Of a DNA stretch of 64,000 bases, positions 1-64,000 are shown piece after piece. Within the stretch, counting starts at the first letter, position 1, and every line of letters begins with the position of its first letter. The DNA comes from Lentzea atacamensis. Its GTDB lineage: Bacteria; Actinomycetota; Actinomycetes; Mycobacteriales; Pseudonocardiaceae. The position numbers and the translations under genes were made by a program. The DNA lies in assembly GCF_003269295.1 (NCBI RefSeq), contig NZ_QLTT01000003.1, positions 310,001 through 374,000 of the forward strand, in the 5' to 3' direction. The notes below the pieces were generated by a model. That model did not search any database. It was not told the origin of the DNA and was given only the letters and a program-made list of their open reading frames with translations.

Positions 1-4
1 AGCC

Positions 5-1795
5 GTGTGCCACCCCGGACTGCACGTGCTGGCCTGGCGGCTGCAGGCCGAGCACGGCGCCGCGGCGGACGTCGCCGTGCGGCTGGAGAACGCCTTGGGC
101 GGCACCGAGTTCACCGCCGGTGACGTCACGGGCCTGTCCGGCACCGCCGGGATGGCCTACGCGGTGGCGACCGCGATCGAACGGGAAGGCCCGGACGCGC
201 TGACGGTCTACGTGGCGACCGAGGCGGGTTACCGCGGCCCGGACACCGAACCCGAGCGCGATCCCGCCGCGTGCGCCCTGCTCGCCACCGCGCGCGTCGA
301 ACGGGCGCGGGCACTGGGCTGGTGGCGGGTGCGGGAGGAGGCCGTCACCGCACACCGCGACCTGTTCGACCGCGTCCGCTTCACCCTCGGCCCGGTGCCG
401 GACCGCCCGACCGACGAACGGATCGCGGCACCGGACGCCTCGCTCGCCGCGCTGCTGTTCCACTTCGGACGGTATCTGCTGATCACCAGCTCACGGCCGG
501 GAACGCTACCGGCGAACCTGCAGGGCGTGTGGAACCCGCACGTGGACCCGCCGTGGCGGGGCAACTACACCCTCAACATCAACCTGCAGATGAACTACTG
601 GCCCGCCGAGGTCACCGGCCTGCCCGAGTGCCACGAGCCGCTGCTGGAGTTCGTCGAACGGCTCGCCGCCCGAGGCACGCACGTCGCGCGGAACCTCTAC
701 GCGGCGCCCGGCTGGGTGGCCCACCACAACAGCGACCCGTGGTGCCTCGCCACCCCGGTCGGTGCGGGAACGGGCGATCCGGCGTGGGCGAACTGGCCGA
801 TGGCGGGGGCCTGGCTCAGCCTGCACCTGTGGGAGCACTTCGAGTTCGGCGGCGACGTCCGTTGGTTGCGCGAGCGCGCGTGGCCGGTGCTGCGCGGCGC
901 CGCCGAGTTCTGCGCCGCCTGGCTCGTCGAGCACGAAGGAGCGTTGACCACGGCGCCGTCGACGTCGCCCGAGAACCACTACGTCGGGGGCGACGGCCGT
1001 CCGGTCGCGGTCGGCGTCGGGTCCACAATGGACCTGACGCTCACCTGGGAGCTCTTCCGCTGCGTCGTGGCCGCCGCGGACGAGCTCGATCTGGAGCACG
1101 ACGACGTGGTGTCGCGGGCGCGGGAACTGTTGTCCCGGCTGCCTTCTCCGCCGATCGGCAGCCGCGGCGGGCTGCTGGAGTGGGCGCAGGACGTGCCCGA
1201 CGCCGAGCCGGGCCACCGGCACGTCTCCCACCTCGTCGGCCTGCACCCCGGCCGCCGGATCGACCCGGAACGCACACCGGAGCTGGCCGCCGCGGCCAGG
1301 CAGGCGCTGCTGGACCGGGGCGACGCGGGCACGGGCTGGTCGCTCGCCTGGAAGACGGCGCTGTGGGCCCGGCTGGGCGACGGCGACCGGGCCGGGGAAC
1401 TGCTCGCCATGTTCCTCACCGACGTCACGGCGGACGGCGCGCACAGTGGCGGCGTGTACCGGAACCTCTTCTGCTCACACCCGCCGTTCCAGATCGACGG
1501 CAACTTCGGCATCACGGCGGCGATGGCGGAAATGCTGCTGCAGAGCCACACCGGCGAACTGCGGCTGTTGCCCGCGCTGCCGCCGGAGTGGCGGCGCGGG
1601 TCGGTGCGCGGCCTGCGTGCCCGCAGTGGTCTCATCGCCGACCTGACCTGGGACGACGGCGAGCTGACCGCGGTGGCGTTGTACGGCGCCCGATCACCGC
1701 GCACCGTCGTCGTCCGCTACGGGAGCCTTCGCGTGGCCGTCGAGACGAGGCCGGGTGCCCGCTACGTGTTCGACGGCGGGCTGGCGTCCACCTGA
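5..1795 (+). CDS. GH95 alpha-L-fucosidase, 5' end outside window
   Basis: This is the C-terminal 596 codons of a glycoside hydrolase family 95 enzyme, which removes terminal alpha-L-fucose (some members act on alpha-L-galactose) by an inverting mechanism. The reading frame is open to the left edge, so the GTG at 5 is probably not the true start. The family's active-site landmarks are all visible: the Asn pair in TLNINLQMNYW (in-window residues 191 and 193), the general-acid Glu in STSPEN (residue 323), the conserved HRHVSHL, and the Asp in QIDGNFG (residue 498). The C-terminal all-beta domain is complete. No signal peptide can be judged because the N-terminus is missing. The gene converges on the CBM2 lipoprotein gene with a 13-bp gap, and the LacI-type repressor nearby may control it. 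Family assignment is confident; the substrate is inferred. Confidence 0.9.
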   Translation: MCHPGLHVLAWRLQAEHGAAADVAVRLENALGGTEFTAGDVTGLSGTAGMAYAVATAIEREGPDALTVYVATEAGYRGPDTEPERDPAACALLATARVERARALGWWRVREEAVTAHRDLFDRVRFTLGPVPDRPTDERIAAPDASLAALLFHFGRYLLITSSRPGTLPANLQGVWNPHVDPPWRGNYTLNINLQMNYWPAEVTGLPECHEPLLEFVERLAARGTHVARNLYAAPGWVAHHNSDPWCLATPVGAGTGDPAWANWPMAGAWLSLHLWEHFEFGGDVRWLRERAWPVLRGAAEFCAAWLVEHEGALTTAPSTSPENHYVGGDGRPVAVGVGSTMDLTLTWELFRCVVAAADELDLEHDDVVSRARELLSRLPSPPIGSRGGLLEWAQDVPDAEPGHRHVSHLVGLHPGRRIDPERTPELAAAARQALLDRGDAGTGWSLAWKTALWARLGDGDRAGELLAMFLTDVTADGAHSGGVYRNLFCSHPPFQIDGNFGITAAMAEMLLQSHTGELRLLPALPPEWRRGSVRGLRARSGLIADLTWDDGELTAVALYGARSPRTVVVRYGSLRVAVETRPGARYVFDGGLAST

Positions 1796-1808
1796 TCGGC
1801 CACGGCGC

Positions 1809-2693
1809 TCAGCCGAGCTTGCACGCGTGCCCGTTGAGGCTGAAGGCGTTCGGGGCGGTGTTGGTGCCACCGCTGATGCCGTTGAACCCCATCAGCAGCG
1901 ACTCGCCCTTGCCGATCGCCTGGTTGTACGGCATCGCGGTCGCGGAGATGTCCTGACCGGACTGCTTGAGCGTCGCGTTCCACATCTCCGACACCTTCTG
2001 GCCGTTGGCGAACTTCCACTGCAACGTCCAGCCGGTGATCTCGGTGTTGCCGGTGTTGCGGATGGTCACGTCGGTGCGGAACCCGCCGGGCCAGCTGTGC
2101 GTGACGCGGTACTCGACCGAGCAGCCGGTGACCGGCTGCGGTGCCGGTGGGGCGGTGGTGGTGGGCTTGGCCGGTGGCGGGGTGGCGCTGGTCGGCTGCA
2201 CGCAGGGCGGGCCCCACCGGCCGAGCCGCTTGGCCGAGGCGGTCTGCTCCGCCTCCTGCATCGCGCGGTCGCCGGACGCCTCGCTGCGCACCATGCCGAG
2301 CTCGACGGCGAGCAGCGCGTAGTCGGTGCCGTCCGCCAGCCGCAGCGATCCCGCCGGGGTGGGATCGACGAGTTTGTCCAGCAGCATGGCCTTGGCGAAC
2401 GTGGTGGAGGCTTCGGTCCAGCACCCGTCCGGCGCGGCGAGCCCCTTCACCGTGACCTCCGCGCCGTCGGAGAGCTGCACCGTTCGCACGTCGATGACGC
2501 GTTGGACGGTGACCGACACCGCCGCCTTGGCGGGAGGCTCGATGACCGCCGGAGTGTCCTGGGTCGTCGTCGGAAGCGCCGGTGCTGGACGGTCGTCGCC
2601 CGCGCACGAGCCGGCGGCGCTGCCCAGCAGGATGACCGCGGCCACCAACCGGCTGGCGGGTCTTGATCTTGCGGTACCCGGCAGTCGTCTCAT
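1809..2693 (-). CDS. Secreted SNase-like / CBM2 protein (probable lipoprotein)
   Basis: A 294-residue exported protein read from ATG 2693; GGGGAA lies upstream, and an in-frame start at 2735 is possible but lacks a ribosome site. The N-terminus has Arg residues, a hydrophobic stretch and Cys in SAAGSC, which may be a lipid-attachment site although -3 is not Leu. Residues about 60-165 look like a staphylococcal-nuclease OB-fold (V-RVID-TV-L-DG near the start, A-LL--LV in the middle), but the catalytic Arg/Glu/Arg residues are not recognisable, so nuclease activity is doubtful. After a Pro/Thr linker the last 100 residues form a family 2 carbohydrate-binding module (CBM2) with conserved Trp residues in ITGWTLQWKF and the Cys pair that closes the domain. 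It probably binds cellulose- or chitin-like polymers at the cell surface. The CBM2 call is firm; the middle domain is tentative. Confidence 0.75.
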   Translation of the reverse strand: MRRLPGTARSRPASRLVAAVILLGSAAGSCAGDDRPAPALPTTTQDTPAVIEPPAKAAVSVTVQRVIDVRTVQLSDGAEVTVKGLAAPDGCWTEASTTFAKAMLLDKLVDPTPAGSLRLADGTDYALLAVELGMVRSEASGDRAMQEAEQTASAKRLGRWGPPCVQPTSATPPPAKPTTTAPPAPQPVTGCSVEYRVTHSWPGGFRTDVTIRNTGNTEITGWTLQWKFANGQKVSEMWNATLKQSGQDISATAMPYNQAIGKGESLLMGFNGISGGTNTAPNAFSLNGHACKLG

Positions 2694-2727
2694 CGTCTTT
2701 TCCCCACGGCACGGTGATGTCGGCGAT

Positions 2728-2766
2728 CGAACCAAGGTGTTCGCCCGAACGGCTGATCTTGGTTCG
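2728..2766. promoter_or_regulatory. 9-bp perfect inverted repeat upstream of the CBM2 gene
   Basis: CGAACCAAG at 2728-2736 is matched by its exact reverse complement CTTGGTTCG at 2758-2766. The arms are separated by 21 bp and lie 35-73 bp upstream of the start codon at 2693. The position suits an operator or activator site. The regulator is unknown, and the LacI protein encoded next door is only one candidate. The spacing is larger than a usual LacI-family operator. Confidence 0.35.
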
Positions 2767-2876
2767 GCAGGTTACGACGCTTCCGATGAATGCGGAAGGA
2801 CTTTCCGCCAATCGTCACCCTTGGCGTTCGACGCCATTCGAATCGAATTTCATCGAACGAGGAGGGGAAATCGTTG

Positions 2877-3878
2877 TCAGAGGGTGGACGTGCTGCCGCG
2901 ATCGGTGAGTCGCGGTTGGAGCAGGCGCACCTCCGGCGGGTGTTCCTCGGTCAGGCGGGCCATCACCATCTCGACCGCGATCGCGCCGAGCTCCTCCGCG
3001 GGGACGGCGATCGAGGTGAGCGGAACGGGCAGGCTCTCCGCCACGTCGTCGGGGCACAGCGTGATCACCGACAGGTCACCGGGCACGTCCAGCGACCGGC
3101 GCCGCAGTTCGAGCAGCAGCGTGCCGAGGATCGCCTCGTTGTGCACGACCAGCCCGGTGGTGCCGTGTTCGGGAGCCAGCACCTCGTCCAGGCACGCCGC
3201 GACCGACTCGTAGCCGGGAGCGCACGGGTGCACCGAGGCGCGCACGTTCCGTCTGGCGGTCTCGCTGCGGAACCCCTCCAGCAACCTCGTGGCGTAGCTG
3301 GTGCCGCGTTCGTACACGGCGGGCGGCGAGCCGATCAACGCGATCGAACGGTGCCCGCGATCGGCCAGGTGACCCGCCATCTGTCTGCCGGCGGTGGCGA
3401 AGTCGAGATCGACGCAGCTGAGTCCCTCGTGGTCGTCCGGCATGCCGAGCAGGACCACCGGCGCGTCGACCGTGCGCAGTTCCGGGATGCGCAGATCGTC
3501 GCTCTCCACGTCCATCAGCACGATCGCGTCCGCCATGGACCTGGCGGTGACCCTGTGGGCCTCGCCGGGACCGGCCTCCTTGGTCAGCAGCAGCACGTCG
3601 TAGTCGTAGTCGCGCGCGGAACTGACGATCGACGCCACGAACTGCATGATGACCGGCATGTTCACACCCGAGCGCAGCGGCACGACCAGGCCCAGCACCT
3701 GCGACCGGTTCGACGCGAGCGCCCGCGCACCGGCGTTCGGGTGGTAGCCGAGCGCGACGATGCTCTGCTCGACGCGGCGTTTGGTCTCCTCCGAGATGCT
3801 CCGTTTTCCGCTGAGCACGTACGACACCGTGCTCATCGACACACCGGCGTGACGGGCGACCTCTTTGATTGTGATCAT
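2877..3878 (-). CDS. LacI-family transcriptional repressor
   Basis: A 333-residue sugar-responsive DNA-binding regulator. Residues 1-58 form the classical LacI/PurR N-terminus: a helix-turn-helix (TIKEVARHAGVSMSTVSYVL) followed by the hinge-helix region ending PNAGARALASN. The remaining 275 residues are a periplasmic-binding-protein-like ligand domain (VLGLVVPL at its start, RGHRSIALIG midway, PGDLSVITL near the C-terminus). The length is normal and the start at 3878 gives the canonical MITIKEVARHAGVS opening. It sits between carbohydrate genes, so a plausible role is control of the fucosidase/CBM2 genes or the aldonate operon at 6.9 kb. The effector sugar cannot be read from the sequence. 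Confidence 0.92.
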   Translation of the reverse strand: MITIKEVARHAGVSMSTVSYVLSGKRSISEETKRRVEQSIVALGYHPNAGARALASNRSQVLGLVVPLRSGVNMPVIMQFVASIVSSARDYDYDVLLLTKEAGPGEAHRVTARSMADAIVLMDVESDDLRIPELRTVDAPVVLLGMPDDHEGLSCVDLDFATAGRQMAGHLADRGHRSIALIGSPPAVYERGTSYATRLLEGFRSETARRNVRASVHPCAPGYESVAACLDEVLAPEHGTTGLVVHNEAILGTLLLELRRRSLDVPGDLSVITLCPDDVAESLPVPLTSIAVPAEELGAIAVEMVMARLTEEHPPEVRLLQPRLTDRGSTSTL

Positions 3879-3955
3879 GCCCGCCCTTCGGATCGCGTCG
3901 GCTGGTGGCGATCATCGTAGTGCGAGGAGGGCGTTTTGGAGTATGACCGGAATTT

Positions 3956-4339
3956 TCAGCGCATGGTGACGGCACGCCATTGCCGTGCGTCGTGGTGAGC
4001 GTCCTGATCGGGCCCGGTTTCCCGGTACCAGTCCACGATGCGCCGCCGCCCGGCGTCGGTGATGTGGTACCCGAGCTGCTCACCCACCGGAGGCCAGATG
4101 AGGTGGGACTCCAGTGCCTGCCGGATCGCGTCCCGGTGACAGAGGCTGTCGAGCAGCCACGGCCACACCATGCCCTGGGCGATCATCCAGAGCACGCGCA
4201 GAAGTGCCGTTTCCGACTGTGCCGGGATCTCGTTCAGCGAATGTCGTGCGGCGCATTCTTCTCTCATTGCCAACATCGCCCCCTTGTGCTCATCCGGTAG
4301 TACGGGTGCTGCCGCACTCTGGTTCATGTCAGCCGACAT
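3956..4339 (-). CDS. Hypothetical protein, 127 residues
   Basis: A small soluble protein I do not recognise. It is mostly helical, with a central hydrophobic segment (LLRVLWMIAQGMVWPWLLDSLC) and a C-terminal part (LGYHITDAGRRRIVDWYRE) that resembles the wing and last helix of a winged-helix protein, though that is weak. The start is uncertain: ATG 4339 has no good ribosome site, while in-frame ATGs at 4327, 4276 and 4267 are possible, with AAGGGGG just before 4276. It lies 30 bp downstream of the PNPOx-like gene and is probably co-transcribed with it. No function is proposed. Confidence 0.6.
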   Translation of the reverse strand: MSADMNQSAAAPVLPDEHKGAMLAMREECAARHSLNEIPAQSETALLRVLWMIAQGMVWPWLLDSLCHRDAIRQALESHLIWPPVGEQLGYHITDAGRRRIVDWYRETGPDQDAHHDARQWRAVTMR

Positions 4340-4369
4340 TCAATTCTGCGGCGGGTCGTCTGGAATCGA

Positions 4370-4984
4370 TCAGGGTTGTAGCCGCACCGACTTCCAGCCG
4401 CCGTCGGTGAGGTCGTACCGCAGCCGCCGGTGCAGCGCGTCCGGGCTGCTCTGCCAGAACTCGACCTCGGTGATCACCAGGTGCTGCGCGACCCAGGTGC
4501 GCGGCCGGGGCAGCGGCAGCCGCTGCCGGGTGCGGGCACGAAACAGCAACGACTTCTGGTCGGCCAGCGGCTCGCTCTGCGCGGTCACCACCGCCATCGC
4601 CCGCACCGGGGCGGGCCCTTGCCGCCACAGCACGTCCGAGAGCCCGCTGTCGGCGGGCTCGACGTGACCGCCGAAGGTGATCTGCTGGTTGGTCTCGCGC
4701 CAGTAGGTCACGCCGGACCACTGCCGCGTCTGGTCGATCTCCTGCCCCTTGCGGCTGTTCGTGTGGCTGGTGACGACCAGGCCGCGGTGGGTGATGCGGT
4801 GCACGTGCACCATGCGGCTGGACGGACGGCCGTTCGCCGCGACGGTGCTCAGCGCGATCGCATTGGGCTCGTCGACGTCACGCGCGATCGCGAGCGCGAA
4901 CCAGTCCCGCAGCAACGGGATCGGGTCGCCAGGAGGAACGGTGAACTCCGGCCCGATGCAGGTGTGCCGGACGTTCACGGTCAT
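4370..4984 (-). CDS. Pyridoxamine-phosphate-oxidase-fold flavoprotein (PdxH/PhzG-like)
   Basis: A 204-residue FMN-binding oxidase of the PNPOx-like split-barrel family. ATG 4984 is chosen because GAGAGGGG lies 7 bp upstream; an in-frame start at 5041 would add an unrelated tail. Residues 40-110 show the FMN-site pattern (GRPSSRMVHVHRI, then LVVTSHTNSRKGQEI, then a W-rich strand). The C-terminus ends in the PdxH-type R-LRYDLTDGGWKSVRLQP element that closes over the substrate in true PNP oxidases. It could be a pyridoxal-phosphate salvage enzyme or, as in phenazine clusters (PhzG), an oxidase of a secondary metabolite. No biosynthetic partners are adjacent, so the substrate is open. Confidence 0.78.
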   Translation of the reverse strand: MTVNVRHTCIGPEFTVPPGDPIPLLRDWFALAIARDVDEPNAIALSTVAANGRPSSRMVHVHRITHRGLVVTSHTNSRKGQEIDQTRQWSGVTYWRETNQQITFGGHVEPADSGLSDVLWRQGPAPVRAMAVVTAQSEPLADQKSLLFRARTRQRLPLPRPRTWVAQHLVITEVEFWQSSPDALHRRLRYDLTDGGWKSVRLQP

Positions 4985-5293
4985 GCTGTGCCCCTCTCGT
5001 CGTACGCGCGTCCATGTTCGAAAGGCCGGCACCGCCGGCACAATCCGCAGACTCGTGAGGTACGTCCGAAAGTCGCTGGAAGATCAGGTCGGGATGCCGC
5101 CGCGGTGGGGCGCGGTACGTCTCGGTGCGGAGTGTTTTCCGGGTTCCACGCAGTGTTCGGAAGGTGTGGAAGCTCTGGTGGCAGAGAGGAAAAAGCCCCG
5201 GCTGATGCCGGGGCAGGAACCGCGGGCTCAGTGCGGTCAGGGGGTGCCAGGCTGGTCCTCGCGGACTTCCTGCACCCTCTGCCCGTCTGCCGG
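4985..5293. other. Intergenic region holding a terminator
   Basis: This 309-bp stretch separates the start of the PNPOx-like gene from the end of the small secreted-protein gene, both on the minus strand. It holds the ribosome site and presumably the promoter of the PNPOx-like gene (4985-5180) and the hairpin terminator at 5190-5214. I see no further gene in it. Confidence 0.6.
5190..5214 (-). terminator. Intrinsic terminator after the small secreted-protein gene
   Basis: On the minus strand a perfect 8-bp GC stem (GCCCCGGC/GCCGGGGC) with a 4-base loop is followed directly by five T residues. This is a textbook rho-independent terminator, 80 bp beyond the stop codon at 5294. Confidence 0.85.
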
Positions 5294-5614
5294 CTAGTTG
5301 CTGATGCACCGCCACTGCATGAACCAGGCCCAGCTGCCGTCGCCTCGGGGGAAGCCGCCGATCTGCACAGGCTGGGTCTCGCGGGCCCGGAATCCGTAGA
5401 TTTCCACGCACCGCCTGTCGGCCCGGGGCTTCGATTCCGCCACCGCTGCATTCCACGCGGGCCTCTGCGGGGACCGCGAGCTCAGCTCGACGTCGTACTG
5501 AACGGTGGCGGCGCTCGCGGGCACCGTGCCGAGCGCGGCTCCGGCGCTCACCGCCAGCACGAGCGCGACTGCGGTCTTCCGCAAGGTCGTGCCGAAGTTC
5601 CTGTGCACAGCCAT
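5294..5614 (-). CDS. Small secreted protein, about 106 residues
   Basis: An exported protein of unknown role. From ATG 5614 it has a basic n-region (HRNFGTTLRK), a hydrophobic core (TAVALVLAVSAGAALG) and a Sec signal-peptidase site in VPASA-A at about residues 32-37, leaving a mature protein of roughly 70 residues. The mature part is rich in Arg and Trp, starts with an ATVQYDVEL strand, and has two Cys residues (in RRCVEIYG and QWRCISN) that could form a disulfide. An in-frame start 12 codons upstream cannot be excluded; the GGAG before 5614 is very close to the ATG. It stands alone with its own terminator. Confidence 0.7.
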   Translation of the reverse strand: MAVHRNFGTTLRKTAVALVLAVSAGAALGTVPASAATVQYDVELSSRSPQRPAWNAAVAESKPRADRRCVEIYGFRARETQPVQIGGFPRGDGSWAWFMQWRCISN

Positions 5615-5771
5615 CTCCAATGAGTAGGTCGTGAATGTGTCGTCAACCATCGCCGAGTGGTGGAGTTTTCAACAACTCTCGCGCCACGCATTCCGAGCTT
5701 TGAGGAACTGTTCTGAAATCTTCGGAACCGGAAGGGTCGGTTGCTGTAGCAGTGTCATGGGTGGAACCAGG

Positions 5772-6719
5772 TCACACGCCGATGAGCTCGCGGGTGCCTG
5801 GCATCGGCAGCGCGAGCGTCGAGTCCAAAATGGATCTGAGGGCCGCACGGGCCTCGGCCGCAGCACTGAGCCCGTCGAGCAGGTCGCAGGCCTTGCCGTG
5901 CAACCGGCGCAGGTCTCGTGCGTAGGCCGCGACGGTTCGCGGTGAGCGCAGGAGGTCGCGCAGCACGGCGTGGCAGCCGGGGGCGCCGGACGGTGCGGAC
6001 CGCAGCAGCCGGGCGAGTTCCTGCCGCAGACCGGTGTTGCCCTGCTGGAAGGCGTGTGCCAGCAGCAGCGGCGGTACGACGAGCCGCGGGTGGTCGTCCA
6101 TGTCCACAGTGGACCGGGCGTGGTCGGCGTGCAGTTGCCGCATCGCGCCGTAGAGCGCGCCGAACCTGCGCCACTCGTCGATCGCATCGCCGTCGGTGAG
6201 GTGGGTCGCCATCGCCGCGTCCCTGGCGTAGGCCGCCCCGGCGATCCCCAGATTGTTCGCCAGCACGGCCTTGCGGCTGATGTCGCTGCCGGTGCGGCCG
6301 TGCTCGGCCAGCCTGGCCTCGATCGTCGAGGTGGTCGAGCGGGCGATCTCGTCGAACCACCCGAGCTTGCAGTTGTCCGGCGCGCGAACCGACTTCAGGT
6401 GCCGCATCGCGAGCACCGCGCCGCACTGCGCTCCGGCGGCGTCCGACTCGGCCGAGATCCACCACAGTGCGGAGGCGACGCACAACGGCAACGCCTTCTT
6501 CGGGTTCTCACCTCTCGCCGTCACGACGACCGCGGCGAACACCCGTTCGGAGATCGTGTTCCGAAAGCGCGCCGCCCGGGTCGTGACCTTGGCCGCGAGG
6601 TGGGGCAGATCGGTGGTGATCGAACGGAGAGCGGTGGTCAACGCGTCACGCAGCGCGTGCGTCTGCTCGTCGACCAGCCGCGTTGCTGGGGTGATCACGC
6701 GGCCAGCCTGGCACGTCAC
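5772..6719 (-). CDS. Isoprenyl-synthase-like protein lacking Asp-rich motifs
   Basis: A 315-residue helical protein that I place only tentatively. The order of conserved-looking blocks (ENPKKALPLCVASALWW early, SDISRKAVLANNLGIAGAAYARDAAM midway, then EWRRFGALYGAMRQLHADH followed by DMDDHPRLVVPPLLLAHAF) parallels trans-isoprenyl diphosphate synthases: the KR-P, Gly-Asp, FG--G--Q and K-T-P landmarks. Neither DDxxD metal-binding motif is present, so normal prenyl-diphosphate chemistry is unlikely. Start choices are GTG 6719 or GTG 6698. It is transcribed divergently from the aldonate operon. Alternatives are an unrelated all-helical protein or a regulatory homologue. Confidence 0.5.
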   Translation of the reverse strand: MTCQAGRVITPATRLVDEQTHALRDALTTALRSITTDLPHLAAKVTTRAARFRNTISERVFAAVVVTARGENPKKALPLCVASALWWISAESDAAGAQCGAVLAMRHLKSVRAPDNCKLGWFDEIARSTTSTIEARLAEHGRTGSDISRKAVLANNLGIAGAAYARDAAMATHLTDGDAIDEWRRFGALYGAMRQLHADHARSTVDMDDHPRLVVPPLLLAHAFQQGNTGLRQELARLLRSAPSGAPGCHAVLRDLLRSPRTVAAYARDLRRLHGKACDLLDGLSAAAEARAALRSILDSTLALPMPGTRELIGV

Positions 6720-6916
6720 GAGCTGGTGCCCCCGCGGTCGTCAAGGTTTCCCGAAAGAGTCGGAATCACTCTGTCGTGGCCCGCCGCGACCGTGGTGCTG
6801 CACTAGCGTCCGGGCGTGGTCAGGCCCTTGCGCAGAACTCCGAACAAAGTGCGAAATCCGCGCATTGCGTTCGAAATGCTGAACGGGGTTCCATAGGTCG
6901 AACGAAGGGTGGTGAT
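6720..6916. promoter_or_regulatory. Divergent promoter region of the aldonate operon
   Basis: This 197-bp gap lies between the divergent isoprenyl-synthase-like gene and the lactonase gene and must hold the promoters of both. I find no convincing -35/-10 pair for the operon. The AT-richer stretch 6835-6900, with two GCGAAAT/TCGAAAT-like elements, is the best candidate for regulator binding. The rightward ribosome site is AAGGG at 6905-6909. Confidence 0.4.
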
Positions 6917-7840
6917 GTGCCGGTGCGGGAGGCACTGGAGGTCCTCAGCGAGGATCCCAGGTTCACCGAGTTGATCGATCGGCGGCGCGGGCTCGAGCGG
7001 CTCGGTGGCGGGGCCACGTGGAGCGAGGGGCCGCTGTGGCTGCCAGGGGAGAACGCTGTCATCTGGTCCGACATCCCCGGCAACAGGATCCTGCGCTGGT
7101 CGGCGACGACCGGCGAGGTGACGGTGGACCGCGCGGACGTCGAGTTCACCAACGGCAGGACGCTCGATCGCCAGGGACGCGTCGTGACGTGTTCGCACGG
7201 CAGGCGCGCGGTCGAGCGCACCGAACCGGACGGCACGACAGCGGTCCTGGTGGACCGGTTCGGGGCAGCGAGGCTCAACTCTCCCAACGATGTCGTCGTC
7301 GCGTCCGACGGCGCCATCTGGTTCACCGATCCGCCGTACGGGATCATCCAGCCGCACGAGGGACATCCCGGCGAGCGGGAGTACGGCGCCCACTACGTGT
7401 TCCGGTTCGTTCCGGACTCCGGCGAGCTGACCGCGGCGATCGTCGACATGGAGGAGCCGAACGGGCTGGCCTTCTCCCCGGACGAACGGCGCCTCTACGT
7501 CGCGGACACCTCGTCCGCGCTGCGCACCGACGGCGGCGGGCAGCACTGCATCCGCGTCTACGACGTCGACAGCGACTGGAACTGCGGCAACGGCAGGGTG
7601 TTCGCCGAGATCGAGCCCGGTGTGGCGGACGGCTTCCGGGTCGACGAGCACGGCAACGTGTGGACCTCCAGCGCCGACTCGGTCCAGGTCTACGCGCCGG
7701 ACGGCACCCGTCTCGGCAAGATTCCGGTGCCGGAGAAGGTCGGCAACGTGTGCTTCGGCGGACCGGACGGCAGCGAACTGTTCATCGCCGCCACCACGAG
7801 CCTCTACCGCGTCCGGACCAGGACCAGGGGAGCGGTCTGA
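6917..7840 (+). CDS. SMP-30/gluconolactonase-family lactonase
   Basis: A 307-residue six-bladed beta-propeller of the SMP-30/gluconolactonase/LRE-like family, hydrolysing sugar lactones to aldonic acids. GTG 6917 is preferred because AAGGG sits about 7 bp upstream; the frame is open to an ATG at 6776 but that extension is low-quality and lacks a ribosome site. The family metal ligands are visible: the Glu in WSEGPLW near residue 35, the Asn in LNSPNDVVV, the Asn in EEPNGLAFSPD and the Asp in GVADGFRVDEHGNVW. It is cytoplasmic, with no signal peptide. It is the first gene of the operon and overlaps the ABC ATPase start (TGATG), so its product probably feeds the downstream dehydrogenases. Lactonase function is well supported; the specific sugar is not. 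Confidence 0.87.
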   Translation: MPVREALEVLSEDPRFTELIDRRRGLERLGGGATWSEGPLWLPGENAVIWSDIPGNRILRWSATTGEVTVDRADVEFTNGRTLDRQGRVVTCSHGRRAVERTEPDGTTAVLVDRFGAARLNSPNDVVVASDGAIWFTDPPYGIIQPHEGHPGEREYGAHYVFRFVPDSGELTAAIVDMEEPNGLAFSPDERRLYVADTSSALRTDGGGQHCIRVYDVDSDWNCGNGRVFAEIEPGVADGFRVDEHGNVWTSSADSVQVYAPDGTRLGKIPVPEKVGNVCFGGPDGSELFIAATTSLYRVRTRTRGAV

Positions 7841-9291
7841 TGACCGCGGTGCTGAGCGTCCAGCACCTGGTGAAGTCGTTCCACGGCAACAGAGCCGTGG
7901 ACGACGTCTCCTTCCAGGTGAACCGCGGCGAGATCGTCGCGCTGCTCGGCGAGAACGGCGCGGGCAAGTCCACGGTGATCAAGGTGCTCGCCGGGGTGCA
8001 CCGCAAGGACTCCGGCGCGGTGGTGGTCGACGGCGACATCGCGTTCGTGCACCAGGACCTCGGGCTCGTCGAGTGGATGACCGTCGCGGAGAACATCGCG
8101 ATGGCGACGGGTTTCCCGCGCCGCAACGGGTTCATCTCCTGGCGGGCCGTGCGCGAGCAGGCGGAGCGGACCCTGGAGCTCGTCGGCAGCGGCATCGACC
8201 CGGACGCGCGGGTGTTCGACCTGCCCCGCACCGAACGTTCGCTGCTCGCGATCGCCCGCGCGCTCGTGAACGACCCGCGGCTGCTCGTGCTGGACGAGCC
8301 CACGGCCAGCCTGCCCCAGGCGGACGTGGAACGCCTCTTCACCGTGCTGCGCGGCTTGCGCGACAACGGAGTCGGCATGATCTACGTGTCGCACCGCCTC
8401 GACGAGGTCTACGAGATCGCCGACTCGGTCGTCGTCATGCGCGACGGCAGTGTCGTCGCGAACGCGCCGACGAGCGACATCCCGCCGGACGAGCTGGTGC
8501 GGCTCATCGTCGGCAGGGACACCGAGTTCGCCGCTCCCGGCGTGCTCGGCCACGCCGTGCGGCTGGACCTGCGGGGCCTGTGCGTCGGTGACGTCGGCCC
8601 GGTCGACCTGACGGTGCGGGCCGGCGAGGTCGTGGGCCTCGTCGGGTTGCGCGGCGCGGGACAGGACGAGATCGGCCGTGCCGTCGCGGGCGAGAAGAAG
8701 CCTGCCTCCGGCCGGATGTTCCTGGACGGCAACGAGTTGAGGCCACGCGACACCGCGGCCGCCGTCGCCGCGGGGGTGGGCTTCACCACCTCCAACCGGG
8801 AGACCGACGGCGTGACGAGCGGGATGTCGGTGCGGGAGAACCTCTTCCTCAACCCGGAGGTCTGGGGACGACGGCTGTTCTCCGTCTCGGGGACCGGCGG
8901 CGAACGCGCGCAGGCTGCGGCGCTCGTGCGGGAGTACGGTGTCCGGCCGGCCGACCCGGAGGCACCGATCGACACGTTGTCCGGTGGCAACCAGCAGAAA
9001 GTGGTGCTGGCGCGGTGGTTCTCGGTCGGCAGGGCCGTGACGGTGCTGGAGGAACCGACGATGGGCGTCGACGTCGGTGCCAAAGCGGACATCTACGCGT
9101 TGCTGCGCAACGCCGGCCAGCGAGGCATGGGCACCCTCGTGGTGTCGACAGACCTCGAAGAGGTGGCTGCGGTGTGCCATCGCGCGCTGGTGTTCGAACG
9201 CGGCCGCGTGACGCGGTCGCTCGCGAGGGACGAGCTGACGGTGAGCGCACTGGTCGCCGCCGTGTCGGGGTTGACGGACAAGGGAGTCTGA
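7840..9291 (+). CDS. Sugar ABC transporter ATPase, two-domain (RbsA/CUT2 type)
   Basis: A 483-residue tandem ATPase of the CUT2 sugar importer family. Domain 1 has Walker A GENGAGKST at residues 37-45, VHQDLGL as Q-loop and Walker B LLVLDEPTASL. Its signature is the non-canonical LPRTERS, and the segment before the Q-loop is about 20 residues shorter than usual. Domain 2 has the degenerate GLRGAGQDE in place of Walker A, a canonical LSGGNQQK signature and Walker B VTVLEEPTMGVD. This active/degenerate split is typical of RbsA homologues. It starts in the lactonase stop (TGATG) and ends in the permease start, so translation is coupled. It energises uptake through the next gene's product. Confidence 0.93.
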   Translation: MTAVLSVQHLVKSFHGNRAVDDVSFQVNRGEIVALLGENGAGKSTVIKVLAGVHRKDSGAVVVDGDIAFVHQDLGLVEWMTVAENIAMATGFPRRNGFISWRAVREQAERTLELVGSGIDPDARVFDLPRTERSLLAIARALVNDPRLLVLDEPTASLPQADVERLFTVLRGLRDNGVGMIYVSHRLDEVYEIADSVVVMRDGSVVANAPTSDIPPDELVRLIVGRDTEFAAPGVLGHAVRLDLRGLCVGDVGPVDLTVRAGEVVGLVGLRGAGQDEIGRAVAGEKKPASGRMFLDGNELRPRDTAAAVAAGVGFTTSNRETDGVTSGMSVRENLFLNPEVWGRRLFSVSGTGGERAQAAALVREYGVRPADPEAPIDTLSGGNQQKVVLARWFSVGRAVTVLEEPTMGVDVGAKADIYALLRNAGQRGMGTLVVSTDLEEVAAVCHRALVFERGRVTRSLARDELTVSALVAAVSGLTDKGV

Positions 9292-10343
9292 TGCCAACGC
9301 ACACCTCGGTGCGCTCGACCGCGCTGGAGCCGCGCAGGAGCGCCTCCGCCGGACAGCGGCTGGTCACCGTGTACGGCATGGTGCTGGTCGCCGTGGCGTT
9401 GTTCCTGTTCTTCACCGCGCTCGCCCCGGACACGTTCGCCACCGGCCTCAACTTCCGGTTGCTCGCCGCGGGCAACGCGGTCCCGCTCGTCCTCGCGCTC
9501 GCGGTCACCGTGCCGATGATCGCGGGCAAGATCGACCTGTCGGCCGGGTACGCCCTCGGCCTGTGGCAGGTGCTCGCGTTGTCGTTGCAGCTCAAGGGTT
9601 TCGACTATCGGCTGGTGATCGTGCTGGTGCTCGTCGGCGGCGCGGTGGTCGGCCTGGTCAACGCGTTGCTGGTGGAGCTGGCCCAGGTCGACTCGTTCGT
9701 GGCAACTCTCGCGACCGGGCAGGTGATCTTCTCGATCACCTACTGGTACACGGGCGGCAAGCAGGTCGTCGACGCCGAAGGTGCGCGGGCCGCGTACTTC
9801 GACGCGATCGCGACGTGGTCGCTCGGCCCGATCCCCGGTCCGTTCGTGCTCGCCGTGCTGCTCGTGGTGGTGTTGTGGGTCGTCCTGGAACGTCTCCCGA
9901 TCGGCCGGTACCTGTACGCGGTGGGCGCGAACCCGCGCGCCGCCGAGCTCACCGGCATCCGGCGCCGCCGTTACGTCGTGGGGTCCATGGTGGCCTCCGG
10001 TGTGCTGTGCGCGATCGCCGGAATCCTGCTGGCCGCCCGGCAGGGCGGGGTGGCGCAGGCGAACATCGGCCCCGACTTCCTGCTGCCCGCGCTCGCCGCC
10101 GCGTTCCTCGGCTCGACCACGATCCGCCCCGGCCGCGTCAACGCCTGGGGCACGCTGCTCGGTGTCGTGGTCACCACGATCGGCATCTCCGGACTGCAGC
10201 AGCTGTTGCCCGGCCGGTTCTACCTGGAGCCGTTGTTCAACGGGCTCACGCTGGTCGCGGCGATCACGATCGCCAGCGTGGCGAGCCGCAAACGCCTGGC
10301 CCGCGCGGAAAAGCACCAGCTCGCGCCGGAGGTCGTCAAGTGA
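9291..10343 (+). CDS. Sugar ABC transporter permease (RbsC/CUT2 type)
   Basis: A 350-residue inner-membrane permease with about nine or ten hydrophobic helices after a roughly 25-residue cytoplasmic N-terminus. The CUT2 coupling-loop motif is AVGANPRAAELTGIRRRRY at about residues 205-224 (EAA-like loop contacting the ATPase). VPMIAGKIDLSAGYALGL near residue 70 matches the family's conserved GGIDLSVG segment. ATG 9291 overlaps the ATPase stop, and its own stop overlaps the GTG of the binding-protein gene. With its neighbours it forms a complete three-component importer. Confidence 0.93.
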   Translation: MPTHTSVRSTALEPRRSASAGQRLVTVYGMVLVAVALFLFFTALAPDTFATGLNFRLLAAGNAVPLVLALAVTVPMIAGKIDLSAGYALGLWQVLALSLQLKGFDYRLVIVLVLVGGAVVGLVNALLVELAQVDSFVATLATGQVIFSITYWYTGGKQVVDAEGARAAYFDAIATWSLGPIPGPFVLAVLLVVVLWVVLERLPIGRYLYAVGANPRAAELTGIRRRRYVVGSMVASGVLCAIAGILLAARQGGVAQANIGPDFLLPALAAAFLGSTTIRPGRVNAWGTLLGVVVTTIGISGLQQLLPGRFYLEPLFNGLTLVAAITIASVASRKRLARAEKHQLAPEVVK

Positions 10344-11494
10344 GGATCGTGGCCCTGCTCCTGGTGGTGCTCACCGCGACCGCCTGCGCCAGCCCGACCG
10401 TGGCCGAACTCGACGGCAGGCGTTCCGGCACGAACTCGCCGGTCAGGCAGCTCACTCCGCCCGGCGTCACCGACGTGCTCGCGGACGCGCGTGCGCGGGT
10501 CGACGAGAACCTGGCCGGGCGCAACGGTTTCACCCCGCCGTCCCACCCTTCTCCCGCAGTGCGCGGCGGCAGCACCATCGCGTTCGTCGCCGCCGACCTC
10601 ACCAACGGTGGTGTGAACACGGTCAGCCAGGGCGTGGCCGAGGCGGCGGCCGCGATCGGCTGGCAGGTCGTGCCCTTCGACGGCAAGGGCAGCGCCCAGG
10701 GGCGCGCCGACGCGTTGAACCAGGCGATCGCGTCGCGACCGGCCGGGATCGTGCTCGGCGGGTTCGACGCCACCGAACAGTGGGCCACGATCAAGCAGGC
10801 CGGCCAGAACGGTGTCCCCGTGGTCGGCTGGCACGCGGGTACGGAACCCGGCCCGATCCCGCACGCCGGGGTGTTCACGAACGTCACCACGGACCCGCTC
10901 GAGGTCGCCTGGCTCGCGGCCGCGCACGCGATCGCGGAGTCCGGCGGACGAGCGGGTGTGGTGGTGCTGACGGACTCCCAGTACGAGATCGCCGTCCGCA
11001 AGGCCCAGGCCATGCGTGCGTACGTCGAACTGTGCTCGGGCTGCGCGGTTCTGTCCTATGAGGACTCGCCGATCGCCGACGCCGACGCGCGGATGCCGAG
11101 CCTCGTCTCGTCGCTGTTGCAGCGCAACGGTGACCGGCTCGGCTACCTGCTCGGCGTGAACGGCAACTACTTCGGCGCGGCCAAGTCCGCGTTGCGCGAC
11201 GCGGGGCGACCGGCCGCCGGATCGCCGTTCTCGATCGCCGCCGGTGACGGGGACGCGGCCGAGTTCCAGCGCATCCGCACCGGGGACTACCAGGCGGCGA
11301 CCGTGGCCGAGCCGATGTTGCTGCACGGCTGGCAGCTCGTCGACGAGCTCAACCGCGCGATCGCGGGCAGGGACCCGTCCGGGTTCGTGGCGAAGCCCGC
11401 GTTGATCACCAAGCGTTCGGTGCCGTCGGGGGCGGTCTTCGACCCGCAGTCCGGCTACCGCGAGATCTACCTGAAGGTGTGGGGAAAGTCGTGA
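10340..11494 (+). CDS. Sugar-binding lipoprotein of the CUT2 transporter
   Basis: A 384-residue periplasmic-binding-protein-type lipoprotein. From GTG 10340 (GTGA overlap with the permease) the signal is VRIVALLLVVLTATAC, with the lipidated Cys at residue 16. The mature protein is a type 1 (RbsB/LacI-like) binding fold: IAFVAADLTNGGVNTVSQGV opens the first lobe and GIVLGGFDA follows, with WHAG at the ribose-class substrate position. It is surface-anchored and delivers substrate to the permease. Gene order ATPase-permease-binding protein is the reverse of the usual E. coli order but common in actinomycetes. The ligand is inferred to be an aldonate, lactone or related sugar from the downstream enzymes. 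Confidence 0.92.
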   Translation: MRIVALLLVVLTATACASPTVAELDGRRSGTNSPVRQLTPPGVTDVLADARARVDENLAGRNGFTPPSHPSPAVRGGSTIAFVAADLTNGGVNTVSQGVAEAAAAIGWQVVPFDGKGSAQGRADALNQAIASRPAGIVLGGFDATEQWATIKQAGQNGVPVVGWHAGTEPGPIPHAGVFTNVTTDPLEVAWLAAAHAIAESGGRAGVVVLTDSQYEIAVRKAQAMRAYVELCSGCAVLSYEDSPIADADARMPSLVSSLLQRNGDRLGYLLGVNGNYFGAAKSALRDAGRPAAGSPFSIAAGDGDAAEFQRIRTGDYQAATVAEPMLLHGWQLVDELNRAIAGRDPSGFVAKPALITKRSVPSGAVFDPQSGYREIYLKVWGKS

Positions 11495-12357
11495 CTGAAG
11501 TCGGTGTCGTCGGGCTCGGCGTGATGGGATCCGCGATCGCTCGCCGCCTGCTCGCGACCGGGCACGCGGTGCGGGTGCACGACATCCGCCCGGAAGCCGT
11601 CGACGAGCTGGTGGGGGAGGGCGCCACGGCGGCGGGCACGGCGGCCGAGGTGGCCGCGGCCGGACTGGTGATCCTGTCGCTGAACTCTCCGCAGATCGTG
11701 GAGAACGCGGTCTTCGGGCCGCGCGGGCTGCTGACGGGGCGGCCGCACGGGGTGGTGGTGATCGACATGTCGAGCATCGACCCCGGCCGCACGCGCGAGT
11801 ACGCCGCACGTGCCCGTGAACTCGGTGCCCGGTGGGTGGACGCGCCGCTGTCCGGTGGTGCACCGGGCGCGCTCAACGGCACCCTGACGCTGATGGTCGG
11901 CGGCGACGCGCACGACGTCGAAGCGGCCACACCGGTGCTGCGGGCGCTCGCCGCCACCGTCACCCATCTCGGGCCCAGCGGATCCGGCCAGCTGGTGAAG
12001 CTGGTCAACCAGGTGCTCGTGGGTTGCACGTTCGCCGCGCTGGCCGAGTCGGCGGCCCTCGTCCGCGCCGCCGGCCTGCAACCGGAGGACGTCCTCGGCG
12101 CGCTCATCGGCGGACGTGCGGACTCCGCGGTGCTGCGGGAGTTCTTCACGAAGTTCGCCGAGCTCGACCTCACCCCGACCGGTCGCCTGCGCAACATGGT
12201 GAAGGACCTGGAATCCGCGCGCGACTACGCCCGCTCGGCCGACATCCCGCTGCCCATCACCTCGGCGGTGTCGGAGCTGCACCGGTGGGCGGTCGCGGCG
12301 GGCCACGGAGACGCCGACAACGCGGCGCTGATGCACTACTACCGGGAGACGGCATGA
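11491..12357 (+). CDS. NAD(P)-dependent beta-hydroxyacid dehydrogenase
   Basis: A 288-residue member of the 3-hydroxyisobutyrate/tartronate-semialdehyde reductase family. GTG 11491 overlaps the previous stop (GTGA) and has GGGGAAAG just upstream, so it is preferred over GTG 11479. The Rossmann motif GLGVMGSAIA is at residues 7-16, the substrate-binding DAPLSGG at about 119-125, and the catalytic Lys in GSGQLVKLVNQ at about 167. It probably oxidises or reduces a 3-hydroxy acid released during aldonate breakdown; glyoxylate-pathway tartronate semialdehyde is one possibility. It is translationally coupled on both sides. Confidence 0.88.
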   Translation: MTEVGVVGLGVMGSAIARRLLATGHAVRVHDIRPEAVDELVGEGATAAGTAAEVAAAGLVILSLNSPQIVENAVFGPRGLLTGRPHGVVVIDMSSIDPGRTREYAARARELGARWVDAPLSGGAPGALNGTLTLMVGGDAHDVEAATPVLRALAATVTHLGPSGSGQLVKLVNQVLVGCTFAALAESAALVRAAGLQPEDVLGALIGGRADSAVLREFFTKFAELDLTPTGRLRNMVKDLESARDYARSADIPLPITSAVSELHRWAVAAGHGDADNAALMHYYRETA

Positions 12358-13109
12358 CCGGCTTGTTCGATCTCACCGGCAAACGGGCACTGGTCACCGG
12401 TTCGAGCAGGGGCATCGGTCACGCGCTGGCGCGCGGCCTCGCCGAGGCCGGTGCCGACGTCGTGCTCAACGGCCGCAACCGGCACGCGCTGGAGAAGGCG
12501 GCGGTCGAACTGGCCGCGGCGGTGGGCAGGCCCGTGGACGCGTGCCTGTTCGACGTCACCGACGCGCGCGCGGTCGAAACGGCCGCGAACAGCCTGGGGC
12601 GCATCGACATTCTCGTCAACAACACCGGTGTGCAGCACCGCGAGCCGATGCTGGACGTGTCGGCCGAGAACTTCCGCCGGGTCGTGGACACGAACCTGAC
12701 GAGCGCCTTCCTCGTCGGCCGTGCGTTCGCGGCGGGCATGGTGCAGCGCGGGCACGGCAAGGTCGTCAACGTCTGCTCCGTGCAGAGCTGGCTCGCGCGG
12801 CCGGGCATCGCCGCGTACGCCGCGTCGAAGGGCGGCCTGGCCATGCTGACCAAGGGCATGTGCGCGGAGTGGGCGTCGCGCGGGGTCACCGTCAACGGTC
12901 TCGCGCCGGGGTACGTGGTGACCGAGCTGACCCGGCCGCTGGTGCAGAACCCCGAGTTCGACGCGTGGATCCGCGGTCGCACGCCGGCGGGACGGTGGGC
13001 GAGCGTCGAGGACCTCGTCGGCACGCTGGTCTGGTTGTGCGCGCCGGCTTCCGACTTCGTCAACGGTCAGGTCGTGGCCGTTGACGGTGGCCTGACGGCG
13101 GTGATCTGA
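12354..13109 (+). CDS. SDR oxidoreductase, gluconate 5-dehydrogenase-like
   Basis: A 251-residue classical short-chain dehydrogenase. The cofactor motif TGSSRGIGHALA is at residues 15-26, NNTG at about 90, and the catalytic Ser-Tyr-Lys is seen as SVQSW, then YAASKGG. The closing VVAVDGGLTA is typical of the family. The sequence and context fit the IdnO/gluconate 5-dehydrogenase group, which interconverts 5-keto-D-gluconate and D-gluconate in the L-idonate pathway. ATG 12354 overlaps the upstream stop. Substrate assignment rests on neighbours, as SDRs are hard to place by sequence. Confidence 0.85.
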   Translation: MTGLFDLTGKRALVTGSSRGIGHALARGLAEAGADVVLNGRNRHALEKAAVELAAAVGRPVDACLFDVTDARAVETAANSLGRIDILVNNTGVQHREPMLDVSAENFRRVVDTNLTSAFLVGRAFAAGMVQRGHGKVVNVCSVQSWLARPGIAAYAASKGGLAMLTKGMCAEWASRGVTVNGLAPGYVVTELTRPLVQNPEFDAWIRGRTPAGRWASVEDLVGTLVWLCAPASDFVNGQVVAVDGGLTAVI

Positions 13110-13110
13110 C

Positions 13111-14148
13111 GTGGTGGCAACGATGCCCGCCGTCGTCGCCCGCGGCGCCGGCGACCTGAGGCTGGAAGAGCTTCCGGTGCCCGCACCAGGACCGGGCGAG
13201 GTCGCGGTGTCCATTCGCTACGGCGGCATCTGCGGATCCGACCTGCACTACTGGCGGCACGGCGCGGTCGGTGACTTCCGCGTGCGCGAACCACTGGTGC
13301 TGGGCCACGAGGTGTCCGGGGTGGTGCGCGCCGCAGGACCGGGTGTGACGGGCTTCGAACCCGGAGCAGAGGTGGCGGTGCACCCCGCCACGCCGTGCGG
13401 GTCGTGCCCGCAGTGCCGCACCGACCGCCGCAACATCTGCGCGCACACCGCGTACCTCGGCAGCGCCGCGCACTTCCCGCACGTGCAGGGCGGGTTCGCC
13501 GGGGTGCTCGTCGTGCCGGAGGCCCAGGTGCTGCCGTTGCCCACCGGGGTGGGCCTGCGCCGGGCGGCACTGGCCGAGCCCGCGTCCGTGGCGTGGCACG
13601 CCGTGCGCCGCGCCGGGGACGTCAGCGGCAAGCGCGTGCTGGTGACCGGGGCCGGCCCGATCGGGTGCCTGGTGGTCGCCGCGGCACGAGCCGCCGGCGC
13701 CGCCGAGGTGGTGGTCACCGACGTCTACGAGGCACCGCTCGCGGTCGCCGGACAGGTGGGCGCGACCAGGACGATCCAGCTCGGGACGCCCGAGTACGAG
13801 GCCGTCGCGGACCTGAACGCGGACGTCGCCATCGAGTCGTCCGGCAGCGGCGCGGGTTTCGACACCTGCCTGGACGCGGTGGCGCGGGGCGGGCGCGTGG
13901 TCGGTCTCGGGCTGCTGCCGCCCGGTGGTACGCCGGTCGTGTTGAACAAGATCATCACCAGGGAGCTCGACGTCGTCGGTTCGTTCCGCTTCGACCACGA
14001 GATGACCGGTGTGCTGACAGAGCTGGCGAGTGCGGAACCGGTGATCACGGCGACCCTGCCGGTCGAGCGGTTCGGCGAGGCGTTCGAGCTGGCCGCGAAC
14101 CCGGCGCGCTCGTGCAAGGTGCTGCTCGACTTCGGAACGGGGGAGTGA
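13111..14148 (+). CDS. Zinc alcohol dehydrogenase, L-idonate 5-dehydrogenase-like
   Basis: A 345-residue medium-chain dehydrogenase. The catalytic-zinc ligands appear in GICGSDLHYWRHGAVGDF (Cys), LGHEVSG (His-Glu) and the later LAEPASVAWHAV. The structural-zinc lobe is CGSCPQCRTDRRNIC with four Cys. The NAD-binding Rossmann turn is VTGAGPIGCLVVAAAR at about residue 175. LHYWRHGAVG is characteristic of the L-idonate/sorbitol dehydrogenase branch. Starts at GTG 13111, GTG 13114 or ATG 13123 are all in frame; the upstream stop is at 13107-13109. With the SDR it would convert L-idonate through 5-ketogluconate to gluconate (the known GntII route), but no idonate kinase is present here. Confidence 0.85.
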   Translation: MVATMPAVVARGAGDLRLEELPVPAPGPGEVAVSIRYGGICGSDLHYWRHGAVGDFRVREPLVLGHEVSGVVRAAGPGVTGFEPGAEVAVHPATPCGSCPQCRTDRRNICAHTAYLGSAAHFPHVQGGFAGVLVVPEAQVLPLPTGVGLRRAALAEPASVAWHAVRRAGDVSGKRVLVTGAGPIGCLVVAAARAAGAAEVVVTDVYEAPLAVAGQVGATRTIQLGTPEYEAVADLNADVAIESSGSGAGFDTCLDAVARGGRVVGLGLLPPGGTPVVLNKIITRELDVVGSFRFDHEMTGVLTELASAEPVITATLPVERFGEAFELAANPARSCKVLLDFGTGE

Positions 14149-15125
14149 TGAGTCGACCGAGGATCTTCGTATCGCGGCCGCGGTTGCCCGGCTCCGGCGT
14201 CGAGCTGCTCGCGTCGCGGTGCCAGGTCGTCCAGTGGGGTGGCGACGCGGTGCCGCGGCCGGAGGAGCTGCGGCGGTTCGTGCGCGGGTGCGACGGCGCA
14301 CTGCTGCTCGGCAACGACCGGGTGGACGCCGCGTTGCTCGACGCGGCGGGGGACGGGCTGCGGGTGGTCGCGCTGGCGTCCGCCGGGTTCGACGCCGTGG
14401 ACCAGGACGCCGCACGCACGCGCAGTGTGGTCGTGACGCACACCCCCGGTGTGCTGGCCGAGAGCACCGCGGACATCGCGTTGTCGTTGATGCTCATGGC
14501 CAGGCGCAGGCTGGGAACGGCGGTCGACTCGCTGCGCGGGGGTGGCTGGCGTTCGTTTCAAATGGACGGTTACCTCGGGCTCGACGTGCACGGCGCCACA
14601 CTGGGGCTCGTCGGGTACGGACAGATCGCGCGTGCCGTCGCGCGCCGTGCCGCCGGGTTCGGGATGTCGGTGCAGCACCACGCACGCACCCGGCCGAGCG
14701 ACGACCACTCGCGCGCGGTCGGTCTCGAAGAGTTGTTGCGCACCAGCGACATCGTGTCACTGCACGTACCGCTCACGCCGGAGACGGCAGGTCTGATCGG
14801 TGCACGGGAGCTCGCGCTGATGAAGCGGACCGCGACGCTGGTGAACACGGCCAGGGGAGCGGTGGTGGACGAGCCGGCGTTGCTCACCGCGTTGCGCACC
14901 GGCGCGTTGCACTCCGCCGGGCTCGACGTGATGAACGACGAACCTCGGTGCGATCCGGCGGATCCGCTCTTCGCCGAGCCGAACCTGGTGGTGCTGCCGC
15001 ACATCGGGTCGGCGACGGAGCGGACGAGGGCGGCGATGGTCGAGCAGGCGGCACGCAACGTGCTCGCCGTCCTCGGCGGTGACGCGGCGCTGACCCCGTT
15101 GCCCGGCACACCCGCGACGTACTGA
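14148..15125 (+). CDS. D-isomer 2-hydroxyacid dehydrogenase
   Basis: A 325-residue NAD(P)-dependent enzyme of the glyoxylate/2-ketogluconate reductase group. The Rossmann motif GLVGYGQIARAVARR is near residue 153. Catalytic Arg is in NTARGAVVDE, catalytic Glu in VMNDEPR and catalytic His in LPHIGSAT, so the active site is complete. ATG 14148 overlaps the previous stop. In the operon it would reduce a 2-keto-aldonate or recover glyoxylate-type products. It is the last gene of the coupled run; a 146-bp gap follows. Confidence 0.88.
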   Translation: MSRPRIFVSRPRLPGSGVELLASRCQVVQWGGDAVPRPEELRRFVRGCDGALLLGNDRVDAALLDAAGDGLRVVALASAGFDAVDQDAARTRSVVVTHTPGVLAESTADIALSLMLMARRRLGTAVDSLRGGGWRSFQMDGYLGLDVHGATLGLVGYGQIARAVARRAAGFGMSVQHHARTRPSDDHSRAVGLEELLRTSDIVSLHVPLTPETAGLIGARELALMKRTATLVNTARGAVVDEPALLTALRTGALHSAGLDVMNDEPRCDPADPLFAEPNLVVLPHIGSATERTRAAMVEQAARNVLAVLGGDAALTPLPGTPATY

Positions 15126-15271
15126 TCGTTCTGCGGAAATCAGTTCGCGCAAAACCCGGAAATGGTTCCAGCTGACGCGCATTGTCCACGATGTGGACAC
15201 GTGGTCGAATGGTTTGGACACAGATCATCGCGAACGTCTCGTTCGCTGAAACGCGTGGTGGTGATGGACGA

Positions 15272-15877
15272 ATGACAGGTCAGGACCTGATGGCCGGAAT
15301 GCACGGCCGCAACATCGCGTTCCTCGACAGCGCCTTTCAGCTGCGCGAGGTGAGCGCGGGGTTCGCGAAGCAGTTCGACTGCCGGGCGGCGGACCTGGTC
15401 GGCACGGATTTCACGTGCCTGTTCGGGCCCGACCACGAGATGGTGCTGCTCGGCCTGTGCCTTTCCTTGCAGCGCACGGGCGACGGGGTGTTCCGCGAGC
15501 ATCTTGTCGTGCGCCGCGGCCGGGTGCGGCAGGTGCTCGGTGTGGTCGTGCGGGCCGTTCAGGGCGGGTTCGTGGCTTCCGCGCACCCGTCCGCCCGGCC
15601 GCACGCCGGGTTCACGCTGAGCGCGGCGAACGCGCGCATCCTCGAACGGGTCGCCGAGGGGCGGACCGCGGACCAGATCGCCGCGGATCTGGACATCGGT
15701 GAGCAGTCCGCCCGCAACCGGATCGCCGCGGTGCTGGCGCAGTTCGGCGAGACCAGCCAGTCGTCGGCGTTGTCGAAGGCCTACGCCTGGGGCGTGCTCG
15801 ACCCCAGCGTGTGGCCGCCGCGCGTCGTGGCGGCGCGGAGCTGCCCGTCGCCGTCGGTGTGGACCAAGGCCGGGTGA
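15272..15877 (+). CDS. PAS-like / LuxR-type helix-turn-helix regulator
   Basis: A 201-residue predicted transcriptional regulator. ATG 15272 is chosen because GGTGGTGATGG lies just upstream; the frame stays open to 15182 without a ribosome site. Residues 15-110 look like a PAS-type sensor (NIAFLDSAFQLREVSAGFAKQF, then DLVGTDF and a VRRGRVRQVLGVVV strand). Residues 125-190 form a LuxR/GerE helix-turn-helix (LSAANARILERVAEGRTADQIAADLDIGEQSARNRIAAVL, cited here only as its start and end). The stop lies 4 bp before the DHDPS-like gene, so the two are co-transcribed. A role in sensing a ligand for this operon is inferred. Confidence 0.75.
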   Translation: MTGQDLMAGMHGRNIAFLDSAFQLREVSAGFAKQFDCRAADLVGTDFTCLFGPDHEMVLLGLCLSLQRTGDGVFREHLVVRRGRVRQVLGVVVRAVQGGFVASAHPSARPHAGFTLSAANARILERVAEGRTADQIAADLDIGEQSARNRIAAVLAQFGETSQSSALSKAYAWGVLDPSVWPPRVVAARSCPSPSVWTKAG

Positions 15878-15881
15878 GTGC

Positions 15882-16796
15882 TTGCGCAGGGAGAACCTCG
15901 GCGGAGTCCTCGCTGCGGCAGTGGTGCCGTACGTGATGGACGTGCGGGCACCCGCGGGACTGCGCGTCGACCTGGACCGCTTCGAACGTCACTGCACCTG
16001 GCTCGTGCGAAACGGGTGCACCGGGGTGCTGGTGAACTCCTTCGCCCTCGGTGAGTCCGGCTCGCTCACGTACGCCGAACAACGCGAGGTCACCAGGGCC
16101 GCGGTCCGCGCCATCGGTTCGCGCGCCACGGTCGTGGCCGCGGTCCACGACGTCGGTGCCCATCAGGTCGTCGAGCGGATCGGGCAGGCGGCCGAGGACG
16201 GCGCGGACGCGGTGCTGTGCATGCCGCCGTTGTCCTACGAGCCCAGCCACGCCGAGATTGTGCTGCACTACGAGGCGGTCGCGGCTGCCGGGCTGCCCGT
16301 GCTGGTGTGCAACAACCCGGCCGGCTGCCGGGTCGATCTCAGCCCCGCGATCCTGGCCGAACTGTCGGCGTTGGACAACGTTGTCGGCATCTGCGACTTC
16401 TCTGGCGACGTGACGAGGATCTGGAAGACGCTGGCCCTCGCGCCGGGAACCGCGGTGATCACGGGCGGCGACACGATCGTGGTGGACAGCCTGCTCTCCG
16501 GCGCCTGCGGGTGGATCGGGGCGTTGCCGAACGTCTTCCCGGAGCAGGCGGTCCAGCTGGCCGACCTGCTGGCGTCGGGTCTGCTGGTGGAGGCGGAGGC
16601 ACTGCGGTGCGCGCTGGACGGCCCGCTGCGGTGGTACAAGCGTCCGGCGGTGGTGCAGATGGTCAAGTTCGCGATGGACTACTGCGGTCTGTACGGCGGC
16701 CCGTACCGGCCGCCGCGGCACGGGCTCGCCGCGAAGATGCTGTCCCAGGTGCGGCACGAGGTGCGGTCCGCCGTGAAATGGCTGACGCCGGGATGA
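15882..16796 (+). CDS. DHDPS/NAL-superfamily protein with lost active site
   Basis: A 304-residue TIM-barrel protein of the dihydrodipicolinate synthase/N-acetylneuraminate lyase superfamily. TTG 15882 gives the family's usual opening (RRENLGGVLAAAVVPYVMD) and follows the regulator stop by 4 bp. The fold is clear, but the catalytic positions are not kept. The Schiff-base Lys of the GIKD-SGD motif is Cys171 (codon TGC 16392-16394, GICDFSGD), and the conserved Tyr of the YN-P motif 28 residues earlier is Cys143 (VCNNP). The GTTGE pyruvate-binding loop is NSFALGE. Aldolase/lyase chemistry is therefore unlikely. The protein may bind a keto-acid, serve as a regulator's partner, or do cysteine-based chemistry. 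I am sure of the family but not of the activity. Confidence 0.82.
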   Translation: MRRENLGGVLAAAVVPYVMDVRAPAGLRVDLDRFERHCTWLVRNGCTGVLVNSFALGESGSLTYAEQREVTRAAVRAIGSRATVVAAVHDVGAHQVVERIGQAAEDGADAVLCMPPLSYEPSHAEIVLHYEAVAAAGLPVLVCNNPAGCRVDLSPAILAELSALDNVVGICDFSGDVTRIWKTLALAPGTAVITGGDTIVVDSLLSGACGWIGALPNVFPEQAVQLADLLASGLLVEAEALRCALDGPLRWYKRPAVVQMVKFAMDYCGLYGGPYRPPRHGLAAKMLSQVRHEVRSAVKWLTPG

Positions 16797-16835
16797 GCCC
16801 GCGTCAAATGAGGAAAATACTGCGGAAAATCGGCA

Positions 16836-16865
16836 TTGATCCGGCCTTCCGCCGACGGCTAGGCT
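16836..16865 (+). promoter_or_regulatory. Candidate sigma-70-type promoter
   Basis: TTGATC (16836-16841), an 18-bp spacer and TAGGCT (16860-16865) fit the actinomycete housekeeping consensus TTGAC-N18-TAG--T. Transcription would start near 16872. The first element downstream is the hairpin at 17019, so the product is either a short RNA or the leader of the 864-residue protein gene. Confidence 0.45.
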
Positions 16866-17018
16866 GGTTTCAGCCGCGTTGACGGTCTGCCGGAAATCGT
16901 TGTCCTGCAGGGGGATATCGGTTTCTGAGATCATTGCGGCCGCGTCCTGCGCAGGACGACAGGTGCGCACGGTTCGTCACCATTCCCCGATTCCCGGCGG
17001 ACCGTGCCGCCCTCTCCA

Positions 17019-17070
17019 CCGAACGCCCGCTGACCGGATCTGGACTCCCGGACGGCGGGCGTTCGGCTTT
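17019..17070 (+). terminator. Strong hairpin: terminator or leader attenuator
   Basis: A perfect 12-bp stem (CCGAACGCCCGC at 17019-17030 with GCGGGCGTTCGG at 17055-17066), a 24-base loop and then CTTT. It would end transcripts arriving from the sugar operon or from the promoter at 16836. Because it precedes the next coding region by 130 bp it could also act as an attenuator. Confidence 0.6.
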
Positions 17071-17189
17071 CACCGGAGATTCACCGCGCGAGTGAGGGAT
17101 ATCCCCGGCAGTCGGGCCGGGGCCGTCGGAGTCGTCCCGTGACGGTGCGCTCCGGTGATATCGATTTGCCGTATCGGGGAAGTACGAAC

Positions 17190-17196
17190 AGGAGGT
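17190..17196 (+). promoter_or_regulatory. Consensus ribosome binding site fixing GTG 17203
   Basis: AGGAGGT ends 6 bp before GTG 17203. It decides this start over the upstream in-frame codon at 17155. Confidence 0.8.
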
Positions 17197-17202
17197 CGCA
17201 TC

Positions 17203-19797
17203 GTGTCAGCACCCGCGACCAGTGCACAGTCACCCTCGGCGGCAGGAGGCGTGCTGCTCGCCGAGCAGTGCGGTCCGCACGTGCTGCTGCGCCGCCGCGA
17301 CGAGACACCGCGGGAAACCGCCGTCCTCTCGACCATTCCCGCGGTGCCCGGCAACGTGCTCTTCCTCGCGTCGTCCGGTGCCCACCGGCACCCGGCGTTG
17401 TTCGACGCGATCAAGGACCGCCTCGCGACGCTGCGCTCGTCGTCCGAGGGCGCGTCGCTGGAAGCCGCGTGGCTCGGCGTGTCCGACCTCGGGCACGCGC
17501 AGGGCACGTGCGGCCCGTGGCTGAAGGGGGTCGCCGACGACTGCGGCCTCGACGTCTTCGCCCCCGACGGTCCGCTGACCGCCGGCCGTGGCATCGGCCT
17601 GTACGTGAACCGCACGACCGGCGGCACCGGCTGGCGGCGCTTCGGCCCCGGTTGCAGCGGCGCTGTGGTGGTGAGCTCCAGGTTCCCCATGCCGGCGTGG
17701 GAGTACGAACTTCCGCACTCGCCCGTCGTGGCGCAGGGGGCGGTGGCCGAGTGCATCCCGGCGGGACTCGCGATCCGGCCGGAGGGCTCGAGCCCGATCG
17801 GTCTCGGCGATCCCGCGTTCGGGGTTCCGCTGAACCCGCGCATCCCCAAGCTGGTCGTGGGCGCCGTGACACCAGCCGCGGTGGTGGAGATCATCAACCG
17901 GCTCTCCGCCGAGGCCCGCGCCGACCTCCTCGTGGTGCCCGCGGCGTTGCCCGTGACGGCGCCGGAGTGGTCGCGCACCCTGGCCCGCATGCTCGGCCGC
18001 CCGGTCACGATCACCACCGGCCTGCAGGTGCTGGGCAAGGACGGCGGCCTGCGCACAGTCGTGCCGGACGCCTCGGTGACCGAACCGCTCACACCGCTCG
18101 CGACCGTGCTGCGCCAGTCACCCGGCGGCGATCCACCGCATGTGATCGACATCGCCCCCGCTCCTGCCGGCTGGCAGCCAGATGGCGCGCACCGCTACCG
18201 GCTGCTGTCCTCGCTCGACGTGGTCGCGGAAGTGGTGCCCGGCGGCGTGCACGTGCTGCTGGACGGTGAACGGTCGGCCGTCGCGACCCGCTTCGACCCG
18301 AAGTGGTGGACCCTCGCGATCGGCGCCCACGGCCGCGAGGTCACCGAACGGGAACTCGACGCCGCCCAGCTGCTGATCGACCAGTTCGGCCCCGCGCACC
18401 GGCGCGCCTCCCGCATCCGTCCACTGGGGACGTTCGATCCCGGCGCGATCGCGAAGCTGGAGTCGCACGCCTGGTCGTTGCGCCCGCAGGAAACCGCCGC
18501 GCCGCCTCCCCGCTTCGTGCACGGTGTCGACGCGCGGCCAGAGGCGGAGTCCCGGCCTGCGCCGGTGAATCGGCCGGTGGTGGCGGCGCCCGTCCGTGCG
18601 CACGTGCAGGCGCCTCGGAGCGCTCCACCGATCCTGGCGTCCGGGCCCGCGCGGGAACCTGTTGCGGTGCAACGGCCGGAGACGATCGCTGCTCCGGAGA
18701 CCGGCGCACAGGTGGTGGAGGAACCGGTCGCCACCGTTCAGACTGCTGCGGGCCCGGTCGCGACCGCTTCGCCGGTGACCGATCTTGGTGGGTCTTCGGT
18801 GGTGCTCGCTCCGCCGGTGGCCGATCCTGGTGGGTCTTCGGTCGTGACCGTTCCACCGGTGACCGATCCTCCCGCGACTCCGGTCGCGACCGATCTTCCC
18901 TCAGCTGCGGTTCCGATCGTCACGGTGTCCGGCCCCGCCCTACCGCGAACGTCGGCGGAACCTGTTGCCGCACAACCTCCGCGTGAACCGCTCGACGAGC
19001 CCGTCCCCCCACGGTCCGCGCGTCGTGCCGTCGTCATCGACTTCGCCGAGCGCGCCAGCACCCCCGCCGAACAGTCGCGGCTCGCGGTGAGCGCGGGCGC
19101 GCACTACACCGAGGCGCTGGCGGCGGTGAACGTCGGGCTGTCGGCGTGGCCGATGCTGCGGCCGGAGGCCAAGGCCGACTACGTCGCGGTCTGCCTGTTG
19201 CTCGGCAGGGGCGTGGCCGGTGCGGTGGCGTTGAACGAAACACTGGCCAACGGGGCACCGGAGCCGTTCGAGGGCTACCTGGCTTGCCTGACCTCCGGCC
19301 TGCGCCGCCTCCCCACGCATCGGAAAGTCGTGTTGCGGCAGGAGATGCTGCGCGGCGCACCGCCGCACCCGGTGGGCACCGTGCTGTGCGAGCCCGGCTT
19401 CCTCAGTGCGAGTGCCCAGCTCGACGTCACGACGCCTGGCGCGGACCTGGACGTGCTGATCTGGCCCGTCACCGCGCGGCGCACGTCCGAGCTGTTCATG
19501 GGGCGGGCGTTCGAGGAGGCGGTGTTCACCGGCGGCTGCCGGGTCAAGGTACTGGGCCTGCGCTTCGACGAGTCCGAACAGGACGGTGACGCGCGGCGGC
19601 CGGGGCAGGCGCTGCTGGTGCGCGAGCTGCTGCCCGGTGAGGATCCCGGTTCCGCGCACGCGTTGGCACGTGACGAGATGGCGCTGAACAAGCTCGAGCA
19701 GGCCTGGCGGACGCGCCGGGCCGTGACGGCGCGACTCGTGGACGACGAGGACCACGTGGCGCGGCTGACCACGCCGATGCCGGAGGTCACCCCGTGA
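17203..19797 (+). CDS. T7SS-island protein, possible C-terminal ADP-ribosyltransferase fold
   Basis: An 864-residue protein without signal peptide or membrane helices. Residues 1-320 are globular. One stretch, VFAPDGPLTAG...LYV then GWRRFGPG (about 120-150), resembles the VVAPT...GG-WR-F signature repeated in the giant protein encoded at 34.5 kb. Residues 325-430 form a second globular part (DVVAEVVPGGVHVLLDGE). Residues 440-615 are a Pro/Ala/Val linker with short repeats such as DLGGSSVV/DPGGSSVV. Residues 620-864 resemble an ADP-ribosyltransferase: Arg707 region RKVVLRQEM, a PGFLSAS element (Ser735, Ser737) and GRAFEEAVFTGG (Glu771, Glu772). The catalytic E-x-E is not exact, so this is tentative. 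The gene overlaps mycosin by 4 bp and belongs to the secretion operon. It could be a secreted effector or a cytosolic component. Confidence 0.7.
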   Translation: MSAPATSAQSPSAAGGVLLAEQCGPHVLLRRRDETPRETAVLSTIPAVPGNVLFLASSGAHRHPALFDAIKDRLATLRSSSEGASLEAAWLGVSDLGHAQGTCGPWLKGVADDCGLDVFAPDGPLTAGRGIGLYVNRTTGGTGWRRFGPGCSGAVVVSSRFPMPAWEYELPHSPVVAQGAVAECIPAGLAIRPEGSSPIGLGDPAFGVPLNPRIPKLVVGAVTPAAVVEIINRLSAEARADLLVVPAALPVTAPEWSRTLARMLGRPVTITTGLQVLGKDGGLRTVVPDASVTEPLTPLATVLRQSPGGDPPHVIDIAPAPAGWQPDGAHRYRLLSSLDVVAEVVPGGVHVLLDGERSAVATRFDPKWWTLAIGAHGREVTERELDAAQLLIDQFGPAHRRASRIRPLGTFDPGAIAKLESHAWSLRPQETAAPPPRFVHGVDARPEAESRPAPVNRPVVAAPVRAHVQAPRSAPPILASGPAREPVAVQRPETIAAPETGAQVVEEPVATVQTAAGPVATASPVTDLGGSSVVLAPPVADPGGSSVVTVPPVTDPPATPVATDLPSAAVPIVTVSGPALPRTSAEPVAAQPPREPLDEPVPPRSARRAVVIDFAERASTPAEQSRLAVSAGAHYTEALAAVNVGLSAWPMLRPEAKADYVAVCLLLGRGVAGAVALNETLANGAPEPFEGYLACLTSGLRRLPTHRKVVLRQEMLRGAPPHPVGTVLCEPGFLSASAQLDVTTPGADLDVLIWPVTARRTSELFMGRAFEEAVFTGGCRVKVLGLRFDESEQDGDARRPGQALLVRELLPGEDPGSAHALARDEMALNKLEQAWRTRRAVTARLVDDEDHVARLTTPMPEVTP

Positions 19798-20993
19798 AGC
19801 GCAAGGTGCTGCCGGTGCTGGGTGCCGCGCTCGCGCTCGCCACCACCCCGCTGCCCGGCCACGCCCAGCCGGGAGTCCTGCGTCCGGGCCAGGAATGCCT
19901 CGGGGCGCCGCCCGGCAAGATCACCGACGTGCCCTGGGCGCAGCGACAGCTGGCGCCACAACGGGTCTGGCCGCTCACCAGGGGCGGGGGAGTGACGGTC
20001 GGCGTCGTGGACACCGGCGTCGACGCGGCCAGCCCGCAGCTGGCCGGCCGCGTGCAGCAGGGGCTGGACGTGCGCAATCCGGGTGGGAAGCCCGCGAACA
20101 ACGACTGCTTCGGCCACGGCACCTTCGTGGCGGGCATCATCGCGGCCGCGACCGCCGGCGACACGTTGTTCGCCGGCATGGCACCGGATGCCACCATCCT
20201 GCCGATCCGCGTCGCCAACGAGGCGAAGGACGCGTCGGCCGCAGGGCTCGCGCATGGCATCCGCGCGGCCGTGGATGGTGGCGCGCGCGTGATCAACCTG
20301 TCGGCCAGCGCCGGCGGTCCGACCCCCGAGCTCACCGCCGCCGTGGCCTATGCCGCCGAACGGGACGTGCTGATCGTGGCGGCGTCCGGCAACAACGACA
20401 ACGACAGCAGCCCCACGCCGTACCCCGCCACGGACAAGTCGGTGGTGGCGGTCGGCGCGGTGGACCAGGAAGGCAAGCGCGCGTCGTTCTCACTGGCCGG
20501 CTCGCACGTCGGGTTGGTGGCTCCCGGCGTGAACGTGTGCAGCATCGGCCCCGGCGGCCCCGGCCAGTGGGAAGCCAGCGGCACCAGCTACGCCGCGCCG
20601 TTCGTGGCCGGGGTGGCCGCGCTCGTCCGCGCCTACCGCCCGAAGCTCACGGCCGCGCAGGTGCTGCACCGCCTCCGCGCCACCGCCGACCGTCCGCCGG
20701 CGAACCTGCCGTCCCAGGAGTTCGGATGGGGCACGGTGAACCCGCTGGCCGCGGTGACCGCGGTGCTGCCGGAAGAAGGCGAGGCCGGTGCCGTGGTGGC
20801 GCCGGTGCCCGCGGCCGCGAGCTTCCCGGTGGCTCCGTGGGAGGACCGGGCGAGCACGCTGCTCGTCACGCTCGGGCTCATCGGCGCCGCGGTGATCGTG
20901 GTCGCCATCGGCTTCGCCGTGGTGGTGCTTCCGGCCGGACGACGCCGCCGCTGGGCGCCCGCCCGCCGACTGGACACCAAAACCGACGGCTGA
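19794..20993 (+). CDS. mycP: Mycosin, type VII secretion-associated subtilisin protease
   Basis: A 399-residue membrane-anchored serine protease of the ESX secretion machine. The start GTG 19794 overlaps the previous stop. A signal peptide (KRKVLPVLGAALALATTPLPGHAQ) exports it. The subtilase triad is complete: Asp73 (VVDTG), His108 (GHGTF) and Ser265 (GTSYAAP), with oxyanion Asn200 (AASGNND). A C-terminal helix at about residues 355-382 (LLVTLGLIGAAVIVVAIGFAVVVL) followed by Arg residues holds it in the membrane with the protease domain outside. In mycobacteria MycP stabilises the secretion pore and trims substrates. It lies next to eccC in convergent orientation. Confidence 0.95.
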   Translation: MKRKVLPVLGAALALATTPLPGHAQPGVLRPGQECLGAPPGKITDVPWAQRQLAPQRVWPLTRGGGVTVGVVDTGVDAASPQLAGRVQQGLDVRNPGGKPANNDCFGHGTFVAGIIAAATAGDTLFAGMAPDATILPIRVANEAKDASAAGLAHGIRAAVDGGARVINLSASAGGPTPELTAAVAYAAERDVLIVAASGNNDNDSSPTPYPATDKSVVAVGAVDQEGKRASFSLAGSHVGLVAPGVNVCSIGPGGPGQWEASGTSYAAPFVAGVAALVRAYRPKLTAAQVLHRLRATADRPPANLPSQEFGWGTVNPLAAVTAVLPEEGEAGAVVAPVPAAASFPVAPWEDRASTLLVTLGLIGAAVIVVAIGFAVVVLPAGRRRRWAPARRLDTKTDG

Positions 20994-21025
20994 TCAACAC
21001 CGCGTCCACTCCGCAACGCTCGTGT

Positions 21026-21070
21026 TGAACGGCGCTTTTGTCCACCTCAGGTGAACAAAAGCGCCGTTCA
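21026..21070. terminator. Bidirectional hairpin between mycP and eccC
   Basis: Sixteen-base perfect arms (21026-21041 and 21055-21070; TGAACGGCGCTTTTGT and its reverse complement) with a 13-base loop sit between two convergent genes. The arm carries T-rich/A-rich blocks on both strands, so it can end transcription from both sides. The arm sequence resembles that of the hairpin at 63034-63082. Confidence 0.75.
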
Positions 21071-21151
21071 TCAATGTCTGGGCCGGTCGCGCTGCCGCAC
21101 TGCGCCGTGACGGGCCGGAGGCCTGGGGACCCAGGCCTCCGGCCCGTTCCG

Positions 21152-24100
21152 CTACCCCACGATCGGCGTCTGCACCAGGTTCACCACGCGGCGCCGGTTG
21201 ACGTACTGAGCCCGGCCCTGGATCAACGTCTTCGGCTTGACGTTGCCGATGAACGTGCCTTCCTCTCTGGGGCAGGAGAACATCACGACCGCCGTGCCGA
21301 GTTCCCACAACCGCCGCACCAGCGGGTTCATCATCGTGCGGCTCGCGTTGGTGGTGCTCCTGGCGACGATCAGGTGCAGACCGATGTCCGCACCCTGCTG
21401 CAGCAACGGCATCAGCGGCGCCATCGGGTCGTTGAAGCCGCTGGACTCCATCAACTCGAAGTCGTCGACCAGGATGAACAACCGTCCACCGGTCCACCAG
21501 TCGCGCTCACGCAGCTTGCTCGGCGGAATCTCCGGTCCCGGCACCCGGCTCTGCAGCAGCTCGGCGACCTGCTTGATCGAGGACTCCAGGCCGTCCGTGC
21601 TGACCGTGTAGTTCACCTGGTTGTCCTGCGGGACCGCGTCGTGCAGCTCGCGGCGGAAGTCCACGAACATCACCCTGCCGTCGGCCGGGCTGTAGTGCTG
21701 TGCCACGGATGCCGCGATGTGCCGCAACAGGTTCGTCTTGCCCGTCTCGGCGTCACCGAAGATCATCAGGTGCGGGTTGGCGTCGAAGTCGTGCCACTGC
21801 GGGCCGAGCGCGCCGTCCTCGATGCCCAGCGCCATCGTCACGTCGAGCTGCGGTGCCTCCGCGGTGGGCGGCGGAAGTTCCGCCGCCGTCAGCTGGTTGG
21901 GCAGCAGCTGGACCTTCGGCGCCCGCGGTGCCGACGGCAGGTCGAGGGCTTCCGCGATCTCCGCGGTGGCCTCGGCGATGTCCTCGGTGCGGCTGGTGCC
22001 GTCGATGCGCGGCAGTGCGGTGAGGAAGTGCATCTTGCCGGTCGTGATGCCGCGGCCGGGCAGTGCCGGAACGGTGGCCGCGAGCCTGCTGTTGACCTCG
22101 GACTCGAGCGGGTCGCCCAGACGCAGCTCGAACCGGGTGCCCAGCACGTCGCGCAGCCAGGGCCGCATGTCCGACCACCGGCCCGTCGCCACGACCAGGT
22201 GGATGCCGAACCCGAGACCGCGCGAGGCGAGCTCGGTGAAGCGGGGCTCCAGCTCCTCGTAGTCCTGCCGGATCGTGAACCAGCCGTCGACGACCAGGAA
22301 CACGTCACCGTAGGGATCGACGTCGAGGAACTGCCCCCGCGCGCGGGCCCGGCGGTAGCTGGTCATCGAGTCGATGTTGTTCTGCGCGAACAGCTGCTCG
22401 CGCTGGGACAGCAGGTTGTACATCTCCATCACGGTCCGGGTCACGCGGTCGCGGTCGAGCCTGCCCGCGATGCTGCCGACGTGCGGCAGCCGGGCGAGCG
22501 GGCTCAGCGTGCCGCCGAAGTCCAGGCAGTAGAACTGGATCTCGGCCGCGGTGTGGGACAGGGCGAGGGCGCTGATGAGCGTGCGCAGCAAAGTGCTCTT
22601 GCCGCTCTGGGGACCACCGGCGATGCCGATGTTGCCCTTGGCGCCCGCGAGCTGCGCGGTGAGCAGCTCGCGCTTCTGCAGGGCGGGCAGGTCGACGAGG
22701 CCGACCGGGACGGACAACGTCGAGGCGTCGTACTCGCCGACCGGACGCGGGCCGAGCTCCGGGTGGTCGACCAGCGGCGGCAGCAGCTGGTCGAGCGTCG
22801 GCGCCTGCTTGAGCGGTGGCAGCCACACCTGGTGCGCCACCGGGCCGATGCCGCGCAGCCGCGAGATCAGCACCTCCAGCATCGTCCTGGTGGTCTGCTC
22901 GGCCTGGTCGGGTTCCTGCTCCGCCTCGGCCGGGGTCGCCCTCGGCGCGACGTACTCGGTGCCGAACGCGACGAGCTGCTGCTCGACCTCGGAACGCCGC
23001 AGCCGCTTGCTGACCGGCGGGCGGTACGGGCCGGAGCAGTACGCGCCCTTGAACCTGATCAACGATGTCGTGTCCGGGCGCAGGTAACCGTTGCCGGGGT
23101 TGTTGGGCAGCTCGTACGCGTCCGGGACACCGAGCACGCTGCGGCTCTCCATGGCCGAGAACGTCCGCAGGCTGATCCGGTACGACAGGTGGCTCTCGAT
23201 CTTGTGGATCCGGCCCTCGTCCAGCCGCTGGCTCGCGAGCAGCAGGTGCACGCCGAGACTGCGGCCCAGCCGGCCGATCATCGCGAACACGTCGACGAAC
23301 TCGGGCTTGCTCGCCAGCATCTCGCTGAACTCGTCGACCACGATGAACAAGGCGGGCAACGGTTCCAGCGGCACACCCTGTGCACGAGCGGCCTCGTAGT
23401 CACGCCGCGAGGCGTAGTTTCCCGCCGCGCGAAGGAGTTCCTGGCGCCGGTTCAGCTCACCGGTCAGCGCGTCCTGCATGCGGTCGACCAGTTCCAGCTC
23501 GTCCGCGAGGTTCGTGATGACCGCGGAGGTGTGCGGCAGCTCGTCGAAACCGAGGAACGCCGCGCCGCCCTTGAAGTCGACGAGGACCAGGTTCAGCTCC
23601 TCCGACGAGTGCGTGGCCGCCATGGCGAGCACCAGCGTGCGCAGCAGCTCGCTCTTGCCGGAACCGGTGGCACCGATGAGCAGGCCGTGCGGTCCCATGC
23701 CGTCCTCGGCCGCTTCCTTGATGTCCAGCTCGATCGGTGTTCCGTTCGACGTCATGCCGATCGGCACCCGCAGCCGCTTGCGCGCACCCCCGCGGGTCTG
23801 CCGGTACGGCACCGGGTCGAACGACCGCAGGTCGCCCAGGCCCAGCAGGCTGGGCAGCTCGTAGTCGCTCGCGAGCGGTTCCTCGTTGTCCTGCACCTCG
23901 CCGATGCGGTGGCGCGCGATCAGCCGCGCCAGCGCTGCGGTGGCCTGCGGGCTCAGCGCGTCGGGCCGGCACAGCGGGCTGGTCGACGGCTTGCCCAGCC
24001 GGTCGAACGAGACGGTGCCCAGACTCTTGGCGGTCACCTCGACGTGCAGGGTGTGCGGGCGGGCCTGCCAGGAGAGCGCGCCGGAGACGTCGAGCACGAC

Positions 24101-25120
24101 GACGTTGCGGTACCCCTCCTCGGCGATGCGGTGGTCGGCGGGCAGCGAGGCGCCGTCGAGCACGATCACCACGAACGGCTCGTTCGCCGTGATCGGGCTG
24201 TCCGGCTCGAACGAGGGCCGGCCGGTGAACTCGACACCACCCAGGAGCTGTTCGAGCTCGCTGATGCTGTCGGTGACCATGCGGCGCGTGCCGCTGGCGT
24301 CGCGTGAGGCGGGATCCTGGTTGTGCGGCAACCACTTCACCCAGTCCCAGTGCTCCCGCGCCTCATCACTCACGCACAACGCGATCAGGGCGTCGCCAGG
24401 GCCGTGCGCGGTGGCGAGCTGGCCGAGCACGGCGCGCACCAGTCCGCGCACGTCCGCCGGATCGCCCTGGAACTGCAAGCGGGCGAACCCGCGCAGGTAC
24501 ACGGCGATCGGCGCGTTGTCCAAAGTGGAGTAGGCACGGATGAACCGCCGCAGTGCGTGTGCGGACAGCGGTTCGAGGTCTTCCAGCGGCTTGGTCTCCG
24601 GCGGCAGCAGCTTGGTCGTGCTGCGCTGCTTGCCCAGTCCGATCCGGACCTCGCCGAAGTCGTCGTGCGCGGGACGGCGTTCCCACAGCCGGTAGCCCAT
24701 CGCCATGGACCACAGCGAGCCGGGGTGCGGGTGCACCCACAGGGCGGCCTTGCGCTGCTGGGTGAGTGCCCCGCGCATCTTCTCCCGCACCTGACCGAGG
24801 TAGCGCACGTAGTCACGCCGGTCGCCGTGCAGCTTCTGCTTGTGCTCCACGCCGGCCCGCAGCAGCTGCGCGAGCAGCATGCCGATCGCGGCGACGAGCA
24901 TGAGTCCCGCGCCGACCCAGGCCAGCGGGCCGGAGCCGGGCCGGACGAACATCAGGACCATGGCCAGCGAGCTCAGCGCCATCGGCGCGTAGAGCAGAAC
25001 CGAGCTGATCGCCCCACCTGTGTTCTCCGGCACAGCCGGTGGTGGTTGCAGCTCGATCTCGTCACTGGGCGCCGTCGGACCGGGCCGACGCGCCTTTCTG
25101 GTGAATGCCTCGGTGCCCAC
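21152..25120 (-). CDS. eccC: EccC, three-ATPase motor of the type VII secretion system
   Basis: A 1322-residue FtsK/SpoIIIE-type motor that recognises substrates and drives ESX export. Two transmembrane helices lie at about residues 40-90 after a cytosolic N-terminus. A DUF-type stalk domain follows, then three ATPase domains with Walker A motifs at about residues 483 (GATGSGKS), 835 (GGPQSGKST) and 1122 (GDAETGKT). Only the first has a full DE Walker B (FIVVDEF); the others read VVDG and LVDDF, as in other EccC proteins where the later domains mainly bind peptide and nucleotide. It is one polypeptide, not split into Ca and Cb as in ESX-1. It is transcribed opposite to the rest of the locus, from the 146-bp gap shared with eccD. 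Confidence 0.96.
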   Translation of the reverse strand: MGTEAFTRKARRPGPTAPSDEIELQPPPAVPENTGGAISSVLLYAPMALSSLAMVLMFVRPGSGPLAWVGAGLMLVAAIGMLLAQLLRAGVEHKQKLHGDRRDYVRYLGQVREKMRGALTQQRKAALWVHPHPGSLWSMAMGYRLWERRPAHDDFGEVRIGLGKQRSTTKLLPPETKPLEDLEPLSAHALRRFIRAYSTLDNAPIAVYLRGFARLQFQGDPADVRGLVRAVLGQLATAHGPGDALIALCVSDEAREHWDWVKWLPHNQDPASRDASGTRRMVTDSISELEQLLGGVEFTGRPSFEPDSPITANEPFVVIVLDGASLPADHRIAEEGYRNVVVLDVSGALSWQARPHTLHVEVTAKSLGTVSFDRLGKPSTSPLCRPDALSPQATAALARLIARHRIGEVQDNEEPLASDYELPSLLGLGDLRSFDPVPYRQTRGGARKRLRVPIGMTSNGTPIELDIKEAAEDGMGPHGLLIGATGSGKSELLRTLVLAMAATHSSEELNLVLVDFKGGAAFLGFDELPHTSAVITNLADELELVDRMQDALTGELNRRQELLRAAGNYASRRDYEAARAQGVPLEPLPALFIVVDEFSEMLASKPEFVDVFAMIGRLGRSLGVHLLLASQRLDEGRIHKIESHLSYRISLRTFSAMESRSVLGVPDAYELPNNPGNGYLRPDTTSLIRFKGAYCSGPYRPPVSKRLRRSEVEQQLVAFGTEYVAPRATPAEAEQEPDQAEQTTRTMLEVLISRLRGIGPVAHQVWLPPLKQAPTLDQLLPPLVDHPELGPRPVGEYDASTLSVPVGLVDLPALQKRELLTAQLAGAKGNIGIAGGPQSGKSTLLRTLISALALSHTAAEIQFYCLDFGGTLSPLARLPHVGSIAGRLDRDRVTRTVMEMYNLLSQREQLFAQNNIDSMTSYRRARARGQFLDVDPYGDVFLVVDGWFTIRQDYEELEPRFTELASRGLGFGIHLVVATGRWSDMRPWLRDVLGTRFELRLGDPLESEVNSRLAATVPALPGRGITTGKMHFLTALPRIDGTSRTEDIAEATAEIAEALDLPSAPRAPKVQLLPNQLTAAELPPPTAEAPQLDVTMALGIEDGALGPQWHDFDANPHLMIFGDAETGKTNLLRHIAASVAQHYSPADGRVMFVDFRRELHDAVPQDNQVNYTVSTDGLESSIKQVAELLQSRVPGPEIPPSKLRERDWWTGGRLFILVDDFELMESSGFNDPMAPLMPLLQQGADIGLHLIVARSTTNASRTMMNPLVRRLWELGTAVVMFSCPREEGTFIGNVKPKTLIQGRAQYVNRRRVVNLVQTPIVG

Positions 25121-25266
25121 CGTGACTCTCCTTGGTGAAGGGTTTCCCTCGACGTGGCGTGACGCGGGCCTCGTCCCGGCTGACCGGGAGGTGTGGGAAC
25201 TAGGTTCCGCGCCAGGTTTTCGCTACTCGAGAGTTGTCGTTCGCCAGGAAGAATCCGGGGCTCGAT
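25121..25266. promoter_or_regulatory. Divergent promoter region eccC / eccD
   Basis: This 146-bp gap between the oppositely oriented eccC and eccD genes must carry promoters for both arms of the secretion locus. I cannot single out -35/-10 hexamers with confidence. AAGGAGAG next to 25121-25135 on the minus strand is the eccC ribosome site. Confidence 0.5.
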
Positions 25267-26664
25267 ATGGAAGAACGCACGCAGTCTCGCACAAATGTAC
25301 CGACCCGGCTACGGTTCGTTCTCGGCGATCACGCGGTGGACGTGGCCCTGCCGGGCGACGTGCAACTGGTCGACCTGCTGCCGTCCGTGCTGGCCCAGTT
25401 CGGGAAGGAGTGGGTCGAGCAGAGCGTCGACCACGAGGGCTGGGTCGCGCAACGGCTGGGCGAGTCCCCTTTGGACGAGGACAAGTCCGCCAACGAGCTG
25501 AACCTGCTCGACGGCGACACCGTCTACTTGAGACCGCGTGAGGACGCGCTCCCACCGCTCGACTACGACGACCTCGTGGACGGCGTGGCCGAGCGGGTGC
25601 GGGCCGACGCCGGTCAGTGGACGCCGAGCCGGACCAGGTGGATGCTGCGGGTCGGCGCGGTCGTCGCGTTGCTGGGCGCCCTCCTGGCGTTGCTGTTCGG
25701 TGGCGATCCTCAGTCGTTGTGGCTGGTGCCCGTGGTGACCGGGGTCGTGCTGATCGCGGTCGCGGGTGCGCTGGCCCGCGCCAAGGGCAAGATCGTCGAC
25801 GGGACCGGGCTCGCCTGCGCCGGGGTGATCTGGGCGGTCACGGGCGGCTGGCTCGCCGCCGTGCAGATCGCTCCGCTGGGAGGTGTTCCCGTCCGGCTCG
25901 TGACCGCGGCCGCCACCGGCGTGGTCGCGATCGTGCTGGCCCTCGTGGCAGTCGCCGACGCCGTCCTGATCTTCACCACCGCGCTGACCGCTCTGGTGAC
26001 ACTGCTCTTGCCCGCGATCATCTGGGTGGCGAGCGACCTCACCGCCGCGCAGTCCGCCGGTATCGGCATCGCCGTGAACTTCGTCGCGATCCTCTTCGCG
26101 CCCGGCGGCGCGTTCCGGCTCGGCGGGCTGAAGCTGCCGATGCTGCCGACCGACGCGCCGGAGGTGAAGGAAGACATCGATCCGGTGCCGCACAAGGTCG
26201 TGGTGGAACGCAGCACGGTGGTTTTCGGTTACCTGAAGGCTTTCTACCTCGGTTACGGCATCACGCAGACCGCGTTGCTGCTCGTGCTCGTCCGGCCGGG
26301 CGAGATGTGGGCGATGATCACGGCATCGGTGTGCGCGTTGCTGATGCTGCTGCGGTCGCGCCACCTCACCGGCTTGGTGCCCCGCTGGTCGCTGCTCGTG
26401 CCGGCCGGGTTGACCGCTGTGGCGCTGGCGTTGCGCCTGGGCATGCCGGAGGAGCCGTTCATCCGTGCGGTGGCGGTGCTCGCGCCGCTCGTGGCCGTTG
26501 GCATCGGGCTGGGTGTGCTGAGCCACTACATGCCCGGTAAGCGGCTGCGTCCCTACTGGGGCCGTGCCGTCGACATTCTCGAGTACGCGACTGCGATCGC
26601 CGTCCTCCCGCTGCTGCTGGCGGTGCTGGACGTGTACTCCTGGGTCCGGGGGCTGAGCGGCTGA
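25267..26664 (+). CDS. eccD: EccD, integral membrane channel component
   Basis: A 465-residue ESX membrane protein. ATG 25267 is preferred over an earlier in-frame start because the ubiquitin-like (YukD-type) domain begins right after it (TRLRFVLGDHAVDVALP to DGDTVYLRPRED, residues 14-92). Eleven hydrophobic helices then fill residues 120-460, separated by a cytosolic loop (LPMLPTDAPEVKEDIDPVPH), as usual for EccD. It builds the membrane vestibule of the secretion complex with EccB and EccC. The stop overlaps the eccB start (CTGATG). Confidence 0.95.
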   Translation: MEERTQSRTNVPTRLRFVLGDHAVDVALPGDVQLVDLLPSVLAQFGKEWVEQSVDHEGWVAQRLGESPLDEDKSANELNLLDGDTVYLRPREDALPPLDYDDLVDGVAERVRADAGQWTPSRTRWMLRVGAVVALLGALLALLFGGDPQSLWLVPVVTGVVLIAVAGALARAKGKIVDGTGLACAGVIWAVTGGWLAAVQIAPLGGVPVRLVTAAATGVVAIVLALVAVADAVLIFTTALTALVTLLLPAIIWVASDLTAAQSAGIGIAVNFVAILFAPGGAFRLGGLKLPMLPTDAPEVKEDIDPVPHKVVVERSTVVFGYLKAFYLGYGITQTALLLVLVRPGEMWAMITASVCALLMLLRSRHLTGLVPRWSLLVPAGLTAVALALRLGMPEEPFIRAVAVLAPLVAVGIGLGVLSHYMPGKRLRPYWGRAVDILEYATAIAVLPLLLAVLDVYSWVRGLSG

Positions 26665-28097
26665 TGCAGTCACGCAGAGATCAGGTCCAGGCTTACTTCT
26701 TCGTGGTCGGCCGTTTGGTGGCCGGCCTGGCGCAGGGCAAGCCCGATGTGCTGGAGCATCCGAACCGGCGGTTCAACAACGGCACCGTTTTCGGGGTGCT
26801 GCTCGCGTGCGTGATCATGGCGATCTTCGGCATCATCGGGTTGTTCTCGCCGCGTGGCAACAACTCCTGGCGCACCGACGGCGCGATCGTGCTGGCCAAG
26901 GAGACCGGCGCGCGGTACGTGTACCTCGGCGGTGAGCTCCGCCCGGTGCTGAACATGGCGTCGGCGATGCTGGCGGCCGGGCAGTCCGGGTCGATGACCA
27001 CGGTCAGCCAGAACTCGCTGACCGGTGTCGCGGTCGGGGCGCCGATCGGTATTCCCGGTGCGCCGGACGGAATTCCCACCGCGGACCGGGTCAACAAGGC
27101 GCAGTGGACGGTCTGCGCACGGCCTCCGGACCGGCAGGCTGTGGTGAGCGCCCCGACCGTGACGTTGCGGCTCGACCAGGAACCGGGACAGTCCGTACCG
27201 GACGGCCAGGCGTTCCTCGTGTCCACACCGGACGGTGTCGTGCAGCTGGTGTGGCGGGGAGTGCGCCACCGGATCGCGGACGCGGCCACGCTCGAAGCGC
27301 TGGGGTACAGTCAGGAACAGGTGTTGCCGGTCTCGCCGGCGTGGCTGAACGTGATTCCGTCCGGCGTGGACCTGAAGGCGCCGGTGATCGACCGCGTCGG
27401 CACGCTGGGTCAGGCCGTGGGCGGCCGCCCGAGCCGGATCGGCCAGGTGTTCCAGGTGCGCAACCCGGCGATCTCGTCCGAGGAGTACTACGTCCTGCGC
27501 GCCGACGGGCTGATGCCGATCAGCCGGACGATCGCGGCGATGTTGCTGGCCTCGCCCGAGACGCGCAACGCCTACCCGAACACGCGGGTGGTGCCGATCA
27601 TCACGGGGCCGGACGCGCTCGCGGGGTTGAAGCTGCTTTCCCCGGCACAGGACGACCTTCCGCCGCAACCTCCCGCCCTGGCGGACCTCGGCGTGGGGAT
27701 GTCGGCGTGCGCGAGATTCGATCTCGCCGCGGATGACGGACGCGTGCCGCGGCTCGTGCTGGTGCCGATCACAGCGGACAAGGGAGCCGTTGCCCCTGCC
27801 GGAAAGCACGTCGTCGGGTCGACTGCGGACCGTGTCGTGATCCCGGCGGGAACCGGGGCACTCGTGCGCACGATGCCCGCTCCCGGCGCCTTGCCGGGCA
27901 CCGGGTTCCTCGTCACCGATGTCGGCGTGCGCTATCCGCTTTCCGATGAATCTGTTGCCGCGTCACTGAATCTGGGTGGAGCGCACTCCGTCGCCGTGCC
28001 GTCGGCGTTGCTCGCGCTGCTGCCCGTCGGGCCCGCGCTCGACCCTCAGCGCGCGGTCACGAGCCAGGTCACCGAGCTCGCCAAGACGGGCTCATGA
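26664..28097 (+). CDS. eccB: EccB, membrane-anchored periplasmic component
   Basis: A 477-residue ESX core protein. It has a short cytosolic N-terminus starting MQSRRDQVQAYFFVVGRLV, typical of EccB, one transmembrane helix at about residues 41-61 (TVFGVLLACVIMAIFGIIGL), and a large extracytoplasmic domain with internal repeats. The Cys residues in TVCARPPD and SACARFD (about residues 151 and 350) match the conserved EccB disulfide. Its start overlaps the eccD stop, so the two are made together. After the stop there is a 132-bp gap before the substrate genes. Confidence 0.95.
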   Translation: MQSRRDQVQAYFFVVGRLVAGLAQGKPDVLEHPNRRFNNGTVFGVLLACVIMAIFGIIGLFSPRGNNSWRTDGAIVLAKETGARYVYLGGELRPVLNMASAMLAAGQSGSMTTVSQNSLTGVAVGAPIGIPGAPDGIPTADRVNKAQWTVCARPPDRQAVVSAPTVTLRLDQEPGQSVPDGQAFLVSTPDGVVQLVWRGVRHRIADAATLEALGYSQEQVLPVSPAWLNVIPSGVDLKAPVIDRVGTLGQAVGGRPSRIGQVFQVRNPAISSEEYYVLRADGLMPISRTIAAMLLASPETRNAYPNTRVVPIITGPDALAGLKLLSPAQDDLPPQPPALADLGVGMSACARFDLAADDGRVPRLVLVPITADKGAVAPAGKHVVGSTADRVVIPAGTGALVRTMPAPGALPGTGFLVTDVGVRYPLSDESVAASLNLGGAHSVAVPSALLALLPVGPALDPQRAVTSQVTELAKTGS

Positions 28098-28229
28098 GGG
28101 ATCTTCCCCCGTCGATGCCCAGGCGGGTGGATTCCGAAGAAATCGGATGTACGACGGGCATCTAATCCAGTTCAGGCGCCCTTGCGAATGGGTGGCCATT
28201 CTCCAGCAGGGACGACAAGGAGATACACG

Positions 28230-28508
28230 ATGAGCAAGACCAGGCTTACTCCCCAGCAGGTCATCGAGATCGCGAACAAGCACTCGCAGGAAGCTGACCG
28301 GATCACCAGCGAGCAGCAGCAGCTCCGGAGCAACGTCGCGACGCTGACCTCCATCAACTCGGGCGCCATGATCCAGAAGCTGATCACGGTCCACCAGGAG
28401 TGGGACACCAAGACCTCGGAGATCGTCACGACCCTTGGCGAGATGGCCACGACTCTCAACCGGGCCGCCAACACCCTGCAGGCGCAGGACGAGGCCGGCA
28501 CCTTCTGA
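28230..28508 (+). CDS. WXG100-family small secreted protein
   Basis: A 92-residue all-helical hairpin protein of Esx type. ATG 28230 has AAGGAGAT 6 bp upstream. The first helix is rich in Gln/Glu. The turn reads SINSG where WXG would be, so the Trp is missing, but the later conserved Trp58 (HQEWDTK) is present. Such proteins leave the cell as dimers through the ESX channel and often act as targeting partners for larger substrates. The next gene is its likely partner. Confidence 0.85.
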   Translation: MSKTRLTPQQVIEIANKHSQEADRITSEQQQLRSNVATLTSINSGAMIQKLITVHQEWDTKTSEIVTTLGEMATTLNRAANTLQAQDEAGTF

Positions 28509-28564
28509 TCTCCGCCCTAGTCAGTTCTTCTTTCAGCTCGTACCGAATTCTTCAGGAGTGAACC

Positions 28565-28858
28565 GTGACCGGAGCGATCGTTTACGACTACCAGGCGCTG
28601 GCCGACGGCGTGCGCCAGATGCAGAACGCCAACCAGAACATCGAGCAGAACGTCACCGCGCTGAACCAGCAGGTGCAGAGCCTGATGGACTCGTTCGACG
28701 GTCAGACCGCGACTCAGTACAACCAGTGCGCCGACCGGATCTTCCGCAAGCTGCGTGAGAGCAACGAGGTGCTCAACCAGATCTCGGTCAACCTGAACCG
28801 GAACTCGAACAACATGAACGACGCCGACCGCTCGACGGCAAGCACGTTCAACTTCTGA
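28565..28858 (+). CDS. WXG100-family small secreted protein (FDG variant)
   Basis: A 97-residue helical hairpin. GTG 28565 follows AGGAG by 6 bp. The turn has Phe44-Asp-Gly46 in place of WXG, and Phe for Trp is a tolerated variant in this family. There is one Cys (YNQCADR). The C-terminal tail is Asn/Asp/Ser-rich. It lies 56 bp after the other Esx-like gene, and the pair probably forms a heterodimer exported by the machine encoded upstream. Confidence 0.87.
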   Translation: MTGAIVYDYQALADGVRQMQNANQNIEQNVTALNQQVQSLMDSFDGQTATQYNQCADRIFRKLRESNEVLNQISVNLNRNSNNMNDADRSTASTFNF

Positions 28859-28928
28859 GCCGCGCTGGTGGTGCCGGACGGTTCACCGGCCGGCACCACC
28901 AGCCCCGTTTCGACGAAAGGCCCACGAC

Positions 28929-29228
28929 ATGGCCAACGACGGCGGCACCAAGACGTCCATCGACCCGGAAGCCGTGCGGGCGATCGCCGCTCGCATGGGC
29001 GTGCTGATGGACGATCTCGGCCCCTTCCAGCAGCTTCTCTCACTGCCCGCACACGCGGGCAACTTCTCCACGGCGACGTGGCTGGAGAAGCTGCTGCTGG
29101 ATCGCAAGAAGAAGCTGTCGCTGCACGCGGAAGAGCTGAACAAGCTCATGCACGAGGTGGAGACGAGCCTGCTGAAGGCCTGCTCGAACCTCGAGGACAC
29201 CGACAAGTGCAACGCCAACAATCTCTAG
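28929..29228 (+). CDS. Small helical T7SS-locus protein, 99 residues
   Basis: A 99-residue helical protein with an Esx-like size and position. ATG 28929 follows AAAGG. Helix one (SIDPEAVRAIAARMGVLMDDLG) and helix three (KKLSLHAEELNKLMHEVETSLLKACSNLEDTD) suggest a helical bundle. It has no WXG motif, but a Trp lies in STATWLEKLL. Two Cys are near the C-terminus. It is probably a secreted partner or a chaperone of the PPE-like proteins encoded next; I recognise no named family. Confidence 0.7.
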   Translation: MANDGGTKTSIDPEAVRAIAARMGVLMDDLGPFQQLLSLPAHAGNFSTATWLEKLLLDRKKKLSLHAEELNKLMHEVETSLLKACSNLEDTDKCNANNL

Positions 29229-29327
29229 TACCTGGTGGCAGTTGACCGTCAGCGCCCCCGGTGCTGGCGGTCGCTCGTTTGTGGACGGTCGTGGTGCGGG
29301 AACTCGACTTCGTGAGGGCGGTTCGGC

Positions 29328-31988
29328 GTGACAAGTCCTGAAGGCACGGACCCGGCGGCGGCCGGCGGTGGCCTCGACGCCGACAGCATCCAGTCTCTCG
29401 CCCAGTTCAAGGCGATGGCGGGAGACGCGCTCAACCCCAGCGCGCCCGTCTCGTTCGATGCCCTGGCTGTCGCGTTCGAGGTGGCGAGCGAACGGCTGTT
29501 CCAGTTCCGCCGGTCCTTCTGGGATGAGACGGTCCAGATGGGTGAGGCGCTCAAGGGGCACACCGGCGACCAGTTCCAGAGCTTCGCCGACGACGTGGTC
29601 ATGAAGCGGAGCCAGCTCGTCCAGGAGACCGTGTCTCTTTACCCGAACGCGCTGCGAAGCGCCTCCAAGGCCCTCGTCTTCTTCCAGACGAAGGTGGCCG
29701 AGATCGAGGCCCAGTTCGCCAACCGGGTCAAGGAGTACGGCAAGCAGGTCACCAAGCTGGCCGACGCGATGGCGACGCTGGAGCAGGAGTTCGACGCCGG
29801 TACGTATCTCCGCGCGGTGATCGAGCGCGACGAGCAGAACAACCTGTTGCCAGAGCTGCGCAGGGCGTTGCTCGACCTGTCGTCGAGCTACCAGAGCACC
29901 GGTAACAGTCTCACCGACTTCCAGAGCAACATCGTCTCGCCCGGGGCGGGCTCCGGTGGGAGTGGCCCGGGTACCGGTGGCGGTAGCAGCATCATCGACC
30001 TCGGTAAAGGTGGCGGCGTCGACATCTCGAACGGTATGCCGCCGTTTTTCGGTCCTCCCGTGGCGGGTACGGGGACGGGCGATGGCCAGGGGGGCGGGCA
30101 AGGTGGTGGGCAAGGCGGCGGGCAAGGCGGCGGCCAGGGTGGTGGGCAAGGCAGCGGCCAGGGCACAGGTGGCGCCACGGGAGGCGGCGGTGGCACGGGC
30201 TCCGGTGCGAACTCCAGCGAGCGGGCGAACGATCCGGCCACGAGGAAAGCCATGGAGGAAGCCAAGAAGGCCGCTCACGACGCCATCCAGAAACTGATCG
30301 ACGAGACGAAGGGCGACTCGCCGGAGGCACAGGCGCGCCGTGAGGCGTTGCAGCAAGCCCAGCGGGAGCTGGACAGCGCGCTCGGCGGCGCGGCCAGCGG
30401 CACCGGCGGGACGGGCTCGGCCGTCATGGATCCGGTGCGGCGGCAGGCGATGGAGGACGCTCGGCGGGCCGCCACCGACGCGATCAACGATCTCGAACGC
30501 CAGTCCGGCACCGGTGACCCGACGCGCCAGGAGGCGTTGACGCGGGCGAACCAGATCGCCAACGACGCGATCACCCGGCTGCAGAACGGTTCGGCCGGCG
30601 GCGGCGCCGGGTCTGGAGCCGGTGGGGGCTCGAACGGGGTCATGGGTGTCGGTCCCGGTGTCAGTCTCACGGGTTCTGGTCCGAACTCCCGTGGGAAGGG
30701 GACCGATCCGGCCAGGCAGAAGGCCATGGAGGAGGCCAGGAAGGCCGCGAACGACGCCATCCAGAAGCTGTCTGACATGACGCCGGGCGACTCGCCGGAG
30801 GCGCAGGCGCGCCGTGAGGCGCTGCGGGAAGCGCAGCAGGCGATCAACGACTCCCTCGGAGGCGGCGGAGGCAGCGGAGCCGGAGGCAGCGGAGCCGGTG
30901 GAAGCGGTCCGGGAGGCGGGAATACGCCGTCGTCGACGGATCCCGTGCGGCAGCGGGCGTTGGAGGACGCTCGGAGGGCGGCAGGCGAAGCGATCAACGC
31001 GCTCGCCAACCAGTCCGGCGGGGGAGGAGGAGGCTCGGATCCGTCGCGTCAGCAGGCATTGGCGGATGCCAATCGGATCGCCAACGACGCCATCAACCAG
31101 TTGCAGAACCCCTCGGCCGCCGGAAGCGGTATTGGCGGTGGTGCTGGTGGCGGCAAGACGGGGCCGACGACTTCATCGAACGGGCCCACTGGCGGTAGTG
31201 GTGCTGGTGGCGGTACTGATCCTGCGGCTGCGGAGCGGGCGCGGCAGGCGGCTGCGGCCGCGGGGGCCGCGCGTGATGCGATCTCCACGATCGATGGCTT
31301 GGCCAATGGCGCTGGCGGTAGTGCTGGTGTCGGTCCTGGTGTGAGTCTCGGTGACGCTGGTCTCGGTGGCGGTACTGGTGGCGGTACTGGTGGCGGTGCC
31401 GGCGGTGGTACGGGCGGTGGCGGTACTGGCGGTGGTGCCGGTGCCGGTGGCGGTGGTAGTGCTGGTGGCGGTACTGATCCTGCGGCTGCGGAGCGGGCGA
31501 GGCAGGCGGCGAACAAGAGCGCCAGCGACGCGATCGAGCGGATCCGTCAGATCGGCAGCGACTCCGGTCTCGGCGGCGGGTTCTCGACGGACGGCACGTC
31601 GCCCCTGGCGAGCTTCCTGTCCGGAGGTGCCGGTGCCGGTGGCGGCGGGTTCGGCACTGGTGTCGGCGGTACGCCACGGTTCGGTGTCGACGGCGTCGGC
31701 AAGGCGGGGACGCCCGCGGAGATCACCGCCGCCGCGCAGCAGAAGGGCTACCAGGTTCCCACCCGTAGCGGCGTGGTCGGCGTGCCCACGACCATCTCGC
31801 GCGGCCCCGCCGGTCTCGACATGGGCGCGGGCATGATGCCGCCGCCGATGGGTGGCGCGGGCGCCGGTATGGGTGCCGGGCAGGAGAAGAAGGACCGGGA
31901 ACGCACCGTCTGGCTCACCAGCGACGGCAAGGACTGGGAAGAAGACGACGAGAACTGCGCGGGGCCATCGACCCTGGGACGGAGCTGA
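29328..31988 (+). CDS. PPE-like secreted protein with Gly-rich linkers and helical repeats
   Basis: An 886-residue protein starting at GTG 29328 (GAGGG upstream). Residues 30-205 are a long helical domain with a WXG-like element (HTGDQFQSFADD), resembling PPE/EspB-type ESX substrates. The rest alternates Gly-rich linkers with six helical blocks that share the pattern DP-RQ-A---AR-AA-DAI--L, two of them with a second GDSPEAQARREAL or DP-RQ-AL--AN-IANDAI half. The C-terminus is acidic (WLTSDGKDWEEDDEN) with the only Cys I find, at position -10 from the end. No signal peptide. A surface or matrix-like structural role is plausible, but none is shown. Confidence 0.8.
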   Translation: MTSPEGTDPAAAGGGLDADSIQSLAQFKAMAGDALNPSAPVSFDALAVAFEVASERLFQFRRSFWDETVQMGEALKGHTGDQFQSFADDVVMKRSQLVQETVSLYPNALRSASKALVFFQTKVAEIEAQFANRVKEYGKQVTKLADAMATLEQEFDAGTYLRAVIERDEQNNLLPELRRALLDLSSSYQSTGNSLTDFQSNIVSPGAGSGGSGPGTGGGSSIIDLGKGGGVDISNGMPPFFGPPVAGTGTGDGQGGGQGGGQGGGQGGGQGGGQGSGQGTGGATGGGGGTGSGANSSERANDPATRKAMEEAKKAAHDAIQKLIDETKGDSPEAQARREALQQAQRELDSALGGAASGTGGTGSAVMDPVRRQAMEDARRAATDAINDLERQSGTGDPTRQEALTRANQIANDAITRLQNGSAGGGAGSGAGGGSNGVMGVGPGVSLTGSGPNSRGKGTDPARQKAMEEARKAANDAIQKLSDMTPGDSPEAQARREALREAQQAINDSLGGGGGSGAGGSGAGGSGPGGGNTPSSTDPVRQRALEDARRAAGEAINALANQSGGGGGGSDPSRQQALADANRIANDAINQLQNPSAAGSGIGGGAGGGKTGPTTSSNGPTGGSGAGGGTDPAAAERARQAAAAAGAARDAISTIDGLANGAGGSAGVGPGVSLGDAGLGGGTGGGTGGGAGGGTGGGGTGGGAGAGGGGSAGGGTDPAAAERARQAANKSASDAIERIRQIGSDSGLGGGFSTDGTSPLASFLSGGAGAGGGGFGTGVGGTPRFGVDGVGKAGTPAEITAAAQQKGYQVPTRSGVVGVPTTISRGPAGLDMGAGMMPPPMGGAGAGMGAGQEKKDRERTVWLTSDGKDWEEDDENCAGPSTLGRS

Positions 31989-31991
31989 GCA

Positions 31992-33533
31992 ATGGCGACG
32001 CGGAACCCCGACCTCGCGATCGCGGGCGAGGTCAGGAACCTGAACTTCGAGCAGGTGCGCGCACGGGTGGCGGCGGCGGATCCGCACACCTTCTACCGCA
32101 AGGCGGCCGCGTTCGAGCAGACGGTGGAACAGCTCGAACTGTTCGGCGACCAGCTGCGCCGGTACCGGGCGGAGCTCGAGTCGGTGTGGCACAACGGCGA
32201 CCCGCGGCAGTTCGAGTGGGTGGACCGGGTGCTCCGGCACGTCGACGCGCTGACCGCCGGCCTCCGCGAGCCGAGCTACCCGGCGGCGTTGCGTCACATC
32301 GGCGACGCCGTCGCGAGCAGCCAGCAACGTCTGCGGGGGCTCGAGAACCACAACGCGACCACGCCGGACGAGCGAGTGTCGCAGGCACGGGACGAGCACG
32401 CCCGGCAGATCCTCGCCGATCTGTCCACTTCGTACGTCCAGTTCGGATCTCCGCTGGCGGAGCTGCCCGAGCGCAGCGCGACCGGAGTACTGATCCAGGT
32501 TCCGGTCACGCCGGCGGAAGGGGCGGCCGCACACCACGTGATGGCGATGACGCCTGTGGGTACGGCGCGCGGTTTGGGCGAGGGCTTCCGCCCGGCCGTC
32601 TCGGCGTCGGCGTCTCCTGTGGACGGTGGCGTGCCGCGCTCGGCCGCCGCGGAGCCGTTCGGCCGGCTGTCTCACTTGGCCACGTCGCAGCCCATGACGG
32701 TCAAGGCTGATCAGCCCGAGAAGTTCGGCGGGTTCGCGACCATGGCACTGCCGGCGGAAGCTGCCGTGCCGCTTCTCGCGTCCGCTGCGCCGGCCGCTGG
32801 TGGCAACGCCAGGAAGGACAGTGCTGGCAGAGCGGAGAAATCCGTGCAGCGACTCGAAGGCGGGCTGCCTGCCAATTCCCAGGCGCCGCCGCTCGTCAAC
32901 GCGAACGCCGCACTGCCGGCGACGGTCTCCGCGGAGCCCGCGGCGGCGGCCTCACGGGCGGCCGGTGGCGCACACCCCGTGACGGTGGCCGGGCAGTCGG
33001 TGACGGTGGCCGGACAGTCCGTGACCGGCGTTGCCGCTACCGCCGTGCCCGCGACCGCGCCGGCCGCCCACCACGCGGTGCCCGCGGTGGCCTCCGGTGC
33101 CCCGGCGGCGCTTCAGTCCACGGGGGTTTCCCCCGTCATATCGGCCGCACCGGCACCGGCACCCGCTGCCGCACCCCCCGCGCACCCTAATTTGGCCCCC
33201 AGGCCGCCGCTTCCCGGTGAGTTCCCCGCGATGTCGACGTCAGTCGGTGGGTCCGCAGCCCCACTGGGCGACGTGCACGGGGGCATGAACTCCACCGCCG
33301 CGTCGGCCTCGACGGGCGCGGTTCCGCCGCCTGCGGCCGTCGGTGCGGGCTCGATGGCGGGTGCGCCTGTGTCGCGTGTGGACAGCACGTGGCTGCGGGC
33401 CGACCCCGGCACGTGGTCCGCGAGCGGTGCCCAGGGCGCGGCCGCCAAGCCGGGCCACGGGGCAGGCGGTGGTGGCTGTGTGCCGACCGGTGTCATCGGT
33501 CATTCGGAGAGCGGGAAGGGCGAGGCGCGATGA
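31992..33533 (+). CDS. PPE-like secreted protein with Pro/Ala-rich tail
   Basis: A 513-residue protein starting 3 bp after the previous stop. Residues 1-160 are helical with a WXG-type turn (SVWHNGDPRQFEW). Residues 165-500 are low-complexity Ala/Pro/Ser/Val with a duplicated PVTVAGQSV element. A single Cys lies 19 residues from the C-terminus in a Gly run (GGGGCVPTG), as in the preceding protein. No signal peptide. It is probably exported with the 886-residue protein. The stop overlaps the next start (ATGA). Confidence 0.78.
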   Translation: MATRNPDLAIAGEVRNLNFEQVRARVAAADPHTFYRKAAAFEQTVEQLELFGDQLRRYRAELESVWHNGDPRQFEWVDRVLRHVDALTAGLREPSYPAALRHIGDAVASSQQRLRGLENHNATTPDERVSQARDEHARQILADLSTSYVQFGSPLAELPERSATGVLIQVPVTPAEGAAAHHVMAMTPVGTARGLGEGFRPAVSASASPVDGGVPRSAAAEPFGRLSHLATSQPMTVKADQPEKFGGFATMALPAEAAVPLLASAAPAAGGNARKDSAGRAEKSVQRLEGGLPANSQAPPLVNANAALPATVSAEPAAAASRAAGGAHPVTVAGQSVTVAGQSVTGVAATAVPATAPAAHHAVPAVASGAPAALQSTGVSPVISAAPAPAPAAAPPAHPNLAPRPPLPGEFPAMSTSVGGSAAPLGDVHGGMNSTAASASTGAVPPPAAVGAGSMAGAPVSRVDSTWLRADPGTWSASGAQGAAAKPGHGAGGGGCVPTGVIGHSESGKGEAR

Positions 33534-33706
33534 CGGACTTCGCGGACTGGATGGCCGAGTACCAGCAGCTCCAGCAGAGCAACGCGGCCATCACGGACGA
33601 CTTGTCCCGGCTGCGACGTGAGCTCGCGGAGCTGCTGGAGGAGATCGAGCGGGAAGCCGCGGCGAACTCCGTCCAGATCCACAACGGGGAAGGTGAGACG
33701 CGATGA
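33530..33706 (+). CDS. Short coiled-coil protein, 58 residues
   Basis: A 58-residue protein beginning in the stop of the preceding gene and ending in the start of the YbaB-like gene (ATGA on both sides), so it is translationally coupled. Residues 8-45 form a heptad-rich coiled coil (LQQSNAAITDDLSRLRREL onward). It is likely a small adaptor or partner of the YbaB-like protein, with which it shares an opening of MTD-F/W. No family recognised. Confidence 0.72.
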   Translation: MTDFADWMAEYQQLQQSNAAITDDLSRLRRELAELLEEIEREAAANSVQIHNGEGETR

Positions 33707-34173
33707 CCGACTGGTTCTCCCAGTACCGAACCCTCGAAGAGGCCAACGAGGCCGCGATGGCGTCGGTGGAGCGTGAGCAGCGCAAGATCTCCGAGCTGAC
33801 CCGTCAGATGGACGAGAACACGACGACGGTGCGTTCCAAGGACCGTTCGTTCACGATCGACTTCGACGGCCGCGGCGAGATCACCGGGTTCAACTTCGTG
33901 GGCACCAAGTACCGCACGATGGCGCCGGCCGAGTTCAGCCACCTGCTGGTGCAGACGATCAAGGCCGGCAAGGCCCTGTGCATGCAGAAGCTGGCGGAGT
34001 CCATGGGGGACGAAATCCTGCCCGGCGTCACCTTCACCGACCTCGCGAGCGGCAACCTGAGCGTCGAGGAGGTCTTCGAGAAGGTCGTCTCGCCGTTCCT
34101 GGGCGAGGAGTACAGCGACGGCATCCTCGGCCGCCCGGCCGCGGGCGAGAAGGAAGAGAAGCGCAATGGCTGA
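33703..34173 (+). CDS. YbaB/EbfC-like protein of the T7SS locus
   Basis: A 156-residue protein. After an N-terminal coiled coil (residues 10-45), residues 48-105 show the YbaB pattern: two strands (FTIDFDGRGEITGFNFV) and a long helix (FSHLLVQTIKAGKALCMQKL). YbaB-fold proteins bind DNA in other bacteria, but in ESX-1 loci a YbaB-like protein (EspL) supports substrate stability, which fits this setting better. It is coupled to genes on both sides by 4-base or 8-base overlaps. Confidence 0.78.
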   Translation: MTDWFSQYRTLEEANEAAMASVEREQRKISELTRQMDENTTTVRSKDRSFTIDFDGRGEITGFNFVGTKYRTMAPAEFSHLLVQTIKAGKALCMQKLAESMGDEILPGVTFTDLASGNLSVEEVFEKVVSPFLGEEYSDGILGRPAAGEKEEKRNG

Positions 34174-34468
34174 CCGGACCTCCATCGACATCGACGGCAC
34201 GCGCGCGGTGATCGCGCGGCTCCAGGAGCTCGGCCTGAACTTCGAACAGGCGGCGGCGACCTTGAAGGACGCGGCGTCCCGCTACGACGGCTGCTGGGGC
34301 GACGACGAGTTCGGCGCGGCGTTCGCCAAGGCCTACGCGCCCAACGCCGCCAAGTCGATCGAGTACGTCGCCACGCTCGCCAAGAACCTCGGCCTCACGG
34401 GGGAAGCCGTCACGAAGGCGATCGACAGGCTCGTTCAGACCGACGCCAACAACGCCGCCCGCACCTGA
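34166..34468 (+). CDS. WXG100-like protein preceding the giant gene
   Basis: A 100-residue helical hairpin starting inside the previous gene's end. The turn is CWGDDEFGAAFAKAY (Trp44-Gly45), the variant usually found in Esx-like partners of large T7SS toxins. The N-terminal strand-like ADRTSIDIDG and C-terminal VQTDANNAART are polar. It lies 36 bp before the 9213-residue protein gene and is probably its secretion partner, pairing with that protein's N-terminal helical domain. Confidence 0.85.
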   Translation: MADRTSIDIDGTRAVIARLQELGLNFEQAAATLKDAASRYDGCWGDDEFGAAFAKAYAPNAAKSIEYVATLAKNLGLTGEAVTKAIDRLVQTDANNAART

Positions 34469-34504
34469 CGAGCTCCGTCGCGAGCCATCTGAGGAAGAGC
34501 TCCC

Positions 34505-37500
34505 GTGACCACCGAACTGCCTCCCGCGCTTCAGAGCTTGCTGAAGTTCACGGTTGGCATGCCCTGGCCGGAGGGCAGCGAGGGTGACCTCGAGGAGCTC
34601 TCGTGGCAGTGGGAGGTCATGGCGGGGGAGCTCGACGCGCTCAGCCAGCAGTTGCTGACCGTCTCGGGCGAGTTCTCCACCGTGATGGAGGGCGCCACGA
34701 GCGACGAGATCCAGAAGATGCTCTCCGGGACGTTCCGCGAGGGCGCTGGTCAGCTGGAGGACCAGGCCAGGGCCTACGCCAAGATGCTGAAGAACGCGGC
34801 GGCGGACATCCAGAAGACCAAGATCATGATCGTCTCGATGCTGGGAATTCTGGCAGCGACGATCGCGTCGCTCTTGGCTTCGCTGTTCGGTTCGCTCCTC
34901 GTCCCAGGCGTGATCACGGCCGCTCGCGTCGGCATTGGTTTCGCGCTGCGCATGCTCGTCACCAGGCTGATGCAGTACGGACTCATGAACGTCGCCAAAA
35001 CCCTCTTCATCAGGGCGCTGACGGGAGCGGCGTTCGGCGCCGCGTTCATGGTGGGCCTCGACGGGGGCATCCAGGCCGGCCAGATCATCGCGGGCAAACG
35101 CGACGGCTGGGACCTGAACTCGCTGAAGGGCAGCGTGATCGGGGGCGTGATCGGTGGCGCCCTCGGCGGCCTGGGCGAAGGCGCCGTCGGCCTTTTCAGC
35201 AAGATCGGCCGCGACATCGGCCGCATGCTGCCCCGCAGCATCCAGGGCCTGAAACCCCTCGCCAACACGATCGTCCAGATCCCGCTGGCGGTGGTGAGCA
35301 ACCCGCTCACCAACAAGGCCACCAACAGCCCCGGCGGCCTGACGGACGGAATGTTCGGCTCCCTGGAGCCAGGCGGTGGCGGGCCCCGCGCCAAGGTCCC
35401 CAGCGTCGACCCCGCGGTCGTCAAGCCGATCACCGTCCCCAACTTCAACCTGCCCAGCATCGACCTCGGCAACACGTCCTCGTCGCCCGCCATCGACAAC
35501 GGCACGCGGGTCGGCACCACCTTCACCCCGCCCAGCACCGACGCGTCCCCCGTCACCTCGACCCCGGTCCCCACCCAGAGCAGCCCGGTCACACCGGGTG
35601 GGAGCACGACCACGGGCGGCAGCACGACCACCGGCAGCAGCACCGGCGCCGCGCGTGATCCCTCCAGCAGCACCCCCAGTACGGCCCGCGGCCCCGGCAT
35701 GTCCACGAGCGGCTCCAGCGCCACCACTCCCGTCGACGCAAGCGGCCGCCCGGTGACAACGAGCACCGCGCCGGCCACGGGTACCACGCCGACGACGGGT
35801 ACCACGCCGACGACGGGTACCACGCCGACGACGGGTACCACGCCGACGACGGGTACCACGCCGACGACGGGCACGACCCCGGCCACGGGCACGACCCCGG
35901 CCACGGGCACGACGCCGACGACGGGCACGACGCCGACGACGGGCACGACGCCGACGACGGGTACCACGCCGACGACGGGTACCACGCCGGCCACGGGTAC
36001 CACGCCGACTACGGGTACCACCCCGACGACGGGCACGACGCCGACGACGGGCACGACGCCGACGACGGGCACGACGCCGACGACGGGTACCACGCCGACG
36101 ACGGGTACGACCCCGACGACGGGTACGACCCCGACGACGGGTACGACCCCGGCGACGGGCACGACCCCGGCGACGGGCACGACCCCGGCCACGGGCACGA
36201 CCCCGGCGACGGGCACCACGCCGACTACGGGTACCACCCCGACGACGGGCACGACGCCGACGACGGGTACCACGCCGACGACGGGCACGACCCCGACGAC
36301 GGGCACGACGCCGACGACGGGCACGACGCCGACGACGGGTACCACGCCGACGACGGGTACGACCCCGGCGACGGGTACGACCCCGGCGACGGGTACGACC
36401 CCGGCGACGGGTACGACCCCGGCGACGGGTACGACCCCGGCGACGGGTACGACCCCGGCGACCGGCACGACGCCGACCACGAGCACGGGTACGACCCCGA
36501 CGACGGGCACTGCGCCGACGACGGGCGCCACGCCGACCACGAGCACGGGTACCACGCCGACGACGGGCACTGCGCCGACCACGAGCACGACCCCGACGAC
36601 GGGCGCCACGCCGACCACGAGCACGGGTACGACGCCGACGACGGGCACGACGCCGACGACGGGCACGACGCCGACGACGGGTACCACGCCGACGACGGGC
36701 ACGACGCCGACGACGGGTACCACGCCGACGACGGGCACGACGCCGACGACGGGTACCACGCCGACGACGGGCACGACCCCGGCCACGGGCACGACGCCGA
36801 CGACGGGTACCACGCCGGCCACGGGTACCACGCCGACTACGGGCACCACGCCGACGACGGGTACCACCCCGACGACGGGCACGACGCCGACGACGGGTAC
36901 CACGCCGACGACGGGCACGACCCCGGCCACGGGTACCACGCCGACGACGGGCACCACGCCGACGACGGGTACCACCCCGACGACGGGCACGACGCCGACG
37001 ACGGGTACCACGCCGACGACGGGCACCACGCCGACGACGGGTACCACGCCGACGACGGGCACCACGCCGACTACGGGTACCACCCCGACGACGGGCACGA
37101 CGCCGACGACGGGTACCACGCCGACCACGGGCACCACTCCGGAGACGAGGCCTGTCACGTCGACCTCGACCGATGGCCCTGCTCCGCGCCGTTCGGACGA
37201 CCCGCCGGTTCCGTCGGGTGGGGGCGATCGCCAGCCGCTCGGCTCGCGGGACGGTGTGGACCCGGTGGACCGTTCGGCGCGAGAGGAGCAGTTGCGCGCG
37301 CCCGACGCGGGAGAGCGGACTGCCCCGCAGGCGCCGGACCGCGTGGCCGAGCAGCCGGTCACGGCACAGGAGAAGCGCAGCACCGGCACCGACGACGCCG
37401 TTGGCGGCAAGCTCGACGCGGAGGACGTTGGTGCCGGGCCTGATCAGCGCGGTGCCGGTACGGGCGATGTCACGCCGGTCGTTGGTCCGGTGGCAGGCAG

Positions 37501-40500
37501 GCTGGACGGACAGGATGTTGGCGCTCGGCCCGATCAGCGCACGGGCGGTGCTCGTCCAGATGTACCAGCGGGCAGTCGGCCGGATCAGCAGAGGCAGGAC
37601 ATGCCTGCCACGGGTGTGCGGCCGGAGACGGTCGGCGGCCGCACGGACGGCCCCGCCACCGGTGCACGGCCGGAGACGCAGGCGGGCCCCGGCCAGTCGA
37701 CGGGCGGCACGCGCCCCGCGGAAGCCGGGCGAGCCGGCAACGCCACGGATCCGGCGCGGTTGCGCGACGGTCAGCAGCCGGAGCGGGTCGTCACGACGTC
37801 AGACGGCGCACCGGTGTCGGAGCGCACCCCGGACGCGGATCCTGCCGGCCGCCGTCAGCAGCCTGTCACGGACGAGGAAGCCGTGCCCGTGGCGAGCAGT
37901 GGTCGCGTGGACGAGGCGGCCACGCGCCTGGACGAGCCTTCGACCAGGCACGAGCCCGAGATCACCCCGGTGCGCGAGGGCGACCCCGCAACCACCCCGG
38001 CTCCGGCGGACCTCGTCCGGCGCGCGCGTTCGGAGCGGCCCATCGTCGACGGCGACATCGACGGCACGGCGGTGCGCAAGGCGATCATCGACCAGCTCGG
38101 GTTGAAGGAGACCCGAGCGGACCGGTTGCTGCGCGAGGCCGTCGAGACGCACTTCTCGAACGAGAACATCAAGGCCCACTTCCACCGCGCCGCCGACGGT
38201 GGTGTGGTCGTGGATCTCGGGGTGAAGACGCGGCAGGCGCCCCAGGTCAAGATCGAGGTCGTCGGCGTCAGCTCCGGGCGCGACGTCCAGCCGAAACCGG
38301 CCGACTTCGCGAACAAGCGCACGCGCACGCCGTCGGAGCAGTCGGTGACCAGCGAGCGGTCGCCGATCATGGCTGACGCGCGCAACTTCCGGGTGCCTAC
38401 GCCGTTCGTCAACGTCACGCTCAGGCTCGCGGGGTTGTTCAACCAGCCGTCGTCGTCGATGGCGGCGAAGCTCTCGCGTGGCCTGAAGACCGAGGTGACC
38501 GAGACGGGCTTGCGTGCCGAGCGGTCCGTGCACGACGTCACGTTCAAGCTCACGGTGCGCGAGCCGCGGAAGTGGCCGTGGCTGAAGGGACAGACGAAGA
38601 CCGACGCGGTGTCGGTGGACGTGCCGCTGGTGTGGCCGCGGCGGGAGGTCGCCGAGCCACCAGCACAGCCGATCAGGCCTGAGCTGCGGCCGCGCGACAT
38701 CGCGCAGGTCGAGATCAACGGGCTGCACAAGATCTACAACGAGGTCGAGCGGGCGCTCGCCGGGCCGAAGGCGGAGAACTTCCCGATCGGGCACCCCGGT
38801 GCGCGCAGGTTCCGCGACTGGCTCGCCACCCTGCCGGACCGCGGTGCCGAGCTGCTCACCGGTGAGCCGGTGCGCGAGGCGTTCAAGCTGCCTGGCAAGC
38901 GTGAGCGGGTCGAGGTGTCGATCGCGGTCGTGGACACGCAGGCCGTCCGTCCCAAGGAGACGGTCGACGGCAGGATCGTGCGGAAGCACGACACCAGCTA
39001 CGAGTCGACGTCCGGGCAGTCGGTGAGCCTGCGCTGGGGCGGCGGTCTGTTCGTCCAGGCCGGTGACATCACGGGTGCGCTGGGTGGCGGCGTCGGCCCG
39101 ATCGCGTACAAGTACGCGACCACGACGACGGGGAGCAAGACCACCGCCAAGGGACGGCAGGAGGTCACCAGCACCTACACCGGACCCGTCGAGACCCAGC
39201 AGGTGCGGTTCTCCTACGTCGTCCAGGTCGGCTCGGGCGCGGACGCCCACCGCGTCAAGATCGACGCGGACGGGACCGTGTGGAGCAAGCCGGAGGGGGC
39301 CGTCGAGGAACCGGTCCGGCACGCCACCGAACCGGAAACCTCCGGGCGCGCTGTGCCCGAGACGGTGGACCTGGACCGCGCACTGCACCAGCTGGACGTG
39401 ATCCACACCCTGCCGGAGGAGACGGTCGCGGGCATCGTCGGCCCCACCCTGCACCGGTTGTGGGTCGAGGGTGCCGTGCGGTCGAAGGACCTGGGGGCGT
39501 TCGAGCAGCGGCTGCGGCAGTTCGTGCACGACCACGCCAGGGAGATCGGCCGGGGCGAGCCGGTCCGGTTGCCCGTCAGCGCGTGGGCTCCCGACGCGCC
39601 CGACGTGTTCGTGAAGGCCCGGCCCGTCACGGCCGAGGCTCGCTACGTCGGCGTGGTGCCCGGCGAGACGGCGAAGACGGTGACTTCGGTGTCGCGCAAG
39701 GAAAGCGTCGACCTCACCAAGTCGTGGGACACGACCGCCGGCGTCTCCGGCTACGTCTTCGACGCCAGGGTCAAGAACTTCAAGTCGGGCAGCGCCTACA
39801 TCTACGGCAAGCACAGCACCAAGAACATCGAGAGCCTCACGCACGAGGTCGGTGTCGAGCACAGGTTCGACGGCGAGCGGCCGCTGCACCGCACCAGCTA
39901 CCCGATCGAGGTCGAGGTCGCGCTCAGTGACCGCTGGGCGGGCAACGGCGAGAAGGTGCACACGTTCCGCGGCGAGGCCGACGTTCTCGTGCCTGATCGC
40001 CCGGCACCCGTGCCCGACACGACGAACAGCCGTCGCGACAGCGTCGTCGAGGACCCCGACGAGGTGGCGCCGCGCTGGGAGAAGATCGACAACACCGCCG
40101 GCTGGCGCGCGGCGTCGAGGATGGGCACGCACCGCGCCGCCTACCTGCCGCCGGTGTTCCAGCTCGACTCGCTCAAGCCCGTGCCAGACCTCGTGCCCAC
40201 GGTGGCGCGCATGGTCGACGAGGAGCCGGGCAACAAGGTGGCGGGCTGGGGCAGGCGGGTGCTGTTCGGCAACCGGCCGGCCAACATCGACCAGCACAAG
40301 CCGAACAACCTGGCCGGCGCCGACCTGACCACGCCGGACGAGCGCACCGCCGCCAGGGAGGCGCTCGAGGCGTTCGCCGAACTCCCGGCGCGGGCGGGGC
40401 GGTTCGACCGGACCGCGGTGTTCAAGGACACCGTGGAGCTGCGGACCTACAACCGGCCCGGTCTGCTGGGTGACCGGGAACGCGTCGTGCGGGTCGACCT

Positions 40501-43500
40501 GTCCGCGGACCTGACGAACCCCCGCATCGTCTCCGTCGACACCACGCACAAGTTCTCCACCGCCGAGGTGGTGGAGCACGGCCAGACCGCCGACAGGCAG
40601 AAGGGCAAGGGCATCGAAGTCGGTGCCAGCGCTGTCGACGTGCCTCCGCTCGGCCACAAGTTCGCCAGCCTCATCACGATGGGCAGCGGCGGCGTGAACT
40701 ACATGAGCAAGCAGGGCTCGACCGAGGGCACCGGCGTCAAGGAGTCCGTGGTCCACACGCGAACCGAGCGCGCCTACCTGGTCGAGTTCGACGCGACGTA
40801 CGACCTGCACACCAGCAAACGGCAGCGCTGGCACGACTTCCTCGGCGGTCAGCACGACGGCCGCAGCACTTCGGACGCGATGCGCGTGCACGTGCCGGAC
40901 GCCGCCACGGCGTGGATTCCCGCCAGCGAGATCCACCAGATCGGCCTGCTGCGGGACGCGGACCTCGAACACCTGCTCCCCGAAGAGGTGAAGGCCTACC
41001 GGCGCACGAACGAGGGTGAGACCGATTCCAGTCCGGAACACGGCTCGGACAACGGTTCGGATGCACCAGGTGCGCGCGAGGATCAGGGCTCGCAGCCAGA
41101 AGACGCCGCCCCTGACGTCGCCGCGCCCTCCAACGTGGGCCGTGGCAGCGGCCGGGTGGAGCTGCACCGCCTGGAGGCCGGTAAGGAGCTGCTCTTCCAG
41201 ATCTCCAGCAGGATCGACGAGTGGTCGATCGAGCAGGGCGCCAGGAGCGTTCCCGCTTCGGTGATCGAGCTCGCCCAGGAGGTGCTGACCTCACCTCGGA
41301 CCGACCTCGTGAACCGCGGCGCCGGCGACTTCGGCAGCCTCAACGACCGGCTCCTCAACGACGTGCTCGGGCCTACCCTGACCGGAGCGGAGTTCGGCCC
41401 GGCCCTGCGCAGCATGCTCAACGGCGGCCTGCCGGTCTTCCTGCCCGCCATCAACGTCTTCGGCCGCGTCGAGCAGCTCGTGGTGCTGCGCGCGGACCTC
41501 GGTCCCGGCGAGTTCCACCGCGTCGCCTTCGACGAGACCGTCGAGGCCGAAACGGCGGCAACCCGGTCCTCCGGCTCCTCCAGCGGTTCGGGGTGGGGCG
41601 GGGACTGGGGCATCGGCGCGCAGGCCGGCATGGGCAAGAAGGGCTTGCCCGCCACCGGCTTCGGCCTCTCGATCGGTGGCTTCGGGGAGACCGCGACCAC
41701 TCGCACCGTGACGCACGAGCACGGCGAGACCGTGACCGCGAAGAGGTCCTTGGACGCAGTCGAGTTCCTGCACGACCTGCACGTCACGATGGACGTCTAC
41801 AACTACTCGCGGGCCACCAAGTTCCGCCGCTTCTTCCCCGGCGGCACCTGGTACGAGAAGCCGTGGTCCACCGACTTCACGCTGCCCGCCGCGGTGCGTT
41901 CGGTCGTGCCGAAGGACGAGACGGTTCCGGTCGACGGACAGCAGACGCCCGCGCAGCGGGAGGCCACCGGGTCGCTGAAGGAGTGGCAGCAGGCACAGGA
42001 GCTGCCCGCCGGGTTGAAGGACCAGACGCCGCTGCACGTCCGGTCGTTCGACTCACCCGCGTTGTACGAGGCGCTGGACGTGCTGGCGCGCGGCGACGGT
42101 CCCCGCCCGGTGCTGCACCCGCGCGCGATCCACCAGCTGCAGGCGGCGACCGGGTCCCTGCCGCTGCGGGCGCACATGCGCGACCTGCTCGCCGGCCAGC
42201 CCTACACCGTCAAGATCACGTCGGATGCGGTGCGACAGGTCGACATCACGGCCGACGTGGTGAAGCGGGAGCTGATCGGCCCGGTGCGAACCGAGCTGAC
42301 CACCAAGGTGTCGGACACGGACACCACGAAGGTCAGCACGACCACCAGCGTCCAGACCGGCATGATGCCGGGGGCGGGCGCCAGTGCGGTGCACGTCGAC
42401 AACGCCCAGCAGCGGCCCGGCCTCAACGTGATCGAGAACTTCATGAAGGCGGTCGACTACCAGTCGGCTGCCGACCAGACCGTCAAGACTACGAAGGAGA
42501 CCTCGTCCAAGGACGGCGCCGCGCCGGCGGGCGGGGGCGACGAGCGCTACCTCGTCCGAATCACTCCACAATGGACGATCACGCCCACCTTCCGCAGCTC
42601 GAAGGCACCGGAAGCCTGGACGGAGCCGGTGCACACCGTGCCGGACAGCCCCATCGTCATCGAGACCGACCGTGCCGGTCTCGAACAGCTGGGTCTGGCC
42701 GATCCGGTCGACGCGGGGTCGCGGACCGGCACCGACGCACCGTCGTCCGAGGACGCCCGGCCGAGGAAGTCGCTGATCGACTTCCTGAACGAGCCGATCG
42801 ACGAGGACCTGCCGTCGGTCACGCAGCGCAGGACGATCGCGGACTTCCTGAGCGAGCCACAGGAGGCAAGTCCCGGTCGGGCGGACGAAGCCTCCGACGC
42901 AACGTCGTCCGGTGTCCCGGAGCCGGAGCAGCACCGGTCGCCGGGAAGGCTCGACACGATCGACGAGGGTGACGAGTCCGTCCTTCCCGCTGCGGACAGG
43001 GAAGCGGCGCCCGTTCGCGGCACGGTGGCCGAGCTCGACCGGACGACGTGGATGGACCGGCGGCCGTTCGGGGTGGACCCGAGCGGGGAGATCCGCCACT
43101 TCGAACCGGGTGAGGTGCAGGCCCGGCCGTTGGTGCGCAACGGCCAGGAGATCGGCCTGACCTTCCTGTCCGGCAAGGACGGCGCGCGTTCCCTGAAATG
43201 GGCGCAGGCGCCTGCGGAGTCGCACCTGCGCGGCTACGTGCACCCGGAGACGTCCTCGGCGTTCCCCGGCGTTCGCGGTGCGGAACGGATCGTCTCGCCG
43301 TGGCGGGCCGACTCTACGTACGTCGCGGTGAGTGGCGGGGAGCGCCACTTCGAGCTGCGGCTGGGCGACGGCACACCGCTGCGCGTGGACGGCACGACGT
43401 TCGCCGAGGTGTTGACCGGACTGGACTCGTTCCGCCGGATGTCGGAGGACAACCAGGCCGCGTCGCTGGTCCTGCTGTCCGGTCGCAGCGGGGCCCTCGA

Positions 43501-46500
43501 CGTGCCGGGTGGCGCGGCGCGGGACTTCGAGCGCGGGCTGCGCGACGCCGGGCTGGACCACCTGGTGGTGGCGCCGACGACGGACGTGCACCTGCGCGGC
43601 CCGTTGTTCGGAGGCGCCGGGGCCCTGCTGGACCGCGGCGGCGAGACCGTGCTGGACCGCGGTGGCCGGTGGCGTGCGTTCCCGACGCCGGACGTCATCG
43701 AGAACGCTGTGCTGCCCGCGACGATCGGCGACGGCCGGGTGCCGACCACCTTCCGCACCGGCGACGTCAGGGCCACCGGGATCCAACGCGCGGACGGCAC
43801 GCCGGTCGGTGTCGCCTTCACCGTGGGTCCCGACCTCCGCCACGACGCGGGCACCGTGACGTCCGAGCCGACCGGCACCACGCGCCGCTACGAGGCCGGA
43901 TACCCGACGGAGGAAGGTCTCGACGCCGCCGAGGCGGGAAGCCGGGGCCGCTCCGAAACCGCGCCGTGGCCGGAGAACTCCTCCTACGTCTTCGCACACG
44001 GCGAGGGCGACGCGGTGCACCTCGACCTCGTCGACGGCCGCACCGTCCAGGTCGACGGCGAGACCTTCGGCCGGGTGCTGAACGACCTGAAGGCGTTCCG
44101 TGACGGCACGGCGAACACCGAGGCCCTCACGCTGATCGCCTGCGACACCGGCGTGACTCCCAGGGCTGGAGGCCTGGCGCACGACCTGCAGCGCGCGCTC
44201 GACCAGTTCGGCCACCGCCAGCCCGTCGTCGCGCCGACCCGCCAGGTGGGCACGTGGCAGTGGAACAACGGCACCTGGGAGACGTGGATCGCCGACGCCG
44301 GCACGTGGGAGAGGTTCGCTTCCGGCGAGGCGCGCCAGCTCGGCGTGCGCAACGCGGACGGCGAGTGGACGTCGTTCGCGCCGGCCAACGTGCGGTCCGT
44401 GCCGGTGGTGCGCGACGACGGCAGTGTGGCCGGCGTGTCGTTCCGGCCGGAGGGAGCGGTCACACCGGCGGGACGGGCGTTCGTCGTGGACGTCGAGTCC
44501 ACACCGGACGGATGGCTCACCGTGCGCACCACCGACGGCACGGCGCTGTCGGTCGACGGGCCGACGTTCGCGCGGGTGGTCGCTCAGTCCGAGCCGTTCC
44601 GCACCGCGATGGGCGATGGGGAGCAGGTGCCGCTCGCGCTGGTGCCGTCGACGGCGGCGGAGGTGCCGAGCCAGCGCCAGGCTTTCCAGGACACCCTGCA
44701 GCGGGAGTTCGGCTTCCGCGAGACGGTGTACGAGATGCCGGTCGCGCGCACCGAGACCGAGGCCGTTCCCGGCACGTCGGCGGAGCCTGACGCCGGGCCG
44801 GCGCGGGCCGAGGTGGTGCGGGACGAGGCGGCCGATCTTCCTCCCGAGCGGGTGGAATCGGAGCCGCACGCTGCGGAGAGGGACGGCGGTGAGGGCGAGT
44901 CCCAGCCGAGCCGCACGCCGTCGGGGCTGGAGACGATCGACGAGGGTGACGAGTCCGTCCTGCCCGCCGCGGACCGGGAGGCCGCACCGGTTCGCGGCAC
45001 GGTCGCCGAGCTCGAGCGGATGACCTGGATCGACGAGCGCCTCGCCGGGGTGGACCTGCACGGTGAGATTCGCCGGTTCGAGCCCGGTGAGGTGAGCGTT
45101 CAGGCTTTGGTGCGGCGCGGCCAGGAGATCGGCCTGACGTTCCTGTCCGGCAGTGACGCCACTCGTTCGCTGGAGTGGGGCGAGAAGCCCGCCGCATCGC
45201 ACCTGCGCAGCTACCTGCACCCGGACACCTCCTCGGCCTTCCCGGGCCGCCGCGGCGCCGAGCGGTTCGACTCGCCGTGGCACCCGGACTCGACGTACGT
45301 CGCCGTTCGTGGCAGCGAGACCTCGTTCGAGCTGCGGCTGGCGGACGGCACGCAGGTGCGGGTGGACGGGGCGACCTTCGCCGACGTGCTGACGGGCCTC
45401 GACGCGTTCCGCCGCATGGCGCAGACGAACGCGACCGGTTCGCTGGTGCTGCTGTCGGGACGGACCGGCGCGGTGGACGTGCCAGGCGGCGCTGCGAGGG
45501 ACCTGGAACGCGGGCTGGCCGGCGCCGATTTGGACCACCTCGTGGTGGCGCCGACGACGGACGTGCACCTGCGCACCCCGCGGTTCGGGCGCGGTGGCGA
45601 GCTGGTGCTGGACCGGGGCGGCGCGTGGCGTTCGTTCCCGTTGCCGAACGTGATGGAGAACCTGACGCTGTCGGGGATTCTCGACGACAACTCGCCGGTC
45701 ACGTTCCGCAGCGCCGACGTGCGCACGCGTCCGTTGGTCCGCGCGGACGGCGCCGCGATGGGCCTGGCCTTCATCACCGGCAACGAGCTGACGGTCGCTC
45801 GAGGGATGGAGCAGCACCCCTACCTCGGCAGGACGTTCCACTACGGCGAGGGCTACAACCCGCGCAACGACGGCCGTGACACCCACGGGGAGCCGGTCGG
45901 CCACTACGAGTCGGCGCCGTGGCCGGAACACTCGGCCTACCTCCTCGCGCACGGCGAGCCCGGCACGTTCGACCTGACGCTCACCGATGGCCGCGATGTC
46001 AGGGTCACCGGTGACACCTACGCCCACCTGGTGAACGATCTGCGTCCGTTCCGCGAGCTGATGGTCGAGCGCGAGCCCAGGGGCATCCTGCTGATGTCCT
46101 GCTGGACCGGCAACGTGCCGGCGCCGGGCGGCGCCGCGTTCGACTTCCAGCGCACGCTGGCGCAGCTCGGCCACCCGCAACCGGTGACCGCCCCCACGCG
46201 CCCGTCGGTCATCAGTGGCAATGCTCGCTGGGGCTGGGAGACCAGGGTCACCGACGGCGGAACCTGGGAGCACTTCTCGTCCGGACCCGCGCACCCGCTG
46301 GGTGAGTTCGTCGTGCGCGGCGGCACGTCGTGGGACTCGTTCAAGCCGGCCGAGGTGCGTTCGGAGCCGGTCCTGCGCGACGGCCGCGTGGTCGGCATGT
46401 CGTTCCGCGACGAGGGTGCCGCAGCGCCGGGCTCGGCGTGGGCCGAAGCGGGCGGCACGGACCTGGACGGCGCCGTGCCGCAGCGGTCGTTCGTCGTGGA

Positions 46501-49500
46501 CGTCGAGTCGGCGCCTGACGGCAGGTACGTGCTGCACACCGCCGACGGCGACGTGGCGTTCGTCGATGGTCCGGCGTTCGCGAAGGTGGTCAGCGAGTCC
46601 GAGGTCTTCCGCACCGCGATGGACGCCGAGCACCTCGCGCTCACGCTGGTGACGTCGACGCCGCTGGAAGGGGGACAGGGTGGCGGTTTCCACGACGCCC
46701 TGGTCAGCGAGTTCGGCTTCCGCGAGACGGTGCACGAGCCGCGCGGTGCGGCCGACGTCGTCGTCGGCGAGGACGGGATGCCGGTTCTGCGGACCGAGGA
46801 CGGCTGGACCGTCCACGGCGTGCCTTCCTTCGACGACCTCACGGACACGACGTCCACGCACGGCACGCCCTCGCCGGATCGGGTGCCGTGGGTGGACCAG
46901 CGGCCGCAGGGCGTCGATCCCGCCGGTGAGGTGCGCCGGTTCGAGCCCGGCGAGGTCCAGGTCCGCCCGCTGGTGCGCGGTGAGCAGCAGATCGGCCTGA
47001 CGTTCCTCAGCGGTCGCGAGGAGGCCGGCGCGCTGCGGTGGGCGGCGGCGCCGCAGAGCGAACACCTGCGGGCGTTCATGCACCCGGAGGGGTCGTCGGG
47101 GTTCCCCAGCCGCAGGGGTGCCGAGGAGGTCGCGGCACCGTGGCGGGCGGACTCCATGTACGTCGCGGTGCGCGGTGGCGCGGACGCGTTCGAGCTGCGG
47201 CTGAACGACGGCTCGCGGGTGTCGGTCGACGGCTCGACGTTCGGCCGGGTGATGGCCGACCTGACGCCGTTCCGCCAGCTGACCGACCGCAACGAGGGCG
47301 GTTCGCTGGTGCTGCTGTCCGGCCGGTCGGGCGGTGGCGCGGCACGGGACTTCCAGCAGGCGCTGGCGGACGCCGGCTGGGACCACCTGGTGGTGGCGCC
47401 GACGGCGGACGTGCACCTGCGGACCCCGGCGTGGGGACGCGGTGGTCAGATCGTCGTGGACCGCGGCGGTTCCTGGCAGGCGTTCCCGCTGGCGGACGTG
47501 GTCGAGAACCGGGCGCTGCCCGCCACGAGCAGGGGGCTGCCGACGGAGTTCCGCACGAGCGAGGTGCGGGTCACCGCGCTCAACGGTCCGGACGGCGGTC
47601 CGCTGGCGGTGACGTTCGCGGTCGGGCGGGAGATGCGCGACGACGCGGTGACGCTGTCGCTGCCGCACCGCGGCACGACGTTGCTGCTGCCGGAGGGCGA
47701 CCACGGCCACCAGGCCGGGCGCGACCTGCGGGAGGGCAGGGACGCCTCGCAGCCCGCGCCGTGGCCGGAGCGGTCGGCGTACGTGGTGCCGCACGGCGAT
47801 GCCGACAGCGTGGGCCTGGAGCTGATCGACGGCCGCTCCGTCACGGTGACCGGCGAGGTGTTCGCCGACGTGCTGCAGGACCTGCGGGCGTTCCGGGACC
47901 TGATGGCGGCGCGTGATCCGGACGCGGTGGTCATGCTGTCCTGTGAGACCGGTGCCGTGCGGGGTCCCGGTGGCGTCGCGCGCGACTTCCAGCAGGCACT
48001 GGTGGGCTTCGGGCACCACCAGCCGGTGGTGGCGCCGACGACCGTGGTCACGCTCCACACGTACCACCGGGACGCCTGGGCGACCTACCTCGCCGACGGT
48101 GGCCGCTGGGAGACGTTCTCGTCGGGCGGGGCCTTCCCGCTGGGCAGGCTGGCCGACGAGGCCCGCTGGGTGCCGTTCGAACCCGGTGCGGTGCGATCCG
48201 CGCCGATCCTGCGAGGAGACCGGTCGGTCGGCGTGTCCTTCCACGACGACGGCGGCCGGATCGCGGACGGAGCTGTGCCGGAGCGGGCCTTCGCCGTCGA
48301 GGTCGAGACGAACGCGGACGGTTTGTACGCGGTGCGCACGCCCGACGGTGATCGGGTGTTCGTCGATGGTCCGGTTTTCGCGCGGGTGGTCGGCGAGTCC
48401 GAGGCTTTCCGCGGTGCCGTGGCGGAGCGGGCTCCGCTCGCGCTGGTGACGTCGACGCTGCCCGCCGACGCGGGGCAGGTCCGGGCCTTCCGCGACGCCC
48501 TCGTCAGCGAGTTCGGCTTCCGGGAGACGGTGTTCGAGCGAACCCCGGACGGCTGGACCCCGCACCGCGCCGCGGACGACACCGCCGCATCTGCTCCATC
48601 ACCGGCGCGCACCGGCGATGAAGGCGAGATCACGCTGGCGGATGCCGACGGGCGCAACGTCGCGGACGACGGGGACATCACGCCGTCGGATGACGAGGCC
48701 GGTCAGCTGCGGCCGGACGAGTTCGAGCAGGTTCCCCCACCGCAGGCGCCGCCGTGGGTGGACCGGCGGCCGATGGGCGTCGATCTCCACGGCGAGGTGC
48801 GCCGGTTCGAGCCCGGCGAGGTCCGGGTCAGCCGGATGTGGCGGCGGACCGACCCGTTGGGGCTGTGGAACAACAACCCGGTCGGGCTGACGTTCCTCAG
48901 CGGAGCTGACCGCACCAACTCCCTGAGGTGGGGTGCCGAGCCGAGGAGCACGCACCGCCAGACGTTCGTGCACCCGGAGGGATCGTCCTCGTTCCCGAGC
49001 AGCAAGGGTGCAGCGGAGCAGATGGGCCCGTGGCGCCGGGACGCGATGTACGTCGCGGTGCGCGCCGAGAACGGCACCTTCGAGCTCCGGCTGAAGGACG
49101 GCTCGCGGCTGGGGGTGGACGGCTCGACGTTCGGCCGCGTGACGGCCCAGCTGGACAAGTTCCGGCGGATGGCGAACCACAACGAGAGCGGCACGGTGGT
49201 GCTGCTGGCGGACCGGTCGGGGATGGGCGGCGCGGCTGGGGACTTCCAGCGGGCGCTGGCGACTCAGGGCTGGCACCAGCTCGTGGTGGCGCCGACGACC
49301 GAGGTGCACCTGCGGACGGACTGGCCGGGACGCGGTGGTCAGATCGTCGTGAACCGCGGTGGCTCCTGGCGGGCGTTCCCGGAGGCCGAGGTCGTCAGGA
49401 ACCTGGAGATCGAGGCGGAGACGGGGCACGGGCGTCCGACCACGTTCCGCACCAGTGAGGTGCGGATCACCTCGATCAACGGCCCGGACGGCAGGCCGCA

Positions 49501-52500
49501 GGCGGTGACCTTCCAGATCGGGACCGACCAGCGCTTCGGACTGAGGTCGCTGTCGCGCCCGCACGAGGGCACGACCGGGTTGATGCCGGAGGGTGTGAGC
49601 AGCTTCGCCGAAGTCGATCGCGCCGTGCGAACGGGGCGGGCGGATGTGCAGCTCGCGCCGTGGCCGGAGCGGTCCGCGTACGTGAACATGCACGGCAGTC
49701 CCGAGACCGTGACGGTGGAGCTGACCGATGGGCGCACGGTCAGGGTGCGGGGCGAGGAGTTCGCCGACCTGTTGTTCGATCTGCGGGCGTTCCGCGACCT
49801 GATGTCCGCACGTGAGCAGGAAGCGTTGACACTGCTGTCCTGCTCGGTCGGCGCGGACCGGCGCATCGGCGGTTTCACGCACGACTTCCAGCAGGCGATT
49901 GCCAGGCTCGGGTATCGCGGACCGGTGGTGGCGCCGACGAGAACGCTCATCACTCACACGCACCGACCTGGTGTGTGGGGAACGCAGGTGGTCGATGCCG
50001 GCCGGTGGGAGCACTTCTCGTCCCGCAGCGCCACCGTGCTGGGCCTGCTGGCCGACGAGGCCCGCTGGGCGCCGTTCGAGCCGCGTGAGGTGCGGTCGAC
50101 GCCGATCATGCACGGAGACCGCCAGGTCGGTGTGTCGTTCCGGCGGGACGGCGCCGGGGAAACCGGGCCCGTTCCCGAGGGCGCACAGGCCAAGCAGTTC
50201 TCACAGCGCACGGTCCACGTGTCCGCTGAGTCCGATGCGGACGGTCGGATCGTGGTGTACACGGGCGAGGGCAGGCCCGTGCACGTCGAAGGCGGGACGT
50301 TCGCGCGCGTGCTGATCGAGAGCGAAACGTTCCGCGGCATGGGTCCCCTCCGCAGGGAGGACCCGCTGGCGCTGGTCGTGTCGACCCCGCTGGACGGTCC
50401 GACCCGGGGGCGCGCGTTCCACAACGCCCTTCGGCTCGAGTTCCTCGTCGAGAACCCGGTCCACGAGCCCAGGGGTGCGGCCGGACTGCGCGACGGCGGT
50501 GACGGCGGGCCGGCCGTGTGGACCCAGGACGGCTGGACCGTCTACAACCACAACGACAACCTCACCGTCCGCGTCATCCCCGGCGGCGCCGACACGACGT
50601 TGCGCGGCGTGGACCTGTCCGGTGAGGTGCGCCGGTTCGAGGCGGGCGAGGTCCAGGTCCAGCGGATGTGGCGCAAGACCAACCCGCTCGGCCTGTTCAG
50701 CGATCCGGTCGGGTTGACGTTCCTCACCGGCCCCGCCCGCGACGCCTCCCTCACGTGGGGTGCCGAGCCCAGGAGCACGCACCTCCAGACGCTGGTGCAC
50801 CCGATGCCTTCGTTGTCGGGCACACCCGGCGACGGTCCCAGGCAGACGGCCGCGCCGTGGCGCGAGAACGCGCTGTACGTCGCGGCGCGCGGCGACAAGG
50901 ACTACTTCGAGCTGACGCTCAAGGACGGCTCGTCGCTGCGGGTGGACGGCTCGACCTTCGGGCGGGTGATGGCCCAGCTGGACAAGTTCCAGCAGGTCGC
51001 GAACCGCAACGACGGCGGCGCGGTGGTGCTGCTGACGAACTGGGCCGGCTCCGGCGAGGCGGCGCGAGACTTCCAGCAGGCGCTGGAGGCCGCCGGTCGG
51101 CGTGAGCAGGTGATTGCGCCGACGACCGAGATCCGTCTGCGGGCGGACGAGGCGGGAGCCGGTCAGATCGTGGTGAGCCACGGCGGGACGTGGCGGGCGT
51201 TCCCGATGGCCGACGTCGGCACGAGTGACGTGCCGGTGGCCGGACGCGTGGCCCGCTCCACCACCGCACCGGACGCGGACTCCGGGCGGATGTCCCGGTC
51301 CGTCGCGGAGCACGGGGAGCCGTCCGCGCCCTCGCGGGAGCCGGCGCGGCTGCAGGGCGTGGACGCGACCGGTGAGGTGCGCCGGTTCGAGCCCGGTGAG
51401 GTCCGGGTCCAGCGGATGTGGCGCAAGACCGATCCGCTGGGTCTGTTCCACGAACCGGTCGGGCTGACGTTCCTCGGCGGCAGCGAGCGTTCCACGTCGC
51501 TGAGGTGGGGTGCCGAGCCCAGGAGCGAGCACCTGCGGACCTTCGTGCAGCCGGTGAGCTCCTCCGCGTTCCCGAGCAGCAAGGGGGGAATGGAGGCTCC
51601 CGCGCGGTGGCGCAAGGACTCGATGTACGTCGCGGTGCGCGGTGGTGAGGACTCCTTCGAGCTGCGGCTGACCGACGGCACGCGGGTCCGGGTCGACGGG
51701 GAGACGTTCGGGCGAGTGGTGTCCGAGCTGCCGAAGTTCCAGCGGATGGCGGAGGTCAACGCCGGCGGCTCGGTGGTGCTGCTCGCCGGCCGGTCCGGTG
51801 CCGGTGCGGCGGCGGGGGACTTCCAGCGGGCGTTGACGGCGAACGGCTGGCATCAGCTGGTGGTGGCGCCGACGACGGACGTGCACCTGCGGACCGACTG
51901 GTTGGGACGTGGCGGCCAGATCGTCGTCGACCGCGGTGGCTCGTGGCGGGCGTTCCCGTTGGCCGACGTGGTCCAGGGCCTGGAACTGGAGGCGCGCACC
52001 CCGGAGAGGGGCTGGCCCACCAGGTTCCACACGAGCGAGGTGCGGGTCACCTCGATCAACGGTCCGGACGGCCGGCCGCAGTTCGTGTCGTTCGTGGTCG
52101 GGAGGGAGCTGCGCCACGACCTGACGGACCTGTCGCTGCCGCACCGGGGCACCACGTCGCTCGTTGCCGGGAATGCGGATCACGGCAGGCCGGACCGTTC
52201 ACAGCCCGCGCCGTGGCCGGAGCGGTCCGCCTACGTGACCCTGCACGGAAACCCCGACAGCGCGCGGCTCGAGCTGACCGACGGCCGCACCGTCACCGTG
52301 CGCGGTGATGCGCTGGGCGAGCTGCTGCACGACCTGCGGGTGTTCCGGGACCTGATGTCCGTGCGCGAGCAGGAAGCGCTGACCCTGGTGTCCTGTTCGA
52401 CCGGTGCGGATCGGTTCGGCGGCGGCACCGCGTACGACCTGCAGCAGGCACTGGCCGGGTTCGGGTACCGGCAGCCGGTGGTGGCGCCGACGACGGTGGT

Positions 52501-55500
52501 CCAGGTCGGGGCGCCCCTCAAGGACGCCTGGGACACCGTGGTGACCCGGGGCGGCCGGTGGGAGCAGTTCTCGTCGGGACCGGCCTGGACGCTGGGCGAG
52601 CTGCACGGCGAGGCCAGGTGGATCCCGGTCGAGCCCGCAGAGGTGCGGTCGAGGCCGATCATGCACGGGGACCGGCCGGTCGGGGTGTCGTTCTGGCGGG
52701 ACGGCGAGGGCGGCGCTGTTCCCGGTGACGCGCGGACCATGCCGTTGCCGAAGCGGACGTTCTACGTGTCGGCGGAGTCCGATGCGGACGGCCGCCTCGT
52801 CCTGCACACCCGCGACGGCGCGACGGTGCACCTCGACGGTCCGGCGTTCGCGCGGATCGTGGGCAACAGCGAGACCTTCCGCGGTGTGCGGGACTTCCGG
52901 AGGCTTGGGCCGATCGCACTGGCCGTCTCCACCCCGCTCGGCGGTCAGAGCTGGGGCAAGCACTTCCACCAGGTCCTCAACCGCGAGTTCGGCGTCGAGA
53001 ACCCGGTCCACCAGCCCAGGGGCGCGGCCGGCCTGCGCCGCGGCGAGGACGGCGCTCCGGTCGTGTGGAGCCAGGACGGCTGGACCGTGCACGACCGCAC
53101 CGCCGATGTCCCCGAACTCGTGGTCCGCCACACCACCGGGCCGGACGCGGACGGCGGGCGGATGTCCCGGTCCGGGCCCTCGTCCTCGACGGGGCGGTTG
53201 CACGGTGTGGACACGACCGGTGAGATGCGCCGGTTCGAGCCCGGTGAGGTCCGGGTTCGTCCGTTGACGCACGATGCGGAGCAGATCGGTCTGACCTTCC
53301 TCAGCGGTCGTGATCGCTCGGCTTCGCTGCGGTGGGCCGCTGAACCCAAGAGCGAGCACCTGCGGACGTTCATGCACCCCGAGGGCTCGACGTCGTTCCC
53401 GAGCAGCAAGGGCGCGGCCGAGGTGACGGGTCCGTGGCGCAGGGACGCGATGTACGTCGCGGTCCGGGGTGGCGCGGACTCCTTCGACCTGCGGCTGAGC
53501 GACGGCACGCGCGTGCGGGTGGACGGGCCGACGTTCGGGCACGTGCTGGCCGAGCTGACGCCGTTCCACAAGATGACCGAGAACAACGGGAGCGGCACGC
53601 TGGTGCTGCTCGCCGGCCGTTCGGGCGAGGGTGCGGCGGCGCGGGACTTCCAGCAGGCGTTGGCGGCGCAGGGCTGGGATCACCTGGTGGTGGCGCCGAC
53701 GGCGGACGTGCACCTGCGGACGGCGTGGTTGCAGCGCGGTGGCCAGATCGTCGTGGACCGGGGCGGGTCCTGGCGGGCGTTCCCGCTGCCGGACGTGGTC
53801 GAGGACCTGGTCCTGCCCGCGTCCACGCTGAGGTCGGCGCCGACCGAGTTCCGCACGAGTCAGGTGCGGGTCGCCGCGGTCACCGATCCACAGGGCAAGC
53901 CGCTGGCGATGACGTTCTCGACCGGGGACGAACTGCGCGACGACGTGCGGATGCTGCGTCGCTCGCCCGCCGCCGCCACGTGGCTGTTGCCGGAGGGAGA
54001 CCTCGGCAGGAGGTTCGACCAGGACGCGAACGCCGGCCGGGTCGTCTCGCACCCCGCGCCGTGGCCGCAGCAGTCGGCGTACGTGACCATGCACGGCTTC
54101 GCCAACCACGCGTTCCTGGACCTGAACAACGGCCGTGGGGTCCTGGTGACCGGGGACGTGCTGGCCAAGGTGCTGCACGACCTCCGGCCGTTCCGGGACC
54201 TGATGTCGGCGCGTGAGCAGGAAGCGCTGACCCTGCTGTCCTGCACGACCGGTGCGGTGCGGGCCGCCGGTGGTACGGCGCACGACTTCCAGCGGGCGCT
54301 GGCCGGGCTCGGCCATCACCAGCCGGTGGTGGCGCCCACGAAGAAGGTCGCACTCCACGAGTGGCGCGGCACCAACACCTGGGACACCGTCGTCATCGAC
54401 GGGGGCCGCTGGGAGCAGTTCTCGTCGGGCCCGGCTTCGGCGCTGGGCAGACTGCGTGACGACTCCGGGTGGGTGTCGTTCACCCCGTCCGAGGTGCGTT
54501 CGACGCCAGTGCTTCGTGACGGCCGGTTGGCCGGTGTGTCGTTCCTGGACGAGGGCGCCGTCGTCGCGCACGATGCCGTGCCGCAGCGGGCGTTCGTCGT
54601 GGACGTCGAGCCGGGCGGGACGAACGAGTTCGTGGTGCGGACCGCCCGCGGCGACTCGGTGTTCGTCGACGGCCGGGTGCTCGCGAGGGTGGTCGGCGAG
54701 TCCGAGGCGTTCCGCGGTGCGGAGCAGGCACCCGTCGCGCTGGCGCTGTCGAGGCCGCTGGACGGGTCGGGGCAGGTCCGCGGGTTCCACGAGACGTTGA
54801 TCCGCGACTACGGCTTCCGTGAGTCGGTGTTCGAGCCGCGCCGTGACGGCTGGGCCGAGTACCGCGTCGCCCGCCAGGAACCGGCCGACGGCGTGACGCC
54901 GCACGCCGATGCCGAGCCCGCGGGGTCGGTGGACGGTGCGCGGGTGAAGGCACCGGTACAAGGGCAGTCTGGGGCTGGGCAGAGCGGTGCTGGGCGGACA
55001 GTGACCGGGCCGGACACCGACCGCGATCTCTCGGTGTCCTCCTCCACGCCGGAACGCGCGTCGTCGACCGGCCGGCCGCTGCACGGCGTGGACCCGGCCG
55101 GCGAGGTGCGGCGGTTCGAGGCCGGCGATGTGTTGGCGACCCCGTTGCTTCGCGGCCTCAAGATCGTCGGCCTGACGTTCGTCCACGGCGGCGGGTTCTA
55201 CGAGTCCGTGCGGTGGGGCAGCGAGCCACGCGCACAGCACCTGCGGACGTTCACGAACCCGGAGTCGTTCCCGAGCAGCAAGGGTGCTGAGCCGACCGCG
55301 TCGCCGTGGCGCAAGGACGCGATGTACGTCGTGGTGCGCGGCGGAGAGGACTCGTTCGAGCTGCAGCTCAGGGGCGGCTCCGCGGTGCGGGTGGACGGGT
55401 CGACGTTCGGGCGGGTGATGTCCCAGCTCGACGACTTCCACAGGATTACCCGAAGCAACGACAGCGGGTCTCTGGTGCTGCTTGCCGGTCGGTCGGCGGC

Positions 55501-58500
55501 GGCTGACGCGGCCAGGGACTTCCAGCAGGCGCTGGCTGCCGCCGGCTGGGACCACCTGGTGGTGGCGCCGACTGCGGACGTGCACCTGCGCACGGCGTGG
55601 TTGAAGCGCGGCGGCCAGCTCGTCATGGACCGCGGTGGTGAGTGGCGGACGTTCCCGGCGCCGGACGTGGTCGAAGGGCTGGAGGTGCACGGACGCATCA
55701 CCAGGGGGTGGAGCGCGGAGTCGATCCGGTTTCTCACGAGCGATGTGCGCGTGGGCGTGCTGCGCGGTCCGGCTGGTGCCCCGATGGGAGTGTCCTTCAT
55801 GGTCGGCCGCGAAGGGCACTTCTTCGCGACGGAAATGGCGACGCCGCACGCGGGGACCACGTTCCAGGTTCCGGAAGGGCAGCCGCGCGCGGAGCGGGAG
55901 GTGCGCGCGGGCCGGGGCAGTTCCCTGGTCGCGCCGTGGCCGGAGCGGTCTGCCTATGTCGTCGCGCACGGCACCCCCTCCTCCGTGACGCTCAATCTCG
56001 TCGATGGGCGTGAGGTCGTCGTGCGTGGTCCGGCGCTGGCGACGGTGCTGCACGACCTGCGCCCGTTCCGGGAGCTGATGGCCGCGCACGATCCGGAGGC
56101 GCTCCTGCTGTTGTCATGCACGACCGCCCTGCTGCCGGGCACGGGCGGCGTCGCCCACGACTTCCAGCGGGCGCTGGCCGACGTCGGCTACCGCCAGCCC
56201 GTGGTCGCACCGACGACCAAGACCGGTGTGCACACGTTCCGCGGCGACGGGGCGTGGGAGAGTTTCCTGCTCGATGGCGGCACTTGGCGGCACTTCAGCC
56301 CGGCACCGGCGCTGATGCTGGGCAAGCTGCCGAACGAGCCCCGGTGGACCTCCTTCGACCCGGCGGGCGTGCGGTCGGAAGGCCTGGTGCGGGGAGACAC
56401 GACGGTCGGTGTGTCGTTCCGGCGGGACGGCGGCGGCTGGCCGGCCGGCACGGACCACCGCGCGGTCCAGGGGCTGGAGCTGCCGAAGCGGACGTTCTTC
56501 GTGGTGGCCGACTCGGATGCCGAGGGCCTGTTCGTCGTGCACACCGCCGACGGTGGAACGTTGCACGTCAACGGCACGGGGTTCGCGCGGCTGGTCGCCG
56601 AGACCAACCAGTTCGCCGTCAGGGACTTCCGGTACGACTCCGCGCCGATCGTGCTGATCACGCCGGCGCCGCTGAACGCCCCGAGCCAGGGCCGGTCGTT
56701 CCACCTCGCCCTGGCCAACGAGTTCGACGCCCCCGGCCCGCACTACGTGCCCAGGGGCCCGGTGCACGTGTCCGGCGACGGCCGGACCCCGGTCATCCGG
56801 TCCGAGCACGGCTGGACCCTCCACGACCGCTGGCTCGACGGTCCCCAGGACATCGGTCAGCTCGCGGCTCAGCCCGCCGCCCAGCTGGCCGGCGCTCGTG
56901 GCGGCCGGTCGGTCCTGCTGCCCGGCGGTCGCGAGCAGTTCACGCTGGCCCCGGCCGCGCACGGCCGCGGACGCCTGAACGGTGTGGACCCGACTGGCAG
57001 GGTGCGCCGGTTCGAGCCGGGCGACGTCGAGGCCCAGCCGATGCGGCACGGCGAGCAGCAGATCGGTCTGTCGTTCCTCGGTGGCCGGGAGCTGCCCAAG
57101 TCGTTGCTGTGGGCCGTCGAGCCCGGCAGTGAGCACCAGCGGACCTTCGTGCACCCGGAGAGCTCGTCCCGGTTCCCGAGCAGCAGGGGCGCGGCGGAGA
57201 TCGCGTCGCCGTGGGGCGCCGACGCGATGTACCTCGCCGCGCGTGGTGCGGAGAACTCCTTCGAGCTGCGGCTGACCGACGGCACGCCGGTGAGGGTGGA
57301 CGGAAGGACGTTCGGGCGCGCGCTGTCGGGGATCGAGGCGTTCCGCCGGATGGCTGCCGACAACGAGGGAGGCCAGCTGGTGCTGCTCGCCGGCCGGACC
57401 GGCGCCGGTGCGGCGGCCGGTGACCTCCAGCGGGCGCTCGCGGCCATCGGCTGGCACCAGCAGGTGGTGGCGCCGACGAGCGATGTGCACCTGCGGACCG
57501 CCCTGTTCCAGCAGGGCGGCCAGCTCGTGCTCGATCGAGGTGGGGCGTGGCGGGCGTTCCCGGTGGCGGACGTGGTCGCCGGGCAGAACCTGGAGGTGGT
57601 CGCCCACGCCGGAACGACCCGGTTCCACACGAGTGAGGTGCGGGCGACCGTGCTCACCGGACCGCGCGGTGTCCCGGCGGGCGTCACCTTCCTGGTCGGG
57701 CGGGAGCTGAACGAACACGCGGACTGGATGGCACGTCCCCACGGCGGGACGACGACCCACGTGGCGCCGGGCGAGGACCTGCCCACGCGAGTGGCACAGG
57801 ACCTGCGGGAAGGCCGGGGCGGCACCACTTCACCGTGGCCGGCGCGGTCGGTCCACATCATCACTCACGGCACTCCGCACGCCGTCTGGATCCAGCTGGC
57901 CGACGGCCGTTCGATCACGGTCAGCGGCGACGTGCTGGCCGCCGTGCTGCACGACCTGCGGCCGTTCCGGGACCTGATGGCCCGGCTCGAGCCGGACGCG
58001 GTGACGCTGATGGCGTGCCGGACGGGCAGCGAACGCGGTCGTGGCGCTGCGGCGGACGACTTCCAACGGGCACTGGCCGGGCTCGGCTACCGGCAGCCGG
58101 TGGTCGCGCCGACGACCCGCGTCGGATTCTCCGTGTTCCGCGACGGCATCGCGTGGCAGAACTACCTGGTCGATGGCGGCCGGTGGGAGCAGTTCTCGTC
58201 GGGCCCGGCACAGGTGCTGGGGCGGGTGGCAGGCGACGTCCGGTGGATCGCGTTCGATCCGGCCGCGGTGCGGTCCGAGCTGTGGCCGCACGGCGAAACG
58301 CAGATCGGTGTGTCGTTCCGGGCGGAACTCCCGACCGTGACGCACAGCGAGGTGCAGGGTGAACCGTTGCGCCGGCGCGCGTTCCGCGTCGCAGTGGAGT
58401 CCGATGTGGACGGTTCGCTGGTGGTGCGCACGGCTGGCGGCGTGCGCGTGCACGTCGACGGTGACACCTTCGCCAGGGTGCTGGGGCAGACCGCCGGGTT

Positions 58501-61500
58501 CGTGGACCCGAGCGGCTCCAGGTGGCCGGGTGCGATCGCGTTGATCACCTCTGGCGGACCGGTCGACGGCGCCGCCTTCCAGCGGACGCTGCTCCGCGAG
58601 TTCGCCGTCCGAGGTCCGGTGCACGAGGCCGGGGGCGCGGTGCACCTGCTCGACGGTGGTGAGCAGGTGGTGGCCGAGAACGGCTGGACCACGCACGGGC
58701 GCGAGCCCAGGCCCGCGCGGGAGGTCATCCACTTCACCCCGCCGTCGTTGCGGAACGAGCGCGCCGACGGGACGCTGGGTCGCGACGACGTGTCCGACCA
58801 GGACGCGCGGCTGGCCGCGTGGTTCGACGCGGCTGACCGCAGGGCGGAGGCGCGGCTGGCCGCCGAGCAGGACGCGCGGCAGGTCGCCGAGCAGACCGAG
58901 GCGCCCGCTGACCAGGTGGCGACGGCCGAGCGCGGTGCCGCCCTCAAGTCCGGTCGTTCCTGGTTGAAGCGCGTCTTCGGCCGGGAGACGGTGATGGCGG
59001 GCCTGGACGCGGCGACCGGTGAAGCGCGGACGTTCCGCCGCCGTGACGTCGTGGCGCACACGCTGATGTCGGACGGCCGCACGGTCGGTGTGACGTTCCG
59101 CAGCGGACCGGATCGGGTCGCGGTGCCGGTCACGGCGGCGCAGGGCAGGGTCTTCCACATCGATGCCGATGCGAGCGCGTCCAGGTTCGGCCTGATGTTG
59201 AAGGACGGCTCGCGCGTCACGGTCGACGGCGGGGTGCTGGCCGAGGTGGTCGCGAAGGCCAAGCCGTTCCGGACGGCGCAGACGCTCGCCGGTGTCGCCC
59301 TGCCGGGTGCGAACGCGGGCGTGCTCGGTCACGCCGGCGGTGCGGCGCACGACTTCCAGCGCGGCCTGGCCGTGTTCGGCAGGGACACCGCTGTGGTGGC
59401 CGAGGAAGGGCATGGCCGGTGGCGCGGGTTCGGTGGCGCCGTGGCGGGCGTCGAGGACAGTGGCCGGGTGCGGTTGTTCGGCGCGGCCGAGGTGCCGGTT
59501 CAGCCGGTGCGTGACGGCGACACCGTCGTGGGCGTGTCGTTCCGTGGTACGGCGGACGAGTCGATGCGCGCACCCGGCGCCGACTCCGCCGTGGTGGCGG
59601 TGGAGAACCGGCTCGACCGGTTCCAGGTGACTTTGGCCGACGGAACGAAGGTGTCGCTGGGTGGTTCGGCGTTCGCGGACGTGCTGGTGTCCACGTCGTT
59701 GTTCGGCGAGGCAAGGGAGAACCGCGGTGGCGAGGTCGCGCTGCTGGCGTCACGAGCCGGTGCGTCGGGCTGGCGTGGCGGCGCGGCCCGCGACTTCCAG
59801 GTCGCGCTGAGCGACCGGCTCGGTGTGGAGACCAAGGTGGTGGCGCCCGCCGGCGACCTGACGGCGCACGTGGACGGACTGGCGGGCATCGCCGAGGACG
59901 TCGAGGCCGAGACGTTCGATCCCGGCTGGCGGATGTTCCCCGCCGTGCCGCTGGACCGCCCGGTCCAGGCGGGCCACTTCGAGCGGGGCGAAATCCTCGA
60001 CGTCACCCCCGCGGACGTGCAGGCCGTGCCGCTGGTCGAGGACGGGCGGGTCATCGGGGTCACGTTCAGCGTGGACGGCGACGGCCTGGACACCGCGCTG
60101 TCGTGGGCGGCGGCCGACGGCAAGGACACCACCTCCGTGCTGCCGCGGGACGTCGGCCTGAACGCGGACACCATGGCGCGCGCACTCGACGCGCAGCCGG
60201 GTCGCGCGCCGTGGCCGGAGAACACGTTCTTCGTCATCGGGCACAGCTTCGCTTCCGGTGACACGTCCGGCTTCCGCGTCCACGACCGCGAAGGCGCGGC
60301 GCTGTCGCTGTACGGGTACCAGTTCGCCGATCTGGTGCGGCGGCTGGAGCCGTTCCAGGAGCGGATGAGCGGCCCCGGCCGCCCGGAGGCGATCGCGCTG
60401 ATCGTCTGCACGGTCGGTGACGACCGGCCCGGCACCGCCGCCCACGACTTCCAGCAGGCGCTGTCGACCGCCTTCGAGGTCGACGTGCCGGTGATCGCGC
60501 CCACCGACTCCGTCTACATCGGACTGCGGGACGGCCGCGCGGCCACCGCGCTGGAGCACGGCGGCACGTGGCTCGCGTTCTCCGGCGGCTACGGGCAGGT
60601 GCTCGGCACCGACGGCCAGGGCAGGCACATCGCGTTCGCGCCTGAGGAAGTCCGGTCGCAGACCGTCCGCGACGGGAACCGCCCGACGGGTTTGTCCTTT
60701 GTGGATGGAAACGGGCAGGCGGATCCGGCGAAGTGGCCCGCCGGTGCGATCGGCTTGGACGTGGCGGCGTCCGGTGATCGCTTCTCGGTCACGCTGACCG
60801 ACGGCAGGACGGTCACGGTCGACGGCCGCGCGCTGGCGAAGCTGGTGATGGCGTCCCCGGCGTTCCGCGAGGCCGCCGGGGCACAACGGCCGACGGCGTT
60901 CATGGTGTCCGCGGGTTCCGAGCAGGGCGTCAGCGCGTTCCAGCGCACCGTGGCCCGCAGCTTCGGTCTCGACGTGCCCGCAGTGGTGCAGCGCGGTGGC
61001 GAGTGGACCGCGCACGCCGAACCGGCGCAGTTCGCCGGAACCAGCGCGGACGGCAGGGTGGAGCTCTTCGCCCGGCCCGCCGTGGTGCTGGAGCACAGCG
61101 CCGCCGGAGTGTCGTTCACCGGCGACCCGCTGCCCGGCGGCGGTGCGCCGGACGAGTTCCGCGTCGCCGTCTCCGGTACCCACGACCGCTTCGACCTGCG
61201 GCTGACCGACGGCCGCCAGGTCACCGTGTCCGGCAGGGTCCTGGCCGACCTCGTGCACGGCACCGGCGTTCCGATCGGCGAGCGCATCACCCTGCTCGGT
61301 TCGGCGGCCGGCGAGCTCGACGCACCCGGTGGCGCCGCCCACGACTTCCAGCGCGCCCTCGCGCGCCGGTTCGAGGTGTGGCAGCCGGTGTCGGCGGCGA
61401 CCCAGGACGGCACCCTCCGCACGTTCCAGACCCTCGACACGCTGCCCCGGCCCCTGTCGGGCATCGAGCTCCCGTCCGGCGACGGGGGCCGCCGCCCGAT

Positions 61501-62146
61501 CACGTTCCAACCGGGCACGATCTCCGCGGCCCCGCTGCGGCACGGCGACCAGGTCGTCGGCGTCACGTTCCGCACCGGCGAGAAACGCCTCGGCGCCGAG
61601 GCGTGGGCCACTGCGGGCACCGGCACGACCCATCTGCTCGGGGCCGACCAGTTCGACCTCACCGAAGCCGGTGCTGCTCGCCCGTCGCCGGCGCCGTGGC
61701 CCGCCCGCACCTTCCACGTCGACGTCGAGGAGTACATCGCCGCCGACATGCTGGTCGAGACCCAGAACGGCCGCAGGGTCGTGGTCGACGCCGGCACGCT
61801 GGCCGCGATCGTCGCCCGCTCGGAGCCGTTCCAGCAGGCCTACGGCGGCGCACCCGAGGCTGTCACCCTGCTCGCGTCCAACGCCGGCGCGCCCGGTGGC
61901 GCGGTGGAAGCCTTCCAGCGCGCGTTGCACGAGCAGTTCGGCCGCACCGAGCCCGTTTACGCGCCGACCAACGAGCTTGAGCTGCTGGTGGCGGGCACCG
62001 TGGTGCACGACGCGGGGGAGTGGCGGCGCGTGGAGGTCTCGCCGGTCGACGACCTCGTGGACGCCGTGAGCGACGTGGAGACAGCGCGCCCCATGTCCCT
62101 CGCCGACTTCCTCGGCGGCACGCCGCCACGCGACGAGAACCGGTGA
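34505..62146 (+). CDS. Giant T7SS substrate, 9213 residues, lonely-Cys-type repeat protein
   Basis: One uninterrupted 27.6-kb frame from GTG 34505 (GAGGAAGAG upstream). Residues 1-135 are a WXG/CpnT-like helical domain; hydrophobic and Gly-rich segments fill about 105-300. Residues 425-879 are a Thr/Pro/Gly hexapeptide minisatellite; 880-1170 a charged linker; about 1220-2720 six beta-rich segments; 2856-9185 about 31 modules of roughly 200 residues in triplets. Nine modules keep His-Gly and, 48-55 residues on, Cys: H3165/C3213, H3816/C3866, H4430/C4480, H5063/C5113, H5914/C5964, H6530/C6580, H7155/C7205, H7788/C7838, H8580/C8635. I find no other Cys. There is no recognisable C-terminal toxin domain. 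The WXG-type start, missing signal peptide and neighbours indicate ESX export. Function unknown; a clan-CD-like peptidase array is my hypothesis. Confidence 0.9.
35777..37141 (+). repeat. 18-bp minisatellite coding a T-G-T-T-P-T/A repeat
   Basis: About 76 in-frame tandem copies of an 18-bp unit (ACGGGTACCACGCCGACG and close variants) encode TGTTPT or TGTTPA. GGT/GGC, ACC/ACG and CCG/CCC wobble changes define sub-blocks. A disturbed block at 36476-36640 brings [12 protein letters not shown] and TGATP. The peptide should be an extended, possibly O-glycosylated stalk between the N-terminal domain and the rest of the protein. Confidence 0.95.
38160..42680 (+). repeat. Six beta-rich segments of the giant protein
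   Basis: Between the linker and the module array I see six related-looking segments, at about 38160-38650, 38880-39300, 39605-40000, 40420-40920, 41430-41910 and 42190-42670. Each has a strand, a Thr/Lys-rich stretch (often with a glycine-rich hairpin such as [14 protein letters not shown] or [11 protein letters not shown]), then a strand like YLVEF or YLVRI, a basic turn and a closing strand ending V-VPD/VP. Helical spacers separate them. Similarity is at pattern level only. Confidence 0.5.
43070..45046 (+). repeat. Giant-protein super-repeat 1 (A-B-C modules)
   Basis: About 659 residues from the [15 protein letters not shown] opening. Module A has SG and GR where His-Gly and Cys would be ([16 protein letters not shown], exactly 50 residues apart). 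Module B has H3165 and C3213 ([17 protein letters not shown]). Module C has neither (FVVDVES, LALVPST). It is followed by a linker almost identical to the one before it. Confidence 0.85.
45047..46909 (+). repeat. Giant-protein super-repeat 2 (A-B-C modules)
   Basis: About 621 residues. A: YVAVRGSE and LLSGRTG. B: H3816 and C3866 ([16 protein letters not shown]). C: FVVDVESA and LTLVTSTP, ending in an [15 protein letters not shown] element that recurs in later repeats. Confidence 0.85.
46910..48775 (+). repeat. Giant-protein super-repeat 3 (A-B-C modules)
   Basis: About 622 residues, including a 45-residue acidic linker at the end. A: YVAVRGGA and LLSGRSG. B: H4430 and C4480 ([16 protein letters not shown]). 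C: FAVEVET and LALVTST. Confidence 0.85.
48776..50605 (+). repeat. Giant-protein super-repeat 4 (A-B-C modules, MWR variant)
   Basis: About 610 residues. The A module carries an insertion, [18 protein letters not shown], shared only with repeats 5 and 6. A: YVAVRAEN and LLADRSG. B: H5063 and C5113 ([17 protein letters not shown]). C: VHVSAES and LALVVSTP. Confidence 0.85.
50606..51355 (+). repeat. Giant-protein super-repeat 5, orphan A module
   Basis: Only 250 residues: a single A module of the MWR type ([16 protein letters not shown]), followed directly by a linker and the next A module. B and C are absent, so this unit has no His/Cys pair. It looks like a product of unequal recombination. 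Confidence 0.85.
51356..53203 (+). repeat. Giant-protein super-repeat 6 (A-B-C modules, MWR variant)
   Basis: About 616 residues. A: YVAVRGGE and LLAGRSG, aligning without gaps to B over the 50 residues. B: H5914 and C5964 ([17 protein letters not shown]). C: FYVSAES and LAVSTP. The closing [10 protein letters not shown] linker matches the one before this repeat. Confidence 0.85.
53204..55084 (+). repeat. Giant-protein super-repeat 7 (A-B-C modules)
   Basis: About 627 residues. A: YVAVRGGA and LLAGRSG. B: H6530 and C6580 ([17 protein letters not shown]). C: FVVDVEPG and LALSRPL, then a polar linker with SGAGQSGAG. Confidence 0.85.
55085..56980 (+). repeat. Giant-protein super-repeat 8 (A-B-C modules)
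   Basis: About 632 residues. A: YVVVRGGE and LLAGRSA. B: H7155 and C7205 ([17 protein letters not shown]). C: FFVVADSD and IVLITPA. Confidence 0.85.
56981..58735 (+). repeat. Giant-protein super-repeat 9 (A-B-C modules)
   Basis: About 585 residues, then a charged helical linker to 58999 rich in Ala/Glu/Arg. A: YLAARGAE and LLAGRTG. B: H7788 and C7838 ([17 protein letters not shown]). C: FRVAVESD and ALITSGG. Confidence 0.85.
59000..62059 (+). repeat. Giant-protein super-repeat 10, divergent six-module block
   Basis: About 1020 residues with six recognisable modules, less alike than those upstream. Only the third keeps the pair, as H8580 and C8635 ([16 protein letters not shown]; spacing 55). 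The others read [32 protein letters not shown] and FHVDVEEY at the His position. The block runs almost to the C-terminus. Confidence 0.8.
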
Positions 62147-62315
62147 GGACTACAGTCGGTGGTCACCTCCGCGCGGGCGTGGCCAGGACTTCCGTGAGTG
62201 ATTCCCCCGGAGGTTGCCGCCCGGCGCACCAGGAGGCTCCACCGGCTCCCGATGGGTTCCTTGAATGGACACGCACGAGAAGCAACACGACGAGCACATC
62301 GGCCGGGAGGCTGTG

Positions 62316-63026
62316 ATGGCGGAGACCGCCACGACGACCGAGCAGACCGAAGCCCGGTTCGAGGGTGACCAGTGGGTGTTCCTGATCGACCCGGCCTGGC
62401 AGGCGGAGCAACCGGAGCCCGCCGAGGGCGAAGAGCGCCCGCGGCCGCCTCTCGAGGTGGTCGTCGGCGGGTGGTTCGTCGAGCAGGACGGCACCACCAG
62501 CCGCTTCCACGCCAACCCCGACTACCTGCCGACGCGGCCGGATTCGCCGACCGACCCGGTGGACGCGACGCTGCAGATGGTCACGCGTGGCGAGGCCGAG
62601 CCGGGTGAGCTGCTGTCGATCATGACCGAGGGCAGCGTCTTCGGGCTCGCCGTGACCGAGGAGAACACCCCGGTCGTGGTGATGTCGCCGGACGAGGTGC
62701 CGTGCGTCGTGGTCGCCACGGCTCCCGCGCACAGCCGGCGCATCGCGGAGATCAAGGAGCTCGACAACATCGCGGCCTGGGCCGAGGTCAGCCTGGAGCA
62801 GCTCGTCGGCCTGCTGCCGGAGGAGGGCGTCGACGTGCTGCTCAACGCGGGCGCACCCGCGTCGATGCGGCTGATCGCCGCCGCGCTCCGCCAGGCCCTC
62901 GCCGAGGCTCCCAAGCCCGAAGCCGCCGCGCCCGAGGGCGAAGCCGCAGACGGCCGTCCGGCCACCGAGGCGGAGGCGCCGAAGTCCCGGGCCAAGAAGG
63001 CCAAGCCCGAGGCCGCCGCGGGCTGA
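62316..63026 (+). CDS. Type VII secretion system-associated accessory protein
   Basis: A 236-residue acidic soluble protein. ATG 62316 is chosen because GGGAGG lies 5 bp upstream; an in-frame ATG at 62265 has none. Residues 15-60 form a beta-rich part (QWVFLIDPAWQ, EVVVGGWFVEQDG). Residues 75-140 resemble an SseB-type fold (DATLQMVTRG, LLSIMTEGSVFGLAV, VVVMSPDEVPCVVV). The tail is Ala/Pro/Glu/Lys-rich and disordered. From memory, RefSeq describes a T7SS-associated family found next to lonely-Cys giants, and this fits. It is probably a cytosolic chaperone or escort for the giant substrate encoded 169 bp upstream. Confidence 0.75.
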   Translation: MAETATTTEQTEARFEGDQWVFLIDPAWQAEQPEPAEGEERPRPPLEVVVGGWFVEQDGTTSRFHANPDYLPTRPDSPTDPVDATLQMVTRGEAEPGELLSIMTEGSVFGLAVTEENTPVVVMSPDEVPCVVVATAPAHSRRIAEIKELDNIAAWAEVSLEQLVGLLPEEGVDVLLNAGAPASMRLIAAALRQALAEAPKPEAAAPEGEAADGRPATEAEAPKSRAKKAKPEAAAG

Positions 63027-63033
63027 CGTCGTC

Positions 63034-63082
63034 GATGAAGGGCGCTTTCATCCACGAGAGGTCGATGAAGGCGCCCTTCATC
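63034..63082. terminator. Bidirectional hairpin after the T7SS island
   Basis: Nineteen-base arms (63034-63052 and 63064-63082) pair fully with one G-U wobble around an 11-base loop. They start GATGAAGGGCGCTTTCATC on the left. The element lies 7 bp after the accessory gene's stop and 14 bp before the convergent regulator's stop, so it can terminate both. Confidence 0.8.
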
Positions 63083-63096
63083 GCGAGCGGAGCGGG

Positions 63097-64000
63097 TCAG
63101 GCGGTGAAGCGGCCGGTCAGCATGGCGGCCGCGAGTTCGACCCTCGAGCGGTAGCCGGTGCGGGAGAAGAGGCGCGACAACCGGCCCTCCACGCTCTTCT
63201 CGCTCGTGTCGAGCAACGTCGCGATCTGCTTGTTGCCCAGGCCGTCGGTCACGAGCACCGCCAGCAACCGCTCGTTCTCCGCCACCGTCGCCTGCCGGCC
63301 CGGCACCGGAATGCCGTGAGTGCGCATCAGGTTGCGCAACACCGACCGGTGCAGCAACGCGTCCATCGTGCCCGCCGCCTCGTAGGCCTCCGACAGCAGT
63401 TCCGGTGCGCCCACGCCGAATCGGACGAGTCGTTCCAGCCCGTCGGCCAGTTCCAGCGATGGCCGGCCACGCAGTAGTGCGGTGGCCTCGGCGGCCGCGC
63501 CTCGGTCGGCGTGCACGGTCGCGTGCAGGACGAGCCTGTTGATCTCAGCCTGCTCGGTGTGCATCCGCTTCGCCACCGCGGCGACGCGCTCCAAGTAGCA
63601 GGACAACGACATCTGGTCTCCCCGGCTGACGGCGATGTCCGCCAGGGAGATCCACAGCAGGTCCGTCAGTGCGACCACACCCGTCGCCTCGGCGTGGTCC
63701 AGCGCCTGCACGAGCACCGTGACGGCGTCCGCCTGCCGCCCGAACAGGCCGTGATGCGCTGCCTCGGCCACGGCGAGCAGGTGGGGGAGTGCGGGGACGC
63801 GCTCGCGGGCCGTGTTCACCATCTCCAGCGCGCGGACGAGTTTTCCCTTGTGCAGCAACAAGGTCGCGGCGACGTGGAACATGACGCCGTGGCCCGGGCC
63901 GCAGCCGGTGTGCGGTTCCGTGGCCAGGCTCTTGCGCACCAGCTCCAGCGCTTCGTCCGCCCGGCCGCCGGCGGCGGCCAGCGTGGCCTGGCACGCGAGC
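63097..64000 (-). CDS. LuxR-family regulator, 5' end outside window
   Basis: The C-terminal 301 codons of a large regulator; the frame is open to the right edge, so the true start lies beyond. Visible residues form TPR-like helical repeats (LVRALEMVNTARERVPALPHLLAVAEAA and following). They end in a LuxR/GerE helix-turn-helix (NERLLAVLVTDGLGNKQIATLL, then EKSVEGRLSRLFSRTGYRSRVELAAAML, quoted as separate segments of the last 60 residues). The form fits the LAL class (AAA-type ATPase plus TPR plus LuxR), but the ATPase part is not in the window. It converges on the T7SS island and may or may not regulate it. Confidence 0.82.
   Translation of the reverse strand, partial: LACQATLAAAGGRADEALELVRKSLATEPHTGCGPGHGVMFHVAATLLLHKGKLVRALEMVNTARERVPALPHLLAVAEAAHHGLFGRQADAVTVLVQALDHAEATGVVALTDLLWISLADIAVSRGDQMSLSCYLERVAAVAKRMHTEQAEINRLVLHATVHADRGAAAEATALLRGRPSLELADGLERLVRFGVGAPELLSEAYEAAGTMDALLHRSVLRNLMRTHGIPVPGRQATVAENERLLAVLVTDGLGNKQIATLLDTSEKSVEGRLSRLFSRTGYRSRVELAAAMLTGRFTA

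What the first reader, a model, noticed from the sequence alone, without database searches (positions are those of the whole stretch)
43070..62146. Nine His-Gly/Cys modules in one T7SS substrate: a possible clan-CD-like peptidase array
Seen: nine modules each show a hydrophobic strand ending in His-Gly (YVTLHG, YVNMHG, YVVAHG; the last is IGHS) and, 48, 50 (seven times) and 55 residues later, a second strand ending in Ser/Ala/Val-Cys (LTLVSC, VTLMAC, LIVC). Known: clan CD cysteine peptidases (caspases, gingipains, the C80 toxin-processing domains) have hydrophobic-HG and hydrophobic-x-Cys motifs with comparable spacing, about 40-50 in caspases and C80. Inferred: the modules could be self-cleaving or substrate-cleaving peptidases strung in one exported chain. 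From memory RefSeq calls this type the lonely Cys domain with no function assigned.
Basis: partly seen in the sequence, partly recalled or inferred. Interest (0 to 1): 0.95.

Follow-up and report, generated by a model that had tools for sequence, protein, structure and literature searches.

The report
Giant protein with thirty-one caspase-like modules
A soil bacterium encodes a 9,213-residue, probably exported protein, about two thirds of it 31 copies of a protease-like domain, only nine of which keep the catalytic pair, and those nine hold every cysteine in the protein.

Summary
The 9,213-aa frame (34505-62146) has nine modules with His then Cys 48, 50 (seven times) and 55 residues apart. Those nine Cys are the protein's only Cys. 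A profile of the nine finds 31 tandem copies, mostly inactive-active-inactive triplets; 22 lack both residues. Over 146 copies in nine frames, 45 have both, 4 His alone, 0 Cys alone. Two confident AlphaFold models (pLDDT 91.6, 91.4) each have MARTX C80 peptidase domains as best six PDB matches, but TM-scores are low (0.30-0.38) and no E-value is under 0.001. A profile search finds the same family, covering only the Cys half. Clan CD, C80-like, is well supported; activity and self-cleavage are inferred. Caspase-like arrays with dead copies were described in 2012 (PMC3482391), and NCBI names a 'lonely Cys' family. Added here: the link between them, a triplet plan with no recognised toxin domain after the array, and a linker motif that also ends seven related arrays, though not the module-rich frames of G246 or G176.

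The parts
34505..62146 (+). giant frame, 9,213 aa, GTG start; T7SS-type exported protein carrying the array
   Evidence: all 29 module matches in this genome lie in this frame
34550..34894 (+). WXG100-like N-terminal domain (aa 16-130)
   Evidence: Pfam PF25547 WXG100_2, E 8.3e-16, 58.7 bits over cut-off 27
35768..37132 (+). Thr/Pro/Gly repeat linker (about aa 422-876, [12 protein letters not shown] units)
   Evidence: read from the translation; limits approximate
38042..42754 (+). region of unknown kind before the array (aa 1180-2750), rich in Gly/Ser/Thr stretches
   Evidence: no Pfam family above cut-off in the pieces scanned; conserved in relatives at 30-86% identity
42770..42787 (+). S/T-L/I-x-D/E/Q-F-L motif, copy 1, in the linker before the array (SLIDFL)
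42833..42850 (+). motif copy 2, in the linker before the array (TIADFL)
62096..62113 (+). motif copy 3, at the C-terminus (SLADFL)
43295..43690 (+). module 1, A type, no dyad (S/G)
   Evidence: profile match
43961..44329 (+). module 2, B1, dyad His3165/Cys3213
44459..44734 (+). module 3, C type, no dyad (E/S)
45272..45640 (+). module 4, A type, no dyad (R/G)
45914..46291 (+). module 5, B2, dyad His3816/Cys3866
46469..46828 (+). module 6, C type, no dyad (E/S)
47135..47494 (+). module 7, A type, no dyad (R/G)
47756..48127 (+). module 8, B3, dyad His4430/Cys4480
48269..48589 (+). module 9, C type, no dyad (E/S)
49025..49390 (+). module 10, A type, no dyad (R/D)
49655..50029 (+). module 11, B4, dyad His5063/Cys5113
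50192..50554 (+). module 12, C type, no dyad (E/S)
50852..51211 (+). module 13, A type, extra copy, no dyad (R/N)
51602..51964 (+). module 14, A type, no dyad (R/G)
52208..52585 (+). module 15, B5, dyad His5914/Cys5964; modelled
52739..53095 (+). module 16, C type, no dyad (E/S)
53429..53788 (+). module 17, A type, no dyad (R/G)
54056..54436 (+). module 18, B6, dyad His6530/Cys6580
54572..54898 (+). module 19, C type, no dyad (E/S)
55301..55663 (+). module 20, A type, no dyad (R/G)
55931..56308 (+). module 21, B7, dyad His7155/Cys7205
56474..56824 (+). module 22, C type, no dyad (D/P)
57206..57568 (+). module 23, A type, no dyad (R/G)
57830..58210 (+). module 24, B8, dyad His7788/Cys7838
58361..58702 (+). 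module 25, C type, no dyad (E/S)
59132..59488 (+). module 26, divergent, no dyad (D/A)
59567..59944 (+). module 27, divergent, no dyad (E/S)
60206..60589 (+). module 28, B9, dyad His8580/Cys8635 (IGHS); modelled
60728..61075 (+). module 29, divergent, no dyad (A/G)
61136..61429 (+). module 30, divergent, no dyad (S/S)
61691..62041 (+). module 31, divergent, no dyad (E/S); the protein ends 34 residues after it
62265..63026 (+). downstream gene, 253 aa, T7SS-associated protein; homologue next to the giant gene in 12 of 19 genomes compared
   Evidence: NCBIfam NF033532 lone7para_assoc, 138.4 bits over cut-off 85
33703..34173 (+). YbaB-like gene upstream
   Evidence: Pfam PF02575, 23.3 bits, just under cut-off 25.5; homologues just upstream in L046 and L050
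34166..34468 (+). small WXG-like gene just upstream (label by position and size; no Pfam hit over cut-off)
   Evidence: homologues just upstream in L046 and L050
28182..28508 (+). WXG100 protein
   Evidence: Pfam PF06013, 38.9 bits over 27.3
28565..28858 (+). WXG100 protein
   Evidence: Pfam PF06013, 51.7 bits over 27.3
26664..28097 (+). EccB, T7SS core
   Evidence: Pfam PF05108, E 3e-100
25234..26664 (+). EccD with YukD domain, T7SS core
   Evidence: Pfam PF19053, E 3.8e-77, and PF08817

Best explanation
The last 6,250 or so residues of a giant type VII secretion substrate are 31 tandem copies of one clan CD domain of the C80 kind (the autoprocessing domain of MARTX toxins). Shown: the copies are homologous; nine keep a His and a Cys at the expected places in the sequence, each just after a strand in the predicted structures of two of them; 22 have lost both residues; and the protein has no other cysteine. 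Inferred: the nine are working cysteine peptidases that cut their own chain, in cis or between neighbours, after export or on arrival, most of them flanked by two dead copies that hold or present substrate. The most likely purpose is staged release of array pieces, or of the whole array from the N-terminal export part. Candidate sites are the flexible linkers. The S/T-L-x-D/E/Q-F-L motif before the array and at the C-terminus is one candidate, because C80 enzymes cut after Leu.
For: Exact nine-module observation. 31 copies in one frame, the weakest at domain E 6.4e-5. His/Cys coupling: 45 both, 4 His only, 0 Cys only, 97 neither (five of these with a gap at one column) of 146; 29 both, 16 neither, 4 His only, 1 Cys only, 7 with a gap, of 57 in 20 further frames. 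Dyad Cys among all Cys: 9 of 9, 9 of 9, 6 of 6, 3 of 3, 3 of 3 and 5 of 7 in six array frames, against 26 Cys in 4,586 residues of nine other ORFs of the window. Models with pLDDT 91.6 and 91.4 put His and Cys each just after a strand. Best six Foldseek hits all C80 in both models. PDB profile hits, C80 first. Pfam C80 in 18 of 44 dyad modules (from nine frames) against 0 of 22 dyad-less window copies. Dyad modules form one clade, support 0.978. Dyad and dead modules are similarly constrained, median dN/dS 0.39 and 0.38. C80 dyad 49 apart, P1 Leu (PMC4357240 passages).
Against: Foldseek TM-scores are low (0.30-0.38 for the six C80 hits), rmsd 4.7-10.1 A, no E-value under 0.001. The PDB profile match and B9's Pfam match cover the Cys half and not the His. 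B9's Pfam C80 score, 16.9, is under the curated 23.8, and the pieces with B1, B2 and B5 have no C80 match at E up to 1. The best CHAT match (3.3e-5) is as good as the best C80 match (4.2e-5). The His-Cys distance could not be measured. No cleavage is shown by any result. Apart from the modules there is little in the array to release, and no recognised toxin domain follows it. Lone-Cys proteins are not the rule throughout: G246 has 22 Cys for 8 dyads, and frames of G101, G086 and G125 have 12, 10 and 9 Cys for one dyad each. Four of 49 modules with His in nine frames and four of 33 in the others lack the Cys.
Confidence: 0.6

Rival explanations
1. The nine modules are active peptidases, but their job is to cut proteins of a rival or host cell: the array is itself the toxin, a multi-headed protease, not a self-processing device.
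For: No recognised toxin domain follows the array; the protein ends 34 residues after the last module. PMC3482391 says caspase-like domains that are the C-terminal-most domain are taken as toxins (passages).
Against: Most heads have two dead partners and sit far inside a chain, which does not favour access to large foreign substrates. The motif in linkers and tails points to something within the chain. No substrate is known.
Confidence: 0.25
2. The modules form covalent bonds rather than break them: the Cys makes an acyl-enzyme and acts as a ligase that anchors the giant chain, as some clan CD enzymes (legumain-type ligases, GPI transamidase; recalled) do.
For: Same fold and dyad would serve; a long exported repeat chain looks like a surface fibre. 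Nothing in the calls tests this.
Against: Best structural and sequence matches are to hydrolytic C80 domains. No anchor motif was looked for.
Confidence: 0.08
3. The array is a structural or peptide-binding stalk; the dyad modules are relics or bind without cutting.
For: 22 of 31 copies are dead, and dead and dyad modules have similar dN/dS, 0.38 and 0.39. PMC3482391 suggests such a role for dead repeats (passages).
Against: His and Cys are mostly kept together and lost together. In five relatives' frames of 4,597 to 5,032 residues the only Cys is this one.
Confidence: 0.12
4. The modules belong to the CHAT or DUF4347 branch of clan CD rather than near C80.
For: Pfam CHAT matches 2 of 44 dyad modules, best 3.3e-5, slightly better than the best C80 match; DUF4347 matches 1 of 44.
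Against: C80 matches 18 of 44 and heads PDB sequence and structure searches.
Confidence: 0.15

Closest known systems
Caspase-like repeat arrays in actinobacterial polymorphic toxins (Zhang et al. 2012, PMC3482391; passages seen)
   Same: Arrays of caspase-like domains, some without catalytic residues, in toxins; caspase toxins delivered by T7SS among other routes; multiple self-cleavage events proposed there.
   Different: There the array precedes a C-terminal toxin domain; here nothing recognised follows it. The passages seen name no triplet plan, no lone-Cys pattern and no linker motif. I saw passages and one figure legend, not the whole text, figures or supplements.
NCBIfam NF012197 lonely_Cys domain
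   Same: 29 of 44 dyad modules match it at E up to 1, best 1.4e-8. In G403, whose two domains pass its cut-off, the one Cys of each long piece lies 47 residues after an HG.
   Different: The window protein scores 35.8 bits against a cut-off of 200; one 707-position domain there, many short modules here.
MEROPS C80 / Pfam PF11713, MARTX and large clostridial toxin cysteine protease domain
   Same: Dyad order and spacing (49 in C80, 48-55 here), best structure and profile matches.
   Different: 31 copies in a row here; one processing domain per toxin there (recalled). Activator pocket and Leu specificity untested. B9 is under the Pfam cut-off.
CPDadh family (Pei et al. 2009)
   Same: A wider set of putative peptidases related to the C80 domain (one sentence and the reference in PMC2900308). 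PMC3482391 mentions such domains in large surface proteins; that its reference is this paper I did not check.
   Different: Paper not held. Overlap with these modules not tested.

Membership tests
Clan CD cysteine peptidases | His before Cys in sequence, each at the end of a strand (PMC4357240) | tested here: met
   B5 model: strand 89-93 then His95, strand 139-143 then Cys145. B9 model: strand 75-79 then His81, strand 130-134 then Cys136. Predicted secondary structure only.
Clan CD cysteine peptidases | Those two strands are core strands 3 and 4 of one sheet, with His and Cys close enough to act as a dyad | not testable with these tools
   No coordinates were returned; the second aligner was absent.
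C80 (Pfam PF11713) | Score over the curated cut-off | tested here: not met
   16.9 of 23.8 bits for the piece holding B9; pieces holding B1, B2 and B5 have no match. For 44 dyad modules only E-values were listed, best 4.2e-5.
C80 (Pfam PF11713) | Fold match to solved C80 domains | tested here: inconclusive
   Best six hits in two models, probability 0.91-1.00, but TM 0.30-0.38 and E 1.6e-3 to 2.1e-2.
C80 (Pfam PF11713) | Beta-flap between strands 5 and 6 and an inositol hexakisphosphate pocket | not testable with these tools
   Short strands follow in both models, but their place in space is unknown.
C80 (Pfam PF11713) | Strict Leu at P1 | not testable with these tools
   Residues at -1 of His and Cys are uncharged in 74 of 74 dyad modules; this does not test specificity.
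NCBIfam lonely_Cys NF012197 | Score over the curated cut-off of 200 bits | tested here: not met
   35.8 bits, E 9.5e-9, in this genome.
Caspase-array polymorphic toxins (PMC3482391) | Array of caspase-like repeats, some without catalytic residues | tested here: met
   31 copies, 9 with the dyad.
Caspase-array polymorphic toxins (PMC3482391) | C-terminal toxin domain after the array | tested here: not met
   Only 34 residues follow the last module; no Pfam family above cut-off in aa 8480-9213.
T7SS (WXG100-type) substrate | WXG100-like N-terminus and T7SS genes nearby | tested here: met
   Export itself not tested.

The most novel reading that the evidence does not exclude
The protein is a self-cutting protease polymer: each inactive-active-inactive triplet is one enzyme with two substrate-holding arms, and the array frees itself by cutting after the last Leu of S/T-L-x-D/E/Q-F-L motifs that bracket it. 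The 'lonely Cys' of giant T7SS proteins would then be a catalytic residue kept free of all other thiols by selection, and the motif a release signal shared by this subgroup.
Probability: 0.13. Interest if true: 0.8.

Novelty: new variant of a known kind. Interest (0 to 1): 0.55.

Why it matters
NCBI carries a 'lonely Cys' family, and a search of the held paper library for that name found no paper. The results here give that Cys a likely role: the catalytic residue of a C80-like peptidase. That makes an unexplained family testable with a single purified module. If self-cleavage is confirmed, it would show how some very large bacterial proteins (open frames of 9,000 to 28,000 residues) are taken apart after export, and what dead protease copies are for.

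Tried and rejected
Caspase (C14) and gingipain as closest relatives: neither is among the 50 Foldseek hits listed (of 399) for the B5 model, and only a weak MALT1 hit (probability 0.08) is among the 50 listed (of 402) for B9. CHAT as closest: 2 of 44 modules against 18 of 44 for C80, though its best E-value is as good. The downstream gene as an inhibitor of the peptidases: 45 of 48 module-bearing genomes have it, but so do 51 of the other 249, and it is a known T7SS-associated family, so export partner is the simpler reading. Searching A1 in genome contigs failed for lack of a conserved stretch; the narrower A2 found only two Lentzea contigs. One search read the wrong strand for L085-L087 and L090 (and L089, not followed); those rows are discarded, its Cys baseline for window ORFs is kept, and one search repeated the search on both strands for four of the five. 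Pfam scans of most of the non-array parts of G109 and G140 gave nothing at E up to 0.01. No toxin family above its cut-off was found in the ten pieces of the window protein scanned; aa 331-879, 4111-5579 and 6211-8059 were not in those pieces. The third Foldseek job was not used.

Full report
What is there. The + strand frame 34505-62146 starts with GTG and codes for 9,213 residues without a stop. All 29 module matches that a search of this genome scored as significant lie in it (150 of 180 candidates scored). Its N-terminus is WXG100-like (Pfam WXG100_2, E 8.3e-16, over cut-off). Upstream lie EccD, EccB, two WXG100 proteins and a gene that matches YbaB just under the cut-off. So it is very probably a type VII secretion substrate. 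The genus is probably Lentzea: G282, placed in the same genus, has a contig of the same number of bases as the Lentzea aerocolonigenes contig L043; this is inference.

The observation. The protein has nine Cys in all, and each is the Cys of one of these modules. Nine other ORFs of the window have 26 Cys in 4,586 residues; at that rate about 52 would be expected here.

Thirty-one copies. A profile made from the nine modules finds 31 copies in the protein, the weakest with a domain E-value of 6.4e-5. From N to C the order is eight A-B-C triplets with one extra A, then six copies of a divergent stretch, of which one (B9) has the dyad. All nine B copies have His and Cys; none of the other 22 has either. 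In a tree of the 31, the nine form one clade with support 0.978; the nine A copies and the eight C copies also group (their supports were not printed), so whole triplets were multiplied (midpoint root, one method).

Coupling of His and Cys across relatives. In nine frames (this one and eight from relatives) 146 copies were aligned: 45 have both, 4 have His only, none has Cys only, 97 have neither, five of those 97 with a gap at one of the two columns. A Fisher test gives 2e-33, but copies are related by duplication, so this is not a true probability. In 20 more frames, 57 copies: 29 both, 16 neither, 4 His only, 1 Cys only, 7 with a gap at one column. In six array frames the dyad Cys are 9 of 9, 9 of 9, 6 of 6, 3 of 3, 3 of 3 and 5 of 7 of all Cys; in the three other frames they are 8 of 22 (G246, 28,302 residues), 1 of 2 (G171) and 1 of 3 (G225, part of its frame). 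Of the 20 further frames, 7 have exactly one Cys: five of 4,597 to 5,032 residues with that Cys in a dyad module, a 597-residue frame with a dyad, and a 6,666-residue piece whose His column is a gap. The other 13 have 2 to 12 Cys, for instance 12, 10 and 9 in G101, G086 and G125 with one dyad each. So the lone-Cys rule is strong in the close array group and in many, not all, of the others.

Fold. AlphaFold models of B5 (aa 5820-6035) and B9 (aa 8500-8701), each with an alignment of 62 modules from the window and two Lentzea contigs, have mean pLDDT 91.6 and 91.4 and pTM 0.88 and 0.89. In both, His and Cys each follow a strand within two residues, with short strands and two helices between them. 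In both, the six best PDB matches are C80 domains of Vibrio MARTX toxins, probability 0.91 to 1.00. Against this: E-values are 1.6e-3 to 2.1e-2, none under 0.001; TM-scores are 0.30 to 0.38; rmsd is 4.7 to 10.1 A. The local pattern matches; a close global match was not shown. The finer aligner was not available.

Sequence evidence for C80. A profile of 44 dyad modules (44 of the 45; one lay across a piece boundary) finds chains with the MARTX C80 domain as its four best PDB hits, E 0.0016, 0.0038, 0.0042 and 0.15. In the three alignments shown the catalytic Cys is in register, but the match starts after the His. With the nine window modules alone the best hit is the same family at E 0.33. Pfam C80 matches 18 of the 44 at E up to 1, best 4.2e-5; CHAT matches 2, best 3.3e-5; B5 itself matches neither. 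Of the 22 dyad-less window copies none matches C80. B9's own piece scores 16.9 bits, below the Pfam cut-off of 23.8, again over the Cys half; the pieces with B1, B2 and B5 show no C80 match. So the modules are C80-like by several weak, agreeing lines, but do not pass as members.

The lonely Cys family. NF012197 (lonely_Cys, 707 positions) matches 29 of 44 dyad modules at E up to 1, best 1.4e-8; B5 has 28.9 bits against a cut-off of 200, and the best stretch in this genome 35.8 bits. Two domains of G403 that pass the cut-off lie in overlapping pieces of 1,406 and 1,706 residues, each with a single Cys, 47 residues after an HG. So the lone Cys of that family appears to be the same dyad Cys. No paper in the library holds 'lonely Cys'.

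A motif in linkers and tails. S/T-L/I/V-x-D/E/Q-F-L occurs 11 times in six array frames against 0.4 expected from shuffles (sum of six means); all 11 lie outside modules. It stands at the C-terminus of the five of those frames that have a true end, and of two more fetched afterwards as a check, G290 and G158. These last two look like close kin of G156 and G109, so they are weak extra tests. It is absent from the ends of other frames with several modules: G246 with 22 copies, and G176 with 9, G275 with 3, G161 and G276 with 2 each. So it belongs to a subgroup. In this protein two copies precede the array and one ends the chain. I noticed the motif first and then defined the pattern, so the shuffle figure is after the fact, and the frames are related. 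C80 enzymes cut after Leu (PMC4357240, passages), which makes it a candidate cut site; it could as well be a docking or export signal. Of the 20 frames one (G273) has the pattern, inside the chain.

Partner gene. The 253-aa gene at 62265 is NF033532 (lone7para_assoc, over cut-off). Among 19 genomes represented in the 27 pieces compared, homologues lie next to the giant gene in 12; in six of the other seven the end of the frame was not in the piece, and G276 has the end but no homologue there. In the family sample 45 of 48 module-bearing genomes have it, and 51 of 249 others.

Spread. Module matches: 48 of 297 genomes of the family, this one included; 4 of 396 in a phylum-wide sample, this one included. 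Only 13 and 10 candidates per genome were scored in those calls, so copy numbers there are lower bounds.

Selection. For 23 reciprocal-best module pairs with L. aerocolonigenes, median dN/dS is 0.39 for 6 dyad modules and 0.38 for 17 others, range 0.14 to 0.93. Some pairs are not at matching places in the two arrays. Both kinds seem kept; neither is decaying freely.

Prior knowledge. Zhang et al. 2012 (PMC3482391; passages and one figure legend seen, not the whole text or supplements) already describe arrays of caspase-like repeats in such toxins, with a Streptomyces example, some copies without catalytic residues, and propose multiple self-cleavage. What I did not find there, in the passages seen, is the lone-Cys rule, the triplet plan, an array with no toxin after it, or the motif.

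Verdict. Real, well above chance, and a new variant of a known kind. Clan CD is likely; peptidase activity is probable; self-cleavage is the best guess and untested.

Noticed in passing
genome G246, contig C2, 2648274-2733179 (L056-L060): An open frame of 28,302 residues with 22 module copies (8 with dyad) and T7SS-associated genes shortly after it; by length among the largest bacterial frames I know of (recalled).
   Followed up: partly
window 38042-42754 (aa 1180-2750): A region with about five Gly/Ser/Thr-rich stretches (read by eye), no Pfam family above cut-off in the pieces scanned, conserved in relatives and apparently present more than once in G156 and G109.
   Followed up: no
window 35768-37132: About 450 residues of TTPTTG-type repeats between the N-terminal domain and the rest.
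   Followed up: no
L086 (genome G424), aa 872 of the frame read: A second Cys in a GDCLFRAL context, which recalls OTU-type cysteine peptidases (recalled motif); relatives may carry further enzyme domains.
   Followed up: no
L098/L099 (genome G158): The array lies in several shorter frames (1402, 717, 603 residues) rather than one; broken gene or assembly errors.
   Followed up: no
window 29328-31988: An 886-aa Gly-rich protein with a short C-terminal stretch conserved in L046 and L050 and no Pfam family at E up to 0.01.
   Followed up: no
window 42780 (- strand): The motif pattern also appears antisense to motif copy 1, in a 229-codon frame; probably a mirror effect of the codons, not a gene.
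   Followed up: no
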